Shown here one piece after another: positions 1 to 64,000 of a stretch of 64,000 bases of DNA. The first letter of the stretch is position 1. Each line of letters begins with the position of its first letter. The translations under genes and the position numbers were made by a program. Source of the DNA: Actinomycetes bacterium (GTDB lineage Bacteria; Actinomycetota; Acidimicrobiia; Acidimicrobiales; RAAP-2); the NCBI GenBank assembly GCA_021818265.1, contig JAKAEP010000003.1, positions 1 to 64,000 on the forward strand. Direction: 5' to 3'. The notes beneath the pieces were generated by a model. The model did no database searches and was not told the DNA's origin. It saw only the letters and a list, made by a program, of their open reading frames with translations.

Positions 1-1157
1 AGCCCAAGGGCATCTACCACACCACGGGCGGCTACCTGACCCAGTGCGCCACCACCCACTGGCAGATCTTCGACGTGAAGCCCGAGACCGACGTGTGCTG
101 GACCGCGGCCGACATCGGCTGGATCACTGGGCACAGCTACATCGTCTACGGCCCGCTCGTCAACGGCGTCACCCAGGTGATGTACGAGGGCCTGCCCGAC
201 TCGGGCGGTCGGGACCGCTGGTGGAAGATCATCGAGGAGTTCAAGGTCTCGATCCTCTACACCGCGCCCACGACGATCCGCACCCTAATGAAGTGGGGGC
301 CCGAGCACCCCGACGGCCACGACCTCACGAGCCTGCGGCTCATCGGATCGGTGGGCGAGCCCATCAACCCCGAGGCGTGGATGTGGTACCGCCAGCACGT
401 GGGCGGCAACCGCTGCCCGATCGTGGACACGTGGTGGCAGACCGAGACCGGCGCCATCCTGGCCTCGCCGCTGCCGGGCGTCACCGCCACCAAGCCCGGC
501 GCGGCGATGCACGCCATCCCCGGGGTCTCGATCGACGTCGTGGACAACGAGGGCAAGTCGGTGGGCAACGGTGAGGGTGGCTACATCGTCATCACGAAGC
601 CGTGGCCCTCGATGACCCGCGGCATCTACGGCGACCCCGAGCGGTTCAAGGACGTCTACTGGAAGCGGTTCCCGGGCGTCTACTTCGCCGGCGACGGCGC
701 GAAGAAGGACGAGGACGGCGACCTGTGGCTGCTCGGGCGCGTGGACGACGTGATGAACATCTCGGGCCACCGCCTGTCGACGACCGAGGTCGAGCACGCC
801 CTGGTGGGCTACCCGCTGGTCGCCGAGGCCGCCGTGGTCGGCGCGAGCGACGCCACGACCGGCCAGGCCATCGTCGCCTTCGTCACCCTGAAGCTCTCGG
901 CCGACGAGGCCCAGCGCGACCAGGCCGGGGTGATCAACGAGCTGCGCGACCACGTGGCCAAGGTGATCAGCCCGATCGCCAAGCCCCGCCAGATCATCCT
1001 CACCCCCGAGTTGCCCAAGACCCGCTCGGGCAAGATCATGCGGCGCCTCCTGCGCGACGTGGCCGAGAACCGTCCCCTGGGCGATGTGACGACCCTCACG
1101 GACCCCTCGGTCGTGAACTCGATCGCCGACCTCATGGCCAAGGGCGCCGAGGAGTAG
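1..1157 (+). CDS. acs: Acetyl-CoA synthetase, C-terminal part (5' truncated by window edge)
   Basis: This is the C-terminal half or more of an AMP-forming acetate-CoA ligase, which makes acetyl-CoA from acetate, ATP and CoA in the cytoplasm. The reading frame is open from base 3, so the gene begins upstream of the window. The first residues, PKGIYHTTGGYL, are the end of the family's P-loop signature. The adenylate-binding DTWWQTETG lies near bases 425-450. The hinge and C-terminal domain follow (GRVDDVMNISGHRLSTTEVE). The acetylatable catalytic lysine sits in SGKIMRR, with its codon at 1032-1034. The stop lies 6 bases from the convergent neighbour's stop, so there is no room for a private terminator. 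Propionate could be a side substrate. Family assignment is very secure. Confidence 0.96.
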   Translation, partial: PKGIYHTTGGYLTQCATTHWQIFDVKPETDVCWTAADIGWITGHSYIVYGPLVNGVTQVMYEGLPDSGGRDRWWKIIEEFKVSILYTAPTTIRTLMKWGPEHPDGHDLTSLRLIGSVGEPINPEAWMWYRQHVGGNRCPIVDTWWQTETGAILASPLPGVTATKPGAAMHAIPGVSIDVVDNEGKSVGNGEGGYIVITKPWPSMTRGIYGDPERFKDVYWKRFPGVYFAGDGAKKDEDGDLWLLGRVDDVMNISGHRLSTTEVEHALVGYPLVAEAAVVGASDATTGQAIVAFVTLKLSADEAQRDQAGVINELRDHVAKVISPIAKPRQIILTPELPKTRSGKIMRRLLRDVAENRPLGDVTTLTDPSVVNSIADLMAKGAEE

Positions 1158-1163
1158 GCCGGA

Positions 1164-2576
1164 CTAGGAGTCGAACCCCATCTTGAGGGCGTCGAGGAGG
1201 CGCAGCCACAGGTTGCGCCTCCCGGCGTTCTCGTCGGCGCGCCGGATGGCCCGCTGGGTGAGGCGGATGAAGATCCAGCGGAACGGCTCGGGCGGGAAAG
1301 GCCACGGCTTCTTGCGCACCATCGAGAGCCGGGTGCGCTCGGTGTCGAGCCCGTCGAGCAGGTCGAGCATCGTGGAGGCCCCGAAGCGCGTCGAGGCGAC
1401 CCCGAGCCCGGTGAAGCCCATCACGTAGGCCACCTTGTTGGCGTGCGCGGTGCCCCAGAAGGGCGAGTAGCGCGTGCAGGTGTCGATCGAGCCACCCCAG
1501 GAGTGGGTGAACTTGATCCCGGCGAGCTGGGGGAAGGTCGTGAGGAAGTGGCGCACCAGGCGGTAGTAGGTCTCGGGATTGAACTCGAACTCCCGCTGGG
1601 CCTTGCCCCGGAACCGGTAGATCGCGTCGTAGCCGCCCCAGAGGATGGAGTTGTCCTTGGTGAGCCGGTAGTAGTGGAACTGGTTGCCGGCGTCGCTGAC
1701 CCCCTCGCGCCCCGCCCAGCCGATGCTCTCCATCTGCTCGGGGCTCAGCGGCTCGGTCACCAGGGCGTAGTCGTAGACGGGCACGACGTACTTGCGCGCC
1801 GCGCGCACCAGCGACGGGAAGACGTTGGTCGCGAGCGCCACCTTGGCCGCGGTGACCGCCCCGAAGGGGGTGTGCACGCGCACGGCCTCGTCGACGTCCT
1901 CGAGCCACTCGACCCGGGAGTTCTCGTAGATGTGCACCCCGAGGGAGATGCAGGCCCGCTCCAGCCCCCAGACCAGGCGCGCCGGGTCCACCAGGGCGGT
2001 CCCGTCGTGGTCGTAGAGGCCCCCGAGGTAGGAGGGGGAGTGGATGCGCCGTCGCACCGCCTCGGCGTCGAGCACGACGACGCTGTCGCCCATCTCGTTG
2101 CGCAGCCTCGCCTGCTCCTCGAGCTCTTTCATCTGCCAGGGGGCGACCGCGACGGTGAGCTCCCCGGTGCGCTCCCAGTCGCACTCGATCCCGTAGCGCT
2201 CGATGGTGCGCTCGATCTCGTCGAGGTTCTCGCGCGCGAGGCGCTCGATCGTCTCCATCTCGCGCGGGAAGCGGCGCAGGCCGTTGAAGAAGCCGTGGGT
2301 GAGCGAGGCCGAGCAGAAGCCGCCGTTGCGCCCCGAGGCCCCGGCCCCGGTCTCGTACTGCTCGACGACCACGACCTCGCGCTCGGGGTCGCGCTCCTTG
2401 GCGAGCAGCGCCGTCCACAGGCCGGTGTAGCCGGCGCCGACCACGCAGAGGTCCGCCCCGACCTCGCCGATGAGCGCGGGGCGCGACTCGGGCTCCAGGG
2501 GGTCCTCGTCGAGCCACCAGAGCAGGGGCTGGACCTCGCTGAGATGGCGGAGGACGAAGGGGTCCTTCTTCTGCAT
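1164..2576 (-). CDS. FAD-dependent oxidoreductase of the DAO family (PuuB/amine oxidase-like)
   Basis: This 470-residue protein is a flavin oxidoreductase of the DAO superfamily. Residues about 27-50 form the dinucleotide fold (CVVGAGYTGLWTALLAKE), followed by GASGRNGGFCSASLTHG, which is typical of the gamma-glutamylputrescine oxidase and glycine/D-amino-acid oxidase branch. The C-terminus carries HSWGGSIDTCTRYSPFWG and VMGFTGLGVASTRFGA, the usual substrate- and FAD-closing motifs. It probably oxidises the C-N bond of an amine or N-substituted amino acid and gives an aldehyde, ammonia and peroxide. It is monocistronic. An inverted repeat lies just before its ATG. PuuD-like, permease and glutamine-synthetase-like genes elsewhere in the window fit a gamma-glutamylated amine route, but that link is inference. 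Confidence 0.85.
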   Translation of the reverse strand: MQKKDPFVLRHLSEVQPLLWWLDEDPLEPESRPALIGEVGADLCVVGAGYTGLWTALLAKERDPEREVVVVEQYETGAGASGRNGGFCSASLTHGFFNGLRRFPREMETIERLARENLDEIERTIERYGIECDWERTGELTVAVAPWQMKELEEQARLRNEMGDSVVVLDAEAVRRRIHSPSYLGGLYDHDGTALVDPARLVWGLERACISLGVHIYENSRVEWLEDVDEAVRVHTPFGAVTAAKVALATNVFPSLVRAARKYVVPVYDYALVTEPLSPEQMESIGWAGREGVSDAGNQFHYYRLTKDNSILWGGYDAIYRFRGKAQREFEFNPETYYRLVRHFLTTFPQLAGIKFTHSWGGSIDTCTRYSPFWGTAHANKVAYVMGFTGLGVASTRFGASTMLDLLDGLDTERTRLSMVRKKPWPFPPEPFRWIFIRLTQRAIRRADENAGRRNLWLRLLDALKMGFDS

Positions 2577-2580
2577 ACGT

Positions 2581-2595
2581 CCAACCGGAGGTTGG
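2581..2595. promoter_or_regulatory. Inverted repeat before the FAD oxidoreductase start
   Basis: CCAACC-GGA-GGTTGG has perfect 6-base arms and lies 5-19 bases upstream of the minus-strand oxidoreductase start codon at 2576. The position fits a repressor operator or a small hairpin covering the start region. A second palindrome, GGGCTC-G-GAGCCC, follows near 2627-2639. The rest of the gap up to base 2811 shows nothing else clear except a TACACT (2720-2725) that could be a -10 box for the exonuclease gene. No regulator gene is adjacent. Confidence 0.4.
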
Positions 2596-2811
2596 AATCA
2601 CCCACTCTCGACACGTCTTTCGCGGGCTCGGAGCCCGTCGAACGCCGGTGGTCAGGCCGGCCTCTTGCCCCCCCAGCCTACCGGGCCGGCCCGCTCGAGC
2701 CGGGCTCTCCGCGGCGACGTACACTGCCCTGGCCCTGATGAGAATGTCGACCCCACCCGCAGGATCCGCCCCCGTGCCCCCGCGCGCCCGCCCCCGGACC
2801 GGGGCGGCACC

Positions 2812-3504
2812 GTGACCGGGGTCCCCGCGGTCGCCTTCGACCTCGAGACCACCGGCGTCGACCCCTTCAGCGACGCCCCGGTCTCTTTCGCCTTCGCCTG
2901 GCGCGACGGCGCCGGCCGGATGGCCGCCGACACCGGCCTCGTCGACCCCGGGCGGCCCATACCCGCCGGGGCCACCCGCGTGCACGGCATCACCGACGCC
3001 GCGGTCGCCGGCGCGCCAGACCTCGCGACGGCCGTCCCGGCCCTGGCGGACCGGCTCGAGGCGATCTGGCGCGAGGGCGGCGTCGTGGTCGGCATGAACG
3101 TGGCCTACGACCTCACGATGGTCGACGCCCTCCTCGGCCGGCTGGGACGGGCGCGACTGGGCGAGCGCGGCGTCGGGGCCGTCGCCGACGTGCTCGTGCT
3201 CGACCGCCACGTGGACCGCTACCGCCGGGGCAAGCGGACCCTGGCGGACCTGTGCGCCCACTACGGCGTCGGCCTCGACGGTGCCCACAGCGCCGCCGAG
3301 GACGCCGCGGCCAGCCTGGAGCTCTACGAACGGCTCTGCGCGCGCTACCCCGAGCTCGCCGCCACACCGCCCGAGCGGCTCACCGAGACCCTCGCCGCGT
3401 GGCACCGCGAGTGGCTCAGGGGATTCAGCCGCTACCTCGAGCGCAAGGGCGAGCCTCCGGTCGATCCGGGCCGCTACGAGTGGCCGCTGCACGCGGCCCC
3501 CTGA
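2812..3504 (+). CDS. DEDDh 3'-5' exonuclease (DNA polymerase III epsilon/DnaQ-like)
   Basis: The product is a 230-residue single-domain exonuclease of the DnaQ superfamily. Metal-binding residues are visible: D10 and E12 in VAFDLETTG, the middle aspartate in VGMNVAYDLTMV, and the final His/Asp pair in DGAHSAAEDAAAS. HGITDAAV is a typical RNase T/epsilon motif. It lacks a polymerase-tethering tail or helicase domain, so it could be a free proofreading subunit, an RNA-trimming enzyme or a repair nuclease. I chose GTG at 2812 because the upstream extension in this frame is proline/arginine-rich and unlike the family. The stop lies one base before the minus-strand tRNA-Pro gene. Confidence 0.88.
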   Translation: MTGVPAVAFDLETTGVDPFSDAPVSFAFAWRDGAGRMAADTGLVDPGRPIPAGATRVHGITDAAVAGAPDLATAVPALADRLEAIWREGGVVVGMNVAYDLTMVDALLGRLGRARLGERGVGAVADVLVLDRHVDRYRRGKRTLADLCAHYGVGLDGAHSAAEDAAASLELYERLCARYPELAATPPERLTETLAAWHREWLRGFSRYLERKGEPPVDPGRYEWPLHAAP

Positions 3505-3505
3505 G

Positions 3506-3581
3506 TCGGGCTGGGGAGATTCGAACTCCCGATCTCTCGGCCCCCAGCCGAGCGCTCTAGACCAAACTAAGCCACAGCCCG
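3506..3581 (-). tRNA. tRNA-Pro (anticodon GGG)
   Basis: Reading the minus strand, CGGGCTG and CAGCCCG form a perfect 7-bp acceptor stem with discriminator A at base 3506. The D arm is GCTT/GAGC, the anticodon stem CTCGG/CCGAG, and the loop CTGGGGG places GGG at positions 34-36. The T arm is GGGAG-TTCGAAT-CTCCC. No CCA is encoded. The gene is 76 bases long and decodes CCC/CCU proline codons, which suits this GC-rich genome. Confidence 0.96.
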
Positions 3582-3605
3582 TAGCCGGATGATTTTACTC
3601 GCTGG

Positions 3606-3761
3606 CTAGGGGGCCGGGCGGTGGGCCCCGTGGGGCTGGTCGGGATGGGTCAGCCAGGCCCGCGCCTCACAGAGGTAGGCGATGGTCTCGCCGGTCGCCT
3701 TGGCCTCGATGGCGTCGAGAATGCGCCGGTCCAGCGCCTCGACGATCTCGCTCACGGACAT
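3606..3761 (-). CDS. Small uncharacterised protein (51 aa) next to thiS
   Basis: A 51-residue reading frame starts at ATG 3761 with a strong ribosome-binding site (GGGGAGGACC) directly upstream, and lies 10 bases after the thiS stop. The sequence is mostly helical and charged (MSVSEIVEALDRRILDAIEA, then KATGETIAYLCEARAWL), ending in a short His/Pro tail. I do not recognise a family. The good Shine-Dalgarno sequence, codon use like its neighbours and same-strand position after thiO-thiS suggest a real small gene, perhaps co-transcribed with thiamine synthesis. A thiamine role is only a guess from position. Confidence 0.7.
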   Translation of the reverse strand: MSVSEIVEALDRRILDAIEAKATGETIAYLCEARAWLTHPDQPHGAHRPAP

Positions 3762-3771
3762 GGTCCTCCCC

Positions 3772-3966
3772 TCAGCCGCCGGCGGCGGCGGTCACGACCT
3801 CGACGACGGCGCCCTCAATGACCTCGGTCGTCGCCCACAGCGAGCGCGCGACGACGTCCCCGTCGAGCGCGACGGCGATGCCCCGGCTCGAGAGGCCGAG
3901 GCCCGCCACGAGGTCGGCGACCGTGCCGCCGTGCCACGGCTGGACCGCGCCGTTGACCCGTATCAC
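3772..3966 (-). CDS. thiS: Sulfur carrier protein ThiS
   Basis: This 64-residue ubiquitin-fold protein carries sulfur for assembly of the thiamine thiazole ring. It begins with VIRVNGAVQP, the standard ThiS first strand, and ends in the required Gly-Gly tail (TAAAGG) that is adenylated and converted to the thiocarboxylate. Length matches the family (about 65 residues). The GTG start at 3966 overlaps the thiO stop in a GTGA tetranucleotide, so translation is probably coupled. No thiG or thiF lies in the window. Confidence 0.93.
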   Translation of the reverse strand: MIRVNGAVQPWHGGTVADLVAGLGLSSRGIAVALDGDVVARSLWATTEVIEGAVVEVVTAAAGG

Positions 3967-5030
3967 GCCGGGCCCACCGCGTCGATCAGCCGTCGGGCCG
4001 CCACCGGGGCCAGGGTCACGCCGTGGCGGTAGTGGCCCGACGACCACCACCAGCCGCCGCCGAGCTCGCGCAGGAAGGGGCGCAGGTCGCCGCTCGCCGG
4101 GCGCAGCCCGACGCGCGTCTCGATCAGGTCCGCCGTCTCGAGCTCGGGGATGACCTCGAGCCCGTCGCGCACGAGCCGCTGGAGCTCGCCGAGCTCCACG
4201 GCGCGCACCGGCGACTCCTCGGAGCTCGCGCCGAGCACGTTGTAGCGCTCGGCGCGCCCCACCGCGTAGAAGGGCCGCCCGTGGACGTAGGCGCGCACCA
4301 TCGGCAGGTGGTAGCGGTCGGGCCCCACCGCGCGCAGGGTCATCCCCCGCACCGGGCGCACCGAGGTCCCCTCGGGCGCCTCGAGGCCCCCCGGCAGCCC
4401 GGCCGAGCCCGTCGCGACCAGGCCGAGGTCGCCCTCGAGCGGGCCGTCGTCGGTCTCGGCGACGATTCGGGCGCCGTCGCTAGAGCAGCGTCGCACCCTC
4501 GTCGCGCGGTACTCGACCCCGAGCGCCTCGTTCGCGGCGCGCACCCGGGCCATCACCTCGTCGGGGTCGACCCAGGCGTCGCCCTCGACGAGGACGCCCT
4601 GGGTCACCCGCGCGCTCAGGCCCTCGAAGGGCGCGGGCTCCTCACGGCGGCTGAGCGCGCGCAGGGCGACGCCGTAACCGCGAGCGACGCCCGCGTACTG
4701 CTCCACGAGACGGCGGTCGCCGGCGTCGAGTCCGACCACGAGGGTGCCCACCCGGTGCAGGGCGATGGCCTCGCCGGTCGCCTCGGCCACCTCGTCGACG
4801 AGGTCGCGCCACGCGTCGAGCGCCGCTCGGTGCAGGCGGTGGTTCTCCTCCTCGCCCGGCGCGGCCTCGCCGCCCGGGGCGAGCATCCCCGCGGCCGCCA
4901 CGGTCGCCCCGCGGCCGGGGGAGGGGTCGACGACGCTCACTCGCCAGCGCGCGCGAGCCAGCGCGAGGGCGCTCACCTGGCCGATGACGCCGCCACCCAC
5001 CACGACGGCGCGCCGCGACGGACTGGTCAC
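3963..5030 (-). CDS. thiO: Glycine oxidase ThiO
   Basis: ThiO oxidises glycine to iminoglycine, the thiazole precursor in aerobic thiamine synthesis. The 355-residue protein has the N-terminal FAD fold (residues 8-17, AVVVGGGVIG), ATVAAAGMLAPG and the closing C-terminal motif GHYRHGVTLAPVAA, all typical of ThiO. It is followed immediately by thiS, which supports ThiO over a generic D-amino-acid oxidase. A TACGCT -10 box ends exactly 6 bases before the GTG start, so the mRNA is predicted to be leaderless and to lack a TPP riboswitch. Confidence 0.93.
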   Translation of the reverse strand: MTSPSRRAVVVGGGVIGQVSALALARARWRVSVVDPSPGRGATVAAAGMLAPGGEAAPGEEENHRLHRAALDAWRDLVDEVAEATGEAIALHRVGTLVVGLDAGDRRLVEQYAGVARGYGVALRALSRREEPAPFEGLSARVTQGVLVEGDAWVDPDEVMARVRAANEALGVEYRATRVRRCSSDGARIVAETDDGPLEGDLGLVATGSAGLPGGLEAPEGTSVRPVRGMTLRAVGPDRYHLPMVRAYVHGRPFYAVGRAERYNVLGASSEESPVRAVELGELQRLVRDGLEVIPELETADLIETRVGLRPASGDLRPFLRELGGGWWWSSGHYRHGVTLAPVAARRLIDAVGPA

Positions 5031-5036
5031 GTCCCC

Positions 5037-5042
5037 AGCGTA
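5037..5042 (-). promoter_or_regulatory. -10 box for thiO (predicted leaderless)
   Basis: TACGCT on the minus strand is followed by six bases and then the GTG of thiO, placing the predicted transcription start on the first base of the start codon. The short space to the divergent gltB leaves no room for a TPP riboswitch. Confidence 0.5.
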
Positions 5043-5083
5043 CGACCCTCGCGGGCGGCGACCGACCCGTCGCTAAGATGACG

Positions 5084-5089
5084 GCGGGT
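5084..5089 (+). promoter_or_regulatory. -10 box for gltB
   Basis: TAAGAT lies 24 bases before the preferred gltB ATG (5113) and predicts transcription from about base 5096. It is divergent from the thiO -10 box about 40 bases away. No clear -35 is visible. Confidence 0.4.
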
Positions 5090-5112
5090 CAGCGTTGCCC
5101 CGAGACGACGCC

Positions 5113-10972
<5,860 letters not shown>

Positions 10973-11014
10973 GGGTCCGCGGGCCGCTCGGTACTATCGA
11001 GGCAAGGGGGAACG

Positions 11015-12631
11015 ATGAAGAGCACGATGCAAGAGGCGCCGCTGCTGATCAGCGGCATCATCCGACACGGCGAGTACCTCTACGCGGACAAGAAGATCCT
11101 CACGGTCACGCCCGAGGGCGTCGACGAGGGGACCTTCTTCGAGGTCTCCAAGCGGGCCGAGCGCCTCGCGGCCGCCCTGGAGCGCCTGGGCGTGGGCCCG
11201 GGGGACCGGGTCGGCACGTTCATGTGGAACAACCAGGCTCACGTCGAGGCCTACCTCGCCGTGCCCTCGATGGGCGCCGTGCTCCACACCCTCAACATCC
11301 GCCTCTTCCCCGACCAGCTCGCCTACGTCATCAACCACGCGGCCGACAAGGTGGTGATCGTCGACGCGACCCTCGCACCGCTGTTCGCCAAGATCCGCGA
11401 TCGGATCCCCACCGTCGAGACGATCGTCGTCAACGGGCCCGAGCCCACCGCCGTGCTAGGGGAGACCCTCGACTACGAGACGCTCCTCGCGGCCGAGCAG
11501 CCCGGCTTCGCCTGGCCCGAGCTCGACGAGCGCGACGCCGCGATCATGTGCTACACCTCGGGCACCACGGGCAACCCCAAGGGCGTCGTCTACAGTCACC
11601 GCTCCATCTGGCTGCACTCGCTCGCCTCGATGACGGCCAACTCGATCGGCCTGTGCGAGCGCGACCGGTGCCTCACCATCGTCCCGATGTTCCACGTCAA
11701 CGCGTGGGGGAGCGTCTACACCGCCTTCTTCGGGGGGGTCGAGCTCATCCTGCCCCAGATGTTCCTCCAGGGCGGACCGATCATCAAGATGTGCCGGGAG
11801 CTGCGCCCCACGATCTCCCTCGCCGTGCCGAGCGTGTGGAACGATGTGCTGCGCGTCGCCGAGACCGAGCCCGACGTCGACTTCTCCAGCCTGCGCGGCA
11901 TCCTCATGGGCGGCTCGGCCGTGCCCCGGCACATGATCGAGCAGTTCCGCGACCGCTACGGCATCGACGTCGTCCAGGGCTGGGGGATGACCGAGACGAG
12001 CCCGCTGGCGGCCGTCGCCATCCCACCCTCGGGCACCCCGCGAGAGCAGGAGATCGACTACCGGGTGAAGTCCGGCCGGGTGGTCGCCGGCGTCGAGATG
12101 CGCATCACCGGCGACGACGGCGCGGTGCTGGCGCGCGACGGCAAGACCGTCGGCGAGTTCGAGATCCGCGGCCCGTGGATCACCGGCTCCTACTTCGGCA
12201 CCGACGACCCCGAGAAGTTCCACGACGGCTGGCTGCGTACCGGGGACATCGGGACCCTCGACGCCGAGGGGTTCATGGTCGTGACCGACCGCACGAAGGA
12301 CGTCATCAAGTCGGGCGGCGAGTGGATCAGCTCGGTCGAGCTCGAGTCGACGGTCATGGCCCACCCCGAGGTCTTCGAGGCCGTCGTGGTGGCCGTGCCC
12401 GACGAGAGGTGGCAGGAGCGGCCGCTGTGCTGCGTCGTGCGCCAGCCGGGCTCGACGGTCACGGCCGCCGAGCTGAAGGCCTTCCTCGCCGAGCGGGTCG
12501 CCAAGTGGTGGCTGCCCGAGCGGTGGGCCTTCGTCGAGTCGGTCCCCAAGACGAGTGTCGGCAAGTTCGACAAGAAGGTGCTGCGCGCCGAGTTCGCCGA
12601 GGGCGACCTCGACGTCGAGGTCGTCGACTAG
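11015..12631 (+). CDS. Fatty acyl-CoA synthetase (medium/long-chain, AMP-forming)
   Basis: This 538-residue ANL-superfamily ligase activates a carboxylic acid to its CoA thioester. The P-loop [17 protein letters not shown] spans residues 179-195. [11 protein letters not shown] and the GWLRTGDIG hinge region are intact, and the catalytic lysine is in [11 protein letters not shown]. The overall sequence, including the start near [17 protein letters not shown] and [12 protein letters not shown], is closest to the medium/long-chain fatty acyl-CoA ligases (AlkK/FadD type). ATG 11015 has an AAGGGGG ribosome-binding site, and TACTAT at 10992-10997 is a plausible -10. Chain-length preference cannot be read from the sequence. 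Confidence 0.9.
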
Positions 12632-12834
12632 TGGGTCCCTTCGACGAGCTGGCCGACGAGCTGGCCGCCCTGGAGGCGAGGGTGAACGACGTCATCTTCG
12701 ACGCCGTGCGCCACCAGATGCGCGACGGCGACGAGGAGGGCGCCCGCGACGCCGAGCGCGAGCTCGCCAAGGTCCGCCGCCACCTCGCCAAGGCGATCGC
12801 GATCCTGCGCCGCCACGAGGCCCTCGAGGACTAG
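12631..12834 (+). CDS. Small helical protein of unknown function (67 aa)
   Basis: GTG 12631 shares one base with the stop of the acyl-CoA ligase, suggesting coupled translation. The 67-residue product is highly charged and almost certainly all helix (DELADELAALEARVND, then RELAKVRRHLAKAIAILRRH), consistent with a coiled-coil or two-helix hairpin. I do not recognise a family. Its stop overlaps the convergent LOG-family gene's stop in the tetranucleotide CTAG. A role as a partner of the ligase is possible only by position. Confidence 0.72.
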   Translation: MGPFDELADELAALEARVNDVIFDAVRHQMRDGDEEGARDAERELAKVRRHLAKAIAILRRHEALED

Positions 12835-13820
12835 TCCGCCGCGGCCGGTTCCACCCAGCGGTTGACCTCGTCGATCACGGTGCGCAGGGCCACGTAGCTG
12901 CGCCCGTCGAAGTCGAAGGCGAGCGTGCCGTCGGGCTCGACGCGCAGCCCCTCGCCGAGGTCGAACTGGGGCACCAGCGCCTTGAGGCGGGTCAGCTGGC
13001 CAGGGTCGGGGGTTCGGCGGAGCCGCACCGTCGCGCGCGCGCCGTCCAGGGAGAACGACTCGTAGTTGGCGTAGAAGCGGTCGATCTCGGCGAGGGCCTC
13101 GGCGACGCCCCGGGCGGGGCGCACCAGGTTGAGGTCCACCGACGAGACGTAGCCGCCCTCGATCAGGGTGTGGTCGACGAAGTCGCGCCACTCCTCCCAG
13201 TAGGTCCCGTCCGGGGTGTCGAGCAGCACCACCGGCGCCGGGGTGGTCTTGCCGGTGTCGAGCAGCGTGATGATCTCGAAGAGCTCGTCCATCGTCCCGA
13301 GCCCGCCGGGCAGTATGACGAAGGCGATCGAGGAGCGCGTGAGGGCCACCTTGCGAGTGAAGAAGTAGCGCATCGTCACGAGCATCGTCGCGACGTCGAT
13401 GAACGGGTTGGGGCTCTGCTCGAAGGGGAGGTCGATGTTGACCCCGATGGTCGCGTCCCGTCCGCCCCCGCGCGCCGCCGCCTCCATGATCCCCGGGCCG
13501 CCGCCCGAGACGACGATCCAGCCCCGCGCGGCCATCACCCGGGCGAGCTCGGCGGCCAGCTCGTAGTGGGGGTGGCCGGGCGGGGTGCGCGCCGAGCCGA
13601 AGACCGTCAGCTTGGGCCGGTCCGAGAAGCGGTCGAAGAGGCGGAAGGCCTCCAGGAGCTCGTCGATCGCCCGGACCGCGACGCGCAGGTCCTTGGTGTT
13701 CGCGTCGGACTCGGCCACCGCCACCGCCCGGGCGATCAGCTCGCGCAGCAGGGCTCGACGCTCGGCCGAGAGCGCCGTGTCGGCGTTGACGACCCCGGTG
13801 AGCCGGTCGGCCAGGCTCAT
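12831..13820 (-). CDS. LOG-family nucleotide phosphoribohydrolase (TIGR00730-like)
   Basis: The 329-residue protein carries the LOG signature: SGGGPGIMEAAARGG and the catalytic PGGLGTMDELFE. LOG proteins hydrolyse nucleoside 5'-monophosphates to free base and ribose phosphate. In bacteria they serve nucleotide salvage or cytokinin-like base release. It is longer than plant LOG (about 215 residues), with an extra N-terminal helical segment and a C-terminal domain (LKALVPQFDLGEG) as in the larger bacterial forms. Its ATG overlaps the fbiC stop (ATGA), so it is the second gene of the fbiC operon; no functional link to F420 is known to me. Confidence 0.85.
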   Translation of the reverse strand: MSLADRLTGVVNADTALSAERRALLRELIARAVAVAESDANTKDLRVAVRAIDELLEAFRLFDRFSDRPKLTVFGSARTPPGHPHYELAAELARVMAARGWIVVSGGGPGIMEAAARGGGRDATIGVNIDLPFEQSPNPFIDVATMLVTMRYFFTRKVALTRSSIAFVILPGGLGTMDELFEIITLLDTGKTTPAPVVLLDTPDGTYWEEWRDFVDHTLIEGGYVSSVDLNLVRPARGVAEALAEIDRFYANYESFSLDGARATVRLRRTPDPGQLTRLKALVPQFDLGEGLRVEPDGTLAFDFDGRSYVALRTVIDEVNRWVEPAAAD

Positions 13821-16075
13821 CGGGCGAGGATCTGGTACGCCGTCGTGCGCTGGACGAGGGTGCGCCCGAGCGGCGCCACGAGGTCGGCGAAGCCGGCCGG
13901 GTCCATCTCCTGACCGTGGGTCGCGCCGGCCGCGCGCGAGATGTTCTCGTCCATCAGGGTCCCACCGAGGTCGTTCGCCCCCGCGGCGAGGATCCGCCGC
14001 ACGCCCTCGACGCCCATCTTCACCCAACTGACCTGGATGTTGTCGATGAGGGTGGCGTAGTGCAGGCGGCCCACGGCGTGCATCAGGACCGCCTCGCGGA
14101 ACGTGGGGCCGCGCCGGGCCCGGCCCCGCAGGAAGAGGGGCGTCGCCATGTGGACGAAGGGCAGGGGGACGAACTCGCTGAACCCCCCCGTCTCGCGCTG
14201 CAGGTCGCGGGTGCGCACCAGGTGGCGCGCCCAGCTTTCGGGGCCCTCCACCGCCCCGAACATGATCGTGACGTTCGAGCCCAGCCCCACCTCGTGGGCC
14301 GTGCGATGGACCTCGAGCCACTGCTCGGTCGAGATCTTGTCCGGGCAGAGAATGGCCCGGACGGGGTCGTCGAGGATCTCGGCGGCCGTGCCCGGGAGGG
14401 TCTTGAGGCCAGCGTCCTTCAGCCGGGTCAGGTAGGTCGCGAGGTCGACCCCGAGCCGGCGGGCGCCCTCGTGGACCTCCAGGGCGCTGAAGGCGTGGAT
14501 GTGGATGCGCGGGGAGCCGGCCCGCACGGCGGCCACCACGTCGACGTAGTAGTCGCCGTCGAAGTTCGGGTGGATCCCGCCCTGGAGGCAGACCTCGGTC
14601 GCGCCGCGGGCCTCGGCCTCGCGCACGCGCTCGCTGATCTCGTCCAGCGTCAAGAGGTACGGGTCTCCGCGCAGGTTCAGCGAGAGGGGGCCCTTCGAGA
14701 AGGCGCAGAACCGGCACTTGAAGGTGCAGACGTTCGTGTAGTTGATGTTGCGGTTCACGACGAAGCTCACCTCGTCGCCCACCAACGCGCGTCGCGTGGC
14801 GTCGGCCGCCTCGCAGACCGCGGCGAAGTCGCCGTCGCGCGCGCCGAAGAGGGTCACGAGCTCGGCCTCGGAGAAGTCGTAGCCGGGCTCGTAGCGCGCG
14901 AGGATGGACGAGACCGCCGTCGTCGTCGTGCGACGCGGTGGCGGCGGCGGGGGCGCCGTCTCGCCGCCGGAATGCCAGTCGTCGTCCCGGGCGAGGCCCG
15001 CGGCGTCGGCGGCGGCCAGCACGGCCGGGCGGACCGCCTCGTCCACGAACGCTGCGTCGAAGGCGTAGCGGGGGTAGACCGTGAGCCGCGGTGCCAGCAC
15101 GAGGCCCCGCGAGGCGCACTGGGCCGCGAGCGTATCGACCGCCGGCCAGGCCCGCTCGGGGTTCACGTGGTCGGCCGTCACCGGGGAGACCCCCCCGAAG
15201 TCGTCGATGCCGAAGTCGAGCAGGGCCGCGGGGTCGTCGCTCAGGTTGGGCGGTGCCTGGAGGTGGACCTCGTCGGGCAGGACCAGCCGTGCGGCCGCGA
15301 TCGTCCAGTGGAACTCCTCGTCGTCGGCGGCCGGGTGGTGCGCCATCGCGGTGCGGGGCTTGGGCAGGAAGTTCTGGACGATCACCTCCTGGACGTGGCC
15401 GTGGCGCCGGTGGCTGTCGGCGATCGCCTCGAGCGTGGCGAGGCGGTCGGCCCGGCTCTCGCCGATCCCCACGAGCACCCCGGTCGTGAAGGGGATCTTG
15501 AGCTCCCCGGCCGCCTCCAGGGTGCCGAGGCGCCGCGCGGGCGACTTGTCGGGGGCCAGCCGGTGGGCCTCGAGGTCGGCGAGGGCCTCGAGCATCATCC
15601 CCTGGGAGGCGCTCACCGCGCGCAGCTGGGCCAGCTCGTTGGGGTACAGGGCGCCCGCGTTGGCGTGGGGCAGCAGGCCCGTCGACTCGAGCACCATCTG
15701 GGCGGCCGTGGCGACGTAGTCGACCGTCGAGCGGTACCCGCGCGCGGCCAGCCACCGCGCGGCCTCGTCGTAGCGCAGCTCGGGCCGCTCGCCCAGGGTG
15801 AAGAGGGCCTCGGTGCAGCCGGCCGCCTCGCCGGCCCGGGCGATGGCCATGACCTCTTCGAGGTCGAGGAAGGGCGCGGCGAGGTGCGCCGGCGCCTGGG
15901 CGAAGGTGCAGTAGGCGCACCGGTCACGACAGAGCTGGGTCAGGGGGATGAAGACCTTGGGCGAGTAGGTGACGAGCTCGCCGAAGAGCGCGCGGGCCCG
16001 CTCCCGGGCGCGGGGGGCGAGGTCGGCGGCCCGCGCCCCGAGGAGAGCGTCGGGCGAGGTGTCGGCGCGACCCAT
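13817..16075 (-). CDS. fbiC: FO synthase FbiC (CofG-CofH fusion)
   Basis: FbiC makes the deazaflavin chromophore FO from tyrosine and a ribityl-diaminouracil, the committed step to coenzyme F420. The 752-residue protein contains two radical-SAM halves. CofG-like cluster cysteines are C49, C53 and C56 (CRDRCAYC). CofH-like ones are C450, C454 and C457 (CTFKCRFC). PFLDLEEVMAIARAG and NINYTNVCTFKC are typical. A proline-rich linker joins the halves. The start is set at ATG 16075 rather than 16084 because a TAGGAT -10 box occupies 16083-16088. It is shorter than mycobacterial FbiC (about 856 residues), mainly at the N-terminus. Confidence 0.95.
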   Translation of the reverse strand: MGRADTSPDALLGARAADLAPRARERARALFGELVTYSPKVFIPLTQLCRDRCAYCTFAQAPAHLAAPFLDLEEVMAIARAGEAAGCTEALFTLGERPELRYDEAARWLAARGYRSTVDYVATAAQMVLESTGLLPHANAGALYPNELAQLRAVSASQGMMLEALADLEAHRLAPDKSPARRLGTLEAAGELKIPFTTGVLVGIGESRADRLATLEAIADSHRRHGHVQEVIVQNFLPKPRTAMAHHPAADDEEFHWTIAAARLVLPDEVHLQAPPNLSDDPAALLDFGIDDFGGVSPVTADHVNPERAWPAVDTLAAQCASRGLVLAPRLTVYPRYAFDAAFVDEAVRPAVLAAADAAGLARDDDWHSGGETAPPPPPPRRTTTTAVSSILARYEPGYDFSEAELVTLFGARDGDFAAVCEAADATRRALVGDEVSFVVNRNINYTNVCTFKCRFCAFSKGPLSLNLRGDPYLLTLDEISERVREAEARGATEVCLQGGIHPNFDGDYYVDVVAAVRAGSPRIHIHAFSALEVHEGARRLGVDLATYLTRLKDAGLKTLPGTAAEILDDPVRAILCPDKISTEQWLEVHRTAHEVGLGSNVTIMFGAVEGPESWARHLVRTRDLQRETGGFSEFVPLPFVHMATPLFLRGRARRGPTFREAVLMHAVGRLHYATLIDNIQVSWVKMGVEGVRRILAAGANDLGGTLMDENISRAAGATHGQEMDPAGFADLVAPLGRTLVQRTTAYQILAR

Positions 16076-16082
16076 GCGACGC

Positions 16083-16088
16083 ATCCTA
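16083..16088 (-). promoter_or_regulatory. -10 box for fbiC (predicted leaderless)
   Basis: TAGGAT on the minus strand ends 7 bases before ATG 16075, placing the start codon at +2. It overlaps an alternative upstream ATG (16084) and argues against that start. Confidence 0.5.
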
Positions 16089-16107
16089 CGAGGGTCTCGC
16101 GCGGGGC

Positions 16108-17211
16108 TCAGCGGGTCGCCTGGGCCTTCGCCTCGAGCGTGGCGAGAAGCTCGCGGTAGGAGCTGGCGAAGGCGGCGACGCCCTCGTCCTCCAGGCGCGT
16201 CGTCACGGCGTCGAGGTCGACCGCGGGCGCCAGGGTGTCGAGGACGTGGGCGGCGCGCTCGCGGCGGGCCGGGTCCTCCAGCAGGCTCACCGCGGGGTCG
16301 CCGTGGTCGAGGTAGGCGTCGACGGTCCCGTCGGGCATGGTGTTCACGGTCTCCGAGGCGACCAGGTGGTTGACGTAGAGGAGGTCGTCGTAGGCGGGGT
16401 TCTTGGTCGAGGTCGACGCCCACAGCGGGCGTTGGACCTGGGCCCCGTCGGCGAGAAGGCCCGTCACGTCCTCGCGGCCCACCCGCGCGCGGTAGAGCCC
16501 GTAGGCCGCGGCGGCCTGGGCGTTGGCCACGGTCCCGCGACGGCCGTCGCCCTCGGGGAGCAGGGCGTCGACCGCGACGTCGACGCGCGAGACGAAGAAC
16601 GACGCGACGCTCCCGATCGCCGCGAGGTCCCGGCCCGCGGCCCGTGCCGCCGCCAGGCCCGCGGCCCACGCGTCGAGCACCTCGGCGTAGCGCTCGAGGG
16701 AGAAGATCAGGGTCACGTTGACGTTGATCCCCTCGCCGAGAGCGGTCGTGATCGCCGGCAGGCCCTCGCGGGTCGCGGGGATCTTGATCATGACGTTGGG
16801 CCGGCCCACCTCGGCGAAGAGCCGTCGCGCGGCCGCGATCGTGCCCTCGGTGTCGCGCGCGAGAAGGGGGGAGACCTCGAGCGACACGTACCCGTCGCGG
16901 TAGCGCCTCGTGGCGTCGGCGCGCGAGGCCTCGTGGACGCCCGCCAGCACGTCGCAGGCGTCACGGACGTCCTCGACCGCGAGCGCCTCGAACAGCGCCT
17001 CGTCGTCGAGCCCGGGGTGGGCGCGCACCGCGTCGTCGTAGGCGCTCGAGGTCGCCAGCGCCTTGGCGAAGATCGAGGGGTTGGACGTCACCCCGCGCAC
17101 GCCCTCGCCCACGAGGCGCGCGAGCGTCCCGTCGTTGAGCCAGTCGCGGCGGATGTTGTCGATCCACGGGCTCTGGCCGTGGGCGTCGTAGAGGTCGTTC
17201 AGGGTGGTCAT
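16108..17211 (-). CDS. tal: Transaldolase
   Basis: Transaldolase moves a dihydroxyacetone unit between sugar phosphates in the non-oxidative pentose phosphate pathway. The 367-residue protein has the family motifs GVTSNPSIFAKA near the N-terminus, the Schiff-base lysine in NVMIKIPAT, the segment NVNVTLIFSLERY, and RPLWASTSTKNPAYDDLLYV, typical of the longer actinobacterial form. Its ATG overlaps the tkt stop (ATGA), so tkt-tal form a coupled pair. Confidence 0.95.
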   Translation of the reverse strand: MTTLNDLYDAHGQSPWIDNIRRDWLNDGTLARLVGEGVRGVTSNPSIFAKALATSSAYDDAVRAHPGLDDEALFEALAVEDVRDACDVLAGVHEASRADATRRYRDGYVSLEVSPLLARDTEGTIAAARRLFAEVGRPNVMIKIPATREGLPAITTALGEGINVNVTLIFSLERYAEVLDAWAAGLAAARAAGRDLAAIGSVASFFVSRVDVAVDALLPEGDGRRGTVANAQAAAAYGLYRARVGREDVTGLLADGAQVQRPLWASTSTKNPAYDDLLYVNHLVASETVNTMPDGTVDAYLDHGDPAVSLLEDPARRERAAHVLDTLAPAVDLDAVTTRLEDEGVAAFASSYRELLATLEAKAQATR

Positions 17212-19205
17212 GGCTCCTCGTTCAGGACTCGGGTGACGTGGGCGACCACGGTCTCGGGCACGAGGCCGAGCGCGGCGAAGACCTGCGGGCCGGGGGCCGA
17301 GAGGCCGAAGGTGTCGATGCCGAGCGCCTCGTCGGCGTAGCGCGCCCAGCCGAGCGTCGCGCCGGCCTCGACCGCGAGCGAGGGCAGGTCCCGGCGCACG
17401 ACGGCGTCCCGGTAGGCCCGGGGCTGGTCCTCGAAGCACTTCCAGCACGGCAGCGCGGCCACCCGGACCGCGATCCCGCGCGCGCCCAGCTCGTCGGCCG
17501 CGGCCAGGCACAGCGAGACCTCCGAGCCCGTCGCGAGGAGCGTGAAGCGCGCCCCCTCGGCCTCGCGCACGACGTAGCCGCCGCGGTGCGCCCCCTCGCG
17601 GCTCGCCGCCGCCTCCTCGCCCGAGAGGACCGCCACGTCCTGGCGCGAGAGGACCAGCGCGGTGGGCACCGGGTCCTTCGCGCGCAGGAGCCGGCCCACG
17701 AGGTCCAGCGTCTCGTTGGCGTCGCTCGGTCGCACCACGTGGAGGTTGGGCATGGCCCGCAGGCTCATCAGGTGCTCGATCGGCTGGTGGGTCGGGCCGT
17801 CCTCGCCCACGCCGACCGAGTCGTGGGTGTAGACGAACAGCGCCGCGGCCTCGCTCAGCGCGGCCAGGCGCACCGCCGGGCGGGCGTAGTCGCTGAAGAC
17901 GAAGAACGTGGAGCCCACCGGCCGGACCCCGCCGTGGTGGGCCATGCCGACGACGATCGCCGACATGGCGAACTCGCGGATGCCGAAGTGGACCTGGCGC
18001 CCGCCGGGGTGCGCGGCGTCCTGGGCGACGGTCCCCGAGAGCGCGACCCCGGTGTTCTCCGTCAGGTCGGCCGACCCGGCGACGAGGCCGGGCATGTGGG
18101 GGCTGAACGCGTCCATCGCCCGCTGGAGGGCGCGCCGGGTCGCCGCCGTCGTGCCCGGGGCGTAGGGCTCGGGCACGACGTCGTCGTCGAGGGCCGCGTG
18201 GGTCGCCACCTGGTCGATCAAGGCGGCCCCGCGCTCGCCGGCGGCGGTCACCCGGGCCCGCCACGCCGCGCTCGCCCCGCGCCGGTCGCTGAGGGCCTCG
18301 AGCATCGCGGCCGGGAGGTCGTCGTCGAGGACGAAGGGCTCGTCGGCCAGTCCGAGCAGGCCCTTCACGGCGGCGATCGCCTCCGCGCTGAAGGGGTTGC
18401 CGTGCGCCTCCTTCGTGTCCATCATCTCGGGCGAGGGGAAGCCGATGTGCGAGCGGATGACCACGAGGCTCGGCCGGGACGTCTCGGCGATCGCCTCGCG
18501 GGCGGCGGCCTCGAGCGCCTCGAGGTCGTTCGCGCGCTCGCCGAGCTCGATGACCTGCCAGCCGTAGGCCCGGAATCGGCCGACCGGGTCGTCACGCAGG
18601 GCCAGCTCGGTGGGCCCGTCGATGGTGATGTGGTTGTCGTCGTAGAAGACCGTGAGCCGGTCCAGACCCAGGTAGCCCGCGAGCGACGCGGCCTCGTGGC
18701 TCACGCCCTCCTCGAGGCAGCCGTCGCCCGCCACGACCCAGGTCCGGTGGTCGACCAGCTCCTCGCCGTACTGCGAGCGCAGGACGCGCTCGGCCATGGC
18801 CAGTCCCACGCCGTTCGCGACGCCCTGGCCGAGCGGCCCCGTCGTCACCTCGACGGTGGGCGTGACGCCACGCTCGGGGTGCCCGGGCGTGCGCGAGTGG
18901 AGCTGGCGAAAGGCCATCAGGTCCTCGCGGCTGACGTCGTAGCCGAAGGTGTGGGCCAGCGCGTACTGCAGGATCGACGCGTGCCCGCAGCTCAGGACGA
19001 ACCGGTCCCGGTCGAACCAGGTCGGGTCGGTCGGGTCGTGGCGCATGAGCCGCGACCAGAGCATGACCCCGAGGGGGGCCAGCGCCATGGCCGTGCCCGA
19101 GTGGCCCGAGCGGGCCCGGGCCGGGGCGTCCATCGCCACGCCGACGATCTGGCGTATGGCGCGATCCTCGAGCGCCGTCGCGCCCCCGTAGCGAATCTCT
19201 GGCAT
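17208..19205 (-). CDS. tkt: Transketolase
   Basis: This 665-residue thiamine-diphosphate enzyme transfers two-carbon units between sugar phosphates. The N-terminal domain shows SGHSGTAMALAPLG, the diphosphate-binding GDGCLEEGVSHEA and the substrate-contact VFYDDNHITIDG. The pyrimidine domain carries GIREFAMSAI and THDSVGVGEDGPTHQPIEH. The C-terminal domain follows (LLATGSEVSL). ATG 19205 is preferred because a TACGCT -10 box lies just upstream. It leads the tkt-tal operon, and thiO/thiS elsewhere in the window serve synthesis of its cofactor. Confidence 0.96.
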   Translation of the reverse strand: MPEIRYGGATALEDRAIRQIVGVAMDAPARARSGHSGTAMALAPLGVMLWSRLMRHDPTDPTWFDRDRFVLSCGHASILQYALAHTFGYDVSREDLMAFRQLHSRTPGHPERGVTPTVEVTTGPLGQGVANGVGLAMAERVLRSQYGEELVDHRTWVVAGDGCLEEGVSHEAASLAGYLGLDRLTVFYDDNHITIDGPTELALRDDPVGRFRAYGWQVIELGERANDLEALEAAAREAIAETSRPSLVVIRSHIGFPSPEMMDTKEAHGNPFSAEAIAAVKGLLGLADEPFVLDDDLPAAMLEALSDRRGASAAWRARVTAAGERGAALIDQVATHAALDDDVVPEPYAPGTTAATRRALQRAMDAFSPHMPGLVAGSADLTENTGVALSGTVAQDAAHPGGRQVHFGIREFAMSAIVVGMAHHGGVRPVGSTFFVFSDYARPAVRLAALSEAAALFVYTHDSVGVGEDGPTHQPIEHLMSLRAMPNLHVVRPSDANETLDLVGRLLRAKDPVPTALVLSRQDVAVLSGEEAAASREGAHRGGYVVREAEGARFTLLATGSEVSLCLAAADELGARGIAVRVAALPCWKCFEDQPRAYRDAVVRRDLPSLAVEAGATLGWARYADEALGIDTFGLSAPGPQVFAALGLVPETVVAHVTRVLNEEP

Positions 19206-19212
19206 GGCAGCC

Positions 19213-19218
19213 AGCGTA
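19213..19218 (-). promoter_or_regulatory. -10 box for tkt (predicted leaderless)
   Basis: TACGCT on the minus strand is followed by seven bases and ATG 19205, so the start codon is at +2. There is no Shine-Dalgarno sequence in the intervening bases. Confidence 0.45.
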
Positions 19219-19248
19219 GTTACTGGTCCGGTGCGCGAGGGCCAAGGG

Positions 19249-19254
19249 TAACGT
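19249..19254 (+). promoter_or_regulatory. -10 box for the thioesterase gene (predicted leaderless)
   Basis: TAACGT ends exactly 6 bases before GTG 19261, putting transcription start on the start codon. No recognisable -35 hexamer is present. Confidence 0.45.
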
Positions 19255-19260
19255 TCCCGG

Positions 19261-19656
19261 GTGGCCTTCCAGGTGCCCCCCAACTGCGACCTGACCCTCG
19301 GGCTCACCTGCACCGACAAGTCCGTCCCGGGACGCACCGAGTGGGCCGTGACCCCCGACGAGCGCTTCGCCAATCCCGCGGGACTGGTCCAGGGTGGCTT
19401 CCTCGCGGCGATCATGGACTCGGCGATGGGCGCCTCGGCGGTCACGGCGCAGGGGGAGCGACGGGTGCTCGTCTCGAACACCGGGATGAAGGTGAGCTTC
19501 GTGCGCCCGGTGCGCCCCGGGGGGGCGTTGCGCTGCGTCGCCACCGTGCTCAAGTCCGGCCGCACGGTTGCCTTCGTCGAGGCCCGCCTGCGCGATGAGG
19601 GGGGTCGGCTGGTCGCCACCGCCAGCTCGACCTACGTGATCAGGGCCCGTGAGTAG
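19261..19656 (+). CDS. Hotdog-fold thioesterase (PaaI/4HBT family)
   Basis: The 131-residue protein matches the PaaI-type hotdog acyl-CoA thioesterases. NPAGLVQGGFLAAIMDSAMG gives the central helix with the conserved Gly-Gly and the acidic residue that positions water. VSFVRPVRPG and FVEARLRDEGGRLVATASSTY are the following strands. It would hydrolyse acyl- or arylacyl-CoA thioesters, perhaps rescuing CoA. Substrate is unknown. It diverges from tkt and precedes three small membrane proteins and trmI on the same strand. Confidence 0.85.
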   Translation: MAFQVPPNCDLTLGLTCTDKSVPGRTEWAVTPDERFANPAGLVQGGFLAAIMDSAMGASAVTAQGERRVLVSNTGMKVSFVRPVRPGGALRCVATVLKSGRTVAFVEARLRDEGGRLVATASSTYVIRARE

Positions 19657-19659
19657 GCT
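19654..19659 (+). promoter_or_regulatory. -10 box inside the end of the thioesterase gene (predicted leaderless)
   Basis: TAGGCT overlaps the thioesterase stop codon and ends 6 bases before ATG 19666, predicting a leaderless internal promoter for the downstream genes through trmI. Confidence 0.4.
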
Positions 19660-19665
19660 GGCCCC

Positions 19666-20019
19666 ATGAAGCTGCCCTCGTGGCGCAAGATGGTCGCCGG
19701 CGCCGGCCTCCAGCGCGACCTCGGCGAGATCCGCGACCTCGTCGTGCGCTACGTCAAGGAGGAGACCCTCCAGCCGCTGAAGGACCTGGGCCGCTTCGTG
19801 GCCTTCGGCGCGGTGGGCAGCGTCTTCGTCGGCCTGGGGACCGTCTTGTTGCTGGTGGGGGCGTTGCGCTACCTCCAGTGGCAGTTCCCGGTCCTCGACG
19901 GCTCGCTGTCGTGGATCCCGTACCTCGTCGTGGCGGTCCTCGCGGTCCTCGTCATCGCCCTCGCCCTGTGGCGCGTGGTGAGCGGCGCGGCCAAGCGCCG
20001 CCTGAAGGCGCGGTCGTGA
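19666..20019 (+). CDS. Two-TM membrane protein (actinobacterial holin-like family)
   Basis: The 117-residue protein has an N-terminal amphipathic helical region (AGLQRDLGEIRDLVVRYVKE) followed by two predicted membrane segments, FVAFGAVGSVFVGLGTVLLL and WIPYLVVAVLAVLVIALALW, and a basic tail. This layout matches the small actinobacterial membrane proteins often labelled phage-holin superfamily III, but I see no phage genes nearby. It is followed by two tiny genes in GTGA overlap. Probable role is envelope-associated; function unknown. Confidence 0.75.
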   Translation: MKLPSWRKMVAGAGLQRDLGEIRDLVVRYVKEETLQPLKDLGRFVAFGAVGSVFVGLGTVLLLVGALRYLQWQFPVLDGSLSWIPYLVVAVLAVLVIALALWRVVSGAAKRRLKARS

Positions 20020-20222
20020 GGGCCCCCTCAGCGACGCGCGACGAGCTCGAGCGCAAGATGCGCTCGCTGCTGCCCGCGCGGACCACCGGGGAGGGCACCG
20101 CTCCCGACCCGCAGGCCGACGTCGCTGCCGCGGGCGTCGGCGGGCTGCTGGTGGGCTACGTCTGGGGCTGGTGGCGCGGTCGGCGCGGGGCCCGGGCCAC
20201 GGCCAAGCGGGCGAAGCCGTGA
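20016..20222 (+). CDS. Small membrane-associated protein (68 aa)
   Basis: GTG 20016 overlaps the stop of the preceding gene (GTGA). The 68-residue product has a charged N-terminal half (ATRDELERKMRSLLPART), then one short glycine/alanine-rich hydrophobic segment (AAAGVGGLLVGYVWGWW) and a very basic tail (RGRRGARATAKRAKP). It is probably a single-pass protein with a cytoplasmic positive tail. I do not recognise a family. Coupled translation with both neighbours supports its reality. Confidence 0.7.
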   Translation: MRAPSATRDELERKMRSLLPARTTGEGTAPDPQADVAAAGVGGLLVGYVWGWWRGRRGARATAKRAKP

Positions 20223-20383
20223 TCGTGCGCCGGGCCTTCCGCCTGCTGCTCGCCACCGTCGTCGGCCGGGCCCTCGCCCAGCGCTCGCGCCGCTGGGCCG
20301 CGGTCGGCGGCGGGCTCGTGCTGCTGCGGGTCCTCGACCGCCTGGCCAGCCGACCCACGCGCAAGGCCCGCGAGCGCGCGTGA
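20219..20383 (+). CDS. Tiny basic membrane-associated protein (54 aa)
   Basis: GTG 20219 overlaps the upstream stop (GTGA) and its own stop overlaps the trmI start in the same way. The 54-residue product is arginine-rich with an amphipathic first part (RRAFRLLLATVVGRALAQ) and a short hydrophobic stretch (WAAVGGGLVLLRVL). No family is recognised. It forms a set with the two preceding small membrane proteins, perhaps one complex. Confidence 0.65.
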   Translation: MIVRRAFRLLLATVVGRALAQRSRRWAAVGGGLVLLRVLDRLASRPTRKARERA

Positions 20384-21189
20384 GCGACGCCACGCTGCGC
20401 GCCGGCGAGCGCGTCATGCTCATCGACGCGAAGGACCGCCACTACCTGGTCACCCTCGAGGCGGGCGGGTCGTTCCACACCCACGCGGGGATCGTGAGCC
20501 ACGACGCGGTCATCGGGCTCCCCGAGGGCTCCACGGTCGCGGCGAGCAACGAGCGGGCCTTCCTCGTCGTGCGGCCCACCCTCGCCGACGTCGTTCTCAA
20601 GATGCCCCGGGGCGCCCAGGTGATCTACCCCAAGGACCTGGGCGCGATCCTGCTGCAGGCCGACATCGCCCCGGGCCAGCGCGTGCTCGAGGCCGGGGTC
20701 GGCTCGGGGGCCCTCTCCATGACCCTCCTGCGCGCCGGCGCCTCGGTCGTCGGCTACGAGCTGCGCGAGGAGTTCGCGCGCCACGCCGAGAAGAACGTGC
20801 GCGCGCACCTCGGCGACGCGATCGACTACCGCATCGAGATCCGCGACGTGACGGCCGGCATCGACGAGCGCGACCTCGACCGGGTCCTGCTCGACATGCC
20901 CGAGCCCTGGGCGGTCGTCGCCCACGCCGAGGCGGCCCTGCGACCGGGGGGCATCCTGCTCGCGTACCTGCCGACGATCAACCAGACCCAGCTGTTGCGC
21001 GAGACCCTGCGCCAGCACCGCTTCGGCCTCGCCGAGACGGTGGAGATCCTGCGGCGCACCTGGCACGTCGACGGCCGCTCGGTCCGTCCCGACCACCGGA
21101 TGGTCGCCCACACGGGCTTTCTCACCTCGGCCCGGCGGCTGGTGGCGGCCGGCTACTCCTCGCCCGAGAAGCGCTCCCAGGCCGACTGA
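20380..21189 (+). CDS. trmI: tRNA (adenine-58-N1)-methyltransferase TrmI
   Basis: TrmI methylates A58 in the T loop of tRNA. The 269-residue protein has the small N-terminal beta domain and the methyltransferase domain, whose SAM-binding loop (VLEAGVGSGALS) spans residues 102-113. GAQVIYPKDLGAILLQADI and LLDMPEPW are strong TrmI motifs. In many actinobacteria trmI lies next to the proteasome ATPase gene, as here. The 3' end overlaps the convergent zinc-finger gene by 37 bases. Confidence 0.94.
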   Translation: MSDATLRAGERVMLIDAKDRHYLVTLEAGGSFHTHAGIVSHDAVIGLPEGSTVAASNERAFLVVRPTLADVVLKMPRGAQVIYPKDLGAILLQADIAPGQRVLEAGVGSGALSMTLLRAGASVVGYELREEFARHAEKNVRAHLGDAIDYRIEIRDVTAGIDERDLDRVLLDMPEPWAVVAHAEAALRPGGILLAYLPTINQTQLLRETLRQHRFGLAETVEILRRTWHVDGRSVRPDHRMVAHTGFLTSARRLVAAGYSSPEKRSQAD

Positions 21190-21524
21190 CGGGTCATCCC
21201 GAGGGCCGCACCCACCTGCGCCCAGGTCGCGCCGAGCTCGCGGGCGCGAGCGACCCATCGTGCGAGGTGCTCGGCCGCCTGGCTCTGGGCGAGGAGCATG
21301 CGCGGCAGGGCGTCCAGGACCGTCGCGAGGTCGGTGTCCACGCGCCACGGCAGGACCGCCCCTCCCCGAGGAGGGGACTCGTCGAGAACCGCGCTGCACA
21401 GTCCCACGCAGTCGTTGCAGATGTAGACGGCGGGACCGGCGACGATCCTCTCGACGGCTGAACTCGCCCGCCCGCAGAACGAGCAGACGATCTCGGTGGA
21501 CGTGGCGTCAGCGGCTCGCCCCAT
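21153..21524 (-). CDS. ClpX-type C4 zinc-finger protein with C-terminal helix-turn-helix
   Basis: The 123-residue protein begins with a ClpX zinc-binding domain: C14, C17, C36 and C39 in CSFCGRA and AGPAVYICNDCVGLC. There is no AAA+ domain. The C-terminus instead carries a helix-turn-helix-like segment (GATWAQVGAALGMTRQSAWE). In ClpX this finger dimerises and binds adaptors or substrates; here it may target DNA or a protease partner. A good Shine-Dalgarno sequence (GGGAGGTGG) precedes ATG 21524. Its last 37 bases are antisense to trmI. Its place beside the proteasome locus is suggestive but not proof of a proteolysis role. Confidence 0.85.
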   Translation of the reverse strand: MGRAADATSTEIVCSFCGRASSAVERIVAGPAVYICNDCVGLCSAVLDESPPRGGAVLPWRVDTDLATVLDALPRMLLAQSQAAEHLARWVARARELGATWAQVGAALGMTRQSAWERFSGEE

Positions 21525-21577
21525 GGAACCACCTCCCGGGTGTCAGGACTAACCTTACACTGAGCGATACGCCCGAG

Positions 21578-21814
21578 TCAGTCCCTCACGATGAAGATGC
21601 ACTCGCCGGGGCACTCCTCGGAGGCCTCGACGACGGCGTCCTCGAACTCGGCGGGCACCTCGGCGACGCCCTCGGCACCACCGGGGTTGTCCTTCACCAC
21701 GCCGTCCTGCTTCACGTAGGCCAGGCCGTCGTCGAGCAGGGTGAACACCGACGGGCAGATCTCCTCGCACAGACCATCCCCCGTGCACAGGTCCTGATCA
21801 ATCCACACCTTCAT
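21578..21814 (-). CDS. Single-cluster ferredoxin with Asp in the cluster motif
   Basis: The 78-residue acidic ferredoxin has C10, C16, C20 and C68 as likely ligands, with D13 in place of the second cysteine (CTGDGLCEEIC), and an additional C72 (CPGEC). This pattern is shared with actinobacterial ferredoxins that donate electrons to P450s and oxygenases and which can hold 3Fe-4S or 4Fe-4S clusters. ATG 21814 is preceded by GGAGGA and fits family length; the upstream extension does not. TAGAGT about 30 bases further upstream is a candidate -10. It diverges from the proteasome ATPase gene. Confidence 0.9.
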   Translation of the reverse strand: MKVWIDQDLCTGDGLCEEICPSVFTLLDDGLAYVKQDGVVKDNPGGAEGVAEVPAEFEDAVVEASEECPGECIFIVRD

Positions 21815-21877
21815 CGGCTCGTCCTCCGTGGCTCCTAACCGGGTCACTCTAGTGGTCCCCGGAGTGGCTTTGTGCCC

Positions 21878-21905
21878 TTGACAGCGCCGGGCTCTCCCCT
21901 AGGGT
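21878..21905 (+). promoter_or_regulatory. Promoter of the mpa (arc) operon, leaderless
   Basis: A consensus -35 hexamer TTGACA (21878-21883) and TAGGGT -10 (21900-21905) are separated by 16 bases. The -10 ends exactly 6 bases before ATG 21912, so the predicted transcript starts on the start codon. This is the best-formed promoter I find in the window. Confidence 0.65.
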
Positions 21906-21911
21906 GAGGCC

Positions 21912-23642
21912 ATGGAAGGCGCGCGCGGCTCCGGTGGTGGTGGCCCCCAGGGGCACGGGTCCGGGGAGCACGACTTCACCCTCAACGACCTCGACCAGGC
22001 CAATCGGCGGATCGAACTGCTCGAGGAGAAGTTGCTCGAGGCCCGCGGCCAACTGGCCCAGAGCCGCTCGAACAACGAGAAGCTGACCATCACGATCCAG
22101 CAGACCCGGGACCAGATCGCGGCCCTGCGCGACGAGGTGGAGAAGCTGACCCAGCCGCCGGCCGTCTACGGCACCTTCATCGGCTTCAACGACGACGGCT
22201 CCGTCGACATCTTCGCCTCGGGCCGCAAGATGCGCGTCGCCCTGCACCCCGGGATCGACCCCGGCCTGATGTCGCGCGGGGACGAGGTGGTGCTCAACGA
22301 GTCCTTCAGCGTGATCGGCGTGCGTCCGACCGACGGCCAGGGCGAGGTCGTCACCGTCAAGGAGGTGCTCGACGAGCGCCGGGTCCTCGTCTACGGGCGC
22401 GCGGACGAGGAACGGGTCGTCGAGGTCGCCGAGGCGCTGCGCTCGATCAAGCTGCGCAGCGGCGACGCCGTCCTCCTCGACCTTCGCTCGAACCTTCTCA
22501 TCGAGAAGCTCACGCGCCAAGAGGCCGAGGAGCTGATCCTCGAGGAGGTGCCCAACATCTCCTACGCCGACGTGGGCGGGCTCGACCACCAGATCGAGGC
22601 GATCACCGACGCCGTGGAGCTGCCCTACCTGCACCGGGCGCTCTTCAACGAGTACGACCTGCCGGCCCCCAAGGGGATCCTGCTCTACGGCCCGCCCGGC
22701 TGCGGCAAGACCCTGATCGCCAAGGCCGTCGCCAACTCGCTCTCCCAGAAGGTGGCCGAGCTCACCGGGAACCGCAACGTGCGCTCGTACTTCCTCAACA
22801 TCAAGGGTCCCGAGCTGTTGAACAAGTACGTCGGCGAGACCGAGCGCCAGATCCGGGTGGTGTTCCAGCGGGCCCGGGAGAAGGCCGAGGAGGGAGTGCC
22901 CGTCATCGTCTTCTTCGACGAGATGGACTCGCTCTTCCGCACGCGGGGGACGGGCATCTCCTCGGACATGGAGTCGACGATCGTGCCCCAGCTCCTGGCC
23001 GAGATCGACGGCGTGGAGTCCCTGCGCGACGTGATCGTGATCGGGGCCACCAACCGCGAGGACCTCATCGACCCGGCGATCCTGCGACCGGGGCGCCTCG
23101 ACGTGAAGATCAAGATCGAGCGGCCCGACGAGGAGGCCGCGGGCCAGATCTTCTCGCGCTACCTGCGCGCCGACCTGCCCCTCGACGAGCACGAGGTGCG
23201 CGAGCTCGGCGGCGGCGACGCCGACAAGACCATCCAGGTGATGATCGAAGAGACGGTCGGGCACATGTACCGCGTCGACGACGAGAACCGGTTCCTCGAG
23301 GTCACCTACCAGGGCGGGGACAAGGAGGTCCTCTACTTCAAGGACTTCGCCTCGGGTGCCATGATCGAGAACATCGTGCGGCGCGCGAAGAAGAGCGCCG
23401 TGAAGCGCGAGATCGCCGGGCAGGGGAGGGGGCTGCGCCGCAGCGACCTCGCCGAGTCCATCCGCCAGGAGTTCCGCGAGAACGAGGACCTGCCCAACAC
23501 CACCAACCCCGACGACTGGGCGCGGATCTCGGGCAAGAAGGGCGAGCGGATCGTCTTCATCCGCACCCTGGTCAACCGGGAGGAGAACGAGGTGAACGGC
23601 GGTCGCTCGATCCAGCACGTGGGCACCGGGCAGTACCTCTAG
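21912..23642 (+). CDS. mpa: Proteasome-associated ATPase Mpa/ARC
   Basis: This AAA+ ring unfoldase binds Pup-tagged proteins and feeds them into the 20S proteasome. The 576-residue chain has an N-terminal coiled coil (about residues 25-78) that captures Pup, tandem OB domains, and an AAA domain with Walker A GPPGCGKT at residues 260-267 and Walker [11 protein letters not shown] starting at 331. The C-terminus ends in GQYL, the penultimate-tyrosine motif that docks into the proteasome alpha ring. It heads the whole Pup-proteasome operon. Confidence 0.97.
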
Positions 23643-23646
23643 TCCC

Positions 23647-25134
23647 GTGGCCATCCCCAAAGTCGTCGGCATCGAGACCGAGTACGGCGTCGCCGGCGGA
23701 CCCGACGGGGACCCGATCACCGCGTCAAGCCTGATCGTCAACGCCTACGCCCAGCAGGGTCGCACCCACATCAACTGGGACTTCGAGGGCGAGACGCCCG
23801 ACCTCGACGCCCGGGGGCGGGTGGACCTGACCTCGTTCGCGCCGATCGTCGAGACCCACCTGGCGAACACCGTGCTCACCAACGGCGCCCGGCTCTACGT
23901 CGACCACGCCCACCCCGAGTACTCGGCGCCCGAGTGCGCCTCGCCCTTCGAGGCCACCCTCTACGACCAGGCCGGCGAGGAGGTGATGCGCCGGGCCCTC
24001 ACGATCGCGAACGACACCCTCGGCCCCGACGCGGCCGTCACCCTCTACAAGAACAACTCCGACGGCAAGGGCAACTCCTACGGCACCCACGAGAACTACC
24101 TCGTCGCGCGCGAGGTCGAGTTCGCCCACCTCGTGCGCACCCTGGTACCCCACCTCGTCTCGCGCCAGGTGGTGGTGGGCGCCGGCAAGGTGGGGGCCGA
24201 GACCGAGGCGGCCCTCGAGCACGACCCGCCCTTCCAGCTCTCCCAGCGCGCCGAGTTCTTCGAGGAGGTCGTGGGCCTCGAGACCACCCTCAAGCGCCCG
24301 ATCGTGAACACCCGGGACGAGCCCCACAGCGACGCCGAGCGGTTCCGGCGGCTCCACGTCATCATCGGGGACGCCAACCTGAGCCCGGTCGCCACCGTGG
24401 TGAAGCTGGGCTCCACGGCGCTGCTCCTCGCCGCGCTCGAGGACCTCGGCCCCGCGCTGTTCCCGGCGCCCCCGGTCGCGCCCGTGTCGGCGGTGCGCCG
24501 CTTCGCCCTGGATCTCACCCTCGCCCAGGGCGTCGAGTGCGACGACGGGGTCACCCGCAGCGCCTGGGACTTCCAGGACGCGCTGTGGCGCCTGGCCGAG
24601 CTCTACGTCGAGCGGACCGGGGGAGGGGTTGTCGGCCCCTCCGACCAGGTCCGCTTCGTGCTCGACCAGTGGCGCGCGATGCTCGACGGGGTCCGCGACG
24701 ACCGCGAAGCGGTGGCCGACCGCGTCGACTGGGTAGCCAAATGGCGGGTCGTGAACGGCTACCGGGACCGCTACGGGCTCGACCCGGGCGACGCCCGCTT
24801 GAAGGCCATCGACCTGCAGTACCACGACGTGCGCGCGTCCCACTCGCTCGCCCGCCGCGTGGGGCTGCGGCCGCTCTTCGATGAGCCCGCCATTCGTGAA
24901 GCCGTTCACAACCCTCCCGACTCGACGCGGGCCTACTTCCGCGGTCGCTGCGTGGAGCGCTACCCCGACGAGATCGTCGCGGCCAACTGGGACTCGGTCG
25001 TGTTCGACCTCGGCGACGGCCCGCTCCAGCGGGTGCCCATGCTCGACCCGTTGAGGGGTACCCGCGCCCTGACCGAGGAGTTGCTAGAAACGAGTGCATC
25101 GGCCGCCGATCTCCTGACGGCCCTGGACAGGTAG
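23647..25134 (+). CDS. dop: Depupylase/Pup deamidase Dop
   Basis: Dop converts the C-terminal Gln of Pup to Glu and also removes Pup from substrates. The 495-residue protein belongs to the carboxylate-amine ligase fold shared with PafA. GIETEYGVAGG gives the N-terminal catalytic/metal segment and GKGNSYGTHENYL the ATP-binding core, with VNTRDEPHSDAERFRRLHV typical of the family. The extended N-terminal loop (GPDGDPITASSLIVNAY) marks Dop rather than PafA. GTG 23647 lies 4 bases after the mpa stop, and pup follows 9 bases after dop, which supports the assignment. Confidence 0.96.
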   Translation: MAIPKVVGIETEYGVAGGPDGDPITASSLIVNAYAQQGRTHINWDFEGETPDLDARGRVDLTSFAPIVETHLANTVLTNGARLYVDHAHPEYSAPECASPFEATLYDQAGEEVMRRALTIANDTLGPDAAVTLYKNNSDGKGNSYGTHENYLVAREVEFAHLVRTLVPHLVSRQVVVGAGKVGAETEAALEHDPPFQLSQRAEFFEEVVGLETTLKRPIVNTRDEPHSDAERFRRLHVIIGDANLSPVATVVKLGSTALLLAALEDLGPALFPAPPVAPVSAVRRFALDLTLAQGVECDDGVTRSAWDFQDALWRLAELYVERTGGGVVGPSDQVRFVLDQWRAMLDGVRDDREAVADRVDWVAKWRVVNGYRDRYGLDPGDARLKAIDLQYHDVRASHSLARRVGLRPLFDEPAIREAVHNPPDSTRAYFRGRCVERYPDEIVAANWDSVVFDLGDGPLQRVPMLDPLRGTRALTEELLETSASAADLLTALDR

Positions 25135-25143
25135 AACGGAATC

Positions 25144-25338
25144 ATGAGCGAGAGAGAGCAGATCCAGCGACAGCGCAGCGAACGCACCGCCGAGGCGCAG
25201 AGCGAGATCAGCGTCGACGCCACCAAGGGCGACCAGCTCAAGGCCGACCTGGACGAGCTGCTGGACGAGATCGACGAGGTGCTCGAGGAGAACGCCGAGG
25301 AGTTCGTGCGCAACTACGTCCAAAAGGGCGGCCAGTAG
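25144..25338 (+). CDS. pup: Prokaryotic ubiquitin-like protein Pup
   Basis: Pup is the intrinsically disordered protein tag attached to lysines of proteasome substrates. The 64-residue sequence is rich in Glu, Asp and Gln, has the helix-forming segment that binds Mpa (GDQLKADLDELLDEIDEVLE), and ends in Gly-Gly-Gln, which needs deamidation by Dop before ligation by PafA. Length equals the mycobacterial protein. It sits between dop and prcB, the standard order. Confidence 0.98.
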   Translation: MSEREQIQRQRSERTAEAQSEISVDATKGDQLKADLDELLDEIDEVLEENAEEFVRNYVQKGGQ

Positions 25339-25340
25339 AC

Positions 25341-26135
25341 GTGGGCCTGCCCCTCTTCCGGCCCACCCAGGACCCCGGCCCGTCCTTCCTCGGGCTGACC
25401 GAGGCGCTGGGCGTCGCTCCCGAGTGGGGGCCGACGGCGAGCGACGTGCCCCACGCCACCACGGTGATCGCGGTCCGCTACGCCCAGGGGGTCGTCATGG
25501 CCGGCGACCGCCAGGCGACCGGGGCCTACATCGCGAGCCGGGACGTGAAGAAGATCGGCGCCGCGGACCGCTTCACGGCGCTCGCGATCTCGGGCAGCGC
25601 CGCGCGGGGGGTCGAGCTCTTGAAGTTCGCCCAGCTCTCCTTCGAGCACTACGAGAAGATGACCGACACCGCCCTCAGCCTCGAGGGCAAGGCCAACTAC
25701 CTCTCGCCGATCATCCAGCGCAACAACCTCTCCTCGCCGCTGCCGGTCCTGCCGCTGCTCGCCGGCTACGACCCGACCCAGCGGGCCGGGCGCATCTTCG
25801 AGTACGACGGCGCCGGCGGCTGCTACGAGCGCTACGACTTCGCGACGATCGGCTCGGGCTCGCCCTTCGCCGAGGGCGCCCTTCGCCTGGGCTTCCAGTC
25901 CGACCTCGACCTCGAGGCCGCACTGGAGCTCGCCGCCCTCGCGCTCTACGAGGCCGGTGACAACGACCCGAGCACGGGCGGTCCCGACTTCGTGCGCGGA
26001 ATCTTCCCGATGATGGTCGTGCTCGACGCGGCCGGCTTCCGCGAGCTCGCCGGTGACGACGTGGGCGAGCGGTTCCGCCGGATCAACGAGCGCCGGGCGG
26101 AGTCCCGGGGCGTGGCCGGCGGTGCCCTGCGGTGA
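25341..26135 (+). CDS. prcB: 20S proteasome beta subunit PrcB
   Basis: PrcB is the catalytic subunit of the 20S core. The 264-residue precursor has a propeptide of about 39 residues, so autocleavage would expose Thr40 (HA-TTVIAVRY) as nucleophile. GVVMAGDRQATGAYIASRDV contains the conserved Asp and the lysine region follows (VKKIGAADRF). SGSAARGVELLKFAQ is the usual second-helix start. The propeptide is shorter than in Mycobacterium (57 residues). prcA overlaps the stop by GTGA. Confidence 0.96.
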   Translation: MGLPLFRPTQDPGPSFLGLTEALGVAPEWGPTASDVPHATTVIAVRYAQGVVMAGDRQATGAYIASRDVKKIGAADRFTALAISGSAARGVELLKFAQLSFEHYEKMTDTALSLEGKANYLSPIIQRNNLSSPLPVLPLLAGYDPTQRAGRIFEYDGAGGCYERYDFATIGSGSPFAEGALRLGFQSDLDLEAALELAALALYEAGDNDPSTGGPDFVRGIFPMMVVLDAAGFRELAGDDVGERFRRINERRAESRGVAGGALR

Positions 26136-26815
26136 GCAACTACTTCTACGTCTCGCCCGAACAGCTGATCAAGGACCGGGCGGAGTTCGCCCAGAAGGGC
26201 ATCGCCCGGGGCCGCTCGATCGTGGCCTCGCTCTACGACCGGGGCGTGGTGATGGTGGCCGAGAACCCCTCGGCCTCGCTCAACAAGGTCTCGGAGATCT
26301 ACGACCGGATCGCCTTCGCCGGGGCCGGCAAGTACAACGAGTACGACCGGCTCCGCGAGGCCGGCGTGCGCTGGGCCGATTCGATGGGCTTCACCTACGC
26401 CCGCGAGGACGTCGACGCGCGGGCCCTGGCGAACTACTACGCCCAGCACCTCGGTGACATGTTCACCGAGGGCCAGAAGCCCCTGGAGGTCGAGGTCCTG
26501 GTGGCCCAGCTGGGCAGCGACCTGCGGCCCACGAAGCTCTTCCGCATCCTCTACGAGGGCACGATCGCCGACGAGCCGCGCTTCTCGGTGATCGGCGGCG
26601 ACGCCGAGGTGATCCGCGAGCGCTTCGCCCAGGCCGTGCCCGAGGTCGTCGACCTGGCGACCACGCTGCGCCAGGCCGTCGCGGCCCTCGCCGGACCCGA
26701 CCGCACGATTCCGATCTCCGACCTCGAGGTGGGCATCCTGGAGGACCGCGGCGAGCGGCGGACCTTCACGCGGCTCGCCCCCGACCGGATCGCGGAGCTG
26801 CTGGGCGAGGGGTAG
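26132..26815 (+). CDS. prcA: 20S proteasome alpha subunit PrcA
   Basis: PrcA forms the gated outer rings of the 20S core and docks Mpa. The 227-residue protein has the N-terminal gate segment (MSNYFYVSPEQLIKDRAEFA) and the alpha-type motifs GIARGRSIVASLYDRGVV and KVSEIYDRIAFAGAGKYNEY. It lacks the catalytic threonine, as expected. It is translationally coupled to prcB and only 2 bases from pafA. Confidence 0.96.
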   Translation: MSNYFYVSPEQLIKDRAEFAQKGIARGRSIVASLYDRGVVMVAENPSASLNKVSEIYDRIAFAGAGKYNEYDRLREAGVRWADSMGFTYAREDVDARALANYYAQHLGDMFTEGQKPLEVEVLVAQLGSDLRPTKLFRILYEGTIADEPRFSVIGGDAEVIRERFAQAVPEVVDLATTLRQAVAALAGPDRTIPISDLEVGILEDRGERRTFTRLAPDRIAELLGEG

Positions 26816-26817
26816 GC

Positions 26818-28188
26818 ATGCTGCGTCGCATCTTCGGCGTGGAGACCGAGTACGGCATCACCTTCTCGCTGCGGGGCCAACGACGCCTCAGCCCCGACGA
26901 GGTCTCGCGGTTCCTGTTCCGCAAGGTCGTGGCCTGGGGCCGGTCCTCGAACGTCTTTCTGGAGAACGGGAGCCGCCTCTACCTCGACGTCGGCTCGCAC
27001 CCGGAGTACGCCACGGCCGAGTGCGACACCCTCGTCGACCTCGTGGCCCAGGACAAGGCTGGTGAGGCCATCCTTCGCGAGCTCGTCGGCTACGCCCAGT
27101 CCCAGTTGGCCGATGAGGGGATCCGCGGTGACATCTACCTCTTCAAGAACAACACCGACTCCACCGGGAACTCCTACGGCTGCCACGAGAACTACTGCAT
27201 CGAGCGCATCGAGGACCTCAGCCGGCTCGAGAGCGTCTTCATCCCGTTCCTCATCAGCCGCCAGATCTTCGCCGGGGCCGGCAAGGTCGTCACCAACGCG
27301 CGCGGGACCACCTACGCCATGAGCCAACGCGCCGAGCACATCTGGGAGTCGATCTCCTCGGCGACCACGCGCAGCCGGCCGATCATCAACACCCGAGACG
27401 AGCCCCACGCCGACCCCGAGAAGTTCCGCCGCCTCCACGTGATCGTCGGCGACTCCAACATGAACGAGTTCGCGACCTACCTGAAGGTCGGCACCGCGGC
27501 GGTGGTGCTCGCCATGATCGAGGACCGCCACACGGTGCTGCGCGACTACCAGATGGCCTCGCCGATCAACGCGCTGCGCGACATCTCCTACGACCTGTGG
27601 AGCAAGGAGCCGGTCAAGCTCGTCAACGGCCGCGACCTCACGGCCCTCGAGATCCAAGAGGACCTCTGCGAGCGGGCCCAGCTCTTCGTCGAGACCCACG
27701 ACGTGCCCGAGGACCAGCGGCGCGTGGTCCGGCTGTGGCGCGAAGTCATCGAGCTCTACCGCACCGACCCGATGGCCCTCGCCGACCGGGTGGACTGGAT
27801 CGCCAAGCTCCAGATCATCGAGCGCGAGCGCGAGCGCCACGGGGTCGACCTGGCTGACCCGCGCGTCGGGCTCATCGACCTGCTCTACCACGACACCAAC
27901 GTCGAGCGCGGCCTCTTCTACCGGCGGGCCGCGCGCGGCCACGTGCGTACCGTGGTCACCCCCGAGCAGGTCTTCGAGGCGACCTCGACGCCACCGGCGA
28001 CGACGCGCGCCCACATGCGTGGCACGTTCATCCGCGCCGCCAAGCGCCATCGACGCGACTACACCGTCGACTGGGTGCACCTGAAGCTCAACGACGAGAT
28101 GCAGCGCACCGTCCTGCTGAAGGACCCCTTCAAGAGCCACGACGACCGCTTCGCCAAGCTGCTGGCCAGCCTCGAGCGCCGGGCCTAG
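26818..28188 (+). CDS. pafA: Pup-protein ligase PafA
   Basis: PafA joins the gamma-carboxylate of Pup's C-terminal Glu to substrate lysines using ATP. The 456-residue protein has RIFGVETEYGITF at the N-terminus, GSHPEYATAECDT, and the ATP/metal core STGNSYGCHENYCIE. INTRDEPHADPEKFRRLHV is shared with Dop, while the absence of the Dop loop and the segment LYHDTNVERGLFY mark PafA. In Mycobacterium pafB and pafC follow; here they are absent and tatA follows directly. Confidence 0.96.
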   Translation: MLRRIFGVETEYGITFSLRGQRRLSPDEVSRFLFRKVVAWGRSSNVFLENGSRLYLDVGSHPEYATAECDTLVDLVAQDKAGEAILRELVGYAQSQLADEGIRGDIYLFKNNTDSTGNSYGCHENYCIERIEDLSRLESVFIPFLISRQIFAGAGKVVTNARGTTYAMSQRAEHIWESISSATTRSRPIINTRDEPHADPEKFRRLHVIVGDSNMNEFATYLKVGTAAVVLAMIEDRHTVLRDYQMASPINALRDISYDLWSKEPVKLVNGRDLTALEIQEDLCERAQLFVETHDVPEDQRRVVRLWREVIELYRTDPMALADRVDWIAKLQIIERERERHGVDLADPRVGLIDLLYHDTNVERGLFYRRAARGHVRTVVTPEQVFEATSTPPATTRAHMRGTFIRAAKRHRRDYTVDWVHLKLNDEMQRTVLLKDPFKSHDDRFAKLLASLERRA

Positions 28189-28203
28189 GCCCGGCCCCCG
28201 GTC

Positions 28204-28209
28204 GTACAA
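28204..28209 (+). promoter_or_regulatory. -10 box for tatA (predicted leaderless)
   Basis: TACAAT ends 7 bases before ATG 28217, placing the start codon at +2. This suggests that tatA-tatC-helicase can be transcribed separately from the proteasome genes. Confidence 0.5.
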
Positions 28210-28216
28210 TGGCCCC

Positions 28217-28615
28217 ATGTTCGACCTGAGCCCCCTCAAGATCCTGATCATCGTGGCGGTGATCATGCTGGTCATGGGGCCCGACAAGCTCCCCGAGGTG
28301 GCCCAGCGCCTCGGGGCCGGGTGGCGCGCGCTCAAGGGCATCCAGCAGCGGGTCGAGAGCGAGGTCCGCGAGGCCATCCCGGACCTGCCGACGGCCTCGG
28401 AGATCGCCCGGCTGGCCCGCAGCCCGGTGAGCCTGCTCAACCAGCTGGCCGACCGCGTGGCGACCCCCGGGCCCGACGACGAGGCGACGGCGTCGTCCGA
28501 CGAGGCGACGGCGCCGGATGACGACGTGCCCCTGCTCGCCCCCGACATCCGACCGAGCCCCCCACCGCCCTCGGCGGCCGACTGGGGTAGCGCGCCGGAC
28601 CCCTCGCTCAACTAG
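28217..28615 (+). CDS. tatA: Sec-independent translocase TatA/TatB
   Basis: TatA-type proteins form the pore element of twin-arginine export. The 132-residue protein has a short N-terminal membrane helix (LKILIIVAVIMLVM), the hinge GPDKLPE and an amphipathic helix (VAQRLGAGWRALKGIQQ). The C-terminal half is acidic, alanine/proline-rich and probably disordered, containing a short repeat (ATASSDEATA). Chain length and the following tatC support the call. TatA against TatB cannot be settled from this sequence. Confidence 0.9.
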   Translation: MFDLSPLKILIIVAVIMLVMGPDKLPEVAQRLGAGWRALKGIQQRVESEVREAIPDLPTASEIARLARSPVSLLNQLADRVATPGPDDEATASSDEATAPDDDVPLLAPDIRPSPPPPSAADWGSAPDPSLN

Positions 28616-28621
28616 CCCGGC

Positions 28622-29350
28622 GTGTCCCGCTACAGCCGCGCCCAGAGTGGCATGACCCTGGCCGAGCACCTTAAGGAGCTCCGCTACCGGTTCATGGTCA
28701 TGGCGACGGCGGTCTTCGTCATCGGCGTCCTCGGCTTCGTCTTCTACACCCACCTGCTCGACATCCTCCAGCACCCCTACTGCGCCGCGGTGCCCGACCA
28801 CTGCAAGTTCCTCGTCACCAACCCGCTCGACGGGCTCACCCTGCGGGTGAAGATCGCCCTGTTCGCCGGCTTCGTGCTGGCCTCGCCGATCATCCTCTGG
28901 CAGACCTGGCGCTTCATCACCCCCGGCCTCAAGTCCAAGGAGAAGCGCTACGTCGTCCCCTTCGTCGTGGCCTCCATCGCCTTCTTCGCCGCCGGGGTCG
29001 TCGTCGCGTACTTCAGCTTCGCCCACGCCATCGCCTTCTTGAAGTCGATCGGCGGCTCCTCGCTCATCACCGAGTACAACCCCAACCAGTACCTCACGCT
29101 CTTCCTGCTCATGATGTTCATCTTCGGGCTGACCTTCCTCTTCCCGGTCGTGCTGGTCGCCCTGGAGCTGGTGAACGTCGTCAATCCCCGCCAGCTGCTG
29201 AAGGGCTGGCGCATCGCCGTCATCGCGATCACGGTGGCGTCGGCCGTCTTCACCCCGAGCGGTGACCCGCTCTCGATGCTCGCCCTGGCCGTGCCCCTCG
29301 TCGTCTTCTACTTCCTCGCGATCGGCGTCGGCAAGCTGCTCAAGAAGTGA
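28622..29350 (+). CDS. tatC: Sec-independent translocase TatC
   Basis: TatC recognises twin-arginine signal peptides in the cytoplasmic membrane. The 242-residue protein has the N-terminal motif MTLAEHLKELRYR and six hydrophobic segments, with the conserved segments FVLASPIILWQTWRFITPGL and FIFGLTFLFPVVLVALE. GTG 28622 follows tatA by 6 bases. Its stop overlaps the helicase start in GTGA. Confidence 0.96.
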   Translation: MSRYSRAQSGMTLAEHLKELRYRFMVMATAVFVIGVLGFVFYTHLLDILQHPYCAAVPDHCKFLVTNPLDGLTLRVKIALFAGFVLASPIILWQTWRFITPGLKSKEKRYVVPFVVASIAFFAAGVVVAYFSFAHAIAFLKSIGGSSLITEYNPNQYLTLFLLMMFIFGLTFLFPVVLVALELVNVVNPRQLLKGWRIAVIAITVASAVFTPSGDPLSMLALAVPLVVFYFLAIGVGKLLKK

Positions 29351-31482
29351 CCGACTTCCGCACCCACTTCGTCGAGGGGCTCGGCTTCGGCCTCGACGAC
29401 TTCCAGGTGGCCGCGCTCGACGCCCTCGACACCGGGGCCACCGTGCTCGTGAGCGCCCCGACCGGCTCCGGCAAGACCCTCGTGGCCAACTACGCCATCG
29501 GTCAGGAGCTGGCGCGCCAGCGGCGCTCGTTCTACACCACGCCGCTGAAGGCCCTGTCGAACCAGAAGTACCACGAGCTCGGGCGGCTCTTCGGCCGTGA
29601 CGCCGTGGGGCTGCTCACCGGCGACGTCTCGGTCAACCGCGACGCCGCGGTCGTCGTCATGACGACCGAGGTGCTGCGCAACATGCTGCTCACCGACTCC
29701 GAGCAGCTCGCCGACCTCGGCCTCGTCGTCCTCGACGAGGTCCACTACCTCCAGGACCCCTTCCGGGGCGGGGTCTGGGAGGAGGTGATCATCCTGACCC
29801 CACCCGAGGTCCGCTTCGTCGCCCTGTCGGCGACGATCGGCAACGCGCCGGCGCTGGGGGAGTGGCTCGGCGAGGTGCGCGGCGCCACCCGGGTCGTCGT
29901 CGAGACCGAGCGCCCGATCGCCCTGCACCAGCACGTCGCCCTGGTCCGGCGGGGGCAGACCCAGGCGGAGGTGCTCGACCTGATCGACGAGGGCCGCTTC
30001 GCCGAGGGGGCCCGCCGGGTGGACAACGCGCTGCGGGCCACGCGCAAGTTCCGCCCCGGGCCGCGCTGGCACGGGCCCCGCTCCTCGGCGCCCCCGCCGC
30101 CCTTCCGGGCGCCGCGGCGCTCGGAGCTGATGCGCGCCCTCGAGGGCGAGGACCTGTTGCCGGTGATCGTCTTCATCTTCTCGCGCGCGGCCTGTGACGA
30201 CGCCGTCCACCAGCTGCGCCGCGACGGCCTGCGCTTCACCAGCCACGAGGAGAGCCGGCGCATCGAGGCCATCGCCGAGGCGCGCCTGGCCGAGTTCAGC
30301 GACGAGGACCTCGCGGCCCTCGAGTACGGGGAGTTCCTCGACGCCCTCAGTCGCGGGATCACCAGCCACCACGCGGGAATGGTGCCGGCCTTCCGCGAGA
30401 TCGTGGAGGCCTGCTTCGAAGAGGACCTCCTGGCCGTCGTCTTCGCCACCGAGACCCTGGCCCTCGGCATCAACATGCCGGCGCGCACGGTGGCGATCGA
30501 GCGGTTCTCCAAGTACTCCGACGCCGGTCGCCAGTTCCTCACGAGCGCCGAGTACTCCCAGATGACCGGCCGCGCCGGGCGCCGCGGTCTCGACGAGGAG
30601 GGCCACGCGGTGGTCTGCTTCGCCACCGACCTCTCCCTCGCGGACGTGGCCCGGGTGGCGCTCGCGCCGCCCGGCGAGCTGCACTCCTCGTTCCGACCGA
30701 CCTACAACCTCACGGCCAACCTGGTCGACCACTTTGACCGCGACACGGCCCTCGAGGTCGTGCGGCGTAGCTACGCCCAGTTCGAGAACGTGCGCCGGCC
30801 CGCGGGGCGCCGCCGGCCCCTCGACGAGATGCTGGCGGCCCGGCACGCGGTGCTGTGCGACCTCGGCTACGCGGAGGGCTGGGCGCTGACCGAGGCGGGC
30901 CAACTCCTGCGCTCGCTCTACCACGAGTGCGACCTGCTCATCGCCGAGACCATCGCGGCCGGGCTGCTCGACGGGCTCGAGCCCGCGCCCCTCGCGGGGG
31001 TGCTGAGCTGCTTCAGCTACGAGGGGCGTCGCGCACCCCGGGCCCACAGCGCGGCCAAGGGCGTCGCCTCGAAGAACCGGCGCTCGACCCACGACCGGCT
31101 CGGCCCCGTCCGGCGCAACGCGATGGCCGAGCGCCTCCGCGAGGTCCAGGCGCTCTACGCCGCGACCTGCGCCGCCGAGGACCATCACGGCGTGCCCCAC
31201 GCCAAGGAGCCCGACGGCGCGTTCGCCACGGTCATCGCCGCCTGGGCGCGGGGCGTCGCCCTCGGCCCGGTGCTCGACCTGGCCGACGCCGAGCTGGGCC
31301 ACACCTCGCCCGGGGACTTCGTGCGCCAGGCCAAGCAGGTCGCCGACCTCTGCGAGCAGATCGCCCGTCTGGGCGACCTGGGGCCTCTGGCCCGGACCGC
31401 TGCCGAGGCCCGCGAGGCGCTGGTGCGCAGCGTCGTGGCCGGCGCCGCCAGCGTCCACCCCTACCGAGACGACGGGCTCTAG
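29347..31482 (+). CDS. Ski2/Mtr4-like DEVH-box RNA helicase (HelY-like)
   Basis: The 711-residue protein is an SF2 helicase of the Ski2-like group. Walker A APTGSGKT spans residues 37-44, DEVH 130-133, followed by SATIGN and QMTGRAGRRGLDEEG. A DSHCT-like C-terminal helical region is visible (LDEMLAARHAVLCDLGYAEG onward). It probably unwinds structured RNA during decay or processing. Its place after tatC matches helY in Mycobacterium (about 906 residues), but this protein is about 200 residues shorter and has no room for the arch domain between the winged helix and the C-terminal bundle. A proline/arginine insert lies near residues 235-258. Confidence 0.9.
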   Translation: MTDFRTHFVEGLGFGLDDFQVAALDALDTGATVLVSAPTGSGKTLVANYAIGQELARQRRSFYTTPLKALSNQKYHELGRLFGRDAVGLLTGDVSVNRDAAVVVMTTEVLRNMLLTDSEQLADLGLVVLDEVHYLQDPFRGGVWEEVIILTPPEVRFVALSATIGNAPALGEWLGEVRGATRVVVETERPIALHQHVALVRRGQTQAEVLDLIDEGRFAEGARRVDNALRATRKFRPGPRWHGPRSSAPPPPFRAPRRSELMRALEGEDLLPVIVFIFSRAACDDAVHQLRRDGLRFTSHEESRRIEAIAEARLAEFSDEDLAALEYGEFLDALSRGITSHHAGMVPAFREIVEACFEEDLLAVVFATETLALGINMPARTVAIERFSKYSDAGRQFLTSAEYSQMTGRAGRRGLDEEGHAVVCFATDLSLADVARVALAPPGELHSSFRPTYNLTANLVDHFDRDTALEVVRRSYAQFENVRRPAGRRRPLDEMLAARHAVLCDLGYAEGWALTEAGQLLRSLYHECDLLIAETIAAGLLDGLEPAPLAGVLSCFSYEGRRAPRAHSAAKGVASKNRRSTHDRLGPVRRNAMAERLREVQALYAATCAAEDHHGVPHAKEPDGAFATVIAAWARGVALGPVLDLADAELGHTSPGDFVRQAKQVADLCEQIARLGDLGPLARTAAEAREALVRSVVAGAASVHPYRDDGL

Positions 31483-31494
31483 TCTCGGTAGCCC

Positions 31495-33099
31495 ATGCAC
31501 CCCTACGTCGTCGAGGAGTTCTCCGAGGACGAGCGCGCGGTGCTGCGCCGCTACTTCACCAACCTCGACGGCCCGGTGTTCGCCCTGGTCAACTTGCCCG
31601 AGGTCGTCAAGGGGGCCCTCTTCGCTCGCTACTCGCGCTCCTCTAAGAGCCTCCGTCGGCTCTTCTTGGACGAGTTCGTCGGCGACCTCGACCTCACCGG
31701 CGACGCGACGGTGGACGCGACGGTGGGCCTCGCGCGCGCCGACGAGCTCTACCAGCGGATCTTCGTGGAGTACGGTGACGACTCGGTGGCCCAGCTCGGC
31801 GGGGTGCACCTGGCCTGCGAGCAGGCGAGCAACCTGCTCACCAAGGTCCTCGAGCACGGCCGGCTGATGAGCTACCTCGAGCAGTCGACGCGCTACATCG
31901 GCTACAATCGGCGCCTCGCCAACGGCCACTACCGCTTCTACCGCGACCACGACCTGCTGGAGTCGCGCCTGGGCGCGCGCTACGTCGGCGAGATGGACCG
32001 GATGTTCGACACCTACCGCGAGCTCCTGCCCCGACTGACCGACTGGCTGGCCCGCCGCTACCCCAAGACGGCCGAGGACACCGACTTCGTCTACCGCCAG
32101 GCGATCCGGGCCAAGGCCCTCGACGGCCTCCGGGGGCTGCTGCCGGCGAGCGCGCTGTCCAACCTCGGGATCTACGCCTCGGGCCAGGCCTACGAGATGC
32201 TCCTGCTGCGCATGCGCGCGAGCGCCCTGCCCGAGGCGCGCCTGTACGCCGAGCTGATGCGCGACGAGCTCGAGAAGGTCATCCCCTCGTTCCTGCGCCG
32301 TCTCGACGTGCCCGACCGCGGGGGGGCGTGGGTGGAGTACCTCGAAGGGGCGCAGGCCGCCAGCGCCGCCGCGGTCGCCGGCCTGGGCCCGGACGAGCCG
32401 ATCGAGGGCGAGGACGCCGTGCGCCTCGTCGCGTTCGACCCGGCCGGGGAGGACCGCGTCCTCGAGGCGATCGTCTTCGAGCGCTCGCGGACGACCCACG
32501 CCGAGGCGGCCGCCCGGGTCGCCCGACTGGACGGGGCCGCGCGCGACGCGCTCTTCGACGCCTACGTGGGGGAGCGCCGCAACCGCCGCCACCGACCGGG
32601 CCGGGCCTTCGAGCGGACCGACTACCGCTTCGAGGTCGTGAGCGACTACGGGGCCTTCCGCGACCTCCAGCGCCACCGCCTGCTCACCATCGAGTGGCAG
32701 GACCTCGGGGTCGACCTCGGCTACGCCGTGCCCGAGGTCGTCGTCGAGGCCGGGCTCGAAGAGCCGTACCGCCAGAGCCTGGACCGCTCGGGCGAGCTCT
32801 ACGAGGCGGTGGCGACCGAACTGCCCGAGCAGGCCGGCTACTGCGTGGCCCTGGCCTTTCGGATCCGCTACGCGATGCAGATGAACGCGCGCGAGGCGAT
32901 GCACGTCATCGAGCTGCGCTCGGGCCCCCAGGGCCACCCCAGTTACCGCCGCGTAGCCCAGGAGATGGGCCGGCTCATCGCCGACCAGGCCGGACACACC
33001 CGGATCGCCCGGGCCATGCGCTTCGTCGACTACGGCGACGTCGACCTCGAGCGACTCGAGGCCGAGCGGGCCGCCGAGCGCAACCGCGCCGCCCGCTAG
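31495..33099 (+). CDS. Duplicated ThyX-like protein (FAD-dependent thymidylate synthase family)
   Basis: The 534-residue protein consists of two ThyX-related halves. The N-terminal half has GALFARYSRSSKSLRRLFLD, YGDDSVAQLGGVHLACEQAS and MSYLEQSTRYIGYN. The C-terminal half has the best match to the flavin-binding motif, RDLQRHRLLTIEWQDLG (R393-H394-R395), and ELRSGPQGHPSYRRVAQEM. Classical ThyX is about 220-250 residues and uses RHRxxSxNxxSxR, which neither half carries intact. It may be a diverged FAD or nucleotide-binding enzyme rather than a thymidylate synthase. TAGTCT at 31480-31485 is a candidate -10 with a 3-base leader. Activity is uncertain. Confidence 0.8.
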   Translation: MHPYVVEEFSEDERAVLRRYFTNLDGPVFALVNLPEVVKGALFARYSRSSKSLRRLFLDEFVGDLDLTGDATVDATVGLARADELYQRIFVEYGDDSVAQLGGVHLACEQASNLLTKVLEHGRLMSYLEQSTRYIGYNRRLANGHYRFYRDHDLLESRLGARYVGEMDRMFDTYRELLPRLTDWLARRYPKTAEDTDFVYRQAIRAKALDGLRGLLPASALSNLGIYASGQAYEMLLLRMRASALPEARLYAELMRDELEKVIPSFLRRLDVPDRGGAWVEYLEGAQAASAAAVAGLGPDEPIEGEDAVRLVAFDPAGEDRVLEAIVFERSRTTHAEAAARVARLDGAARDALFDAYVGERRNRRHRPGRAFERTDYRFEVVSDYGAFRDLQRHRLLTIEWQDLGVDLGYAVPEVVVEAGLEEPYRQSLDRSGELYEAVATELPEQAGYCVALAFRIRYAMQMNAREAMHVIELRSGPQGHPSYRRVAQEMGRLIADQAGHTRIARAMRFVDYGDVDLERLEAERAAERNRAAR

Positions 33100-33125
33100 G
33101 GTCGGCCCTCCGCCAGCGAGCGCCC

Positions 33126-33141
33126 GGGGACCAAGGTCCCC
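33126..33141. promoter_or_regulatory. Perfect 16-base palindrome upstream of the DUF4193 gene (DosR-like)
   Basis: GGGGACCAAGGTCCCC is a perfect palindrome about 94 bases before the DUF4193 start. Its core GGGACC-WW-GGTCCC resembles the mycobacterial DosR operator (GGGACTWWAGTCCC) and the boxes before the two DUF2892 genes at 44.7 and 45.0 kb. It could instead be a weak terminator for the ThyX-like gene, but it lacks a T tract. Confidence 0.4.
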
Positions 33142-33190
33142 TTCGGCCAATTGGGTCGCGGAATGGACGCCACGAGGCAGCGCCAGGCCC

Positions 33191-33196
33191 TACAAT
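33191..33196 (+). promoter_or_regulatory. -10 box for the DUF4193 gene
   Basis: TACAAT lies 24 bases before ATG 33220, giving a predicted leader of about 17 bases that includes the Shine-Dalgarno AGAGGA. Confidence 0.45.
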
Positions 33197-33219
33197 GCCT
33201 GCGCCTGAAGAGAGGACAT

Positions 33220-33708
33220 ATGGCCAAGGACGTAGAGAACGAGGACGCGTTCGACGAGGAAGAGCTCGCTGACGGCTTCGACGAAGAGGGCGAGGACAGC
33301 GACGAGATCGACGACGACGACCTCGGGCTCGAGGACGGCGACGACGAGGGGGAGTCCCCCGACGCCGACGACGACGGTGACGTCGAGGCCGTGGAGGACG
33401 TCGAGGACGTCGATGAGGCCAACGAGGGGGCCGGCCCCACCGCGATCCCCGTGCACGACGAGGACGACCTCGTCGACGACGCGGACGTCGAGCTCGCCCT
33501 CGACGAGGTGCTGGCCGAGACCATCCTGCGCAAGGTCGTGCCCGACGACGACGAGGACACCGTCGTCGAGATCGACGGCACGCTCGAGAGCACCGAGGCC
33601 ATCCTGCCCAAGCAGGACGACGAGTTCCGCTGCCGGTCCTGCCGGCTCTTGAAGAAGATGAGCCAGCTCGCGGACTCCACGAACCTGCTCTGTCGGGACT
33701 GCGTCTAG
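33220..33708 (+). CDS. DUF4193 family acidic zinc-ribbon protein
   Basis: The 162-residue protein has an extremely acidic, low-complexity N-terminal two-thirds (runs of Asp/Glu) and a C-terminal zinc ribbon with two CxxC pairs (FRCRSCRLL and LLCRDCV). LPKQDDEF before the ribbon is the hallmark of the actinobacterial DUF4193 family. Usual members are about 100 residues, so the acidic extension is long. Zinc-ribbon families like this often touch RNA polymerase or ribosomes, but the function is unknown. ATG 33220 has a good ribosome-binding site. Confidence 0.88.
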   Translation: MAKDVENEDAFDEEELADGFDEEGEDSDEIDDDDLGLEDGDDEGESPDADDDGDVEAVEDVEDVDEANEGAGPTAIPVHDEDDLVDDADVELALDEVLAETILRKVVPDDDEDTVVEIDGTLESTEAILPKQDDEFRCRSCRLLKKMSQLADSTNLLCRDCV

Positions 33709-33711
33709 CGG

Positions 33712-34131
33712 GTGCCGGTCCTCGTCCGCCCCGCCACGCCGCTCGACGCCGACGCACTGGCCGGGCTCTGGGGCGACGCCGCGCGGGAGTGCGCGCAACA
33801 CCGCGGCGGGAGGGCGCTCCTCGAGGACCTGCTCGCCGGCCGCGACGACGCGGGCGCGCTGCGCGACGCCCTCGCCGCCGGCGAACTGGTCGTCGTGCTC
33901 GAGGGGGAGGTGCCGGTGGGCTTCGCGTGGCGGCGCGGCGCGCTCATCGCGGCGCTCTACGTCGCCCGGGGGCAGCGCCGACGCGGGCACGCCCGCTCGC
34001 TGGTCGCCGGGCTGCTCGCGGACCCTCACCCGCCGACCGATGGCTACGCCCTCCCGGGCGACCGCGCGACGAAGTCGCTCTACGAGTCGATCGGCTGGAA
34101 GGCCCGGCTGCTCACGATGCGCGCCGGCTGA
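33712..34131 (+). CDS. GNAT-family N-acetyltransferase
   Basis: The 139-residue protein has the GNAT fold: LVRPATPLDADALAGLW as the first helix, the beta-4/acetyl-CoA segment AALYVARGQRRRGHARSLV (a Q/RxxGxA-type loop) and the last element ATKSLYESIGWKARLLTM. The acceptor is unknown. GTG 33712 follows the DUF4193 stop by 3 bases. Its last 20 bases overlap the convergent repeat-protein gene. Confidence 0.82.
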   Translation: MPVLVRPATPLDADALAGLWGDAARECAQHRGGRALLEDLLAGRDDAGALRDALAAGELVVVLEGEVPVGFAWRRGALIAALYVARGQRRRGHARSLVAGLLADPHPPTDGYALPGDRATKSLYESIGWKARLLTMRAG

Positions 34132-35389
34132 CCGGACGGCGCACGTTCTTCGCCGGCGGCGGGGGCGGTGGGACCTTCATGCCGAGCAGCTTGGCCAGCT
34201 CGGGGATCGCCCCGGCGTTGTGGACCGCGACGGCACGGCTGGCCTCGTCGTCGGGAATGCCCGACGGCTTCACGTTTCGCCGGATAGACGTGTCGACCGC
34301 CAGCTCCACGACGGCGCGCCACTTCTCCGGCTCCTGATCGGCACGGAGGAACTCAGAGGTCAGCGCGACGACCTTCGCGGCCACCTCGGCGCTCACGCGC
34401 GTCGACACGTCCGGGGGCCGGCCCACGAGGGTCAGCGCCTCGGCCACGTCTCCCGCGCCGATGGCCTTGTCGAGCCTCTCGCTCCACTGCACCCGCAGTG
34501 CCTCCACGCGCTCGTGCAGGGCGCCCTGGAGTTCCTTGAGCTGGGCGCGCGCCTCGTCGTCGAGCGAGACCGTCTTGGCCGAGGTGACGATCGCGCGCAG
34601 GTCGCGCAGGCGCAGCTCCTTGCCGGCGCCGATGCCGCCGGCCGCGCGGTCTTTCCACGTCGCCAGGTTCGTCCGGGCGAGCAGGTCCTCGGCGATGCGC
34701 TCGATCGTGGCCGGGTCGACCGTGGGACGTCCCTGAGCCGACGCGTTCTGGTTCTGGGTCTCGACGGCCGCCCGCACCGAGGGCATCCCGCCGCGCAGGA
34801 GCTGCTCGGCGACGGGCAGCTGCTCGGGCGAGAGGGTCGCCAGCAGCGCGTTGCGGTGCGTCGTCGTCATGGGCGGGGCGACGGGCCCGCGGCGCTCGGG
34901 GCGCCCCTCCCGGGGACGTCCGCCCTCGGGTCGGGGGGAGCGCGCCGGGCGGTCGCCGGGCCGTCGGGCCGAGCGCTCGCCCTCGCGGCGGGGTCCGCGC
35001 TCGCCCTCGCGGCGGGGTCCGCGCTCGCCCTCGCGGCGGGGCCCGCGCTCGCCCTCGCGACGGGGTCCGCGCTCGCCCTCGCGGCGGGGCCCCCGGCCCT
35101 TGGGCGCGTAGGTGACCGTCACGTCCGGGCCCTTGGCCTCCCGGGCGATGAGCTCGAGCTTCTCGTGGCGGGGGTCGAGCGGTGACGCCGTCTTGGGCGG
35201 GGCGACCGACAGCACCTCGAAGCCCTCCATGAACTGCTCGACGTCGGCACGGTAGACGCTCCCGACCACCGGGCCGCCCGGCACGAGCGAGGCGGCGACG
35301 ACACCCTTGGGCAGCTTGGCGCCGGCGGCGCGCCACGTGGCGACCTCGCCGCTCAGGCTGGTGATTTCGATGTCGATCCGCCGAGACAT
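34112..35389 (-). CDS. Uncharacterised protein with arginine-rich GPRREGER repeats
   Basis: The 425-residue protein has three parts. A conserved-looking N-terminal domain (residues 1-95, starting MSRRIDIEITSLSGE and containing YRADVEQFMEGFEVLSV) is followed by a disordered segment of about 80 residues with five tandem copies of GPRREGER. A helical C-terminal domain of about 250 residues ends in a proline/basic tail. The arginine-glycine repeat resembles RNA- or ribosome-binding tails. I do not recognise a named family, though the plan suggests a nucleic-acid-associated protein. TAGTGT at 35399-35404 predicts a leader of about 3 bases. It diverges from the HtrA-like gene. Confidence 0.75.
   Translation of the reverse strand: MSRRIDIEITSLSGEVATWRAAGAKLPKGVVAASLVPGGPVVGSVYRADVEQFMEGFEVLSVAPPKTASPLDPRHEKLELIAREAKGPDVTVTYAPKGRGPRREGERGPRREGERGPRREGERGPRREGERGPRREGERSARRPGDRPARSPRPEGGRPREGRPERRGPVAPPMTTTHRNALLATLSPEQLPVAEQLLRGGMPSVRAAVETQNQNASAQGRPTVDPATIERIAEDLLARTNLATWKDRAAGGIGAGKELRLRDLRAIVTSAKTVSLDDEARAQLKELQGALHERVEALRVQWSERLDKAIGAGDVAEALTLVGRPPDVSTRVSAEVAAKVVALTSEFLRADQEPEKWRAVVELAVDTSIRRNVKPSGIPDDEASRAVAVHNAGAIPELAKLLGMKVPPPPPPAKNVRRPVSRRAS
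34973..35092. repeat. Five in-frame 24-base tandem repeats
   Basis: Five consecutive 24-base units with only a few base differences encode the GPRREGER octapeptide on the minus strand. Because the unit is a multiple of three, copy number can change without breaking the frame. Confidence 0.92.
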
Positions 35390-35462
35390 AGGTCATCAAC
35401 ACTACTCGGTCACCGGAAACGCCACGGTCGCTGGTCCCTAGTCGTCTCTTAGATTCGCCCCC

Positions 35463-35468
35463 TAGCAT
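35463..35468 (+). promoter_or_regulatory. -10 box for the HtrA-like gene (predicted leaderless)
   Basis: TAGCAT ends exactly 6 bases before GTG 35475, so transcription is predicted to begin on the start codon. A GGTCCCTA half site lies about 30 bases upstream. Confidence 0.45.
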
Positions 35469-35474
35469 GGGCCG

Positions 35475-36848
<1,374 letters not shown>

Positions 36849-36861
36849 CCGGAGGGGTCCC

Positions 36862-37629
36862 TCAGCGCAGCGTCGCGATCCCGCCGTCCACCGGCAGGAT
36901 CGCCCCGGTGACGTAGGCGGCGGCGGGGGAGGCGAGGAAGATCGCGGCCCCGGCCATGTCCGCGGGACGTCCGATGCGCCTCATCGGGGCGGCGGCGGCG
37001 ATCTCGTCGCCGAACGCCTCCAGGGTGGCGTGCATCATCTTCGACTCGAAGGGGCCCGGCGCGATGGCGTTCACCGTCACCCTCGGAGCGAGGTACTTCG
37101 CGAGGTGGCGCGTCAGCTGGTGCACCGCGGCCTTGGAGGCCGAGTACGCGTAGGTCTCCATGGCCGGGACCCGCAGCCCGTCGATCGAGCCGATGTTGAT
37201 GACCCGGGCGGGGGAGTCGGCCGTGCCCGAGGCCTCGAGGAGCGGGCGCAGGAACTTGGTGAGATGGAAGACGCCCTTCACGTTCAAAGAGAGGACCCGC
37301 TCGAAGGCTGCCTCGTCGTAGTCGGCCATCGGGGCGCCCCAGGTCGCCCCGGCGTTGTTCACGAGGACGTCGAGGCGCGACTCGCGAGCGGCGACCTCCT
37401 CGGCCAGGACGCGACAGCCCGATTCGGTGCTCAGGTTCGCCTCGAGGAACGTGCAGGGGCCGAGCGCGCCGAGCTCGGCGGCCAGGGCGTCACCCACCTC
37501 GGCCTTGCGCGAGGAGATGTACACCGAGGCCCCGGCCTCGAGGAAGCCCCGGGCGATCATCTCGCCGATGCCCCGCGTCCCTCCGGTCACCAGGACCGTC
37601 TTGCCGCTCACGTCGAAGAGTCCGCTCAT
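36862..37629 (-). CDS. SDR-family oxidoreductase (FabG-like)
   Basis: This 255-residue classical short-chain dehydrogenase has the nucleotide-binding TGGTRGIG, NNAG, and the catalytic Ser/Tyr/Lys set (INIGS, then YAYSASK). The C-terminus ends in the family's VDGG. The cofactor loop (SSRKAEVGDAL) suggests NADP(H). Similar proteins reduce 3-oxoacyl thioesters or oxidise alcohols; substrate is unknown. TACACT just upstream supports ATG 37629. Confidence 0.9.
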   Translation of the reverse strand: MSGLFDVSGKTVLVTGGTRGIGEMIARGFLEAGASVYISSRKAEVGDALAAELGALGPCTFLEANLSTESGCRVLAEEVAARESRLDVLVNNAGATWGAPMADYDEAAFERVLSLNVKGVFHLTKFLRPLLEASGTADSPARVINIGSIDGLRVPAMETYAYSASKAAVHQLTRHLAKYLAPRVTVNAIAPGPFESKMMHATLEAFGDEIAAAAPMRRIGRPADMAGAAIFLASPAAAYVTGAILPVDGGIATLR

Positions 37630-37636
37630 CGGGCGA

Positions 37637-37642
37637 AGTGTA
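37637..37642 (-). promoter_or_regulatory. -10 box for the SDR gene (predicted leaderless)
   Basis: TACACT on the minus strand is followed by seven bases and ATG 37629, so the start codon is at +2. Confidence 0.5.
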
Positions 37643-37674
37643 GACGTGGTCCCCCGGCGGGGAAGTGGTCTCCC

Positions 37675-38088
37675 CTAGTTCGAGACGCGCAGCACCGTCT
37701 GGGAGACGACCGCCACGGCGTCGTGGGTCGTCGGCGCCCACTCCGCCCGGATCCGCCACACGCCCGTGGCGGTGAAGTTGAAGGCGCACTCCGCCTGGCC
37801 CTGGCGCACGGCCTGGAAGCCGCAGACCAGGTTCGAGCTCGTCGAGTCCGCCGGGGCGATGGCCACCATCCTCACGACGCCGCCCGCGCCGCTCGTGAGC
37901 GACAGGACGTCCGCGGTGATGTTGAAGCCGTTGTGCGAGACGCTCGCCGGCTGGCTGTTGTCGCTGAAGTCGAAGGCCAGGATCACCGGCGCGTCCGCGG
38001 CCGAGTGGGCCGCCTGGGCGCCGGCCGTGCCGCCCATCAGGCCGAGCGGGGCCAGGGCCAACAGGGTCGCAACGACCATCCGACGCAT
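37675..38088 (-). CDS. Small secreted protein of unknown function
   Basis: The 137-residue product begins with a signal peptide (MRRMVVATLLALAPLGLMGG, then TAGAQA-AHS as cleavage region). The mature part is about 110 residues, apparently all beta, with two cysteines (LVCGFQAV and AECAFNF) that could form a disulfide. FTATGVWRIRAEW looks like an Ig-like or beta-sandwich strand pair. No family recognised. I chose ATG 38088 because TATCAT ends exactly 6 bases upstream; the longer start at 38121 lies before that -10. Confidence 0.75.
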   Translation of the reverse strand: MRRMVVATLLALAPLGLMGGTAGAQAAHSAADAPVILAFDFSDNSQPASVSHNGFNITADVLSLTSGAGGVVRMVAIAPADSTSSNLVCGFQAVRQGQAECAFNFTATGVWRIRAEWAPTTHDAVAVVSQTVLRVSN

Positions 38089-38094
38089 GGCCGG

Positions 38095-38100
38095 ATGATA
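38095..38100 (-). promoter_or_regulatory. -10 box for the secreted protein gene (predicted leaderless)
   Basis: TATCAT on the minus strand ends 6 bases before ATG 38088, placing transcription start on the start codon. The rest of the gap to 38222 is locally AT-rich (near 38126-38148), with TAGCGT at 38209-38214 as a candidate -10 for crcB. Confidence 0.5.
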
Positions 38101-38222
38101 CCAGGGGTTCCGCCACGTCACGCCGATAATAGACGTTATGTAAATTTCGCTCGACAGACCAGCCCGGCCCCGCTCGTCCCCGTCCCCGTCCCCCTCTTTA
38201 GTGCTCGGTAGCGTCTAGCCCC

Positions 38223-38675
38223 GTGCACCCCCACGTCACGCTGTCGCCGCGACGCCTCGTGGTGACGCTCCTGGGGACGCTTGTGGCCGGTGCGGCGGGC
38301 ACGCTGATCCGCTACGGGCTCACGGGCCTGGACCGCCTGCCGTCGGACACGCTGGCCTCGACCACCTGGACCCAGCTGATCCCGTGGTGGCTGCTAGCGA
38401 TCAACGCCCTCGGCGCGGGCGTCGCCGCCTTCGCCCTGTGGGGCCCGCTGCGCCGCCACGACCCCAACGACCTCACGCGCGTCCTGCTCGTCACGGGCTT
38501 CCTCGGCGGGCTCACCTCGTACTCCACGCTCTACCAGGACCTCGGGAACCTCTGGCACGTCTCGACCGGCGGCGGGCTGCTCGTGAGCCTCGTCGCGCTG
38601 CTCAGCGGCTTCGCCTTCGCCGGGGGCGGGATCCGGGTCGCTCGTCGCTGGAGCCGCGGACGGGGCCACCCGTGA
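38223..38675 (+). CDS. crcB: Fluoride exporter CrcB/Fluc subunit 1
   Basis: Fluc channels export fluoride as dual-topology dimers. This 150-residue protein has four hydrophobic segments and the family motif GFLGGLTSYST, plus NALGAG. Compared with the second copy, it has a longer N-terminus and TSYST in place of TTFSS. Two adjacent crcB genes usually encode an antiparallel heterodimer. I see no crcB-type fluoride riboswitch upstream. Confidence 0.92.
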   Translation: MHPHVTLSPRRLVVTLLGTLVAGAAGTLIRYGLTGLDRLPSDTLASTTWTQLIPWWLLAINALGAGVAAFALWGPLRRHDPNDLTRVLLVTGFLGGLTSYSTLYQDLGNLWHVSTGGGLLVSLVALLSGFAFAGGGIRVARRWSRGRGHP

Positions 38676-39031
38676 CCGTCGTACTCGTCGGGCTCTTCGG
38701 CGGGATCGGCGCCGTCGTGCGCTACCTGGCCGAGTACGCCGTGCGCGCGCGCCACCCGAGGGACCGTCCCTGGGCGACCGTCGCGGTGAACGCGCTGGGC
38801 TGTGGCGTCGCCGCCTTCGTGGGCTACCGGTTCTCCGGCGCCCTCGACGAGCACCTGCGCGACGTGGCCATCACCGGGTTCTGTGGCGGCCTGACCACCT
38901 TCTCGTCGGCCTTCGCCGTGCCCGCGGTCCTCCAGCGCGAGCACCACTGGGGGTACTCGGCGGCCCTCCTCGTCTCGACCCCGCTCGCGTGCCTCGCGCT
39001 CTACCAGCTCGGGATGGTCCTCGCGCGCTGA
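38672..39031 (+). CDS. crcB: Fluoride exporter CrcB/Fluc subunit 2
   Basis: The 119-residue second Fluc subunit has the canonical GFCGGLTTFSSAFAV pore motif, the N-terminal GGIGAVVRYL and VNALGCG. Its GTG overlaps the first crcB's stop (GTGA), which suits equal expression of a heterodimer. Its stop codon abuts the convergent permease gene's stop with no bases between. Confidence 0.94.
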   Translation: MTVVLVGLFGGIGAVVRYLAEYAVRARHPRDRPWATVAVNALGCGVAAFVGYRFSGALDEHLRDVAITGFCGGLTTFSSAFAVPAVLQREHHWGYSAALLVSTPLACLALYQLGMVLAR

Positions 39032-40510
39032 TCAGATCTTTAGCGGGCCCTGCTCCGACTCGGCCAGGCCCGAGAAGTCGGCGCTCCCGCGCGGCGAGCT
39101 CGGCATCACCGCCGCCGCGATGAGCCCGACCACCAGGATCACCACCGCGGTCCAGGGCGCCCAGATCGTGGGCGCGGTGACCTTGTAGATGGCCCCGTAG
39201 AGGGCGGCCGCGGTCACGAGGGCCCCGGCCAGGCAGGCCAGGGTCAGCTGAACGGACTTGCCGCTCGCCCGAAGGCCCCGCACGGCCCCCACCGCGATCA
39301 AGAGGTAGATCACCGCGATCGCGAAGCCCCCAAAGGTCGACATCCACGAGAACATCGAGACGTACTCGGGGGTCTGGGGCAGCGCGAACGCGCTCGACCA
39401 CACCGCGAGCACGATCACGACGGCGTAGGCGAACAGCACGAACAGGGTCGACCCGAGGGGGGTGCCGTGGCGCGAGATCGAGGTGAGCGGGCGGGGCATC
39501 TTGCCATCGCGCGCCAGGGCGAAGAAGCCCCGCGACCCCGATACCGCGCAGCCGATCAGCACCGCGATCATGTCGAAGACGACCACGAGCTCGACCAGGC
39601 GGCGGATCCCCACGCCCGCGAATCCTCCCGCGGCCTTCGGCCCGGCCAGGGTGAACAACGGCGCCCCGGCGTTCTTGCCGATCGCGGAGAGGCTGAAGTG
39701 GAACCCGGCCACCTGCGCGAACGAGCCGATCACGTAGAAGCCGGCGATCACGAGCACCGAGGTGAGCACGGCGCGCGGGATGTTGTGCTCGGGCCGCTCG
39801 GTCTCCTCGGCCAGGTTGGCCGAGGTCTCGAAGCCCGTGAACAGCAAGACCCCGTAGAGGACGCCGAAGAGGATGCCCGTCCAGTGCGTCGGTGAGCCGC
39901 TCGGCGAGAAGCCCGAGGCGACGTGGTGCAGACCGCCGCTCTTGATGATGACGAAGACCGAGTAGACGAGCACAACCGACACCGAGATGGCCGCGAGGGT
40001 CAGCTGGACGCGGGTCGACAGGGCGACCCCGAGGTAGATGATCGACCCCACCAGGAGGAACAACAGGACGTCCCAGGCCCAGTACGGCAGCGGCGTCGCG
40101 TTGAACTCCCCCTGGATCGTGTCGTGGATGACCCCGCCGATCATCGGCAGGATCCCCGCGCCGAGCGCCAGGATGCCCGCGTAGTAGAGCCAGCCGGCCG
40201 CCGAGCCCACCCGGCCGCCCAGGCCGTCGGTCACGTAGTCGTAGAGCGAGCCCGCGGCCTGGATCTTGCGGGTGTACTCGGCGATGATCCAGCCCAGGCC
40301 GAGCACGCCCACGGCCGCGATCACCACCGCGAGCGGCGCCGCCGTCCCGGCGCCCTTGCCCGAGGCGCTCACGATGCCCACGACCAGGGGCACGAGGAAC
40401 GCGATCGAGAACACCGGCCCCATCAGTCCCACCGACTGGGCCACCGTGTCGATGAGGGTCAGCCGGCGCTTGCCGCCGAGCTCGGTCCGTTTCGTCGTCT
40501 CCGACGCCAT
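39032..40510 (-). CDS. APC-family amino acid/amine permease
   Basis: The 492-residue membrane protein has about 12 hydrophobic helices and the APC start LTLIDTVAQSVGLMGPVFS with the unwound first helix. QAAGSLYDYVTDGLGGRVG and LFTGFETSANLAEETERPEH are typical amino-acid/polyamine permease segments. It follows the PuuD-like gene on the same strand, suggesting import of the amine or gamma-glutamyl compound processed there. A perfect 16-base inverted repeat lies 34-49 bases upstream of ATG 40510, and AAGGGGGAG is the ribosome-binding site. Substrate is not predictable. Confidence 0.9.
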   Translation of the reverse strand: MASETTKRTELGGKRRLTLIDTVAQSVGLMGPVFSIAFLVPLVVGIVSASGKGAGTAAPLAVVIAAVGVLGLGWIIAEYTRKIQAAGSLYDYVTDGLGGRVGSAAGWLYYAGILALGAGILPMIGGVIHDTIQGEFNATPLPYWAWDVLLFLLVGSIIYLGVALSTRVQLTLAAISVSVVLVYSVFVIIKSGGLHHVASGFSPSGSPTHWTGILFGVLYGVLLFTGFETSANLAEETERPEHNIPRAVLTSVLVIAGFYVIGSFAQVAGFHFSLSAIGKNAGAPLFTLAGPKAAGGFAGVGIRRLVELVVVFDMIAVLIGCAVSGSRGFFALARDGKMPRPLTSISRHGTPLGSTLFVLFAYAVVIVLAVWSSAFALPQTPEYVSMFSWMSTFGGFAIAVIYLLIAVGAVRGLRASGKSVQLTLACLAGALVTAAALYGAIYKVTAPTIWAPWTAVVILVVGLIAAAVMPSSPRGSADFSGLAESEQGPLKI

Positions 40511-40543
40511 CGCTCCCCCTTGGCGGCGCGCCCCCCGGCTCGC

Positions 40544-40559
40544 ACGTTCGCACGAACGT
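40544..40559. promoter_or_regulatory. Perfect inverted repeat operator before the permease gene
   Basis: ACGTTCG-CA-CGAACGT has perfect 7-base arms. It sits between the PuuD-like gene and the permease gene, just downstream of a minus-strand TTGACC that could be a -35. This is the size and form of a TetR/GntR-type operator. Confidence 0.55.
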
Positions 40560-40587
40560 AAGGGGTCAAACGACCGATGTCAAGGCA

Positions 40588-41313
40588 CTACCTGAGACGA
40601 CGCTGTGCCTCGGACACCACCCACCGGAACGCCGAGTCGGGCGCGTCGAGGAGCTCGGGGTGCCACTGGACGGCGAGGACGTCCCCGTCGGCGCTCTCGA
40701 GCCCCTCGACGACGCCGTCGGGCGCCTTCGCCGAAACGACGAGTCCCTCCCCCACCCGGTCGACCACCTGGTGGTGGAGCGAGTTCACCGCGAGCGCCGA
40801 GGGATAGAGCTCGGCCAGGCGGGTGCCCTCCACGACCGAGACGTCGTGGGTCCGCCGGCGGCCGTCGCTCTCAAAGCGAGGGTGGCCCACCCCTTCGGTG
40901 GACGGCACGTCCTGGACGAGGGTCCCCCCACGGGCGACGTTCACGAGCTGGAGTCCTCGACAGATGGCGAGCACCGGGATCCCCCGGCGCTGGGCCGCCT
41001 CGAAGAGGGCGAGCTCCCACGCGTCGCGATCGGGCTCCACGTCGCCGAGTCCCGGCTCCGGAGCGGCCCCGTAGCGACTCGGCTCTATGTCCGCGCCGCC
41101 CGAGAGCACCAGCCCGTCCAGGCGGGCGGCGACCTCGTCGACGTCGGCGTCGCGCGACAGCTCGACGGGGACGCCCCCGGCCAGGGCGATCGAACGGGTG
41201 TAGTCCGAGAAGTGCAGGTCGAAGGTGAGCCCGTGCATCGCCGGGGGCAGGTGGTCCCCGAGGAAGGAGGCGGGCCAGCGCCGGCCCGTCACGCCGATGA
41301 GCGGACGACTCAT
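40588..41313 (-). CDS. Class I glutamine amidotransferase-like hydrolase (PuuD/peptidase C26)
   Basis: The 241-residue protein is close to gamma-glutamyl-GABA hydrolase. The nucleophile C118 lies in LAICRGLQLVNVARGG, and the His/Glu pair in VQWHPE near the C-terminus. LSGGADIEPSRYG and the NSLHHQVVD motif are typical of PuuD. It would release glutamate from a gamma-glutamyl conjugate. TACACT ending 6 bases before ATG 41313 supports this start over upstream ones. The permease gene follows on the same strand. Confidence 0.88.
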   Translation of the reverse strand: MSRPLIGVTGRRWPASFLGDHLPPAMHGLTFDLHFSDYTRSIALAGGVPVELSRDADVDEVAARLDGLVLSGGADIEPSRYGAAPEPGLGDVEPDRDAWELALFEAAQRRGIPVLAICRGLQLVNVARGGTLVQDVPSTEGVGHPRFESDGRRRTHDVSVVEGTRLAELYPSALAVNSLHHQVVDRVGEGLVVSAKAPDGVVEGLESADGDVLAVQWHPELLDAPDSAFRWVVSEAQRRLR

Positions 41314-41319
41314 CCAGCC

Positions 41320-41325
41320 AGTGTA
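41320..41325 (-). promoter_or_regulatory. -10 box for the PuuD-like gene (predicted leaderless)
   Basis: TACACT on the minus strand, six bases, then ATG 41313. Transcription is predicted to start on the A of the start codon. Confidence 0.5.
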
Positions 41326-41357
41326 CGGGTCGAAGGGTGTGGTGTAATGAACGCGTC

Positions 41358-41371
41358 GTTTGGTAGCAAAC
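41358..41371. promoter_or_regulatory. Inverted repeat upstream of the P450 gene
   Basis: GTTTG-GTAG-CAAAC lies between a TGTAAT -10-like box (41343-41348) and the P450 start, inside the predicted leader. It could be a repressor site controlling the P450 gene. Arms are only 5 bases, so chance is possible. Confidence 0.3.
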
Positions 41372-41387
41372 ATCCTCTGGGGGTCCC

Positions 41388-42629
41388 ATGGCCGACGAGC
41401 TCGCCGACATCGTCTCGCACGACACCTACGTAGACGGGGTCCCGCGGGCGACGTTCGCGCACCTGCGCGCCCACGACCCGGTCCACTGGACCGAGGAGCC
41501 CGAGGGTCGCGGCTTCTGGAGCCTGACCAAGTACGACGACGTCCTGCTCGCCAGCCGCTCCACCGACGTCTACTCCAGTCGCTACGGCATTCGCCTCGAG
41601 GACATGACCCCGGAGGAGACCGAAGCGCGCCGGACCCTCATGGAGATGGACCCGCCCGAGCACACCCGCCTGCGTCGGCTGGTCAGTCGGCCGTTCGCTC
41701 CGAAGTCGGTCAACGAGTACGAGTCGGTCGTGCGGGGACTAGCCGGCGAGGTCCTCGACGCCCTCGGGGGGGCCACCGAGTTCGACTTCGTCTCGCGGGT
41801 CGCCCGCGAGCTGCCCATGCGGATGCTCGGACGCCTGCTGGGCCTGCCCGACGAGGATCTCGACTGGCTCGTCCAGCGCGGCGACGCCCTCATCGGCAAC
41901 TCCGACCCGGACTTCACCGACTTCGTCGTCGACCGGGTCGACACCACGGACTACCGCTTCCTGCCCTTTCGTAGTCCCGTCTCGCTGGAGCTCTTCGCCT
42001 ACGCCGAGCGGGCGCTGGCCGAGCGTCGCCTCCACCCCACCCACGACATCCTCTCGGCCCTCCTCGAGCCCACCTCCGACGGTGAGTCGCTCGACGACCT
42101 CGCGCTGAAGAACTTCTTCACTCTCATGGTCGCGGCCGGCAACGACACGACCCGCTACACCATGACCGGCGGCCTTCAAGTCCTCATGGACAGGCCCGAC
42201 CTCCTCACCGCCATCCCCTCCATGACCGTGGAGGAGCGCAAGCTCCTCACCGACGAGATCCTGCGGTTCACGACGGTGACGATGCACTTCCGTCGTACGC
42301 TCACGACCGACGTCTCCCTCAGGGGCCGCGACATGAGGGCCGGGGACAAGGTCGTCCTGTGGTACGCCTCGGCCAACTTCGACGAAGGCCACTTCGACGC
42401 CCCCGAGGAGTTCCGGGCGGGCCGCACGCCTAACGACCACGTCTCGTTCGGCCTGCACAGTCCGCACCTCTGCCTGGGTTCGCACCTCGCCCGGCTCGAG
42501 ATCCGGGTCATGCTCGAGGAGATCGCGCGCCGGTGGTCGGGCGTCGAGGCCGCGGGCACCCCCGAGCGGCTCCGCTCGAACTTCATCAGCGGGGTGAAGC
42601 GGCTGCCGGTACGGGTCACCTGGCGCTGA
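41388..42629 (+). CDS. Cytochrome P450 (actinobacterial CYP125/124-like)
   Basis: The 413-residue soluble P450 has the oxygen-binding I-helix AAGNDTTR, ExxR in DEILR, and the heme-ligand C362 in FGLHSPHLCLGSHLAR. The 11-residue spacing of the heme loop and MDPPEHTRLRRLVSRPF are those of the actinobacterial CYP124/125/142 group, which oxidises sterol side chains or fatty acids, so a lipid substrate is a reasonable guess. The usual glycines before the PH of the loop are replaced (LHS), which is unusual. It would need a ferredoxin; one is present at 21.6 kb. A GGGGG-containing ribosome-binding site precedes ATG 41388. Confidence 0.92.
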   Translation: MADELADIVSHDTYVDGVPRATFAHLRAHDPVHWTEEPEGRGFWSLTKYDDVLLASRSTDVYSSRYGIRLEDMTPEETEARRTLMEMDPPEHTRLRRLVSRPFAPKSVNEYESVVRGLAGEVLDALGGATEFDFVSRVARELPMRMLGRLLGLPDEDLDWLVQRGDALIGNSDPDFTDFVVDRVDTTDYRFLPFRSPVSLELFAYAERALAERRLHPTHDILSALLEPTSDGESLDDLALKNFFTLMVAAGNDTTRYTMTGGLQVLMDRPDLLTAIPSMTVEERKLLTDEILRFTTVTMHFRRTLTTDVSLRGRDMRAGDKVVLWYASANFDEGHFDAPEEFRAGRTPNDHVSFGLHSPHLCLGSHLARLEIRVMLEEIARRWSGVEAAGTPERLRSNFISGVKRLPVRVTWR

Positions 42630-42665
42630 GTCTCAGGGTCGTCGCCCCGAGTCGCGCGGGTTACC

Positions 42666-44645
42666 ATGAGCCATGACCGTCGCCCCCACGCCGGTGCCGT
42701 GACGACGCCGCTCTGGACGCCCTCGCCCGAGCGCGTGAGCCGCTCCCACCTGCACGCGCTGCTCGACGCGCACGGTCTGGCCTCCTACGACGAGGCGTGG
42801 GACTGGTCGACCGACCCCACGACCATGGGGGAGTTCTGGGCGGGCGTCGCCGAGGACGCCGACGTGATCTTCCACTCCCCCGCGACCGACGCGCTCGTCC
42901 GCGACGACGCCTCGGTGACCGGGGCCCGGTGGTTCCCGGGGGCGACGCTCAACTACGCCGAGCACGCGCTGCGCCGTCGTGACGGGGCGACGGCCGTCGT
43001 CTCCCACGACGACGCCCGTGGGGACCGTGAGGTCACCTGGGGCGAGCTGGCCGGTCTCGTCGGCGGGCTGCAGCGGGGCCTCGTCGCCCACGGCGTCGGC
43101 CGGGGCGACGTGGTCGCGGCCTACCTACCCAACGTCGTCGAGACCTTGGCGCTCATGCTGGCCGTCACCGGGCTCGGGGCGACCTGGACGTGCTGCGCCC
43201 CCGAGACCGGGATCGACGGCGTGCTCGACCGGCTCCAGCAGACCGCGCCCGCCGTCTTCGTCGCGGTCGACGGCTACCGCTACGGCGAGCGCACCCGCGA
43301 CTCGCGCGCGGACGCGGCGGCCGTGCTCGCCGGCCTCACCACGGTGCGCCACGCGGTGATGCTCGACGTGCTCGCCCTGGAGCGGCCGGCCGGCTTCGCG
43401 GCGTGGTCCGAGTTCGCCGGGGAGCCCGCCGAGCCCACCTTCGAGCCCGTCCCCTTCGACCACCCCCTCTACGTCCTCTACTCCTCGGGCACCACCGGCA
43501 AGCCCAAGGCCATCGTCCACGGCCACGGCGGCATCCTGCTCGAGCACGCCAAGGCCCTGCGCTACCACTTCGACCTCGACGCCGGCGACCGTTTCTTCTG
43601 GTACACGACCACGGGCTGGATGATGTGGAACTTCTGCGTCTCGGGCCTGGTCGTCGGGGCGAGCGTCGTCCTGTTCGACGGGAACCCCAACGCGCCGAGT
43701 GCCGAGCGCCTCTGGGCCTTCATCGACGAGCACGAGGTCAGCGTGGCCGGGGTGGGCGCCGCCTACCTCGTGGCCTGCGCCAAGGCCGGGCTCGTGCCGC
43801 GCGCCACCTACCGACTCGCCGCCCTCGAGACCCTCGGGGCGACGGGTTCGCCGCTGCCGGGCTCGGCGGCCGAGTGGGTCTACCGTGACGTGAAGGCCGA
43901 CCTGCTCGTCGCCTCCTTCAGCGGTGGCACCGACGTGTGCACCGGCTTCGTCGGGGCCAGCCCCCTGCACCCGGTCTGGCCCGGGGAGATCTCGTGCCGC
44001 TGCCTTGGGGTCGCGCTCGAGGTCTTCGACGAGGCGGGTCACCCCGTGCGCGACGTCGAGGGCGAACTCGTCGTGACCCAGCCCATGCCCTCGATGCCGG
44101 TCGGCTTCGTGAACGACCCCGGGGACGCCCGCTACCGTGCCGCCTACTACGACCACTACCCCGGAGTCTGGGTCCACGGCGACCGGGCCACCCTCACCGC
44201 CCACGGCTCGGTCGTGATCAGCGGCCGCTCCGACGGGACGCTGAATCGCGGCGGGGTGCGCATGGGCACGGCCGAGTTCTACAACGTCGTCGAGGCCCTG
44301 CCCGAGGTGACCGACAGCCTCGTCGTGCACCTCGAGGACCCCAACGGAGGCCCCGGTCAGCTCTGGCTCTTCGTGGTGGCCCCCGGCGCCGACCCCGCGG
44401 CGCTCGTCGAGCGGATCCGCACCGAGGTCCGCACCCGACTCTCGCCGCGCCACGTGCCCGACCACGTCGAGGTCGTCGGGGCCGTCCCGCGCACCCTCAC
44501 CGGCAAGAAGCTGGAGGTGCCCGTGAAGCGCATCCTCGCCGGCGCCGACCCCGCGGCCGTCGCCTCCCTCTCGTCGGTCGCCAACCCCGAGAGCCTCGAG
44601 ACCTTCGTGGCCCTGGCCGCCCGCCGCGCCGACGAGCGCGACTGA
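42666..44645 (+). CDS. Acetoacetyl-CoA synthetase
   Basis: The 659-residue ANL ligase activates acetoacetate. The N-terminal segment (TLNYAEHAL), ATWTCCAPETGIDGVLDRL, the P-loop SSGTTGKPKAIVHGHGG and WYTTTGWMMWNFCVSGL are characteristic of acetoacetate-CoA ligases rather than acetyl-CoA synthetase. SGGTDVCTGFVG and the catalytic lysine in TGKKLEVPVKR complete the assignment. With 3-hydroxybutyrate dehydrogenase at 53.7 kb it would complete conversion of 3-hydroxybutyrate to acetoacetyl-CoA. It follows the P450 gene by 36 bases. Confidence 0.94.
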   Translation: MSHDRRPHAGAVTTPLWTPSPERVSRSHLHALLDAHGLASYDEAWDWSTDPTTMGEFWAGVAEDADVIFHSPATDALVRDDASVTGARWFPGATLNYAEHALRRRDGATAVVSHDDARGDREVTWGELAGLVGGLQRGLVAHGVGRGDVVAAYLPNVVETLALMLAVTGLGATWTCCAPETGIDGVLDRLQQTAPAVFVAVDGYRYGERTRDSRADAAAVLAGLTTVRHAVMLDVLALERPAGFAAWSEFAGEPAEPTFEPVPFDHPLYVLYSSGTTGKPKAIVHGHGGILLEHAKALRYHFDLDAGDRFFWYTTTGWMMWNFCVSGLVVGASVVLFDGNPNAPSAERLWAFIDEHEVSVAGVGAAYLVACAKAGLVPRATYRLAALETLGATGSPLPGSAAEWVYRDVKADLLVASFSGGTDVCTGFVGASPLHPVWPGEISCRCLGVALEVFDEAGHPVRDVEGELVVTQPMPSMPVGFVNDPGDARYRAAYYDHYPGVWVHGDRATLTAHGSVVISGRSDGTLNRGGVRMGTAEFYNVVEALPEVTDSLVVHLEDPNGGPGQLWLFVVAPGADPAALVERIRTEVRTRLSPRHVPDHVEVVGAVPRTLTGKKLEVPVKRILAGADPAAVASLSSVANPESLETFVALAARRADERD

Positions 44646-44668
44646 CCCGCGCGGGGCCCGTCGCGCTC

Positions 44669-44702
44669 GTGACCTTGGTCCCTACCCCTAGGGGGTATAG
44701 AC
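44669..44702 (+). promoter_or_regulatory. DosR-like box and promoter of the first DUF2892 gene
   Basis: GTGACCTTGGTCCCTA (44669-44684) is an imperfect palindrome resembling the DosR operator. It is followed by CCCCTAGGGG (44685-44694) and a TATAGA -10 (44696-44701). The same arrangement with nearly identical spacing recurs before the second DUF2892 gene. Confidence 0.5.
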
Positions 44703-44745
44703 ACGGCACAGTGGCCCTCGACGACCTCGACCGAAGGAGCCGGCC

Positions 44746-45024
44746 ATGACGACCGCCACGCACCCCCACTCCCCCGCCCACCCCCACCGCAACGAGACGA
44801 CCGCCGATCGCGTGGTGCGCGTCCTCCTCGGCCTCGCCGCCGCCGTGGTCGGGGTGATCCTGCTCGCCGGGGCCGCCTCGGCGGCCGCCTACACCTGGGC
44901 GTCGATCCTCACCCTCGTGGGCCTCGTCCTCGTGGTGACCGGGCTCGCCGGCTACTGCCCGCTCTACGCCCTCGTGGGCTTCGTCCCCCGGTCACTGCGC
45001 GAGGACGACGGAGCCCGCCGCTGA
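44746..45024 (+). CDS. DUF2892 (YgaP-like) membrane protein 1
   Basis: The 92-residue protein has a His/Pro-rich N-terminus (HPHSPAHPHRN), the DUF2892 start DRVVRVLLGLAAAVVGVIL, two membrane helices, and GYCPLYALVGF near the end, the conserved C/S-P-L-Y motif. DUF2892 also forms the membrane part of YgaP, which carries a sulfur-transferase domain elsewhere. Function is unknown; the histidine-rich tail might bind metal. A GAAGGAG ribosome-binding site precedes ATG 44746. It is a paralogue of the next gene. Confidence 0.85.
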   Translation: MTTATHPHSPAHPHRNETTADRVVRVLLGLAAAVVGVILLAGAASAAAYTWASILTLVGLVLVVTGLAGYCPLYALVGFVPRSLREDDGARR

Positions 45025-45025
45025 G

Positions 45026-45060
45026 GTGACTTTGGTCCCTACGCCCCCCGGGGGCTAGAC
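45026..45060 (+). promoter_or_regulatory. DosR-like box and promoter of the second DUF2892 gene
   Basis: GTGACTTTGGTCCCTA (45026-45041) begins two bases after the preceding stop and is followed by a GC-rich palindrome (CCCCCGGGGG) and CTAGAC at the -10 position. Layout and spacing match the site before the first DUF2892 gene to within one base. Confidence 0.5.
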
Positions 45061-45101
45061 GAGCGAGCGTGGGGGCGTCGCTAGGACCAAGGAGGGTCAC
45101 G

Positions 45102-45386
45102 ATGACGACGGCGGTCCACCACCCCCCGACCACGGCGGCCGACGCGCGCCACAACCTCACGACCACCGGGCGCGTCGTGCGCGTGGCCCTCGGCCTCGCC
45201 GCGGCGGTCGTCGGCGCGCTCTTGCTCGCCACCCCCGGCGCCGTGCTCGCCTACCGGATCGAGTCGCTCCTCGTGCTCGCCGGACTCGTGCTCGTCGCGA
45301 TCGGCGCGATCGGCTACAGCCCCCTCTACGGCCTCCTCGGCCGCGTGCCGGCGCCGTCGCGCGAGGGCGGCCCCGAGCGGCCCTAG
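45102..45386 (+). CDS. DUF2892 (YgaP-like) membrane protein 2
   Basis: The 94-residue paralogue of the preceding gene has the same plan: VVRVALGLAAAVVGALLL, a second helix (LLVLAGLVLVAIGAIGY) and SPLYGLLG, with serine where the first has cysteine. ATG 45102 has a GGAGG ribosome-binding site. Its TAG stop overlaps the stop of the convergent ligase gene in CTAG. Its own DosR-like promoter suggests parallel regulation with the first copy. Confidence 0.85.
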   Translation: MTTAVHHPPTTAADARHNLTTTGRVVRVALGLAAAVVGALLLATPGAVLAYRIESLLVLAGLVLVAIGAIGYSPLYGLLGRVPAPSREGGPERP

Positions 45387-46915
45387 GGCTGGCCCACCGC
45401 CGCGGCGAGCGCGCGCAGGCGCGCCTTGTCGATCTTCCCCACGGCGTTGCGAGGCAGTTCGTCGACCACGACGAGGCGCGTGGGCACCTTGTAGCCCGCG
45501 AGGCGCACCCGGCAGTGGGCCTCGAGCGCGTCGAGGTCTATCGCATCCCCCGGGGCCACCTCGACGTAGGCGACACCCGTCTCGCCCCAGCGGGAGTGGT
45601 CCACCCCCACGACGGCGGCGCACACCACCCCGGGGAACGAGGTGAGCACGTTCTCCACCTCCACGGGGTACACGTTCTCGCCCCCCGAGACGAACATCTC
45701 CTTGACCCGTCCGGCGATCGAGTAGTAGCCGTCGGCGTCGCGCGAGGCGATGTCCCCCGTGCGCAGCCACCCGTCGACCAGCACCGAGGCCGTCGCCGCC
45801 TCGTCGTGCCAGTAGCCGGGGAAGACCCCGGGGCCGCGCACGAGCAGCTCGCCCTCGCCGGGCCCCTCGACCATCGAGCCGGTGATGGGGTCCACGAGCG
45901 CCACGTCCACGAACGGGTAGGGGTGCCCGACGGTGCAGGGGTGCGCGGCCGCGTCGCGCGCGTCCAGGCAGAAGACGTTCGGCCCGGCCTCGGTCAGCCC
46001 GTAGCCCTGGTGCAGGGCGACGCCCCGCTCGCTCCAGCGCGCCGCCACCGTGGCCGGCATCGCCGCCCCGCCCACGACCACGTGGCGCAGGCTCGAGAGG
46101 TCGGCCGTGGCGAAACGGGGGTGCTCGCCCACCATGAGGAGCGTCGTGGGCACCCCGGCCATCGTCGTCACCCGCTCGCGCTCGATGAGGTCGAGCACCC
46201 GCCCGGCGTCGAAGGAGGACTCGAGCAGGACGGTCGCGCCCTTCAGCCAGGCCTGCATCGGCTGGACGTTCCACCCCCCGATGTGGAACTGGGGCAGGAC
46301 CTGCAGGACGACGTCGGAGTCGGTGATGGGCGCGACGAAGTCGAGGCTCAGGTTCGTCCAGAAGAAGTTCGCGTGGGTCAACAGCACCCCCTTGGGCCGC
46401 CCGGTCGTTCCCGAGGTGGCGATCACGAGCAGGCCCGCGTCCTCGGCGACCTCGGGCAGCGCGCGCCCCTCCCCGGCGACGGCCAGCTCGCTCAGGACCC
46501 ACTCGAGGCGCTCGGGGTGCCCCCACCGGTCGGTGAGCGAGCCGTCCACGCGGGCGCGCTGGGCCTCCGAGGCCACCCACAGCCGGGGCGACATCAGGTC
46601 CAGCTGGGGGGCGAGCTCGGCGTTGGTGAGCCGCCAGTTCATCGGGAAGAGGATCGCCCCGGCCTTCGCGCACGCGAAGAGCAGCAGGACGACCTCGGGG
46701 CGGTTCTCGCTCACGACGGCGACCCGGTCCCCCGGGCCGACCCCGCGCGCGACCAGCCCGCGCGCCACCGCGCTCGAGAGCTCGTCGAGCTCGCGGTAGG
46801 TGTAGCGCTGCTCGGCGCCCACGAGGGCGAGGGCCCCCGGCGCGAGTCGCGCCCGCTCGGCCACCCACCGGCCCACCACGGTCGGGGCGAGCGGCGGGCG
46901 CACGGGCTCGCTCAC
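45383..46915 (-). CDS. AMP-forming acyl-CoA ligase (FadD-like)
   Basis: This 510-residue ANL ligase has the P-loop IATSGTTGRPKGVLLTHANF, HQGYGLTEAGPNVF, the hinge region [30 protein letters not shown] stretch (residues about 395-420) and the catalytic lysine in VGKIDKARL. QFHIGGWNVQPM and the general length place it among the short/medium-chain or aromatic acyl-CoA ligases of actinobacteria. GTG 46915 overlaps the stop of the TetR gene (GTGA), so the regulator probably controls this ligase. Substrate is unknown. Confidence 0.88.
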   Translation of the reverse strand: MSEPVRPPLAPTVVGRWVAERARLAPGALALVGAEQRYTYRELDELSSAVARGLVARGVGPGDRVAVVSENRPEVVLLLFACAKAGAILFPMNWRLTNAELAPQLDLMSPRLWVASEAQRARVDGSLTDRWGHPERLEWVLSELAVAGEGRALPEVAEDAGLLVIATSGTTGRPKGVLLTHANFFWTNLSLDFVAPITDSDVVLQVLPQFHIGGWNVQPMQAWLKGATVLLESSFDAGRVLDLIERERVTTMAGVPTTLLMVGEHPRFATADLSSLRHVVVGGAAMPATVAARWSERGVALHQGYGLTEAGPNVFCLDARDAAAHPCTVGHPYPFVDVALVDPITGSMVEGPGEGELLVRGPGVFPGYWHDEAATASVLVDGWLRTGDIASRDADGYYSIAGRVKEMFVSGGENVYPVEVENVLTSFPGVVCAAVVGVDHSRWGETGVAYVEVAPGDAIDLDALEAHCRVRLAGYKVPTRLVVVDELPRNAVGKIDKARLRALAAAVGQP

Positions 46916-47583
46916 GCGGACCTCCCGTCGGGGTCGCGGGGCACGCCCAGCATCCGCGAGATGACCACCATCATCTGATCGAAGACCGCCGGGGGCACCT
47001 CGTGCTCCTCGTTCCAGAGGATCCACCGCAGGCCGATCATCTCGCCGATCGCCGCCAGCGACCAGGCCAGGACCATCGGGTCGGTCGGGGCGATCTCGCC
47101 CGCGGCCATCGCCTCGCGCAGGTAGGGCACGTAGTTGCCGATGATCGTCTCGTAGTGGTGGCGCAGCGCCCGGGGCGAGACGAACTCGGCCTGGCGGATC
47201 ACCCGGTAGAGCGCCGGGTGCTCGGCCGTGAAGCGGAAGAATCCGGCGAAGCCCAGCCGCTCCGCCTCGAGACGGTTGGTGGCCGAGCGCGACGCCTCGC
47301 TCATGGCGTGGCGCACGCGCTGGTTGAGGTCGGCCACCACCTCCTCGAACACCCCGAGCTTGCTCTGGAAGTAGAGGTAGAAGGTGCCCTGGGCCACGTC
47401 GGCCGCCTCGGTGATCTTCACGATGGAGGCGTCGTGGTAGCCGACGGCGGCGAAGACCTGCTCGGCCGCGTCGAGGATCTTGCGCCGGGTGCGCTCCCCC
47501 TTGGCGCGCCGGGGCGAGGTCGCCGCGCCGCCGAGGTCCGGCGGGCCGACGGCCCCGGTCGGGGCGCTCGGGGTCTCGCTCAC
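46912..47583 (-). CDS. TetR-family transcriptional regulator
   Basis: The 223-residue protein has an N-terminal TetR helix-turn-helix (RRKILDAAEQVFAAVGYHDA followed by ITEAADVAQGTFYLYFQSK). The ligand domain contains RFTAEHPALYRVIRQAEFV, typical of regulators of fatty acid or acyl-CoA genes. GTG 47583 has an AAGGAGG ribosome-binding site. It is coupled to the following acyl-CoA ligase and probably senses its substrate or product. Confidence 0.9.
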   Translation of the reverse strand: MSETPSAPTGAVGPPDLGGAATSPRRAKGERTRRKILDAAEQVFAAVGYHDASIVKITEAADVAQGTFYLYFQSKLGVFEEVVADLNQRVRHAMSEASRSATNRLEAERLGFAGFFRFTAEHPALYRVIRQAEFVSPRALRHHYETIIGNYVPYLREAMAAGEIAPTDPMVLAWSLAAIGEMIGLRWILWNEEHEVPPAVFDQMMVVISRMLGVPRDPDGRSA

Positions 47584-47616
47584 CTGGCCTCCTTCGTCGC
47601 GTCCGGCGCCGCGACG

Positions 47617-48864
47617 CTACCCCAGCATCGCCGAGTAGACGAGCTGTTGGAGCGCGCGCCGCCACGGGTAGCTCGTGCTCGGCAGGAGCTGGGCGTAGAG
47701 GGCGACGCTCAACCCCTCGGCCCGGTCGACCCAGAAGTACGTCGACGCCGCCCCGCCCCAGGAGATCGTCCCCGGCGAGACCAGGCTCCGGTTGGCGACC
47801 GGGTCCACCATGGTGGCGACCCCGAGCCCGTAGCCGACCCCGGCCTGGCCGACCTCGCTGAAGGTGTCGCACGACATCTCGGCGAGCGTGCCCCCGCCGG
47901 CGAGGAAGTTCGAGCCCATCAGCGCCACGGTCCGCTCTCTCAGGTAGCGCACGCCGTCGAGGGCGCCGCCCCCCACGAGCATCGCCATGAAGCGCTCGTA
48001 GTCGGCCGCCGTCGAGAGCAGGCCCCCGCCGCCGGTCAGCAGCGTCGGGGGCTTCGTCGCGGCCTCGGCGAGGTCGGGCACCGCGACGGCCTGGCCCTCC
48101 CAGTTCGCGTAGAGCATGGCGAGCCGGTCGCGGTCGGTCTCGCGGCACGACCAGGTCGTGTCGGGCATCCCGAGGGGCTCGAGGAGCCGGCGGGCGACGA
48201 ACGCGTCGAGTCGCTCGCCGCTCCAGATCTCGACGAGCCGGCCCAGCACGTCGATCGAGACCGAGTAGTTCCACGCCGTCCCCGGGTCGAAGAGCAGGGG
48301 CGCGCTCGCCCAGTCCGCCACGGCGCCCTCGAGGTCGATCCCCTCGGGGAAGACCCACCGCGTCTCGTCGTAGCCCATCGAACGGTAGAGCGCGTCGACC
48401 GGGTTCGTGTTCTGGAAGCCGTAGGTGAGCCCGGCGGTGTGGGTGAAGAGATGGTGGACCCGGATCGGCGCGGCGGCCGGTCGCGTCCTCATCGCCCCCA
48501 CCGGCCCGCCGAGGTAGACCCGCGGCTCGGCGAGCTCGGGGATCCAACGCGACACTTCGTCGTTGAGATCGAAGGCGCCCTCCTCGTAGAGCATCAGGGC
48601 ACCGACCGCCGTCACCGGCTTGGTCATCGAGTAGAGGCGCCAGATGGTGTCGTCGGTGACCTCGAGTCGACGCTCGCGGTCGCGCTCCCCTCCCCGGGCG
48701 CTCCAGACGAGCTCGCCGCCGCGACTCAACGTGACGAGCCAGCCCGCCACGCGGCCGGCCGCGACGAAGTCGTCGAAGTACGTCCGGATCCGCTCGACGC
48801 GCGAGGGTTCGAAGCCGGCCTCGCTCAGCTCTGACCGTGGTTCCAGCGCCACCTCGCCCCCCAT
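47617..48864 (-). CDS. Serine hydrolase, class C beta-lactamase family
   Basis: The 415-residue protein has the SxxK motif with S79 and K82 (YSMTKPV), a Y-S-V element (AWNYSVSIDVLG) equivalent to the class C YxN, and SWGGAASTYFWVD near the HxG position. HHLFTHTAGLTYGF is typical of EstB/LactB-like esterases rather than true penicillinases. No signal peptide is seen, so it is probably a cytoplasmic esterase or amidase. ATG 48864 is preferred to 48936 because a minus-strand TACTCT -10 (48900-48905) lies between them. It diverges from the ABC importer operon. Confidence 0.88.
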   Translation of the reverse strand: MGGEVALEPRSELSEAGFEPSRVERIRTYFDDFVAAGRVAGWLVTLSRGGELVWSARGGERDRERRLEVTDDTIWRLYSMTKPVTAVGALMLYEEGAFDLNDEVSRWIPELAEPRVYLGGPVGAMRTRPAAAPIRVHHLFTHTAGLTYGFQNTNPVDALYRSMGYDETRWVFPEGIDLEGAVADWASAPLLFDPGTAWNYSVSIDVLGRLVEIWSGERLDAFVARRLLEPLGMPDTTWSCRETDRDRLAMLYANWEGQAVAVPDLAEAATKPPTLLTGGGGLLSTAADYERFMAMLVGGGALDGVRYLRERTVALMGSNFLAGGGTLAEMSCDTFSEVGQAGVGYGLGVATMVDPVANRSLVSPGTISWGGAASTYFWVDRAEGLSVALYAQLLPSTSYPWRRALQQLVYSAMLG

Positions 48865-48929
48865 CCTCGAGGCCCGATCCCCTCCGGGCCGTCCCGCGAA
48901 GAGTAGCGCAAATATGAGAGCCGATTCAC

Positions 48930-48958
48930 TTGACATTTATCCGGCACTCTGCTTGACT
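48930..48958 (+). promoter_or_regulatory. Candidate promoter of the ABC importer operon
   Basis: A perfect TTGACA (48930-48935) is followed 17 bases later by TTGACT (48953-48958), a weak -10. The leader before ATG 48998 would be about 30-35 bases and contains GGGGGGAGG. Confidence 0.35.
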
Positions 48959-48997
48959 TCGGCTGCCGTGCCCGTGGGGGACACGGGGGGAGGACCT

Positions 48998-50203
48998 ATG
49001 AGGAAGATCACTCGTTGGGTGGCGGGCCCGCTGGCCCTGGCCACCGCGACCCTGGGCATCGCGCTCGTCGCGGGGCCCACCGCCGGCGCCGCGAAGGCCG
49101 CGCCCTACAAGCTCGGCATCGTGACCGAGAAGACCGGCATCTACTCGGCCTACGTGCAGGAGTGGCTCCAGGGGATGCAGATCGGCCTGCAGTACGCCAC
49201 CAAGGGCACCATGAAGGTCAACGGGCACCCGATCAAGCTGACCATCGACGACAACCAGGACAACCCGACGACGGCCGCGACCGACTTCAAGAGCCTCGTC
49301 GGGGCCGGGTACAAGATCATCGGCGGCACGGCCGACTCGGGCATCGCCGACGAGCTCGCACCGCTGGCGGCTCAGAACAAGGTCCTCTACATCTCGGGGG
49401 CCGCGGCCGACGACCAGCTCACCGGGATCAACCGCTACACCTTCCGCTCGGGTCGCCAGGCCTACCAGGACGTCACCGCGTCCGAGGGCTACATCAAGGC
49501 CCTGGGCAAGGGCAAGAACGTCGTGGTGCTCGCCCAGGACTACGCCTTCGGCCAGTCCTACATCGCCGACGCCACCAAGGCCTTCCAGGCCATGGGCGAC
49601 ACCGTGACCCCGATCGCGGTACCGCTCACCACCACCGACTTCACCCCGGTCGCGCTCCAGGTCGCCCAGGACAAGCCCAACGTCGTCTTCCTGGCCTGGG
49701 CCGGCACGACCGGCGCGGCGCTGGCCCAGTCGCTCGACCAGGCGGGCGTCTTCGCCAACGCGGCAGTGATCACCGGGCTCGCGAACATCGCGACCTACCA
49801 GTTCTACGGGACCGCGGGCCTCAAGTTCCACTACATCTCGCTGTACAACTACCTGTCCCCGCACAACGCGGTGAACAACTTCCTCATCTCGCGCGAGCGC
49901 ACCCAGTACCACACGGTGCCCGACCTGTTCGCGGCGGACGGCTTCGTCTGGTCCGAGATGGCGGTCCACGCGCTCGCGGCGGGCAACGGCACGAACGTCA
50001 ACAAGATGATCAAGGCGCTCGAGGGCTGGACGTTCCAGGCCCCCAAGGGGACCCAGACCATCCGCAAGTCCGACCACGCCATGCTCCAGCCGATGTTCCT
50101 CGTGACCCTGGTCCAGTCGGTCACCGGCGCCTACGTGCCCGTCACGACCGCCACGCTGTCGGCGACCACCACGGCGCCCCCGATCACGGCGCACTTCGGC
50201 TGA
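48998..50203 (+). CDS. Branched-chain-type ABC transporter substrate-binding protein
   Basis: The 401-residue protein is a periplasmic-binding protein of the LivK/type I fold. It starts with a signal peptide (ITRWVAGPLALATATLGIAL with AGAAKA cleavage region). The mature part has LGIVTEKTGIYSAYVQEW, DDNQDNPTTAATDFKSLVGA and VVVLAQDYAFGQSY, all standard. There is no lipobox cysteine, unusual for a Gram-positive-type importer. It heads the operon with two ATPases, two permeases and 3-hydroxybutyrate dehydrogenase, so the ligand may be a hydroxy acid rather than an amino acid (inference). Confidence 0.92.
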   Translation: MRKITRWVAGPLALATATLGIALVAGPTAGAAKAAPYKLGIVTEKTGIYSAYVQEWLQGMQIGLQYATKGTMKVNGHPIKLTIDDNQDNPTTAATDFKSLVGAGYKIIGGTADSGIADELAPLAAQNKVLYISGAAADDQLTGINRYTFRSGRQAYQDVTASEGYIKALGKGKNVVVLAQDYAFGQSYIADATKAFQAMGDTVTPIAVPLTTTDFTPVALQVAQDKPNVVFLAWAGTTGAALAQSLDQAGVFANAAVITGLANIATYQFYGTAGLKFHYISLYNYLSPHNAVNNFLISRERTQYHTVPDLFAADGFVWSEMAVHALAAGNGTNVNKMIKALEGWTFQAPKGTQTIRKSDHAMLQPMFLVTLVQSVTGAYVPVTTATLSATTTAPPITAHFG

Positions 50204-50224
50204 TCCCGGGAGAAACTGGGATCA
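50201..50224 (+). terminator. Hairpin between the binding-protein gene and livG
   Basis: TGATCCC and GGGATCA form perfect 7-base arms around a 10-base loop, starting on the stop codon. There is no T tract. Such hairpins commonly attenuate read-through or protect the 5' mRNA so that the binding protein is made in excess. Confidence 0.45.
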
Positions 50225-50231
50225 TCGGGTC

Positions 50232-51002
50232 ATGACGTCGCGCGCGGAACCCCAGGCCCCGGCCCTCACCGCCCGGGGCCTGGGGTTCCGCGTCGGCGGC
50301 GCCCAGATCCTCTCCGACGTCGACCTCGAGGTGCCCGCGGGGCACTGCCTCGGGGTCATCGGGCCCAACGGGGCGGGTAAGTCGACCCTGCTCAACCTCC
50401 TGAGCGGGATCCTGCGCCCGAGCGCCGGCACGGTCGAGGTCGCGGGGCGCGACGTCACCGCCCTCGACGCGGTCGCCCGGGCCCGTCTGGGCCTCGGGCG
50501 CACCTTCCAGACCTCGAGCCTCTTCGCCACGCTCAGCGTGCTCGAGAACGCGCGCCTCGCCGCGGAGGCCCGCCGGGGCGGCAGCCGCCGGTTCTGGCAC
50601 CGGCCCCGTTCGACCGACGAGGCCACGCGAGTCGCGCACGACGCGCTAGGGGCCGTCGGCCTCGAGCCCCTCGCCTGGCGGCCGGCGGGCGCGCTCTCCC
50701 ACGGGGACAAGCGCAAGCTCGAGCTCGCGATCCTCATCGCCTCCGACGCCCGCACGCTCCTGCTCGACGAGCCGATGGCCGGGGTGAACACCGAGGACGT
50801 CGAGCCCCTGACCGCGCTGATCGCCGGCCTGGTGCGCGAGGGCCGCACGGTCGTGCTGATCGAGCACCACATGTCGGTCGTCGTCGGCCTGGCCGAGTCG
50901 ATCGCCGTGCTCGACTCGGGCCGGCTCCTCGCTCACGGCACGCCCGAGGAGGTCATCGCCAACGACGAGGTCCAGCGGGCCTACCTGGGACAGCCCCTAT
51001 GA
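50232..51002 (+). CDS. livG: ABC transporter ATP-binding protein LivG-type
   Basis: This 256-residue ATPase energises the importer. Walker A GPNGAGKST spans residues 44-52. The signature region is ALSHGDKRKLELAI, Walker B LLLDEPMAGVN, and the H-loop IEHHMSVV. The modified signature (SHGDKR) and long insert after RTFQTSSLF are typical of LivG. livF overlaps its stop (ATGA). Confidence 0.93.
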   Translation: MTSRAEPQAPALTARGLGFRVGGAQILSDVDLEVPAGHCLGVIGPNGAGKSTLLNLLSGILRPSAGTVEVAGRDVTALDAVARARLGLGRTFQTSSLFATLSVLENARLAAEARRGGSRRFWHRPRSTDEATRVAHDALGAVGLEPLAWRPAGALSHGDKRKLELAILIASDARTLLLDEPMAGVNTEDVEPLTALIAGLVREGRTVVLIEHHMSVVVGLAESIAVLDSGRLLAHGTPEEVIANDEVQRAYLGQPL

Positions 51003-51697
51003 CCTACGCGGTCGAGCTCGAGGACGTCCACGTGAGCCTCGGGGGCTCCCACGTGCTCCAGGGCGTCTCCTTCCGCGTCCCCACCGGCGGGGTCACGGCC
51101 CTCCTCGGGCGCAACGGTGTCGGCAAGACCACGACGCTGCGCGCGGTTATGGGCCTCGCGCCCCACACGGGCACCGTGCGCGTTCTCGGCCACGACACCG
51201 GGGGCCTCGCCGTCCACCGGGTCGCCCGTCTGGGGGTCGGATACGTGCCCGAGGACCGCGACGTCTTCGTCGGCCTCACCGTCGCCGAGAACCTCCGCCT
51301 GGCCGAGCGCGTCGAGGCGCCGGCCTACGACGACGCGTTCGCCCTCTTCCCCGACCTCGCGGCCCGGCTCCGCCAGCGGGCCGGCTCGCTCTCGGGGGGC
51401 CAGCAGCAGATGCTGGCCATCGCGCGGGTCCTGCTCAACCGGTGGCCCCTGCTCGTCGTCGACGAGCCCTCGAAGGGCCTCGCCCCGAAGCTCGTCGGCG
51501 AGGTCGCCGACGCGCTCGCGCGCGTCGCCACCACCTCGACCGTGCTGCTCGTCGAGCAGAACCTCGCGGTCGTGCGCCGCCTCGCCGAGCGCGTGGTCGT
51601 GCTCGACCACGGCCGGGTCGTCCATGAAGGGCCGGTCGCCGACCTCGACGACGCCGACCTCGCCCGCCAGCTGCTCGGGGTCGCGGCGGCGCAATGA
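50999..51697 (+). CDS. livF: ABC transporter ATP-binding protein LivF-type
   Basis: The 232-residue second ATPase has Walker A GRNGVGKT at residues 37-44, the signature LSGGQQQMLAIARVLL, Walker B LLVVDEPSKGLAP and the H-loop residue replaced by the LivF-style VEQNLAVV. It pairs with the LivG-type protein. Its stop overlaps the start of the permease gene (ATGA). Confidence 0.93.
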   Translation: MTYAVELEDVHVSLGGSHVLQGVSFRVPTGGVTALLGRNGVGKTTTLRAVMGLAPHTGTVRVLGHDTGGLAVHRVARLGVGYVPEDRDVFVGLTVAENLRLAERVEAPAYDDAFALFPDLAARLRQRAGSLSGGQQQMLAIARVLLNRWPLLVVDEPSKGLAPKLVGEVADALARVATTSTVLLVEQNLAVVRRLAERVVVLDHGRVVHEGPVADLDDADLARQLLGVAAAQ

Positions 51698-52599
51698 CGA
51701 CCTTCCTCTCGCTCACCTTCGCCGGGCTCGCCCTGGGCGCGGTGTACTTCCTCGCCGCCTCGGGGCTCTCTTTGATCTACGGGCTGATGGACATCCTCAA
51801 CTTCGCCCACGGGATGTTCATGACCCTCGGCGCCTACGCCGGCTGGGACCTCGCGACCCACCTGCCCGCGAGCACGCCCTCGGCCCTCACCTTCGCCCTC
51901 GAGGTCGTCGCCGCGGTCGCCGGTGGCGCGGTCGCGGCGCTCCTCACCGAGGTCGTATTCATCCGCCCCCTCTACGGCAAGCCCCTCAGCCAGGTCCTGG
52001 TCACGATCGGGCTCGACCTGGCCGTCGTCGCCCTCCTGCTCGGCGGCTTCGGGGCCAACTCCCTCTCGTTGCCGGTCCCCCTCTGGTTCCTCGAGGCCAG
52101 CCACGTTGGTGCGGTCCTGCTGCCCAACGCCGACTTCGTCGCGCTGGTCGCGGGCGTTCTCGTGCTGGTCGTGCTCGAGTGGTTCCTGCGGCGAACCCGC
52201 TTCGGCATCGTCATCCGGGCTGGCGTGGAGAACCGCGAGATGGTGAGCGCCCTGGGCGTCGACGTCGGTCGGGCCTTCACGCTCGTCTTCGTCATCGGCG
52301 GGGCGATGGCCGGACTCGCCGGGCTGCTCTACACCGCCGTCTTCACCGGCGACCTGCTCTCGCCCCTCCAGGGGGACGGCCTCTTGATCTTCGCCTTCAT
52401 CGTGGTGGTGATCGGCGGCCTCGGCTCGATCCGGGGGTCGGCGGTGGCCGCCGTCGTCGTCGGCCTGCTCCAGGACTACGCCAACTACTACGGCGGCCAG
52501 CACGCCGGCTTCTCCGAGATCGGCAACCTCTCCACGGTCCTGCTGCTCGCCCTCGTGCTCGAGGTCCGCCCGCGCGGCCTCTTCGGGCGGGCGACGTGA
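51694..52599 (+). CDS. livH: ABC transporter permease LivH-type
   Basis: The 301-residue integral membrane protein has the LivH start LAGLALGAVYFLAASGLSLI-like helix, YGLMDILNFAHGMFMTLGAY, and the cytoplasmic EAA-type coupling segment with NREMVSALGVDVGRAFTLVF. About eight hydrophobic helices are visible. It is coupled to livF upstream and livM downstream by 4-base overlaps. Confidence 0.93.
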   Translation: MTTFLSLTFAGLALGAVYFLAASGLSLIYGLMDILNFAHGMFMTLGAYAGWDLATHLPASTPSALTFALEVVAAVAGGAVAALLTEVVFIRPLYGKPLSQVLVTIGLDLAVVALLLGGFGANSLSLPVPLWFLEASHVGAVLLPNADFVALVAGVLVLVVLEWFLRRTRFGIVIRAGVENREMVSALGVDVGRAFTLVFVIGGAMAGLAGLLYTAVFTGDLLSPLQGDGLLIFAFIVVVIGGLGSIRGSAVAAVVVGLLQDYANYYGGQHAGFSEIGNLSTVLLLALVLEVRPRGLFGRAT

Positions 52600-53726
52600 G
52601 GGTCCCGCGCCTCGGGCTCGCCGTGGGCGTGGCGCTCGTGGTCCTGGCCGCCCTCGTCCCCTACCTCGGCCTGCACGTCCCGGCGGTGCTGCCGGGGACC
52701 GAGGACGTGCTCAACTCGGCCGGCAACCTCTCGATCCTCGCGGTCTGCTTCGTCTTCGGCGCGGTCGCCCTGGGCTACGACGTCCTGTTCGGCTACACGG
52801 GGCTGCTCTCGCTCGGGGTGGTGCTGCACTTCGCCGCGGGCGTCTACGTCTTCGACATCGCCCTCACCGACTGGCACTGGTCGCTCGGGGCGGCCCTCGC
52901 GGTGACCCTGGCCGCCGGCCTCGGGCTGGCCCTGGTGGTGGGCGCGGTCAGCCTGCGGGTCACCGGCATCGCCTTCACCATGGTCACCCTGGCCTTCGCC
53001 CAGGCCTTCTACTTCTTGATCCAGGACAACCCCCACGGGCTCACCGGCGGCCAGGACGGGCTCGCCCTCTCCACCACCCGGCTCCCGTCGGTCCTCTCGG
53101 GGGCCGTCTCGAACACCCGCTCCCTCTACTGGCTGGCCCTCGCCTTCCTCGTCGTCGCCGGGGCCGTCGTGTGGGTCTTCATCGAGTCCTCCGTCGGCCA
53201 CGTGCTCGTCGCGGTGCGCGACAACGAGGCCCGCGCCGAGGTGCTCGGGGTGCGACCCTTCGGCTTCAAGCTCGCCGCCTACACGCTCTCGTCCCTCGTG
53301 GCGACGGGGGCCGGGGTCGTCTACCTGCTCCTCATCGGCACGGCCGTCCCCGACGCGGTGGCGACCACCACCTTGACCCTGTCGATCGTGGTGATGGTGA
53401 TGCTCGGGGGCGCGGCCTCGCGCGGGGGCGCCGTCACCGGCGGCATCCTCTACTGGTACCTCGAGTCCCTCCTCGTCAAGGTCTCGGGCCAGCCCTCCTT
53501 CGCCGGCCTGCCGGCCGTGGTGCGCGTCCCGCTCTCCCAGCCCCAGTTCCTGCTCGGGGCGGTCTTCATCCTCTTCGTGTTCTTCGTCCCCGGCGGGCTC
53601 GCCGGGGCGGTCGCCCGGCTGCGCGCCCGACGCGCCGGCGGGCTCCCCGGTCCTAGCCAGCCGGTGACGGCGCACTCGGTCCTCGCCCGGCTCGTCCCCT
53701 CGAGAAGCGACAAGGAGGCATCGTGA
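52596..53726 (+). CDS. livM: ABC transporter permease LivM-type
   Basis: The 376-residue permease begins at GTG 52596 in the livH stop. LGYDVLFGYTGLLSLG and VRDNEARAEVLGVRPFGFKL are the LivM signature segments, the second forming the coupling helix with the ATPases. About ten hydrophobic helices precede a polar tail of some 40 residues. Its stop overlaps the dehydrogenase start. Confidence 0.93.
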   Translation: MRVPRLGLAVGVALVVLAALVPYLGLHVPAVLPGTEDVLNSAGNLSILAVCFVFGAVALGYDVLFGYTGLLSLGVVLHFAAGVYVFDIALTDWHWSLGAALAVTLAAGLGLALVVGAVSLRVTGIAFTMVTLAFAQAFYFLIQDNPHGLTGGQDGLALSTTRLPSVLSGAVSNTRSLYWLALAFLVVAGAVVWVFIESSVGHVLVAVRDNEARAEVLGVRPFGFKLAAYTLSSLVATGAGVVYLLLIGTAVPDAVATTTLTLSIVVMVMLGGAASRGGAVTGGILYWYLESLLVKVSGQPSFAGLPAVVRVPLSQPQFLLGAVFILFVFFVPGGLAGAVARLRARRAGGLPGPSQPVTAHSVLARLVPSRSDKEAS

Positions 53727-54508
53727 CCCTCACCGGCCGACACGCGCTCGTGACCGGCTCGACCAGCGGGATCGGCTGGGGCGTCGCGAGGGCCCTGGCC
53801 CACGCCGGGGCCGACGTGATGCTGAACGGCTTCGGCGACCCCGGGGAGATCGACGGGCGCCGTCGCGCGCTCGCCGAGGAGTTCGGGGTCGCCGTCGCCT
53901 ACGACCCGGCCGACCTCTCGAGCGCCGAGGGCGTGGCCGGCCTCGTCGAGCGCACCCAATCGGCCTTCGGCTCGCTCGACGTGCTCGTGAACAACGCCGG
54001 CATCCAGCACGTGGCGCCCCTCGAGGAGTTCCCCGTCGAGCGCTGGGACGCGGTGATCGCCCTCAACCTGTCGGCGGTCTTCCACGGGATGCGCTGTGCG
54101 ATCCCCCAGATGCGCGAGCGCGGCTGGGGACGCATCGTCAACATCGCCTCGGCCCACGGGCTGGTGGCGAGCACCCAGAAGGTCGCCTACGTCGCCGCCA
54201 AGCACGGTGTCCTCGGTGCCACCAAGGTCGCCGCGCTCGAGCTCGCCAACACCGGGGTCACGGTGAACGCCGTCTGCCCGGGCTGGGTCCTCACCCCCCT
54301 CGTCGAGCGCCAGATCGCCGACCGCGCGGCGGCGAACGGCACCTCGGTGGCCGAGGAGTCGGTCGCCCTGCTCTCCGAGAAGCAGCCGATGCACCTCTTC
54401 ACCACGCCCGAGCAGATCGGCGACCTGGTCGTCTTCCTGTGCTCGGACGCCGCGGCGACCATGACCGGCGCGCCCGTGTCGATCGACGGGGGCTGGACCG
54501 CCCAGTGA
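53723..54508 (+). CDS. D-3-hydroxybutyrate dehydrogenase (SDR)
   Basis: The 261-residue SDR oxidises D-3-hydroxybutyrate to acetoacetate with NAD. TGSTSGIGWGVARALA is the nucleotide motif, followed by the characteristic MLNGFGDP. IASAHGLVAS carries the catalytic Ser, and YVAAKHGVLGATK the Tyr/Lys; VTVNAVCPGWVLTPLVERQI is a bdhA hallmark. Its position as last gene of an ABC import operon, with GTGA coupling, suggests that the imported compound is hydroxybutyrate or a relative. Acetoacetyl-CoA synthetase at 42.7 kb would take the product. Confidence 0.9.
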   Translation: MTLTGRHALVTGSTSGIGWGVARALAHAGADVMLNGFGDPGEIDGRRRALAEEFGVAVAYDPADLSSAEGVAGLVERTQSAFGSLDVLVNNAGIQHVAPLEEFPVERWDAVIALNLSAVFHGMRCAIPQMRERGWGRIVNIASAHGLVASTQKVAYVAAKHGVLGATKVAALELANTGVTVNAVCPGWVLTPLVERQIADRAAANGTSVAEESVALLSEKQPMHLFTTPEQIGDLVVFLCSDAAATMTGAPVSIDGGWTAQ

Positions 54509-54539
54509 TCGCCCGACGCCGCGCCCGCGCCGAGCGCGG

Positions 54540-55049
54540 TCAGCCCCGGCGCCAGAGCTCGTAGCCGTCAGCCTCGCCCACCGTCACGAACCCGAGCCGA
54601 GCGAGCACCCGGGCCGAGGCCCGGTTGTCGGGGTCCGTGCGCGCGGTGAGCGCGCTTACGCCCACTTGCGCCTCGGCCCACGCGCAGAGCCTCCCCACGG
54701 CCTCGGTGGCGTAGCCCCGCCCGCGCCAGTCGGGCGCGAGGGCGTAGCCGATCTCGAGCGTGCCCGCCGGGTCGGGCGGTCCGTGGAAGCCGACGTCGCC
54801 GATCAGGGTGCGCGCGGACTCCTCGATCACGACCCACACGCCAAAGCGCGGGTCGGCCTCGAGACCGGGGATCCCCTCGGCGAACCTCTGGCGCACGGGG
54901 GGCGCGGGCCACTCGGGGGCACTCGCGAGCCCGAGCCGCTCCGCCAGAGCCGCGGGGTCGCGACCGAGGGCCGATATCTCGTCGCGTGTCAGGGCCCGGA
55001 GAGAGACCCGCTCGGCCGAGAGCTCCGACGGGTGCCCTGCCACCGTCAC
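54540..55049 (-). CDS. GNAT-family N-acetyltransferase (RimJ-like)
   Basis: The 169-residue protein has the RimJ/RimL-type GNAT pattern: SERVSLRALTRDE-like start, LIGDVGFHGPPDPAGTLEIG, the acetyl-CoA loop LAPDWRGRGYATEAVGRL, and TDPDNRASARVLARLGF. The acceptor is unknown. GTG 55049 is immediately downstream of the glutamine-synthetase-like stop, so the two are probably co-transcribed. If that ligase acts on amines, an acetyltransferase for the same amine is conceivable. Confidence 0.88.
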   Translation of the reverse strand: MTVAGHPSELSAERVSLRALTRDEISALGRDPAALAERLGLASAPEWPAPPVRQRFAEGIPGLEADPRFGVWVVIEESARTLIGDVGFHGPPDPAGTLEIGYALAPDWRGRGYATEAVGRLCAWAEAQVGVSALTARTDPDNRASARVLARLGFVTVGEADGYELWRRG

Positions 55050-56339
55050 CTACAGGAAGGGGAGGTACTCGCGCAGCTCCCAGTCGGTCGTCGCCGCGCA
55101 GTAGCGCTCCCACTCCGAGCGCTTCACCGCGAGGTGCTGGGCCACGAGCTCCGCGCCCACCGCCTCGACCAGGTCGGCGTCGGCCTCGAGCTCGTTGAGC
55201 GCGTCGTGGAGCGAGTGGGGCACCCCCACCGTCGCCTCGATGGTGTCGAGGCCGTTGCCCGCCTCGGGCGGCCCGGGGTCGACACCTTGGAGGACGCCCA
55301 GTCGCGCCGCCTGCAAGACGGCGGCGATCGCCGTGTGCACGACGGCGGCCCCGTCACTCAGGCGGTGCTCGAGGCGGGTGCCCTCGCCCCTCGCCCCGGG
55401 GACCCGGATCGTCGCACCGCGGTGGTCGTAGCCCCAGTTGGCCCAGAAGCCCGAGAGCGACGCGGGCCGCAGCCGCTTGTAGGCGTTCACCGTGGGGGCG
55501 CACAGCCCGGCGAGAGCGCGGTGGTGCTCGAGCAGGCCACCGATCGCGTGGTGCGCACGCGTCGAGAGCCCGTCGGCGGACGCCGCGTCGGCGAAGGCGT
55601 TGTGGCCCTCGTCGTCGCGCAGCGAGAAGTTCACGTGCAGCCCCGACCCGCCGCGGTCGCTCAGCGGCTTGCCCATGAAGGTGAGCAGCAACCCGAAGCG
55701 GTGGGCCACCTCGCGGGCGAGCACCTTGAACAAGAAGGCGTCGTCGGCGGCGCGCAGGGCGTCGCTGTAGCGCAGGGTGAACTCGAACTGGGGCGAGTCG
55801 TACTCGGAGTTGACCGACTCGAGCGGCAGCCCCGCCTCGGCGCAGGCCGACCAGATGGCGTCGATGAGCCCGTCGGGGTCGACCGCCGGCCCGGTGCCGT
55901 AGACGTAGGCCCCCGGCGTGTCACGGGGCCGCCACCCCCCCTGGCCGTCGGGGGCGAAGACGAACGCCTCGAACTCGATGCCGACGTAGGGCGCCAGACC
56001 TATCGCGCGCCAGTCCCCGACCGCCTTGGTGAGGGCGGCCCGGGGCGACACGGCGAGCGGGGCGCCGTCGCGCGTGAGCTGGGCCACCACCACGCGGGTC
56101 CGCGGCTCCCACGACGGGCGCAGGTCGGCCTCGTCGAAGGCGGCCTCGAAGTCCGGGAGTCCCTCGTTCCATCCGCTCCCGGGGGTGTAGGGGGTCATCG
56201 TCCGGTCGTAGGCGAGGGCCCAGGTGCCCGTGCAGTGACGGGCCCCCTCCGCGACCATGTCCGCGGGGATGTACTTGCCCCGCGCGAGGCCGAGGTGGTC
56301 GGGCCACAGGACCCGCACGCGATCGAAGTCTGCCGCCAT
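55050..56339 (-). CDS. Glutamine-synthetase-like gamma-glutamyl ligase
   Basis: The 429-residue protein has the glutamine synthetase catalytic fold: LWPDHLGLARGKYIP in the N-domain, the metal-binding GIEFEAFVF, SVNSEYDSPQFEFTLRYSDA, and the catalytic-loop region GSGLHVNFSLRD, plus RGATIRVPGA. It diverges from GlnA and looks like the GlnA3/GlnA4/PuuA group that attaches glutamate to amines. ATG 56339 has a strong GAGGAGG ribosome-binding site, which fixes the start. It is divergent from the aromatic-acid operon, so an aromatic amine substrate is an attractive guess. A GNAT gene follows with no gap. Confidence 0.85.
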   Translation of the reverse strand: MAADFDRVRVLWPDHLGLARGKYIPADMVAEGARHCTGTWALAYDRTMTPYTPGSGWNEGLPDFEAAFDEADLRPSWEPRTRVVVAQLTRDGAPLAVSPRAALTKAVGDWRAIGLAPYVGIEFEAFVFAPDGQGGWRPRDTPGAYVYGTGPAVDPDGLIDAIWSACAEAGLPLESVNSEYDSPQFEFTLRYSDALRAADDAFLFKVLAREVAHRFGLLLTFMGKPLSDRGGSGLHVNFSLRDDEGHNAFADAASADGLSTRAHHAIGGLLEHHRALAGLCAPTVNAYKRLRPASLSGFWANWGYDHRGATIRVPGARGEGTRLEHRLSDGAAVVHTAIAAVLQAARLGVLQGVDPGPPEAGNGLDTIEATVGVPHSLHDALNELEADADLVEAVGAELVAQHLAVKRSEWERYCAATTDWELREYLPFL

Positions 56340-56393
56340 CACGCCTCCTCGAGGGACGGGGCGAACGTAGCACGCCGTTACGGGCGCGGTTTG

Positions 56394-56420
56394 TAGTGTG
56401 GGGGAATCATTCGTACGCAA
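56394..56420 (+). promoter_or_regulatory. Promoter and candidate MarR operator of the aromatic-acid operon
   Basis: TAGTGT (56394-56399) is a -10 candidate. Just downstream, TTCGTACGCAA (56410-56420) is a near-palindrome around CGTACG inside the predicted leader, a good place for repression by the MarR protein encoded at the operon's end. The minus-strand TACGTT (56363-56368) is the candidate -10 of the divergent ligase gene. Confidence 0.4.
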
Positions 56421-56437
56421 ACGACCTCGGAGGGCCG

Positions 56438-57331
56438 GTGGAGTTCCGACGCATCCTGCTGGAGGGCAACGCGGTCGAGGTGATCTGCGAGGGCGCGACC
56501 CTCGTGGCGGCCGACGGGCGCCGCGTCGAGGCCGCGACCGCCGTGCACCTGCCCCCGGTGACGCCGACGAAGATCCTGTGCTGCCACCTCAACCACGTGT
56601 CGCGCGTGCGCGAGTTCGGGGTCGGCCTGCCTCCGGCGCCCACCTGGTTCCAGAAGCCCGTCTCGGCGCTCAACGCCCACGGGGGGGCGGTCGTGCGGCC
56701 CGCGAACTGCCACTACCTCAACTACGAGGGCGAGGTGGCGATCGTCATCGGCCGGACCGCGCGCAACATCGCCCTGGCCGACGCCGCCCACTACATCTAC
56801 GGCTACACGGTCGCCAACGACTTCGGCCTGCACGACTTCCGCGACACCGACGCCGGTTCCATGCTGCGGGTCAAGGGCGCCGACACCCTCTGTCCGATCG
56901 GGCCGGGCGTCGTCACCGACTGGTCGTTCGCGGGCAAGGCCCTGCGCACCGCCGTGAACGGTGAGGTCCGCCAGGACGGCTCGACCGACGAGATGGCCTG
57001 GGACATGCACTACCTGGTGACCGACCTCGCCCGGCTGATCACGCTTGTGCCGGGCGACGTCATCTTGACCGGCACGCCGGCTCGCTCGCGGCCCGTCGCG
57101 CCCGGGGACGTGGTCACCGTCGAGGTCGAGGGCCTGGGCGCCCTCACCAACCACGTCGTGGCCGGCCCCGAGCCCGTGAGCGACGAGGTCGGCGCCCAGC
57201 CGACCGCCACCGAGGAGGTGCTCTCCACCGCGCTCGGCGGCGACTGGCCCCTGCGCGGACAGCGCCGTCCCGTCGCGACGGACCGCTCCCAGCTCCCCTA
57301 CCCCCGCGTGCGACCCCGGTTCGAGGCGTGA
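56438..57331 (+). CDS. hpaG: Fumarylacetoacetate hydrolase-family decarboxylase/isomerase (HpaG-like)
   Basis: The 297-residue FAH-fold enzyme probably handles the ring-cleavage product of homoprotocatechuate (decarboxylation and isomerisation). NYEGEVAIVIGR carries metal-binding glutamates, and YTVANDFGLHDFRDTDAG and RVKGADTLCPIGP supply the Asp and Lys of the active site. Bacterial HpaG is often two fused FAH domains; here one domain is seen with a short N-terminal part. GTG 56438 follows a GGAGGG site at good spacing. hpaE overlaps its stop (GTGA). Confidence 0.82.
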   Translation: MEFRRILLEGNAVEVICEGATLVAADGRRVEAATAVHLPPVTPTKILCCHLNHVSRVREFGVGLPPAPTWFQKPVSALNAHGGAVVRPANCHYLNYEGEVAIVIGRTARNIALADAAHYIYGYTVANDFGLHDFRDTDAGSMLRVKGADTLCPIGPGVVTDWSFAGKALRTAVNGEVRQDGSTDEMAWDMHYLVTDLARLITLVPGDVILTGTPARSRPVAPGDVVTVEVEGLGALTNHVVAGPEPVSDEVGAQPTATEEVLSTALGGDWPLRGQRRPVATDRSQLPYPRVRPRFEA

Positions 57332-58791
57332 GCGCCCGGGCTGACGTCGCGGGCGTCCCGGTCGCCACGGGCCACTTCATCGCCAACGAGCGCGTCGACT
57401 CGGCCGCCACCTTCACCGACCGCAGCCCCCTCGACTGGTCGCTCGCCCTCGCCGAGGTGTCGCGCGGGTCGGCCGCCGACGCGTCGGCGGCCGTCGGCGC
57501 CGCGGCCGACGCGTTCCCCGCCTGGGCCGCCCTCGCACCGGCCGAACGCGGCGCCTACCTTCACCGCCTGGCCGACCTGATCGACGCGAACGTCGAGCGC
57601 CTCGCCCGGGTCGAGTGCCTCGACATGGCCATGCTCGAAGAGAGCCTCCGGCTGCGGGTCATCGGACGCGGCGCGCGCAACTTTCGCGCCTACGCCGACC
57701 TGGCCGCCGGCTACGAGGGCCGTTCCTGGTCCTCCAACGGCACCGAGAACCACGTCCAGCGCATGCCCGCCGGTCCCACCGTCGTGATCACGCCCTGGAA
57801 CGCCCCTTTCATGCTCTCGACCTGGAAGTGCGCGCCCGCCCTCGCGGCCGGCAACACCGTCATCTTGAAGCCGGCCGAGTGGTCGCCGCTGTCGTGCTCG
57901 CTGCTCATGGACCTCGTCGCCGAGGCGGGCCTCCCGCCCGGGGTGTTCAACCTGGTCCAGGGCATCGGCGAGGAGGTCGGCGCGGCTCTGGTGGCTGATC
58001 CAGGCGTCCGGCGGATCTCCTTCACCGGCTCGCCCGAGACGGGCCGTGCCATCGGGCTCGCCGCGGCGGCCAACCTCGTGCCCTTCACGGCCGAGCTCGG
58101 GGGCAAGGGCCCCTTCGTCGTCTTCGCCGACGCCGACCTCGACCTCGCGGTCGATCGGGCCGCCGTGATGTACGACGACGCGGGCCAGGTCTGCCTCGCC
58201 GGGACCCGGCTCCTCGTCGAGGCCCCGGTCTACGACGAGTTCCGCGACCGGCTCGTCGAGCGGGCCCGGGCCCACGTGCTCGGCGACAGCCGCGACCCCG
58301 CCACCACCGTCTCGCCCCTCATCCACCCCGACCACCTGGCCCGAGTCGAGGGCTTCGTCGAGCGGGCCCGGGCCGAGGGCCACCGGGTCCTCACGGGGGG
58401 CCGGCGCTGGCGTGACGACGGCCTGTGGTACGAGCCGACGGTGATCGAGCCCCTGGACAACGGCGCCGAGATCGTCCAGCGCGAGGTCTTCGGCCCGGTG
58501 CTCACCCTGCAGCGCTTCTCCGGCGAGGCCGAGGCCGTCGCCCTCGCCAACTCGACCCGCTACGGCCTCTCGGCCATGGTCTTCACCCAAGACCGCGCCC
58601 GGGCCGACCGGGTGGGGGCGCGCGTGAGGGCCGGGACGGTCTGGGTGAACTGCTTCTTGGTCCGTGACCTCACGGCGCCCTTCGGCGGCACCGGCATCTC
58701 GGGAATCGGGCGCGAGGGCGGCGACTACGCCCTCGACTTCTACAGCGACCTGAAGACCTACCAGGTGAAGGAGGGGACCACCCATGGGTGA
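57328..58791 (+). CDS. hpaE: 5-carboxymethyl-2-hydroxymuconate semialdehyde dehydrogenase (HpaE-like)
   Basis: The 487-residue aldehyde dehydrogenase oxidises the ring-cleavage semialdehyde to a dicarboxylate with NAD. VITPWNAPFMLSTWKCAPAL and ILKPAEWSPLS bind NAD. The general base is the Glu of AELGGKGP and the nucleophile the Cys of GQVCLAGTR. FGGTGISGIGREGG closes the protein. Placement between HpaG-like and HpaD-like genes gives the specific role; alone it could be any hydroxymuconic-semialdehyde dehydrogenase. The 3' end overlaps hpaD by 8 bases. Confidence 0.85.
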   Translation: MSARADVAGVPVATGHFIANERVDSAATFTDRSPLDWSLALAEVSRGSAADASAAVGAAADAFPAWAALAPAERGAYLHRLADLIDANVERLARVECLDMAMLEESLRLRVIGRGARNFRAYADLAAGYEGRSWSSNGTENHVQRMPAGPTVVITPWNAPFMLSTWKCAPALAAGNTVILKPAEWSPLSCSLLMDLVAEAGLPPGVFNLVQGIGEEVGAALVADPGVRRISFTGSPETGRAIGLAAAANLVPFTAELGGKGPFVVFADADLDLAVDRAAVMYDDAGQVCLAGTRLLVEAPVYDEFRDRLVERARAHVLGDSRDPATTVSPLIHPDHLARVEGFVERARAEGHRVLTGGRRWRDDGLWYEPTVIEPLDNGAEIVQREVFGPVLTLQRFSGEAEAVALANSTRYGLSAMVFTQDRARADRVGARVRAGTVWVNCFLVRDLTAPFGGTGISGIGREGGDYALDFYSDLKTYQVKEGTTHG

Positions 58792-59665
58792 GATCGTCGG
58801 GGCGGGCCTCTTGGCCCACGTGCCCACCATCGTCCTGCCCGACGAGGAGCGCCGGGCCCTCAACCGCGGCCGCGAGAGCACGCTCTTCTCGGGCCTTCAC
58901 CGGCTGCGCCAGGAGGTCTTCGACGTGCTGGCACCCGACCTCGTCGTGGTCTTCGACAGCCACTGGTTCACCACCGTCGAGTTCGTCGTGACCGCGGCCG
59001 AGCGGCGCCACGGGTTCTTCACCTCCGAGGAGCTGCCCCGGGGGATGTCGAGCGTGCCCTACGACGTGAAGGGCGACCCCGCCTTCGCGAAGCTCGTCGG
59101 CGAGGTCGCCCTCGCCACGCCCGAGTGCTGGATCACCCCCATCGACAACGAGCACCTGCCCATCACCTACGCCACGACGAACTTCCTGGGCTTCCTCCAG
59201 GGCGACGAGGCCTGGGTCTCGGTCAGCGTCTGCCAGACGGCCGAACCCGAGGACTTCGCCACCGTCGGTCGGGTCGTCCGCGAGGCCGTGGACCAGAGCG
59301 ACCGGCGCGTCGTGCTCATCGCCTCCGGGGCCCTCAGCCACACGTTCCACCCCCTGCGGCGCCTGCGCGACCACGAGGCGGCCGACGAGGAGCACATCTA
59401 CTCCGATGCGGCGCGCGAGTGGGACCACCGGGTCATCGAGGCCTTCGAGCGCGGCGACCACGCCTTCGTCGTCGACCACCTCGCCGACTTCGCCGCCGTC
59501 AAGCCCGAGGGGCGCTTCGGCCACTACCAGATGATGGTCGCGGCGCTCGGCGGGCGCGACTGCGTGGCCCCGGGCCGGCTCTACTCGGACTACGAGAACG
59601 CGATCGGGACCGGGCAGGTCCACGTCTGGTTCGACCGCCCGGCGAACGGCTGGGCGCGCCCGTGA
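58784..59665 (+). CDS. hpaD: 3,4-dihydroxyphenylacetate 2,3-dioxygenase, class III (HpaD)
   Basis: The 293-residue enzyme belongs to the LigB fold extradiol dioxygenases and closely follows E. coli-type HpaD. H12 (AHVP) and H60 (FDSHW) are metal ligands. FFTSEELP, IASGALSHTFHP and GTGQVHVWF match HpaD at corresponding places. It would open the ring of homoprotocatechuate next to a hydroxyl using Fe(II) and O2. It is embedded in an operon with hpaG- and hpaE-like genes, which fits. A related catecholic acid is the main alternative substrate. Confidence 0.88.
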   Translation: MGEIVGAGLLAHVPTIVLPDEERRALNRGRESTLFSGLHRLRQEVFDVLAPDLVVVFDSHWFTTVEFVVTAAERRHGFFTSEELPRGMSSVPYDVKGDPAFAKLVGEVALATPECWITPIDNEHLPITYATTNFLGFLQGDEAWVSVSVCQTAEPEDFATVGRVVREAVDQSDRRVVLIASGALSHTFHPLRRLRDHEAADEEHIYSDAAREWDHRVIEAFERGDHAFVVDHLADFAAVKPEGRFGHYQMMVAALGGRDCVAPGRLYSDYENAIGTGQVHVWFDRPANGWARP

Positions 59666-60459
59666 CCGCTCGCGGCCTCCCGTTCCCCCGGACCCCGAGC
59701 GGGCGCGCGTCGCTCCTACCGGCACCGCCCTGGCACTACTCGGGGGACCTGCTCACCGTCGAGTACCGGACCGACCCCGCGGCCGTCGCGGCCCTCCTGC
59801 CCGAGGGCGTGGAGCCGGCCCACGACGACGAGGACCCCGGGGCGGTCGCCTTCATCTGGGCCGACTGGCAGAGCTGCGGGGCCGACGGCGCCGAGCTCCT
59901 CGACCCGGTGCGCAGCCAGTACCGGGAGGCGTTCGTCGTGGTGCGCTGCCGCTACCGCGACGCCCTCTACAGCCGGTGCCTCTTCATCTGGGTCGACACC
60001 GACTTCGCGCTCGTGCGCGGCCACCTCCAGGGCTACCCCAAGAAGCTCGGCTCGATCCACCAGACCCGCCCGGTGAGCGTCGGACGGGCCGGGCCCCGGG
60101 TCGGCCCCGGGGGGCGCTTCGGGATGACCCTCGCCGCGGCCGACCGCCGCCTGGCCCAGGGCACGGTAACCCTCGAGGCCGAGGCGCCGAGCGCCGGGTT
60201 CGTGAACGGCCACCCGATGCTGCACCACCGCTACCTCCCGCGCATCGAGCTCGACGGCACCGACTCGCTCGAGGAGGTCGTCACGATGGCCGGGGTCGAC
60301 CTCGAGCTCGGGCCCGCGTGGCGAGGCAGCGCCACCCTCGACCTCTTCGACGCGCCCACCGAGGAGCTCGCCTCGATCGCCCCCCGGGAGATCATCGCCG
60401 GCTACTACCGCGCCGTCGGCACCACCTTCGCGGGAGGCACTACCCTCGAGACCCGATGA
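59662..60459 (+). CDS. Acetoacetate decarboxylase-fold protein
   Basis: The 265-residue protein has the ADC-family lysine pair in GHLQGYPKKLGSIHQT, where the second part supplies the Schiff-base lysine in true acetoacetate decarboxylase. LTVEYRTDPAAVAALLPEGV and YREAFVVVRCRYRDALYS are typical N-terminal segments. Family members include decarboxylases, but also aldolase-dehydratases. In the operon it occupies the place where an isomerase, hydratase or aldolase would be expected, so it may process the linear ring-cleavage product. GTGA coupling on both sides. Confidence 0.82.
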   Translation: MTARGLPFPRTPSGRASLLPAPPWHYSGDLLTVEYRTDPAAVAALLPEGVEPAHDDEDPGAVAFIWADWQSCGADGAELLDPVRSQYREAFVVVRCRYRDALYSRCLFIWVDTDFALVRGHLQGYPKKLGSIHQTRPVSVGRAGPRVGPGGRFGMTLAAADRRLAQGTVTLEAEAPSAGFVNGHPMLHHRYLPRIELDGTDSLEEVVTMAGVDLELGPAWRGSATLDLFDAPTEELASIAPREIIAGYYRAVGTTFAGGTTLETR

Positions 60460-60986
60460 GCCGGCGGATCGCGAGCAACGAGGCGGCCGTCGTCTCGGGG
60501 GCCGAGCGCGACATCCGCGCGCGGCTCGAGGGGCACGAGCTCGACTTCACCGCCATGAGCGCCGTCTCGAACATCTACCGCTCGGGGTCAGCGGTGCGCA
60601 ACCACATGGAGCGCACGGTGCTCTCCGACTACGACCTGAGCTGGGTGGCCTTCACGGTCCTGTGGGTGCTGTGGATCTGGGGCGACCAGGAGACCGGCCA
60701 CGTCGCGGCGGAGGCCGGGGTCACCAAGGGCACCCTCACCGGGGTGATCAAGACCCTCCAAGGACGGCGACTCATCCGGCGCCTCCCTCACCGTGACGAC
60801 CGCCGTCGCGTCTCGATCGGCCTCACGCGCTCGGGTACCCGCCTCATCGAGACGGTCTTCCCCGCTTTCAACCGCCACGAGTCGGTCGCGGTCGCGGGGC
60901 TCTCGCGCGCCGAGCAGGACGAGCTCGCGCGGCTCCTGCGCAAGGTCTTGGCGACGGTGAGCTCGGTCGACGCCACGACGGCGTAG
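60456..60986 (+). CDS. MarR-family regulator (HpaR-like)
   Basis: The 176-residue protein has a MarR winged helix: LSWVAFTVLWVLWIWGDQET, the recognition region AAEAGVTKGTLTGVIKTLQG and the wing RRLPHRDDRRRVSIGLTRSG. It is the last gene of the aromatic-acid operon, coupled by ATGA, and probably represses it in the absence of the aromatic ligand, like HpaR. The gene is followed by a strong hairpin. Confidence 0.9.
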   Translation: MSRRIASNEAAVVSGAERDIRARLEGHELDFTAMSAVSNIYRSGSAVRNHMERTVLSDYDLSWVAFTVLWVLWIWGDQETGHVAAEAGVTKGTLTGVIKTLQGRRLIRRLPHRDDRRRVSIGLTRSGTRLIETVFPAFNRHESVAVAGLSRAEQDELARLLRKVLATVSSVDATTA

Positions 60987-61010
60987 GACTCGCGCGTCGA
61001 ACGCGAGTCC
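60986..61010. terminator. Hairpin between convergent MarR and gcvPB genes
   Basis: GGACTCGCG and CGCGAGTCC form a perfect 9-base stem with a 7-base loop, starting on the last base of the MarR stop codon. There is no T tract, but the position between convergent genes fits a terminator. The remaining 70 bases up to the gcvPB stop hold a weaker CCCCG/CGGGG pair. Confidence 0.6.
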
Positions 61011-61082
61011 CTCACGCCCGCGATCTCCGCACCGGGATGCGCCCGTTCCCGACCCCGCTTGGAGTCTCCGGACGGGGCGGAT

Positions 61083-62588
61083 TTACTCCCTCGCCGCGTC
61101 GGCCGTGGCGATCAGGTGGCGAGCGGCACGGGCCTCGTCGACGCGCGCGACCGGGGTCGTCTGGGGCGCCCGGTGCAGACCCTCAGGATCGGTCGCGGCG
61201 CGCTCGGCGATGCGCTCGATCGCCTGGGCCAGGGCCTCGAGCGTCTGGGGGCTCTCGGTCTCGGTCGGCTCGAACATGAGCGCCTCGTCCACGATGAGCG
61301 GGAAGTAGACGGTGGGCGCGTGGAAGCCCTCCTCTAAGAGGGCCTTGGCGACGTCGAGGGCCCGCACGCCGTAGGCGTCCTTGAGGGCCGTGGCGCGCAG
61401 GGTGCACTCGTGCATGCACATCCGGTCGTGGGCGGCCGGCAGGATCGCCGCCAGGCGCCGGCGCAGCCAGTTGGCGTTCAGCACGGCGTGCTGGGCCACC
61501 CGGGTCAGCCCCTCGGCCCCGTGGACCTGGATGTAGGCGAGGGCCCGGGCGAGCACCAGCGCGTTGCCGTGCCAGCCGTGGACCCGGCCGATCGAGCGCG
61601 ACGGCGTCGCCCAGGCGAAGCCCTTACCCTCGCGCACGGCCCGCGGCCCCGGCAGGAACTCGACCAGGTGCGCCGCGACCGCGACCGGCCCCGCCCCCGG
61701 GCCGCCGCCGCCGTGGGGGGTGGCGAAGGTCTTGTGCAGGTTCATGTGCACGATGTCGAAGCCCATGTCCCCGGGGCGCACGACCCCGAGGATCGCGTTG
61801 AGGTTCGCCCCGTCGTAGTAGAGGAGCCCGCCCACCTCGTGCACGGCGGCAGCGATGCCCTCGATCTCCTCCTCGAAGAGCCCGAGCGTGTTGGGGTTGG
61901 TGAGCATGATGCCCGCGACGTCGGGACCGAGCACGCCGCGCAGCGCCTCAAGGTCCACGAGCCCCCGGTCGTTCGAGGGCACCGTCGTCACCTCGTAGCC
62001 GCCGAGGGTGACCGAGGCGGGGTTGGTGCCGTGGGCCGAGTCGGGGATGATGACCCGCCGGCGGGCGTCGCCGCGGCTCTCGTGGTAGGCGCGCATGAGG
62101 AGGAGCCCCGTCAGCTCGCCGGCCGCGCCGGCCGCCGGCTGGAGGGTCGCCGCGGACATCCCCGTGATCGCGCAGAGCCGCTCCTCCAGCTCGACCAGGA
62201 TCTCCAGCCAGCCCTGGGTGAGGGCGGCCGGCGCGGCGGGGTGCACGCTCGCGAGCGCGGGGTCGGCCGCCACCGCGTCGCAGAACTTGGGGTTGTACTT
62301 CATCGTGCACGAGCCGAGCGGGTACATCCCGAGGTCGACCGAGAACTGGCGGTGGCTGAGCCGGGTCACGTGGGCCACGAGGTCGCGCTCGGAGACCTCG
62401 GCGATCGCCACGGGCACCTCGGCCAGGTGCGCGGCCGGGACCAGCTCGGCGAGGGGGCGGGCCGGCACCTCGGTCGTGCGCAGCTGGTAGGCGCGGCGCC
62501 CGGGCACGGAGATCTCGAAGAGGGTGGGCTCGGCGTCGCGCCCCATGAGGGGCGCCGACGAGGCCCGCCCGGCGGGGCTCGCGGTCAC
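61083..62588 (-). CDS. gcvPB: Glycine dehydrogenase (decarboxylating) subunit 2
   Basis: This is the pyridoxal-phosphate half of the split P protein of the glycine cleavage system. The 501-residue chain has YPLGSCTMKYNPK, IPDSAHGTNPASV, YYDGANLNAI and the Schiff-base lysine in HMNLHKTFATPHGGGGPG. The split form (gcvPA plus gcvPB) is common in Gram-positive and thermophilic bacteria, less so in actinobacteria. GTG 62588 overlaps the gcvPA stop (GTGA). Confidence 0.95.
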   Translation of the reverse strand: MTASPAGRASSAPLMGRDAEPTLFEISVPGRRAYQLRTTEVPARPLAELVPAAHLAEVPVAIAEVSERDLVAHVTRLSHRQFSVDLGMYPLGSCTMKYNPKFCDAVAADPALASVHPAAPAALTQGWLEILVELEERLCAITGMSAATLQPAAGAAGELTGLLLMRAYHESRGDARRRVIIPDSAHGTNPASVTLGGYEVTTVPSNDRGLVDLEALRGVLGPDVAGIMLTNPNTLGLFEEEIEGIAAAVHEVGGLLYYDGANLNAILGVVRPGDMGFDIVHMNLHKTFATPHGGGGPGAGPVAVAAHLVEFLPGPRAVREGKGFAWATPSRSIGRVHGWHGNALVLARALAYIQVHGAEGLTRVAQHAVLNANWLRRRLAAILPAAHDRMCMHECTLRATALKDAYGVRALDVAKALLEEGFHAPTVYFPLIVDEALMFEPTETESPQTLEALAQAIERIAERAATDPEGLHRAPQTTPVARVDEARAARHLIATADAARE

Positions 62589-63946
62589 TGGAGGGCTCCT
62601 CTCATCGCCACGACGTAGCGGTCGATCTCCGCCCGGGTGCGCCGCTCGGTCACCGCGACGAGCAGCACCTCCTCGGGCGCCTCGATCGAGCGGTCCCCCG
62701 GCCCCACCAGCGCGTCCAGGGCGACCCCGGCGAGGATCCCCTCCTCGGCGAGGCGCGCCACCACCTCGCGGGCCGGACGGCGCAGGCGCAGCGCGAACTC
62801 CCGGAAGAAGGGCGCCGGGCTCGCCGGGGCGACGCCGTCGAGCTTCGTCAGCTCGTCGAAGAGGTAGTGGGCCCCCTGGGCGCAGCGCGTCGCCACCTCG
62901 CGCAGGCCCGCCGTCCCGAGCCAGCCCAGCTGCACGGCCGCGGCGACGGCCATCAGCGTCTGGTTGGTGCAGACGTTCGAGGTCGCCTTCTCGCGGCGGA
63001 TGTCCTGCTCGCGCGCGCGCAGCGTGGTGACGTAGGCGCGGCGGCCCTCGGTGTCGAGCGTCTCGCCGACGATGCGCCCGGGCAGGCGGCGCACCTGGGC
63101 CTCGGCGCAGGCGAAGAGACCGAGGTAGGGGCCGCCGAAGGAGAGCGCCGTGCCGAAGGGCTGGCCCTCCCCCACGAAGACGTCGGCGCCCCACGAGCCG
63201 GCCGAGCGCAGCACCCCCGCGGCCACCGGGTCGCCCGCCACGACGAAGAGGCCCCCGGCCGCCGTGGCGAGGGCCCTCGCCTCGGCGGGGTCCTCGAGGA
63301 CCCCGAGGTAGTTGGGGTAGGCCACGACGACCGCGGCGACCCCCTCGGGGTCGACCCCGGACCAGTCGGTGCGCCCCTCGAGGAGGGGCACCTCGACGAC
63401 CTCGTGGCCGGTGCCGGCGGCGAAGGTGCGCGCGACGGCCCGCCAGTGCGGGTGCACCCCCGAGGAGACGAGCATGCGCGAGCGGCCCGTCGCCCCGTGG
63501 GCCATGTTGAGCGCCTCGACGAGCGCCGTGGCGCCGTCGTAGAGGGAGGCGTTGGCGATCGGCAGGCCCGAGAGGCGCGCCACCAGCGTCTGGTACTCGA
63601 AGATCGCCTGGAGGACCCCCTGGGCGACCTCGGGCTGGTACGGGGTGTACGCCGTGACGAACTCGCTGCGCCCGGCGAGGGCCCGCACGACCGGGGGGAC
63701 CTCGTGGTCGTAGGCCCCGGCGCCGGCGAAGCAGACCAGCTCGGCCGCGCGCGCCGCGTTGGCCGCGCCGTAGCCCGCGACGACGGCCGCGGCGTCGGGC
63801 TCGGTCATGCCGGCCGGCAGGTCGAGCCCCCCGGCCAGGCGCACCGCGACCGGGACGTGGGCGTAGAGGCCCTCGAGCGAGTCGACCCCGACGAAGGCGA
63901 GCATCGCCTCCACCTCCTCGGGGGTGTGGGGAAGGTAGTCGGCCAT
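62585..63946 (-). CDS. gcvPA: Glycine dehydrogenase (decarboxylating) subunit 1
   Basis: The 453-residue partner subunit of the split P protein has MADYLPHTPEEVEAML at its start, AYTPYQPEVAQGVLQAIFEY, DGATALVEALNMA and GEGQPFGTALSFGGPYLGLF, all typical. It completes the glycine decarboxylase active site with GcvPB. ATG 63946 overlaps the end of the upstream gcvT and has AAGGAG at the right distance, so I prefer it to the GTG one codon earlier. Confidence 0.95.
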   Translation of the reverse strand: MADYLPHTPEEVEAMLAFVGVDSLEGLYAHVPVAVRLAGGLDLPAGMTEPDAAAVVAGYGAANAARAAELVCFAGAGAYDHEVPPVVRALAGRSEFVTAYTPYQPEVAQGVLQAIFEYQTLVARLSGLPIANASLYDGATALVEALNMAHGATGRSRMLVSSGVHPHWRAVARTFAAGTGHEVVEVPLLEGRTDWSGVDPEGVAAVVVAYPNYLGVLEDPAEARALATAAGGLFVVAGDPVAAGVLRSAGSWGADVFVGEGQPFGTALSFGGPYLGLFACAEAQVRRLPGRIVGETLDTEGRRAYVTTLRAREQDIRREKATSNVCTNQTLMAVAAAVQLGWLGTAGLREVATRCAQGAHYLFDELTKLDGVAPASPAPFFREFALRLRRPAREVVARLAEEGILAGVALDALVGPGDRSIEAPEEVLLVAVTERRTRAEIDRYVVAMRGALQ

Positions 63947-64000
63947 CACGACTCCTTGGCGACGAAGGGCAGGGCGACGACGGTGGCCTCCACCTCACGG
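63946..64000 (-). CDS. gcvT: Aminomethyltransferase (T protein), C-terminal end only
   Basis: Only the last 17 codons are inside the window (ending REVEATVVALPFVAKES). The VALPF segment matches the usual end of GcvT (RVVxLPF), and the gene order gcvT-gcvPA-gcvPB is common. The stop TGA overlaps the ATG of gcvPA. With so few residues the call rests mainly on context. Confidence 0.55.
   Translation of the reverse strand, partial: REVEATVVALPFVAKES

What the first reader, a model, noticed from the sequence alone, without database searches (positions are those of the whole stretch)
5030..41325. Many genes look leaderless: TAnnnT ends 6-7 bases before the start codon
The sequence shows TAnnnT followed by exactly 6 bases and then the start codon for thiO (5030), the thioesterase (19261), the 2-TM protein (19666), mpa (21912), the HtrA-like protease (35475), the secreted protein (38088) and the PuuD-like gene (41313). 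Seven bases separate them for fbiC (16075), tkt (19205), tatA (28217) and the SDR (37629). Since a -10 box sits 7-12 bases before transcription start, the start codon would be at +1 or +2. These genes lack a Shine-Dalgarno sequence, while neighbours such as the glutamine-synthetase-like gene and the DUF4193 gene have strong ones. Leaderless mRNAs are known to be common in actinobacteria. The run here is unusually regular and sets several start sites (fbiC, secreted protein, PuuD-like).
Basis: partly seen in the sequence, partly recalled or inferred. Interest (0 to 1): 0.75.

Follow-up and report, generated by a model that had tools for sequence, protein, structure and literature searches.

The report
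Leaderless genes with fused stop-promoter junctions
In this uncultured actinobacterium a TAnnnT box stands 6-9 bases, most often exactly six, before the start codon of about a fifth of the sampled genes, so those genes likely make messenger RNAs that begin at or within a few bases of the start codon, a habit already known in actinobacteria; in some tightly packed gene pairs the stop codon of one gene is at the same time the beginning of the box of the next.

Summary
All 11 listed starts carry TAnnnT 6 or 7 bases upstream (tatA is 6, not 7); these are the only TAnnnT-N6/7-RTG sites among 3113 RTG triplets in the window. In 832 kb of the genome, 776 genes called without upstream signals show 105, 23, 13 and 13 boxes at spacings 6-9, against 2.8 per position elsewhere. 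Without gene calls, the genome has 197 TAGnnT-N6-RTG and 7 TAGnnT-N5-RTG. Box and Shine-Dalgarno core exclude each other (2 genes with both, 29.8 expected). A twofold excess of N6 over N5 is found in 41 of 60 genomes of the class; mpa keeps the box in all 10 close relatives with a usable start. Best reading: sigma70-type -10 boxes that start transcription on the start codon, giving leaderless mRNAs, well known in actinobacteria. Transcription starts are inferred; no RNA data were available.

The parts
5037..5042 (-). TACGCT box, 6 bases before thiO GTG (5030)
   Evidence: start supported by the DAO domain from residue 8
19249..19254 (+). TAACGT box, 6 bases before the 4HBT thioesterase GTG (19261)
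   Evidence: Pfam 4HBT; box at spacing 6-7 in 7 of 13 orthologs
19654..19659 (+). TAGGCT box, 6 bases before the 2-TM gene ATG (19666); its first three bases are the TAG stop codon (19654-19656) of the thioesterase: fused stop/-10 junction
   Evidence: box at spacing 6-9 in 7 of 23 orthologs, fused in 3 of 23
21900..21905 (+). TAGGGT box, 6 bases before mpa ATG (21912)
   Evidence: same box and spacing in 10 of 10 relatives with 82-88% identity and a usable start (2 more close loci have none); in all 77 orthologs box 16, SD 33, neither 28
35463..35468 (+). TAGCAT box, 6 bases before the HtrA-like protease GTG (35475)
   Evidence: Trypsin_2 and PDZ
38095..38100 (-). TATCAT box, 6 bases before the secreted-protein ATG (38088)
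   Evidence: my codon-bias caller chose 38079; no Pfam match
41320..41325 (-). TACACT box, 6 bases before the PuuD-like (Peptidase_C26) ATG (41313)
16083..16088 (-). TAGGAT box, 7 bases before the fbiC ATG (16075)
   Evidence: box at spacing 6-8 in 4 of 11 orthologs
19213..19218 (-). TACGCT box, 7 bases before tkt ATG (19205); divergent from the thioesterase, 55 bases between the two genes
   Evidence: Transketolase; box at spacing 6-8 in 17 of 24 orthologs, spacing 7 in 11
28205..28210 (+). TACAAT box, 6 bases (not 7) before tatA ATG (28217)
   Evidence: box at spacing 6-9 in 9 of 11 orthologs
37637..37642 (-). TACACT box, 7 bases before the SDR ATG (37629)
31480..31485 (+).
   Evidence: spacing 9 in 8 of 11 orthologs, fused in 5 of 11
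38209..38214 (+).
35399..35404 (-).
60441..60446 (+). TACCCT box, 9 bases before the ATG at 60456 (MarR family), lying inside the upstream gene, which overlaps by 4 nt; weak candidate

Best explanation
A TAnnnT box ends 6 (less often 7-9) bases before the start codon of 154 of 776 sampled genes and is predicted to be the -10 element of a sigma70-type RNA polymerase, so that transcription would begin on, or within three bases of, the start codon and the mRNAs would be leaderless. With T at -7 and six bases between, the A or G of ATG/GTG falls on the usual +1. Ribosomes would then start on the 5'-terminal RTG without a Shine-Dalgarno sequence, as reported from experiments in mycobacteria. The genome thus appears to use three kinds of start: leaderless, SD-led, and coupled restarts at 4-nt and 1-nt overlaps. 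Because such a gene needs no leader, its promoter can sit in very little space, and in 14 of 41 box genes that follow another gene on the same strand by 5-39 bases the TA of the box is the TA of the upstream TAG/TAA stop codon. There, one run of 15-18 bases ends one gene, would promote the next and starts the next. Shown: box, spacing, SD exclusion, conservation, stop overlap. Inferred: promoter function, transcription start, leaderless translation, independent transcription of the fused tandem genes.
For: Peak at spacing 6 in genes called without upstream signals: 105/23/13/13 at 6/7/8/9 against 2.8 per position; shuffle and internal-RTG controls on the first 589-gene set. Whole genome without gene calls: TAGnnT-N6-RTG 197, N7 86, N5 7. 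SD core and box together in 2 genes, 29.8 expected. Start codons of the 154 box genes: 94 GTG, 60 ATG, 0 TTG; of the other 622: 379, 231, 12. Column frequencies show no other strong signal before the start in 80 spacing-6 genes. Class-wide: 41 of 60 genomes have spacing-6 counts at least twice spacing-5 counts. Orthologs keep box and spacing while flanks diverge: mpa 10 of 10 close relatives with a usable start, tkt 17 of 24, tatA 9 of 11, thyX 9 of 11 at spacing 8-9. Fused junctions: 14 of 41, 2.2 expected from the gaps of other tandem genes; T as third base after a TAR stop in 14 of 25 at gap 9-12 against 10 of 79 at gap 13-80 (p 3e-5); in relatives 25 of 46 against 13 of 93, orthologous junctions counted repeatedly. 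Published precedent: TANNNT with 22-26% leaderless genes in M. tuberculosis (passages of PMC3898074); 5'-terminal ATG/GTG necessary and sufficient in mycobacteria (passages of PMC4633059); TA-led genes concentrated in Actinobacteria (passages of PMC3160421).
Against: No transcription start is mapped. Boxes at spacing 8-9 (26 of 154) could give leaders of 2-3 nt. About 11 of the 154 boxes are expected by chance (2.8 per position over four positions). 19 of 60 class genomes do not show the twofold excess: 12 of family f36 and 7 others. Samples of four genomes from elsewhere in the phylum (77-93 genes each) show a weak peak or none. mpa itself has the box in only 16 of 77 orthologs. My caller misplaced some starts (thiO, glutamine synthetase, DUF4193, probably fbiC and the secreted protein), so single calls are not proof. 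Fused junctions: 0 in the 140-kb sample of the congener G111, which has no tandem pair at gap 9-12; at gap 9-12 with a TAR stop 0 of 4 in G016, 1 of 2 in G031, 0 of 1 in G011 and in G027. Because TA is rare at 73% GC, a stop codon is also the cheapest source of TA, so fusion may be opportunism without selection.
Confidence: 0.87

Rival explanations
1. The boxes are -10 elements, but transcription starts a few bases further upstream or at several positions, giving short leaders of 1-5 nt and not strictly leaderless mRNAs.
For: 26 of 154 boxes stand at spacing 8-9, and for thyX spacing 9 is conserved in 8 of 11 orthologs.
Against: The dominant spacing is exactly 6 (105 of 154), which puts the purine of RTG on +1; SD cores are all but absent from these genes.
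Confidence: 0.15
2. The tandem genes with boxes are read mainly as part of the upstream gene's transcript; the box is a weak internal promoter and the gene is translated by coupling to the upstream stop codon.
For: Fused junctions leave only 9-12 nt between stop and start, a distance at which re-initiation is conceivable; 247 of 776 genes follow a same-strand neighbour at gap 4 or less, 180 of them by overlaps of 4 or 1 nt.
Against: Tandem genes at gap 4 or less, where coupling is expected, carry the box in only 9 of 247 cases, against 41 of 117 at gaps 5-39.
Confidence: 0.2
3. The boxes are read by an alternative sigma factor, so the leaderless set would be a regulon and not general housekeeping.
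For: Three Sigma70_r1_2 matches exist in the genome.
Against: The set is large and includes ordinary enzymes (transketolase, thyX, fbiC) and the proteasomal ATPase; TANNNT is the commonest -10 in M. tuberculosis (73% of primary starts, passages).
Confidence: 0.08
4. The regularity is chance, or an artefact of choosing starts to fit the motif.
Against: Starts called from coding statistics alone show the peak, and the gene-free count is 197 against 7.
Confidence: 0.01

Closest known systems
TA-led (leaderless) genes of Actinobacteria and Deinococcus-Thermus, Zheng et al. 2011 (PMC3160421; passages seen)
   Same: TAnnnT pattern in high-GC genomes just upstream of the start codon, as a class apart from SD-led genes; most notable in Actinobacteria.
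   [quoted passage not shown] Here closely spaced tandem genes (gap 5-39) carry the box in 41 of 117 cases, about as often as divergent genes (88 of 260), sometimes with the stop codon as part of the box.
M. tuberculosis leaderless transcriptome, Cortes et al. 2013 (PMC3898074; passages seen)
   Same: TANNNT -10 without a conserved -35; about a quarter of genes with a primary start are leaderless.
   Different: Experimentally mapped there, sequence inference here; 'stop codon' has 0 occurrences in its main text, so no overlap of box and stop codon is described in those words.
Leaderless translation in mycobacteria, Shell et al. 2015 (PMC4633059; abstract part and passages seen)
   Same: ATG or GTG at the 5' end suffices; no other codon does. 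Here 0 of 154 box genes start with TTG.
   Different: Done in mycobacteria; nothing tested in this organism or its class here.
Genomes predicted by GeneMarkS-2 to use leaderless transcription (described in passages of PMC9581028)
   [quoted passage not shown] high-GC Actinobacteria are named.
   Different: The class Acidimicrobiia is not discussed in the passages seen.

Membership tests
Actinobacterial leaderless genes | TAnnnT -10 box placed so that +1 falls on the start codon | tested here: met
   (placement of the box; +1 itself inferred)
Actinobacterial leaderless genes | No Shine-Dalgarno sequence before these starts | tested here: met
   2 genes with both, 29.8 expected; 0 of the 11 listed starts; four SD pentamers tested
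Actinobacterial leaderless genes | Start codon ATG or GTG only | tested here: met
   154 of 154 box genes are RTG; 12 of 622 others are TTG, so the contrast is weak
Actinobacterial leaderless genes | Weak or no -35 element | tested here: inconclusive
   only a mild excess of G at -33/-32 (57% and 47%) in 80 spacing-6 genes
Actinobacterial leaderless genes | First gene of its transcript | tested here: inconclusive
   divergent genes 88 of 260, tandem gap 5-39 41 of 117, tandem gap 40 or more 15 of 146, tandem gap 4 or less 9 of 247, stretch edges 1 of 6; transcripts unknown
Actinobacterial leaderless genes | mRNA 5' end mapped to the start codon | not testable with these tools
   needs RNA from the organism
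Actinobacterial leaderless genes | Ribosome starts on the 5'-terminal codon | not testable with these tools
   needs ribosome profiling or reporters

The most novel reading that the evidence does not exclude
In Acidimicrobiia the stop codon of one gene doubles as the TA of the -10 box of the next gene, forming a 15-18-base stop-promoter-start module (TAR-nnT-N6..9-RTG). Runs of genes that look like operons by spacing are then chains of separately transcribed leaderless genes, and this module is kept by selection.
Probability: 0.45. Interest if true: 0.55.

Novelty: new member of a known kind. Interest (0 to 1): 0.36.

Why it matters
It extends leaderless initiation, mapped in mycobacteria, streptomycetes, corynebacteria and others (titles and abstract starts listed), to the largely uncultured Acidimicrobiia, with a sharp sequence rule that annotators could use to set start codons. 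The fused stop/-10 junctions, if they work as inferred, show that short gaps between tandem genes need not mean an operon, and that a promoter can be fitted into a stop codon. The change of mpa from box to SD between near and far relatives makes gain and loss of leaders testable.

Tried and rejected
The backward-read pattern that the genome search prints as a control was rejected: in most other genomes it exceeds the pattern itself (e.g. G031 338 against 118), so spacing 5 was used as control; in this genome the backward control gave 26 against 197 at spacing 6 and 39 against 7 at spacing 5. A three-class EM (none / leaderless / SD) gave a leaderless weight of 0.25, but the freely fitted model also gave 0.11 on shuffled and 0.28 on internal-RTG sequences, so no fraction from it is used. 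In one search the gene caller failed for the 18 loci below 58% GC (2 genes); it was changed. A special spacing for divergent leaderless pairs was looked for: 20 of 132 divergent pairs have both boxes, 15.3 expected, no sharp spacing. A general link of TAG usage to promoters was not supported: TAG is also frequent at convergent ends. Chance and start-choice artefact were rejected. Rows dropped before counts: 863 genes were called, 787 had a complete 5' end and 100 nt upstream, 776 remained after near-duplicate removal; orthologs with under 60% coverage or no usable start were dropped. In one search the sixth protein was an out-of-frame ORF by my mistake; the secreted protein itself was scanned (no match). 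Print searches for a stop codon serving as -10 of a leaderless gene (open-licence PMC only) found no such description: searches were seen as listings only, and one search's single paper concerns a start codon overlapping a stop codon (passages). Leaderless genes in Acidimicrobiia: 2 papers hold both words; in the passages seen of one the class appears only in a table of anti-SD types; of the other only the listing was seen.

Full report
What the window is. The window is the first 64 kb of contig C48 of a 1.95-Mb, 137-contig genome (91% complete); it is 72.5% G+C. The best 80 of 587 relatives of its Mpa protein lie in records mostly named Acidimicrobiaceae, Acidimicrobiales, Acidimicrobiia or simply actinobacteria, with a few odd labels (Acidobacteria, Bifidobacterium breve), so I take it as a member of the Acidimicrobiia.

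The listed sites. All 11 TAnnnT boxes are there; tatA's spacing is 6, not 7. None has one of the four SD pentamers tested. Four more window genes have the box at spacing 8-9 (thyX 31495, crcB 38223, the gene starting at 35389, and 60456). The SD contrast holds in the main: glutamine synthetase has GAGGAGG before 56339, DUF4193 a weaker AGAGAGGA before 33220.

Genome test. I wrote a gene caller that uses only coding statistics and start-codon preference. On 617 kb it gave 589 usable genes with 80 boxes at spacing 6; shuffled upstream regions gave 1.5 on average and 6 at most over 200 shuffles, and 0 of 1466 internal RTG codons had the box there. On 832 kb and 776 genes the counts are 105, 23, 13, 13 for spacings 6-9 and 2.8 per position elsewhere. 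With no gene calls at all, the complete genome has 197 TAGnnT-N6-RTG, 86 with N7 and 7 with N5. The box and an SD core exclude each other (2 against 29.8 expected). By context, the box at 6-9 is found before 88 of 260 divergent genes, 41 of 117 tandem genes at gap 5-39, 15 of 146 at gap 40 or more, 9 of 247 at gap 4 or less and 1 of 6 at stretch edges. The caller has errors: thiO, glutamine synthetase and DUF4193 starts were misplaced; such errors blur the peak but cannot make it.

Relatives. In 80 loci around mpa from named relatives (1162 genes) the counts are 103, 72, 39, 39 for spacings 6-9, and the peak is seen in all six G+C classes. Samples of G031 (same order, 163 genes: 8, 9, 3, 3) and G016 (IMCC26256, 167 genes: 11, 9, 3, 0) show it too. 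In 60 genomes of the class, 41 have at least twice as many N6 as N5 sites; the 19 others are 12 of one small-genome family, f36, and 7 more. This genome has the highest N6:N5 ratio (28). After subtracting N5, it prefers 6 over 7 by 2.4 and its two family members by 3.35 and 1.98 (ranks 3, 1 and 5 of 41); the 38 passing genomes of other families lie between 0.53 and 2.46, 28 of them above 1. So the preference is strong here but not unique. Samples from four genomes elsewhere in the phylum show a weak peak or none (77-93 genes each).

Single genes. mpa has TAGGGT at spacing 6 in 10 of 10 relatives with 82-88% identity and a usable start (L032 and L035 have none), while over all 77 orthologs the box is found in 16, an SD core in 33, neither in 28. 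tkt keeps the box in 17 of 24 orthologs, tatA in 9 of 11, thyX in 9 of 11 (8 of them at spacing 9). Two Pup-ligase-family genes at 23647 and 26818 have no box here but have it in 32 of 73 and 33 of 54 orthologs. The state therefore changes between orthologs.

Fused stop/-10 junctions. In the window the TAG stop of the thioesterase (19654-19656) is the start of TAGGCT before the 2-TM gene, and the TAG stop of the helicase gene (31480-31482) is the start of TAGTCT before thyX. In the sampled genome 14 of 41 tandem box genes at gap 5-39 are built so; 2.2 would be expected if their gaps were like those of other tandem genes. At gap 9-12, 14 of 25 TAR stops have T as third following base, against 10 of 79 at gap 13-80 and 0 of 14 at gap 5-8 (p 3e-5 for the first contrast); for TGA stops it is 1 of 3 and 5 of 60. 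Gap 9 is in excess (12 pairs, neighbours' mean 3.7). In relatives the contrast is 25 of 46 against 13 of 93, with some orthologous junctions repeated, e.g. thyX fused in 5 of 11. Against generality: no fused case, and no pair at gap 9-12, in 140 kb of the congener G111; 0 of 4 TAR-stop pairs in G016, 1 of 2 in G031.

Mechanism. TAnnnT with T at -7 puts +1 on the purine of RTG. Published work shows TANNNT as the -10 of M. tuberculosis and 5'-terminal ATG/GTG as sufficient for translation in mycobacteria (passages of PMC3898074 and PMC4633059). I infer the same here. Tandem genes with a box at short gaps are then likely to have their own transcripts, unlike what close spacing suggests; this is untested. 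The -35 region shows only a mild G excess at -33/-32.

Verdict. Observation confirmed, interpretation supported, phenomenon known for actinobacteria. New here are the class-wide count, the strong preference for spacing 6 and the fused stop/-10 junctions, for which I found no description.

Noticed in passing
window 12831-12834 and 45383-45386; own sample: Convergent gene pairs often share their stop codons: 54 of 133 convergent pairs in 832 kb overlap by exactly 4 bases, 52 of them as the palindrome CTAG (TAG on both strands), although CTAG is rare in the genome (observed/expected 0.32). In the congener G111 8 of 21 convergent pairs overlap by 4, with TTAA, TTAG, CTAG and CTAA twice each. Elsewhere: 5 of 12 in close relatives' loci, 1 of 16 and 5 of 67 in farther ones, 0 of 25 in G031, 2 of 23 in G016, 4 of 8 in G011, none in G023 (13 pairs), G050 (10) and G027 (8).
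   Followed up: partly
L124 and L128 (own genome C41, C45): Divergent pairs only 19 and 28 bases apart, each with a box for both genes, whose two boxes overlap on opposite strands (in L128 both use one GCTAGC).
   Followed up: partly
window 31480-31495 (thyX): Box-to-start spacing of 9, not 6, is conserved in 8 of 11 orthologs, which suggests either a 2-3 nt leader or a fixed unusual start distance.
   Followed up: no
window 21912 (mpa) and orthologs: Close relatives have the box, farther ones mostly an SD core or neither: an apparent gain or loss of a leader within the class.
   Followed up: partly
own genome: TAG is used nearly as often as TGA as a stop codon (267 TAG, 301 TGA, 26 TAA of 594 genes), against 11 TAG of 154 in G031.
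   Followed up: partly
L023 and L132 (C20, C50): Near-identical stretches on two contigs: the assembly holds some near-duplicate or strain-variant pieces; near-duplicate gene starts were removed before the counts.
   Followed up: partly
class family f36 (12 genomes of about 1 Mb): These small genomes show no twofold excess of spacing 6 over 5; whether leaderless starts are lost or hidden by base composition was not examined.
   Followed up: no
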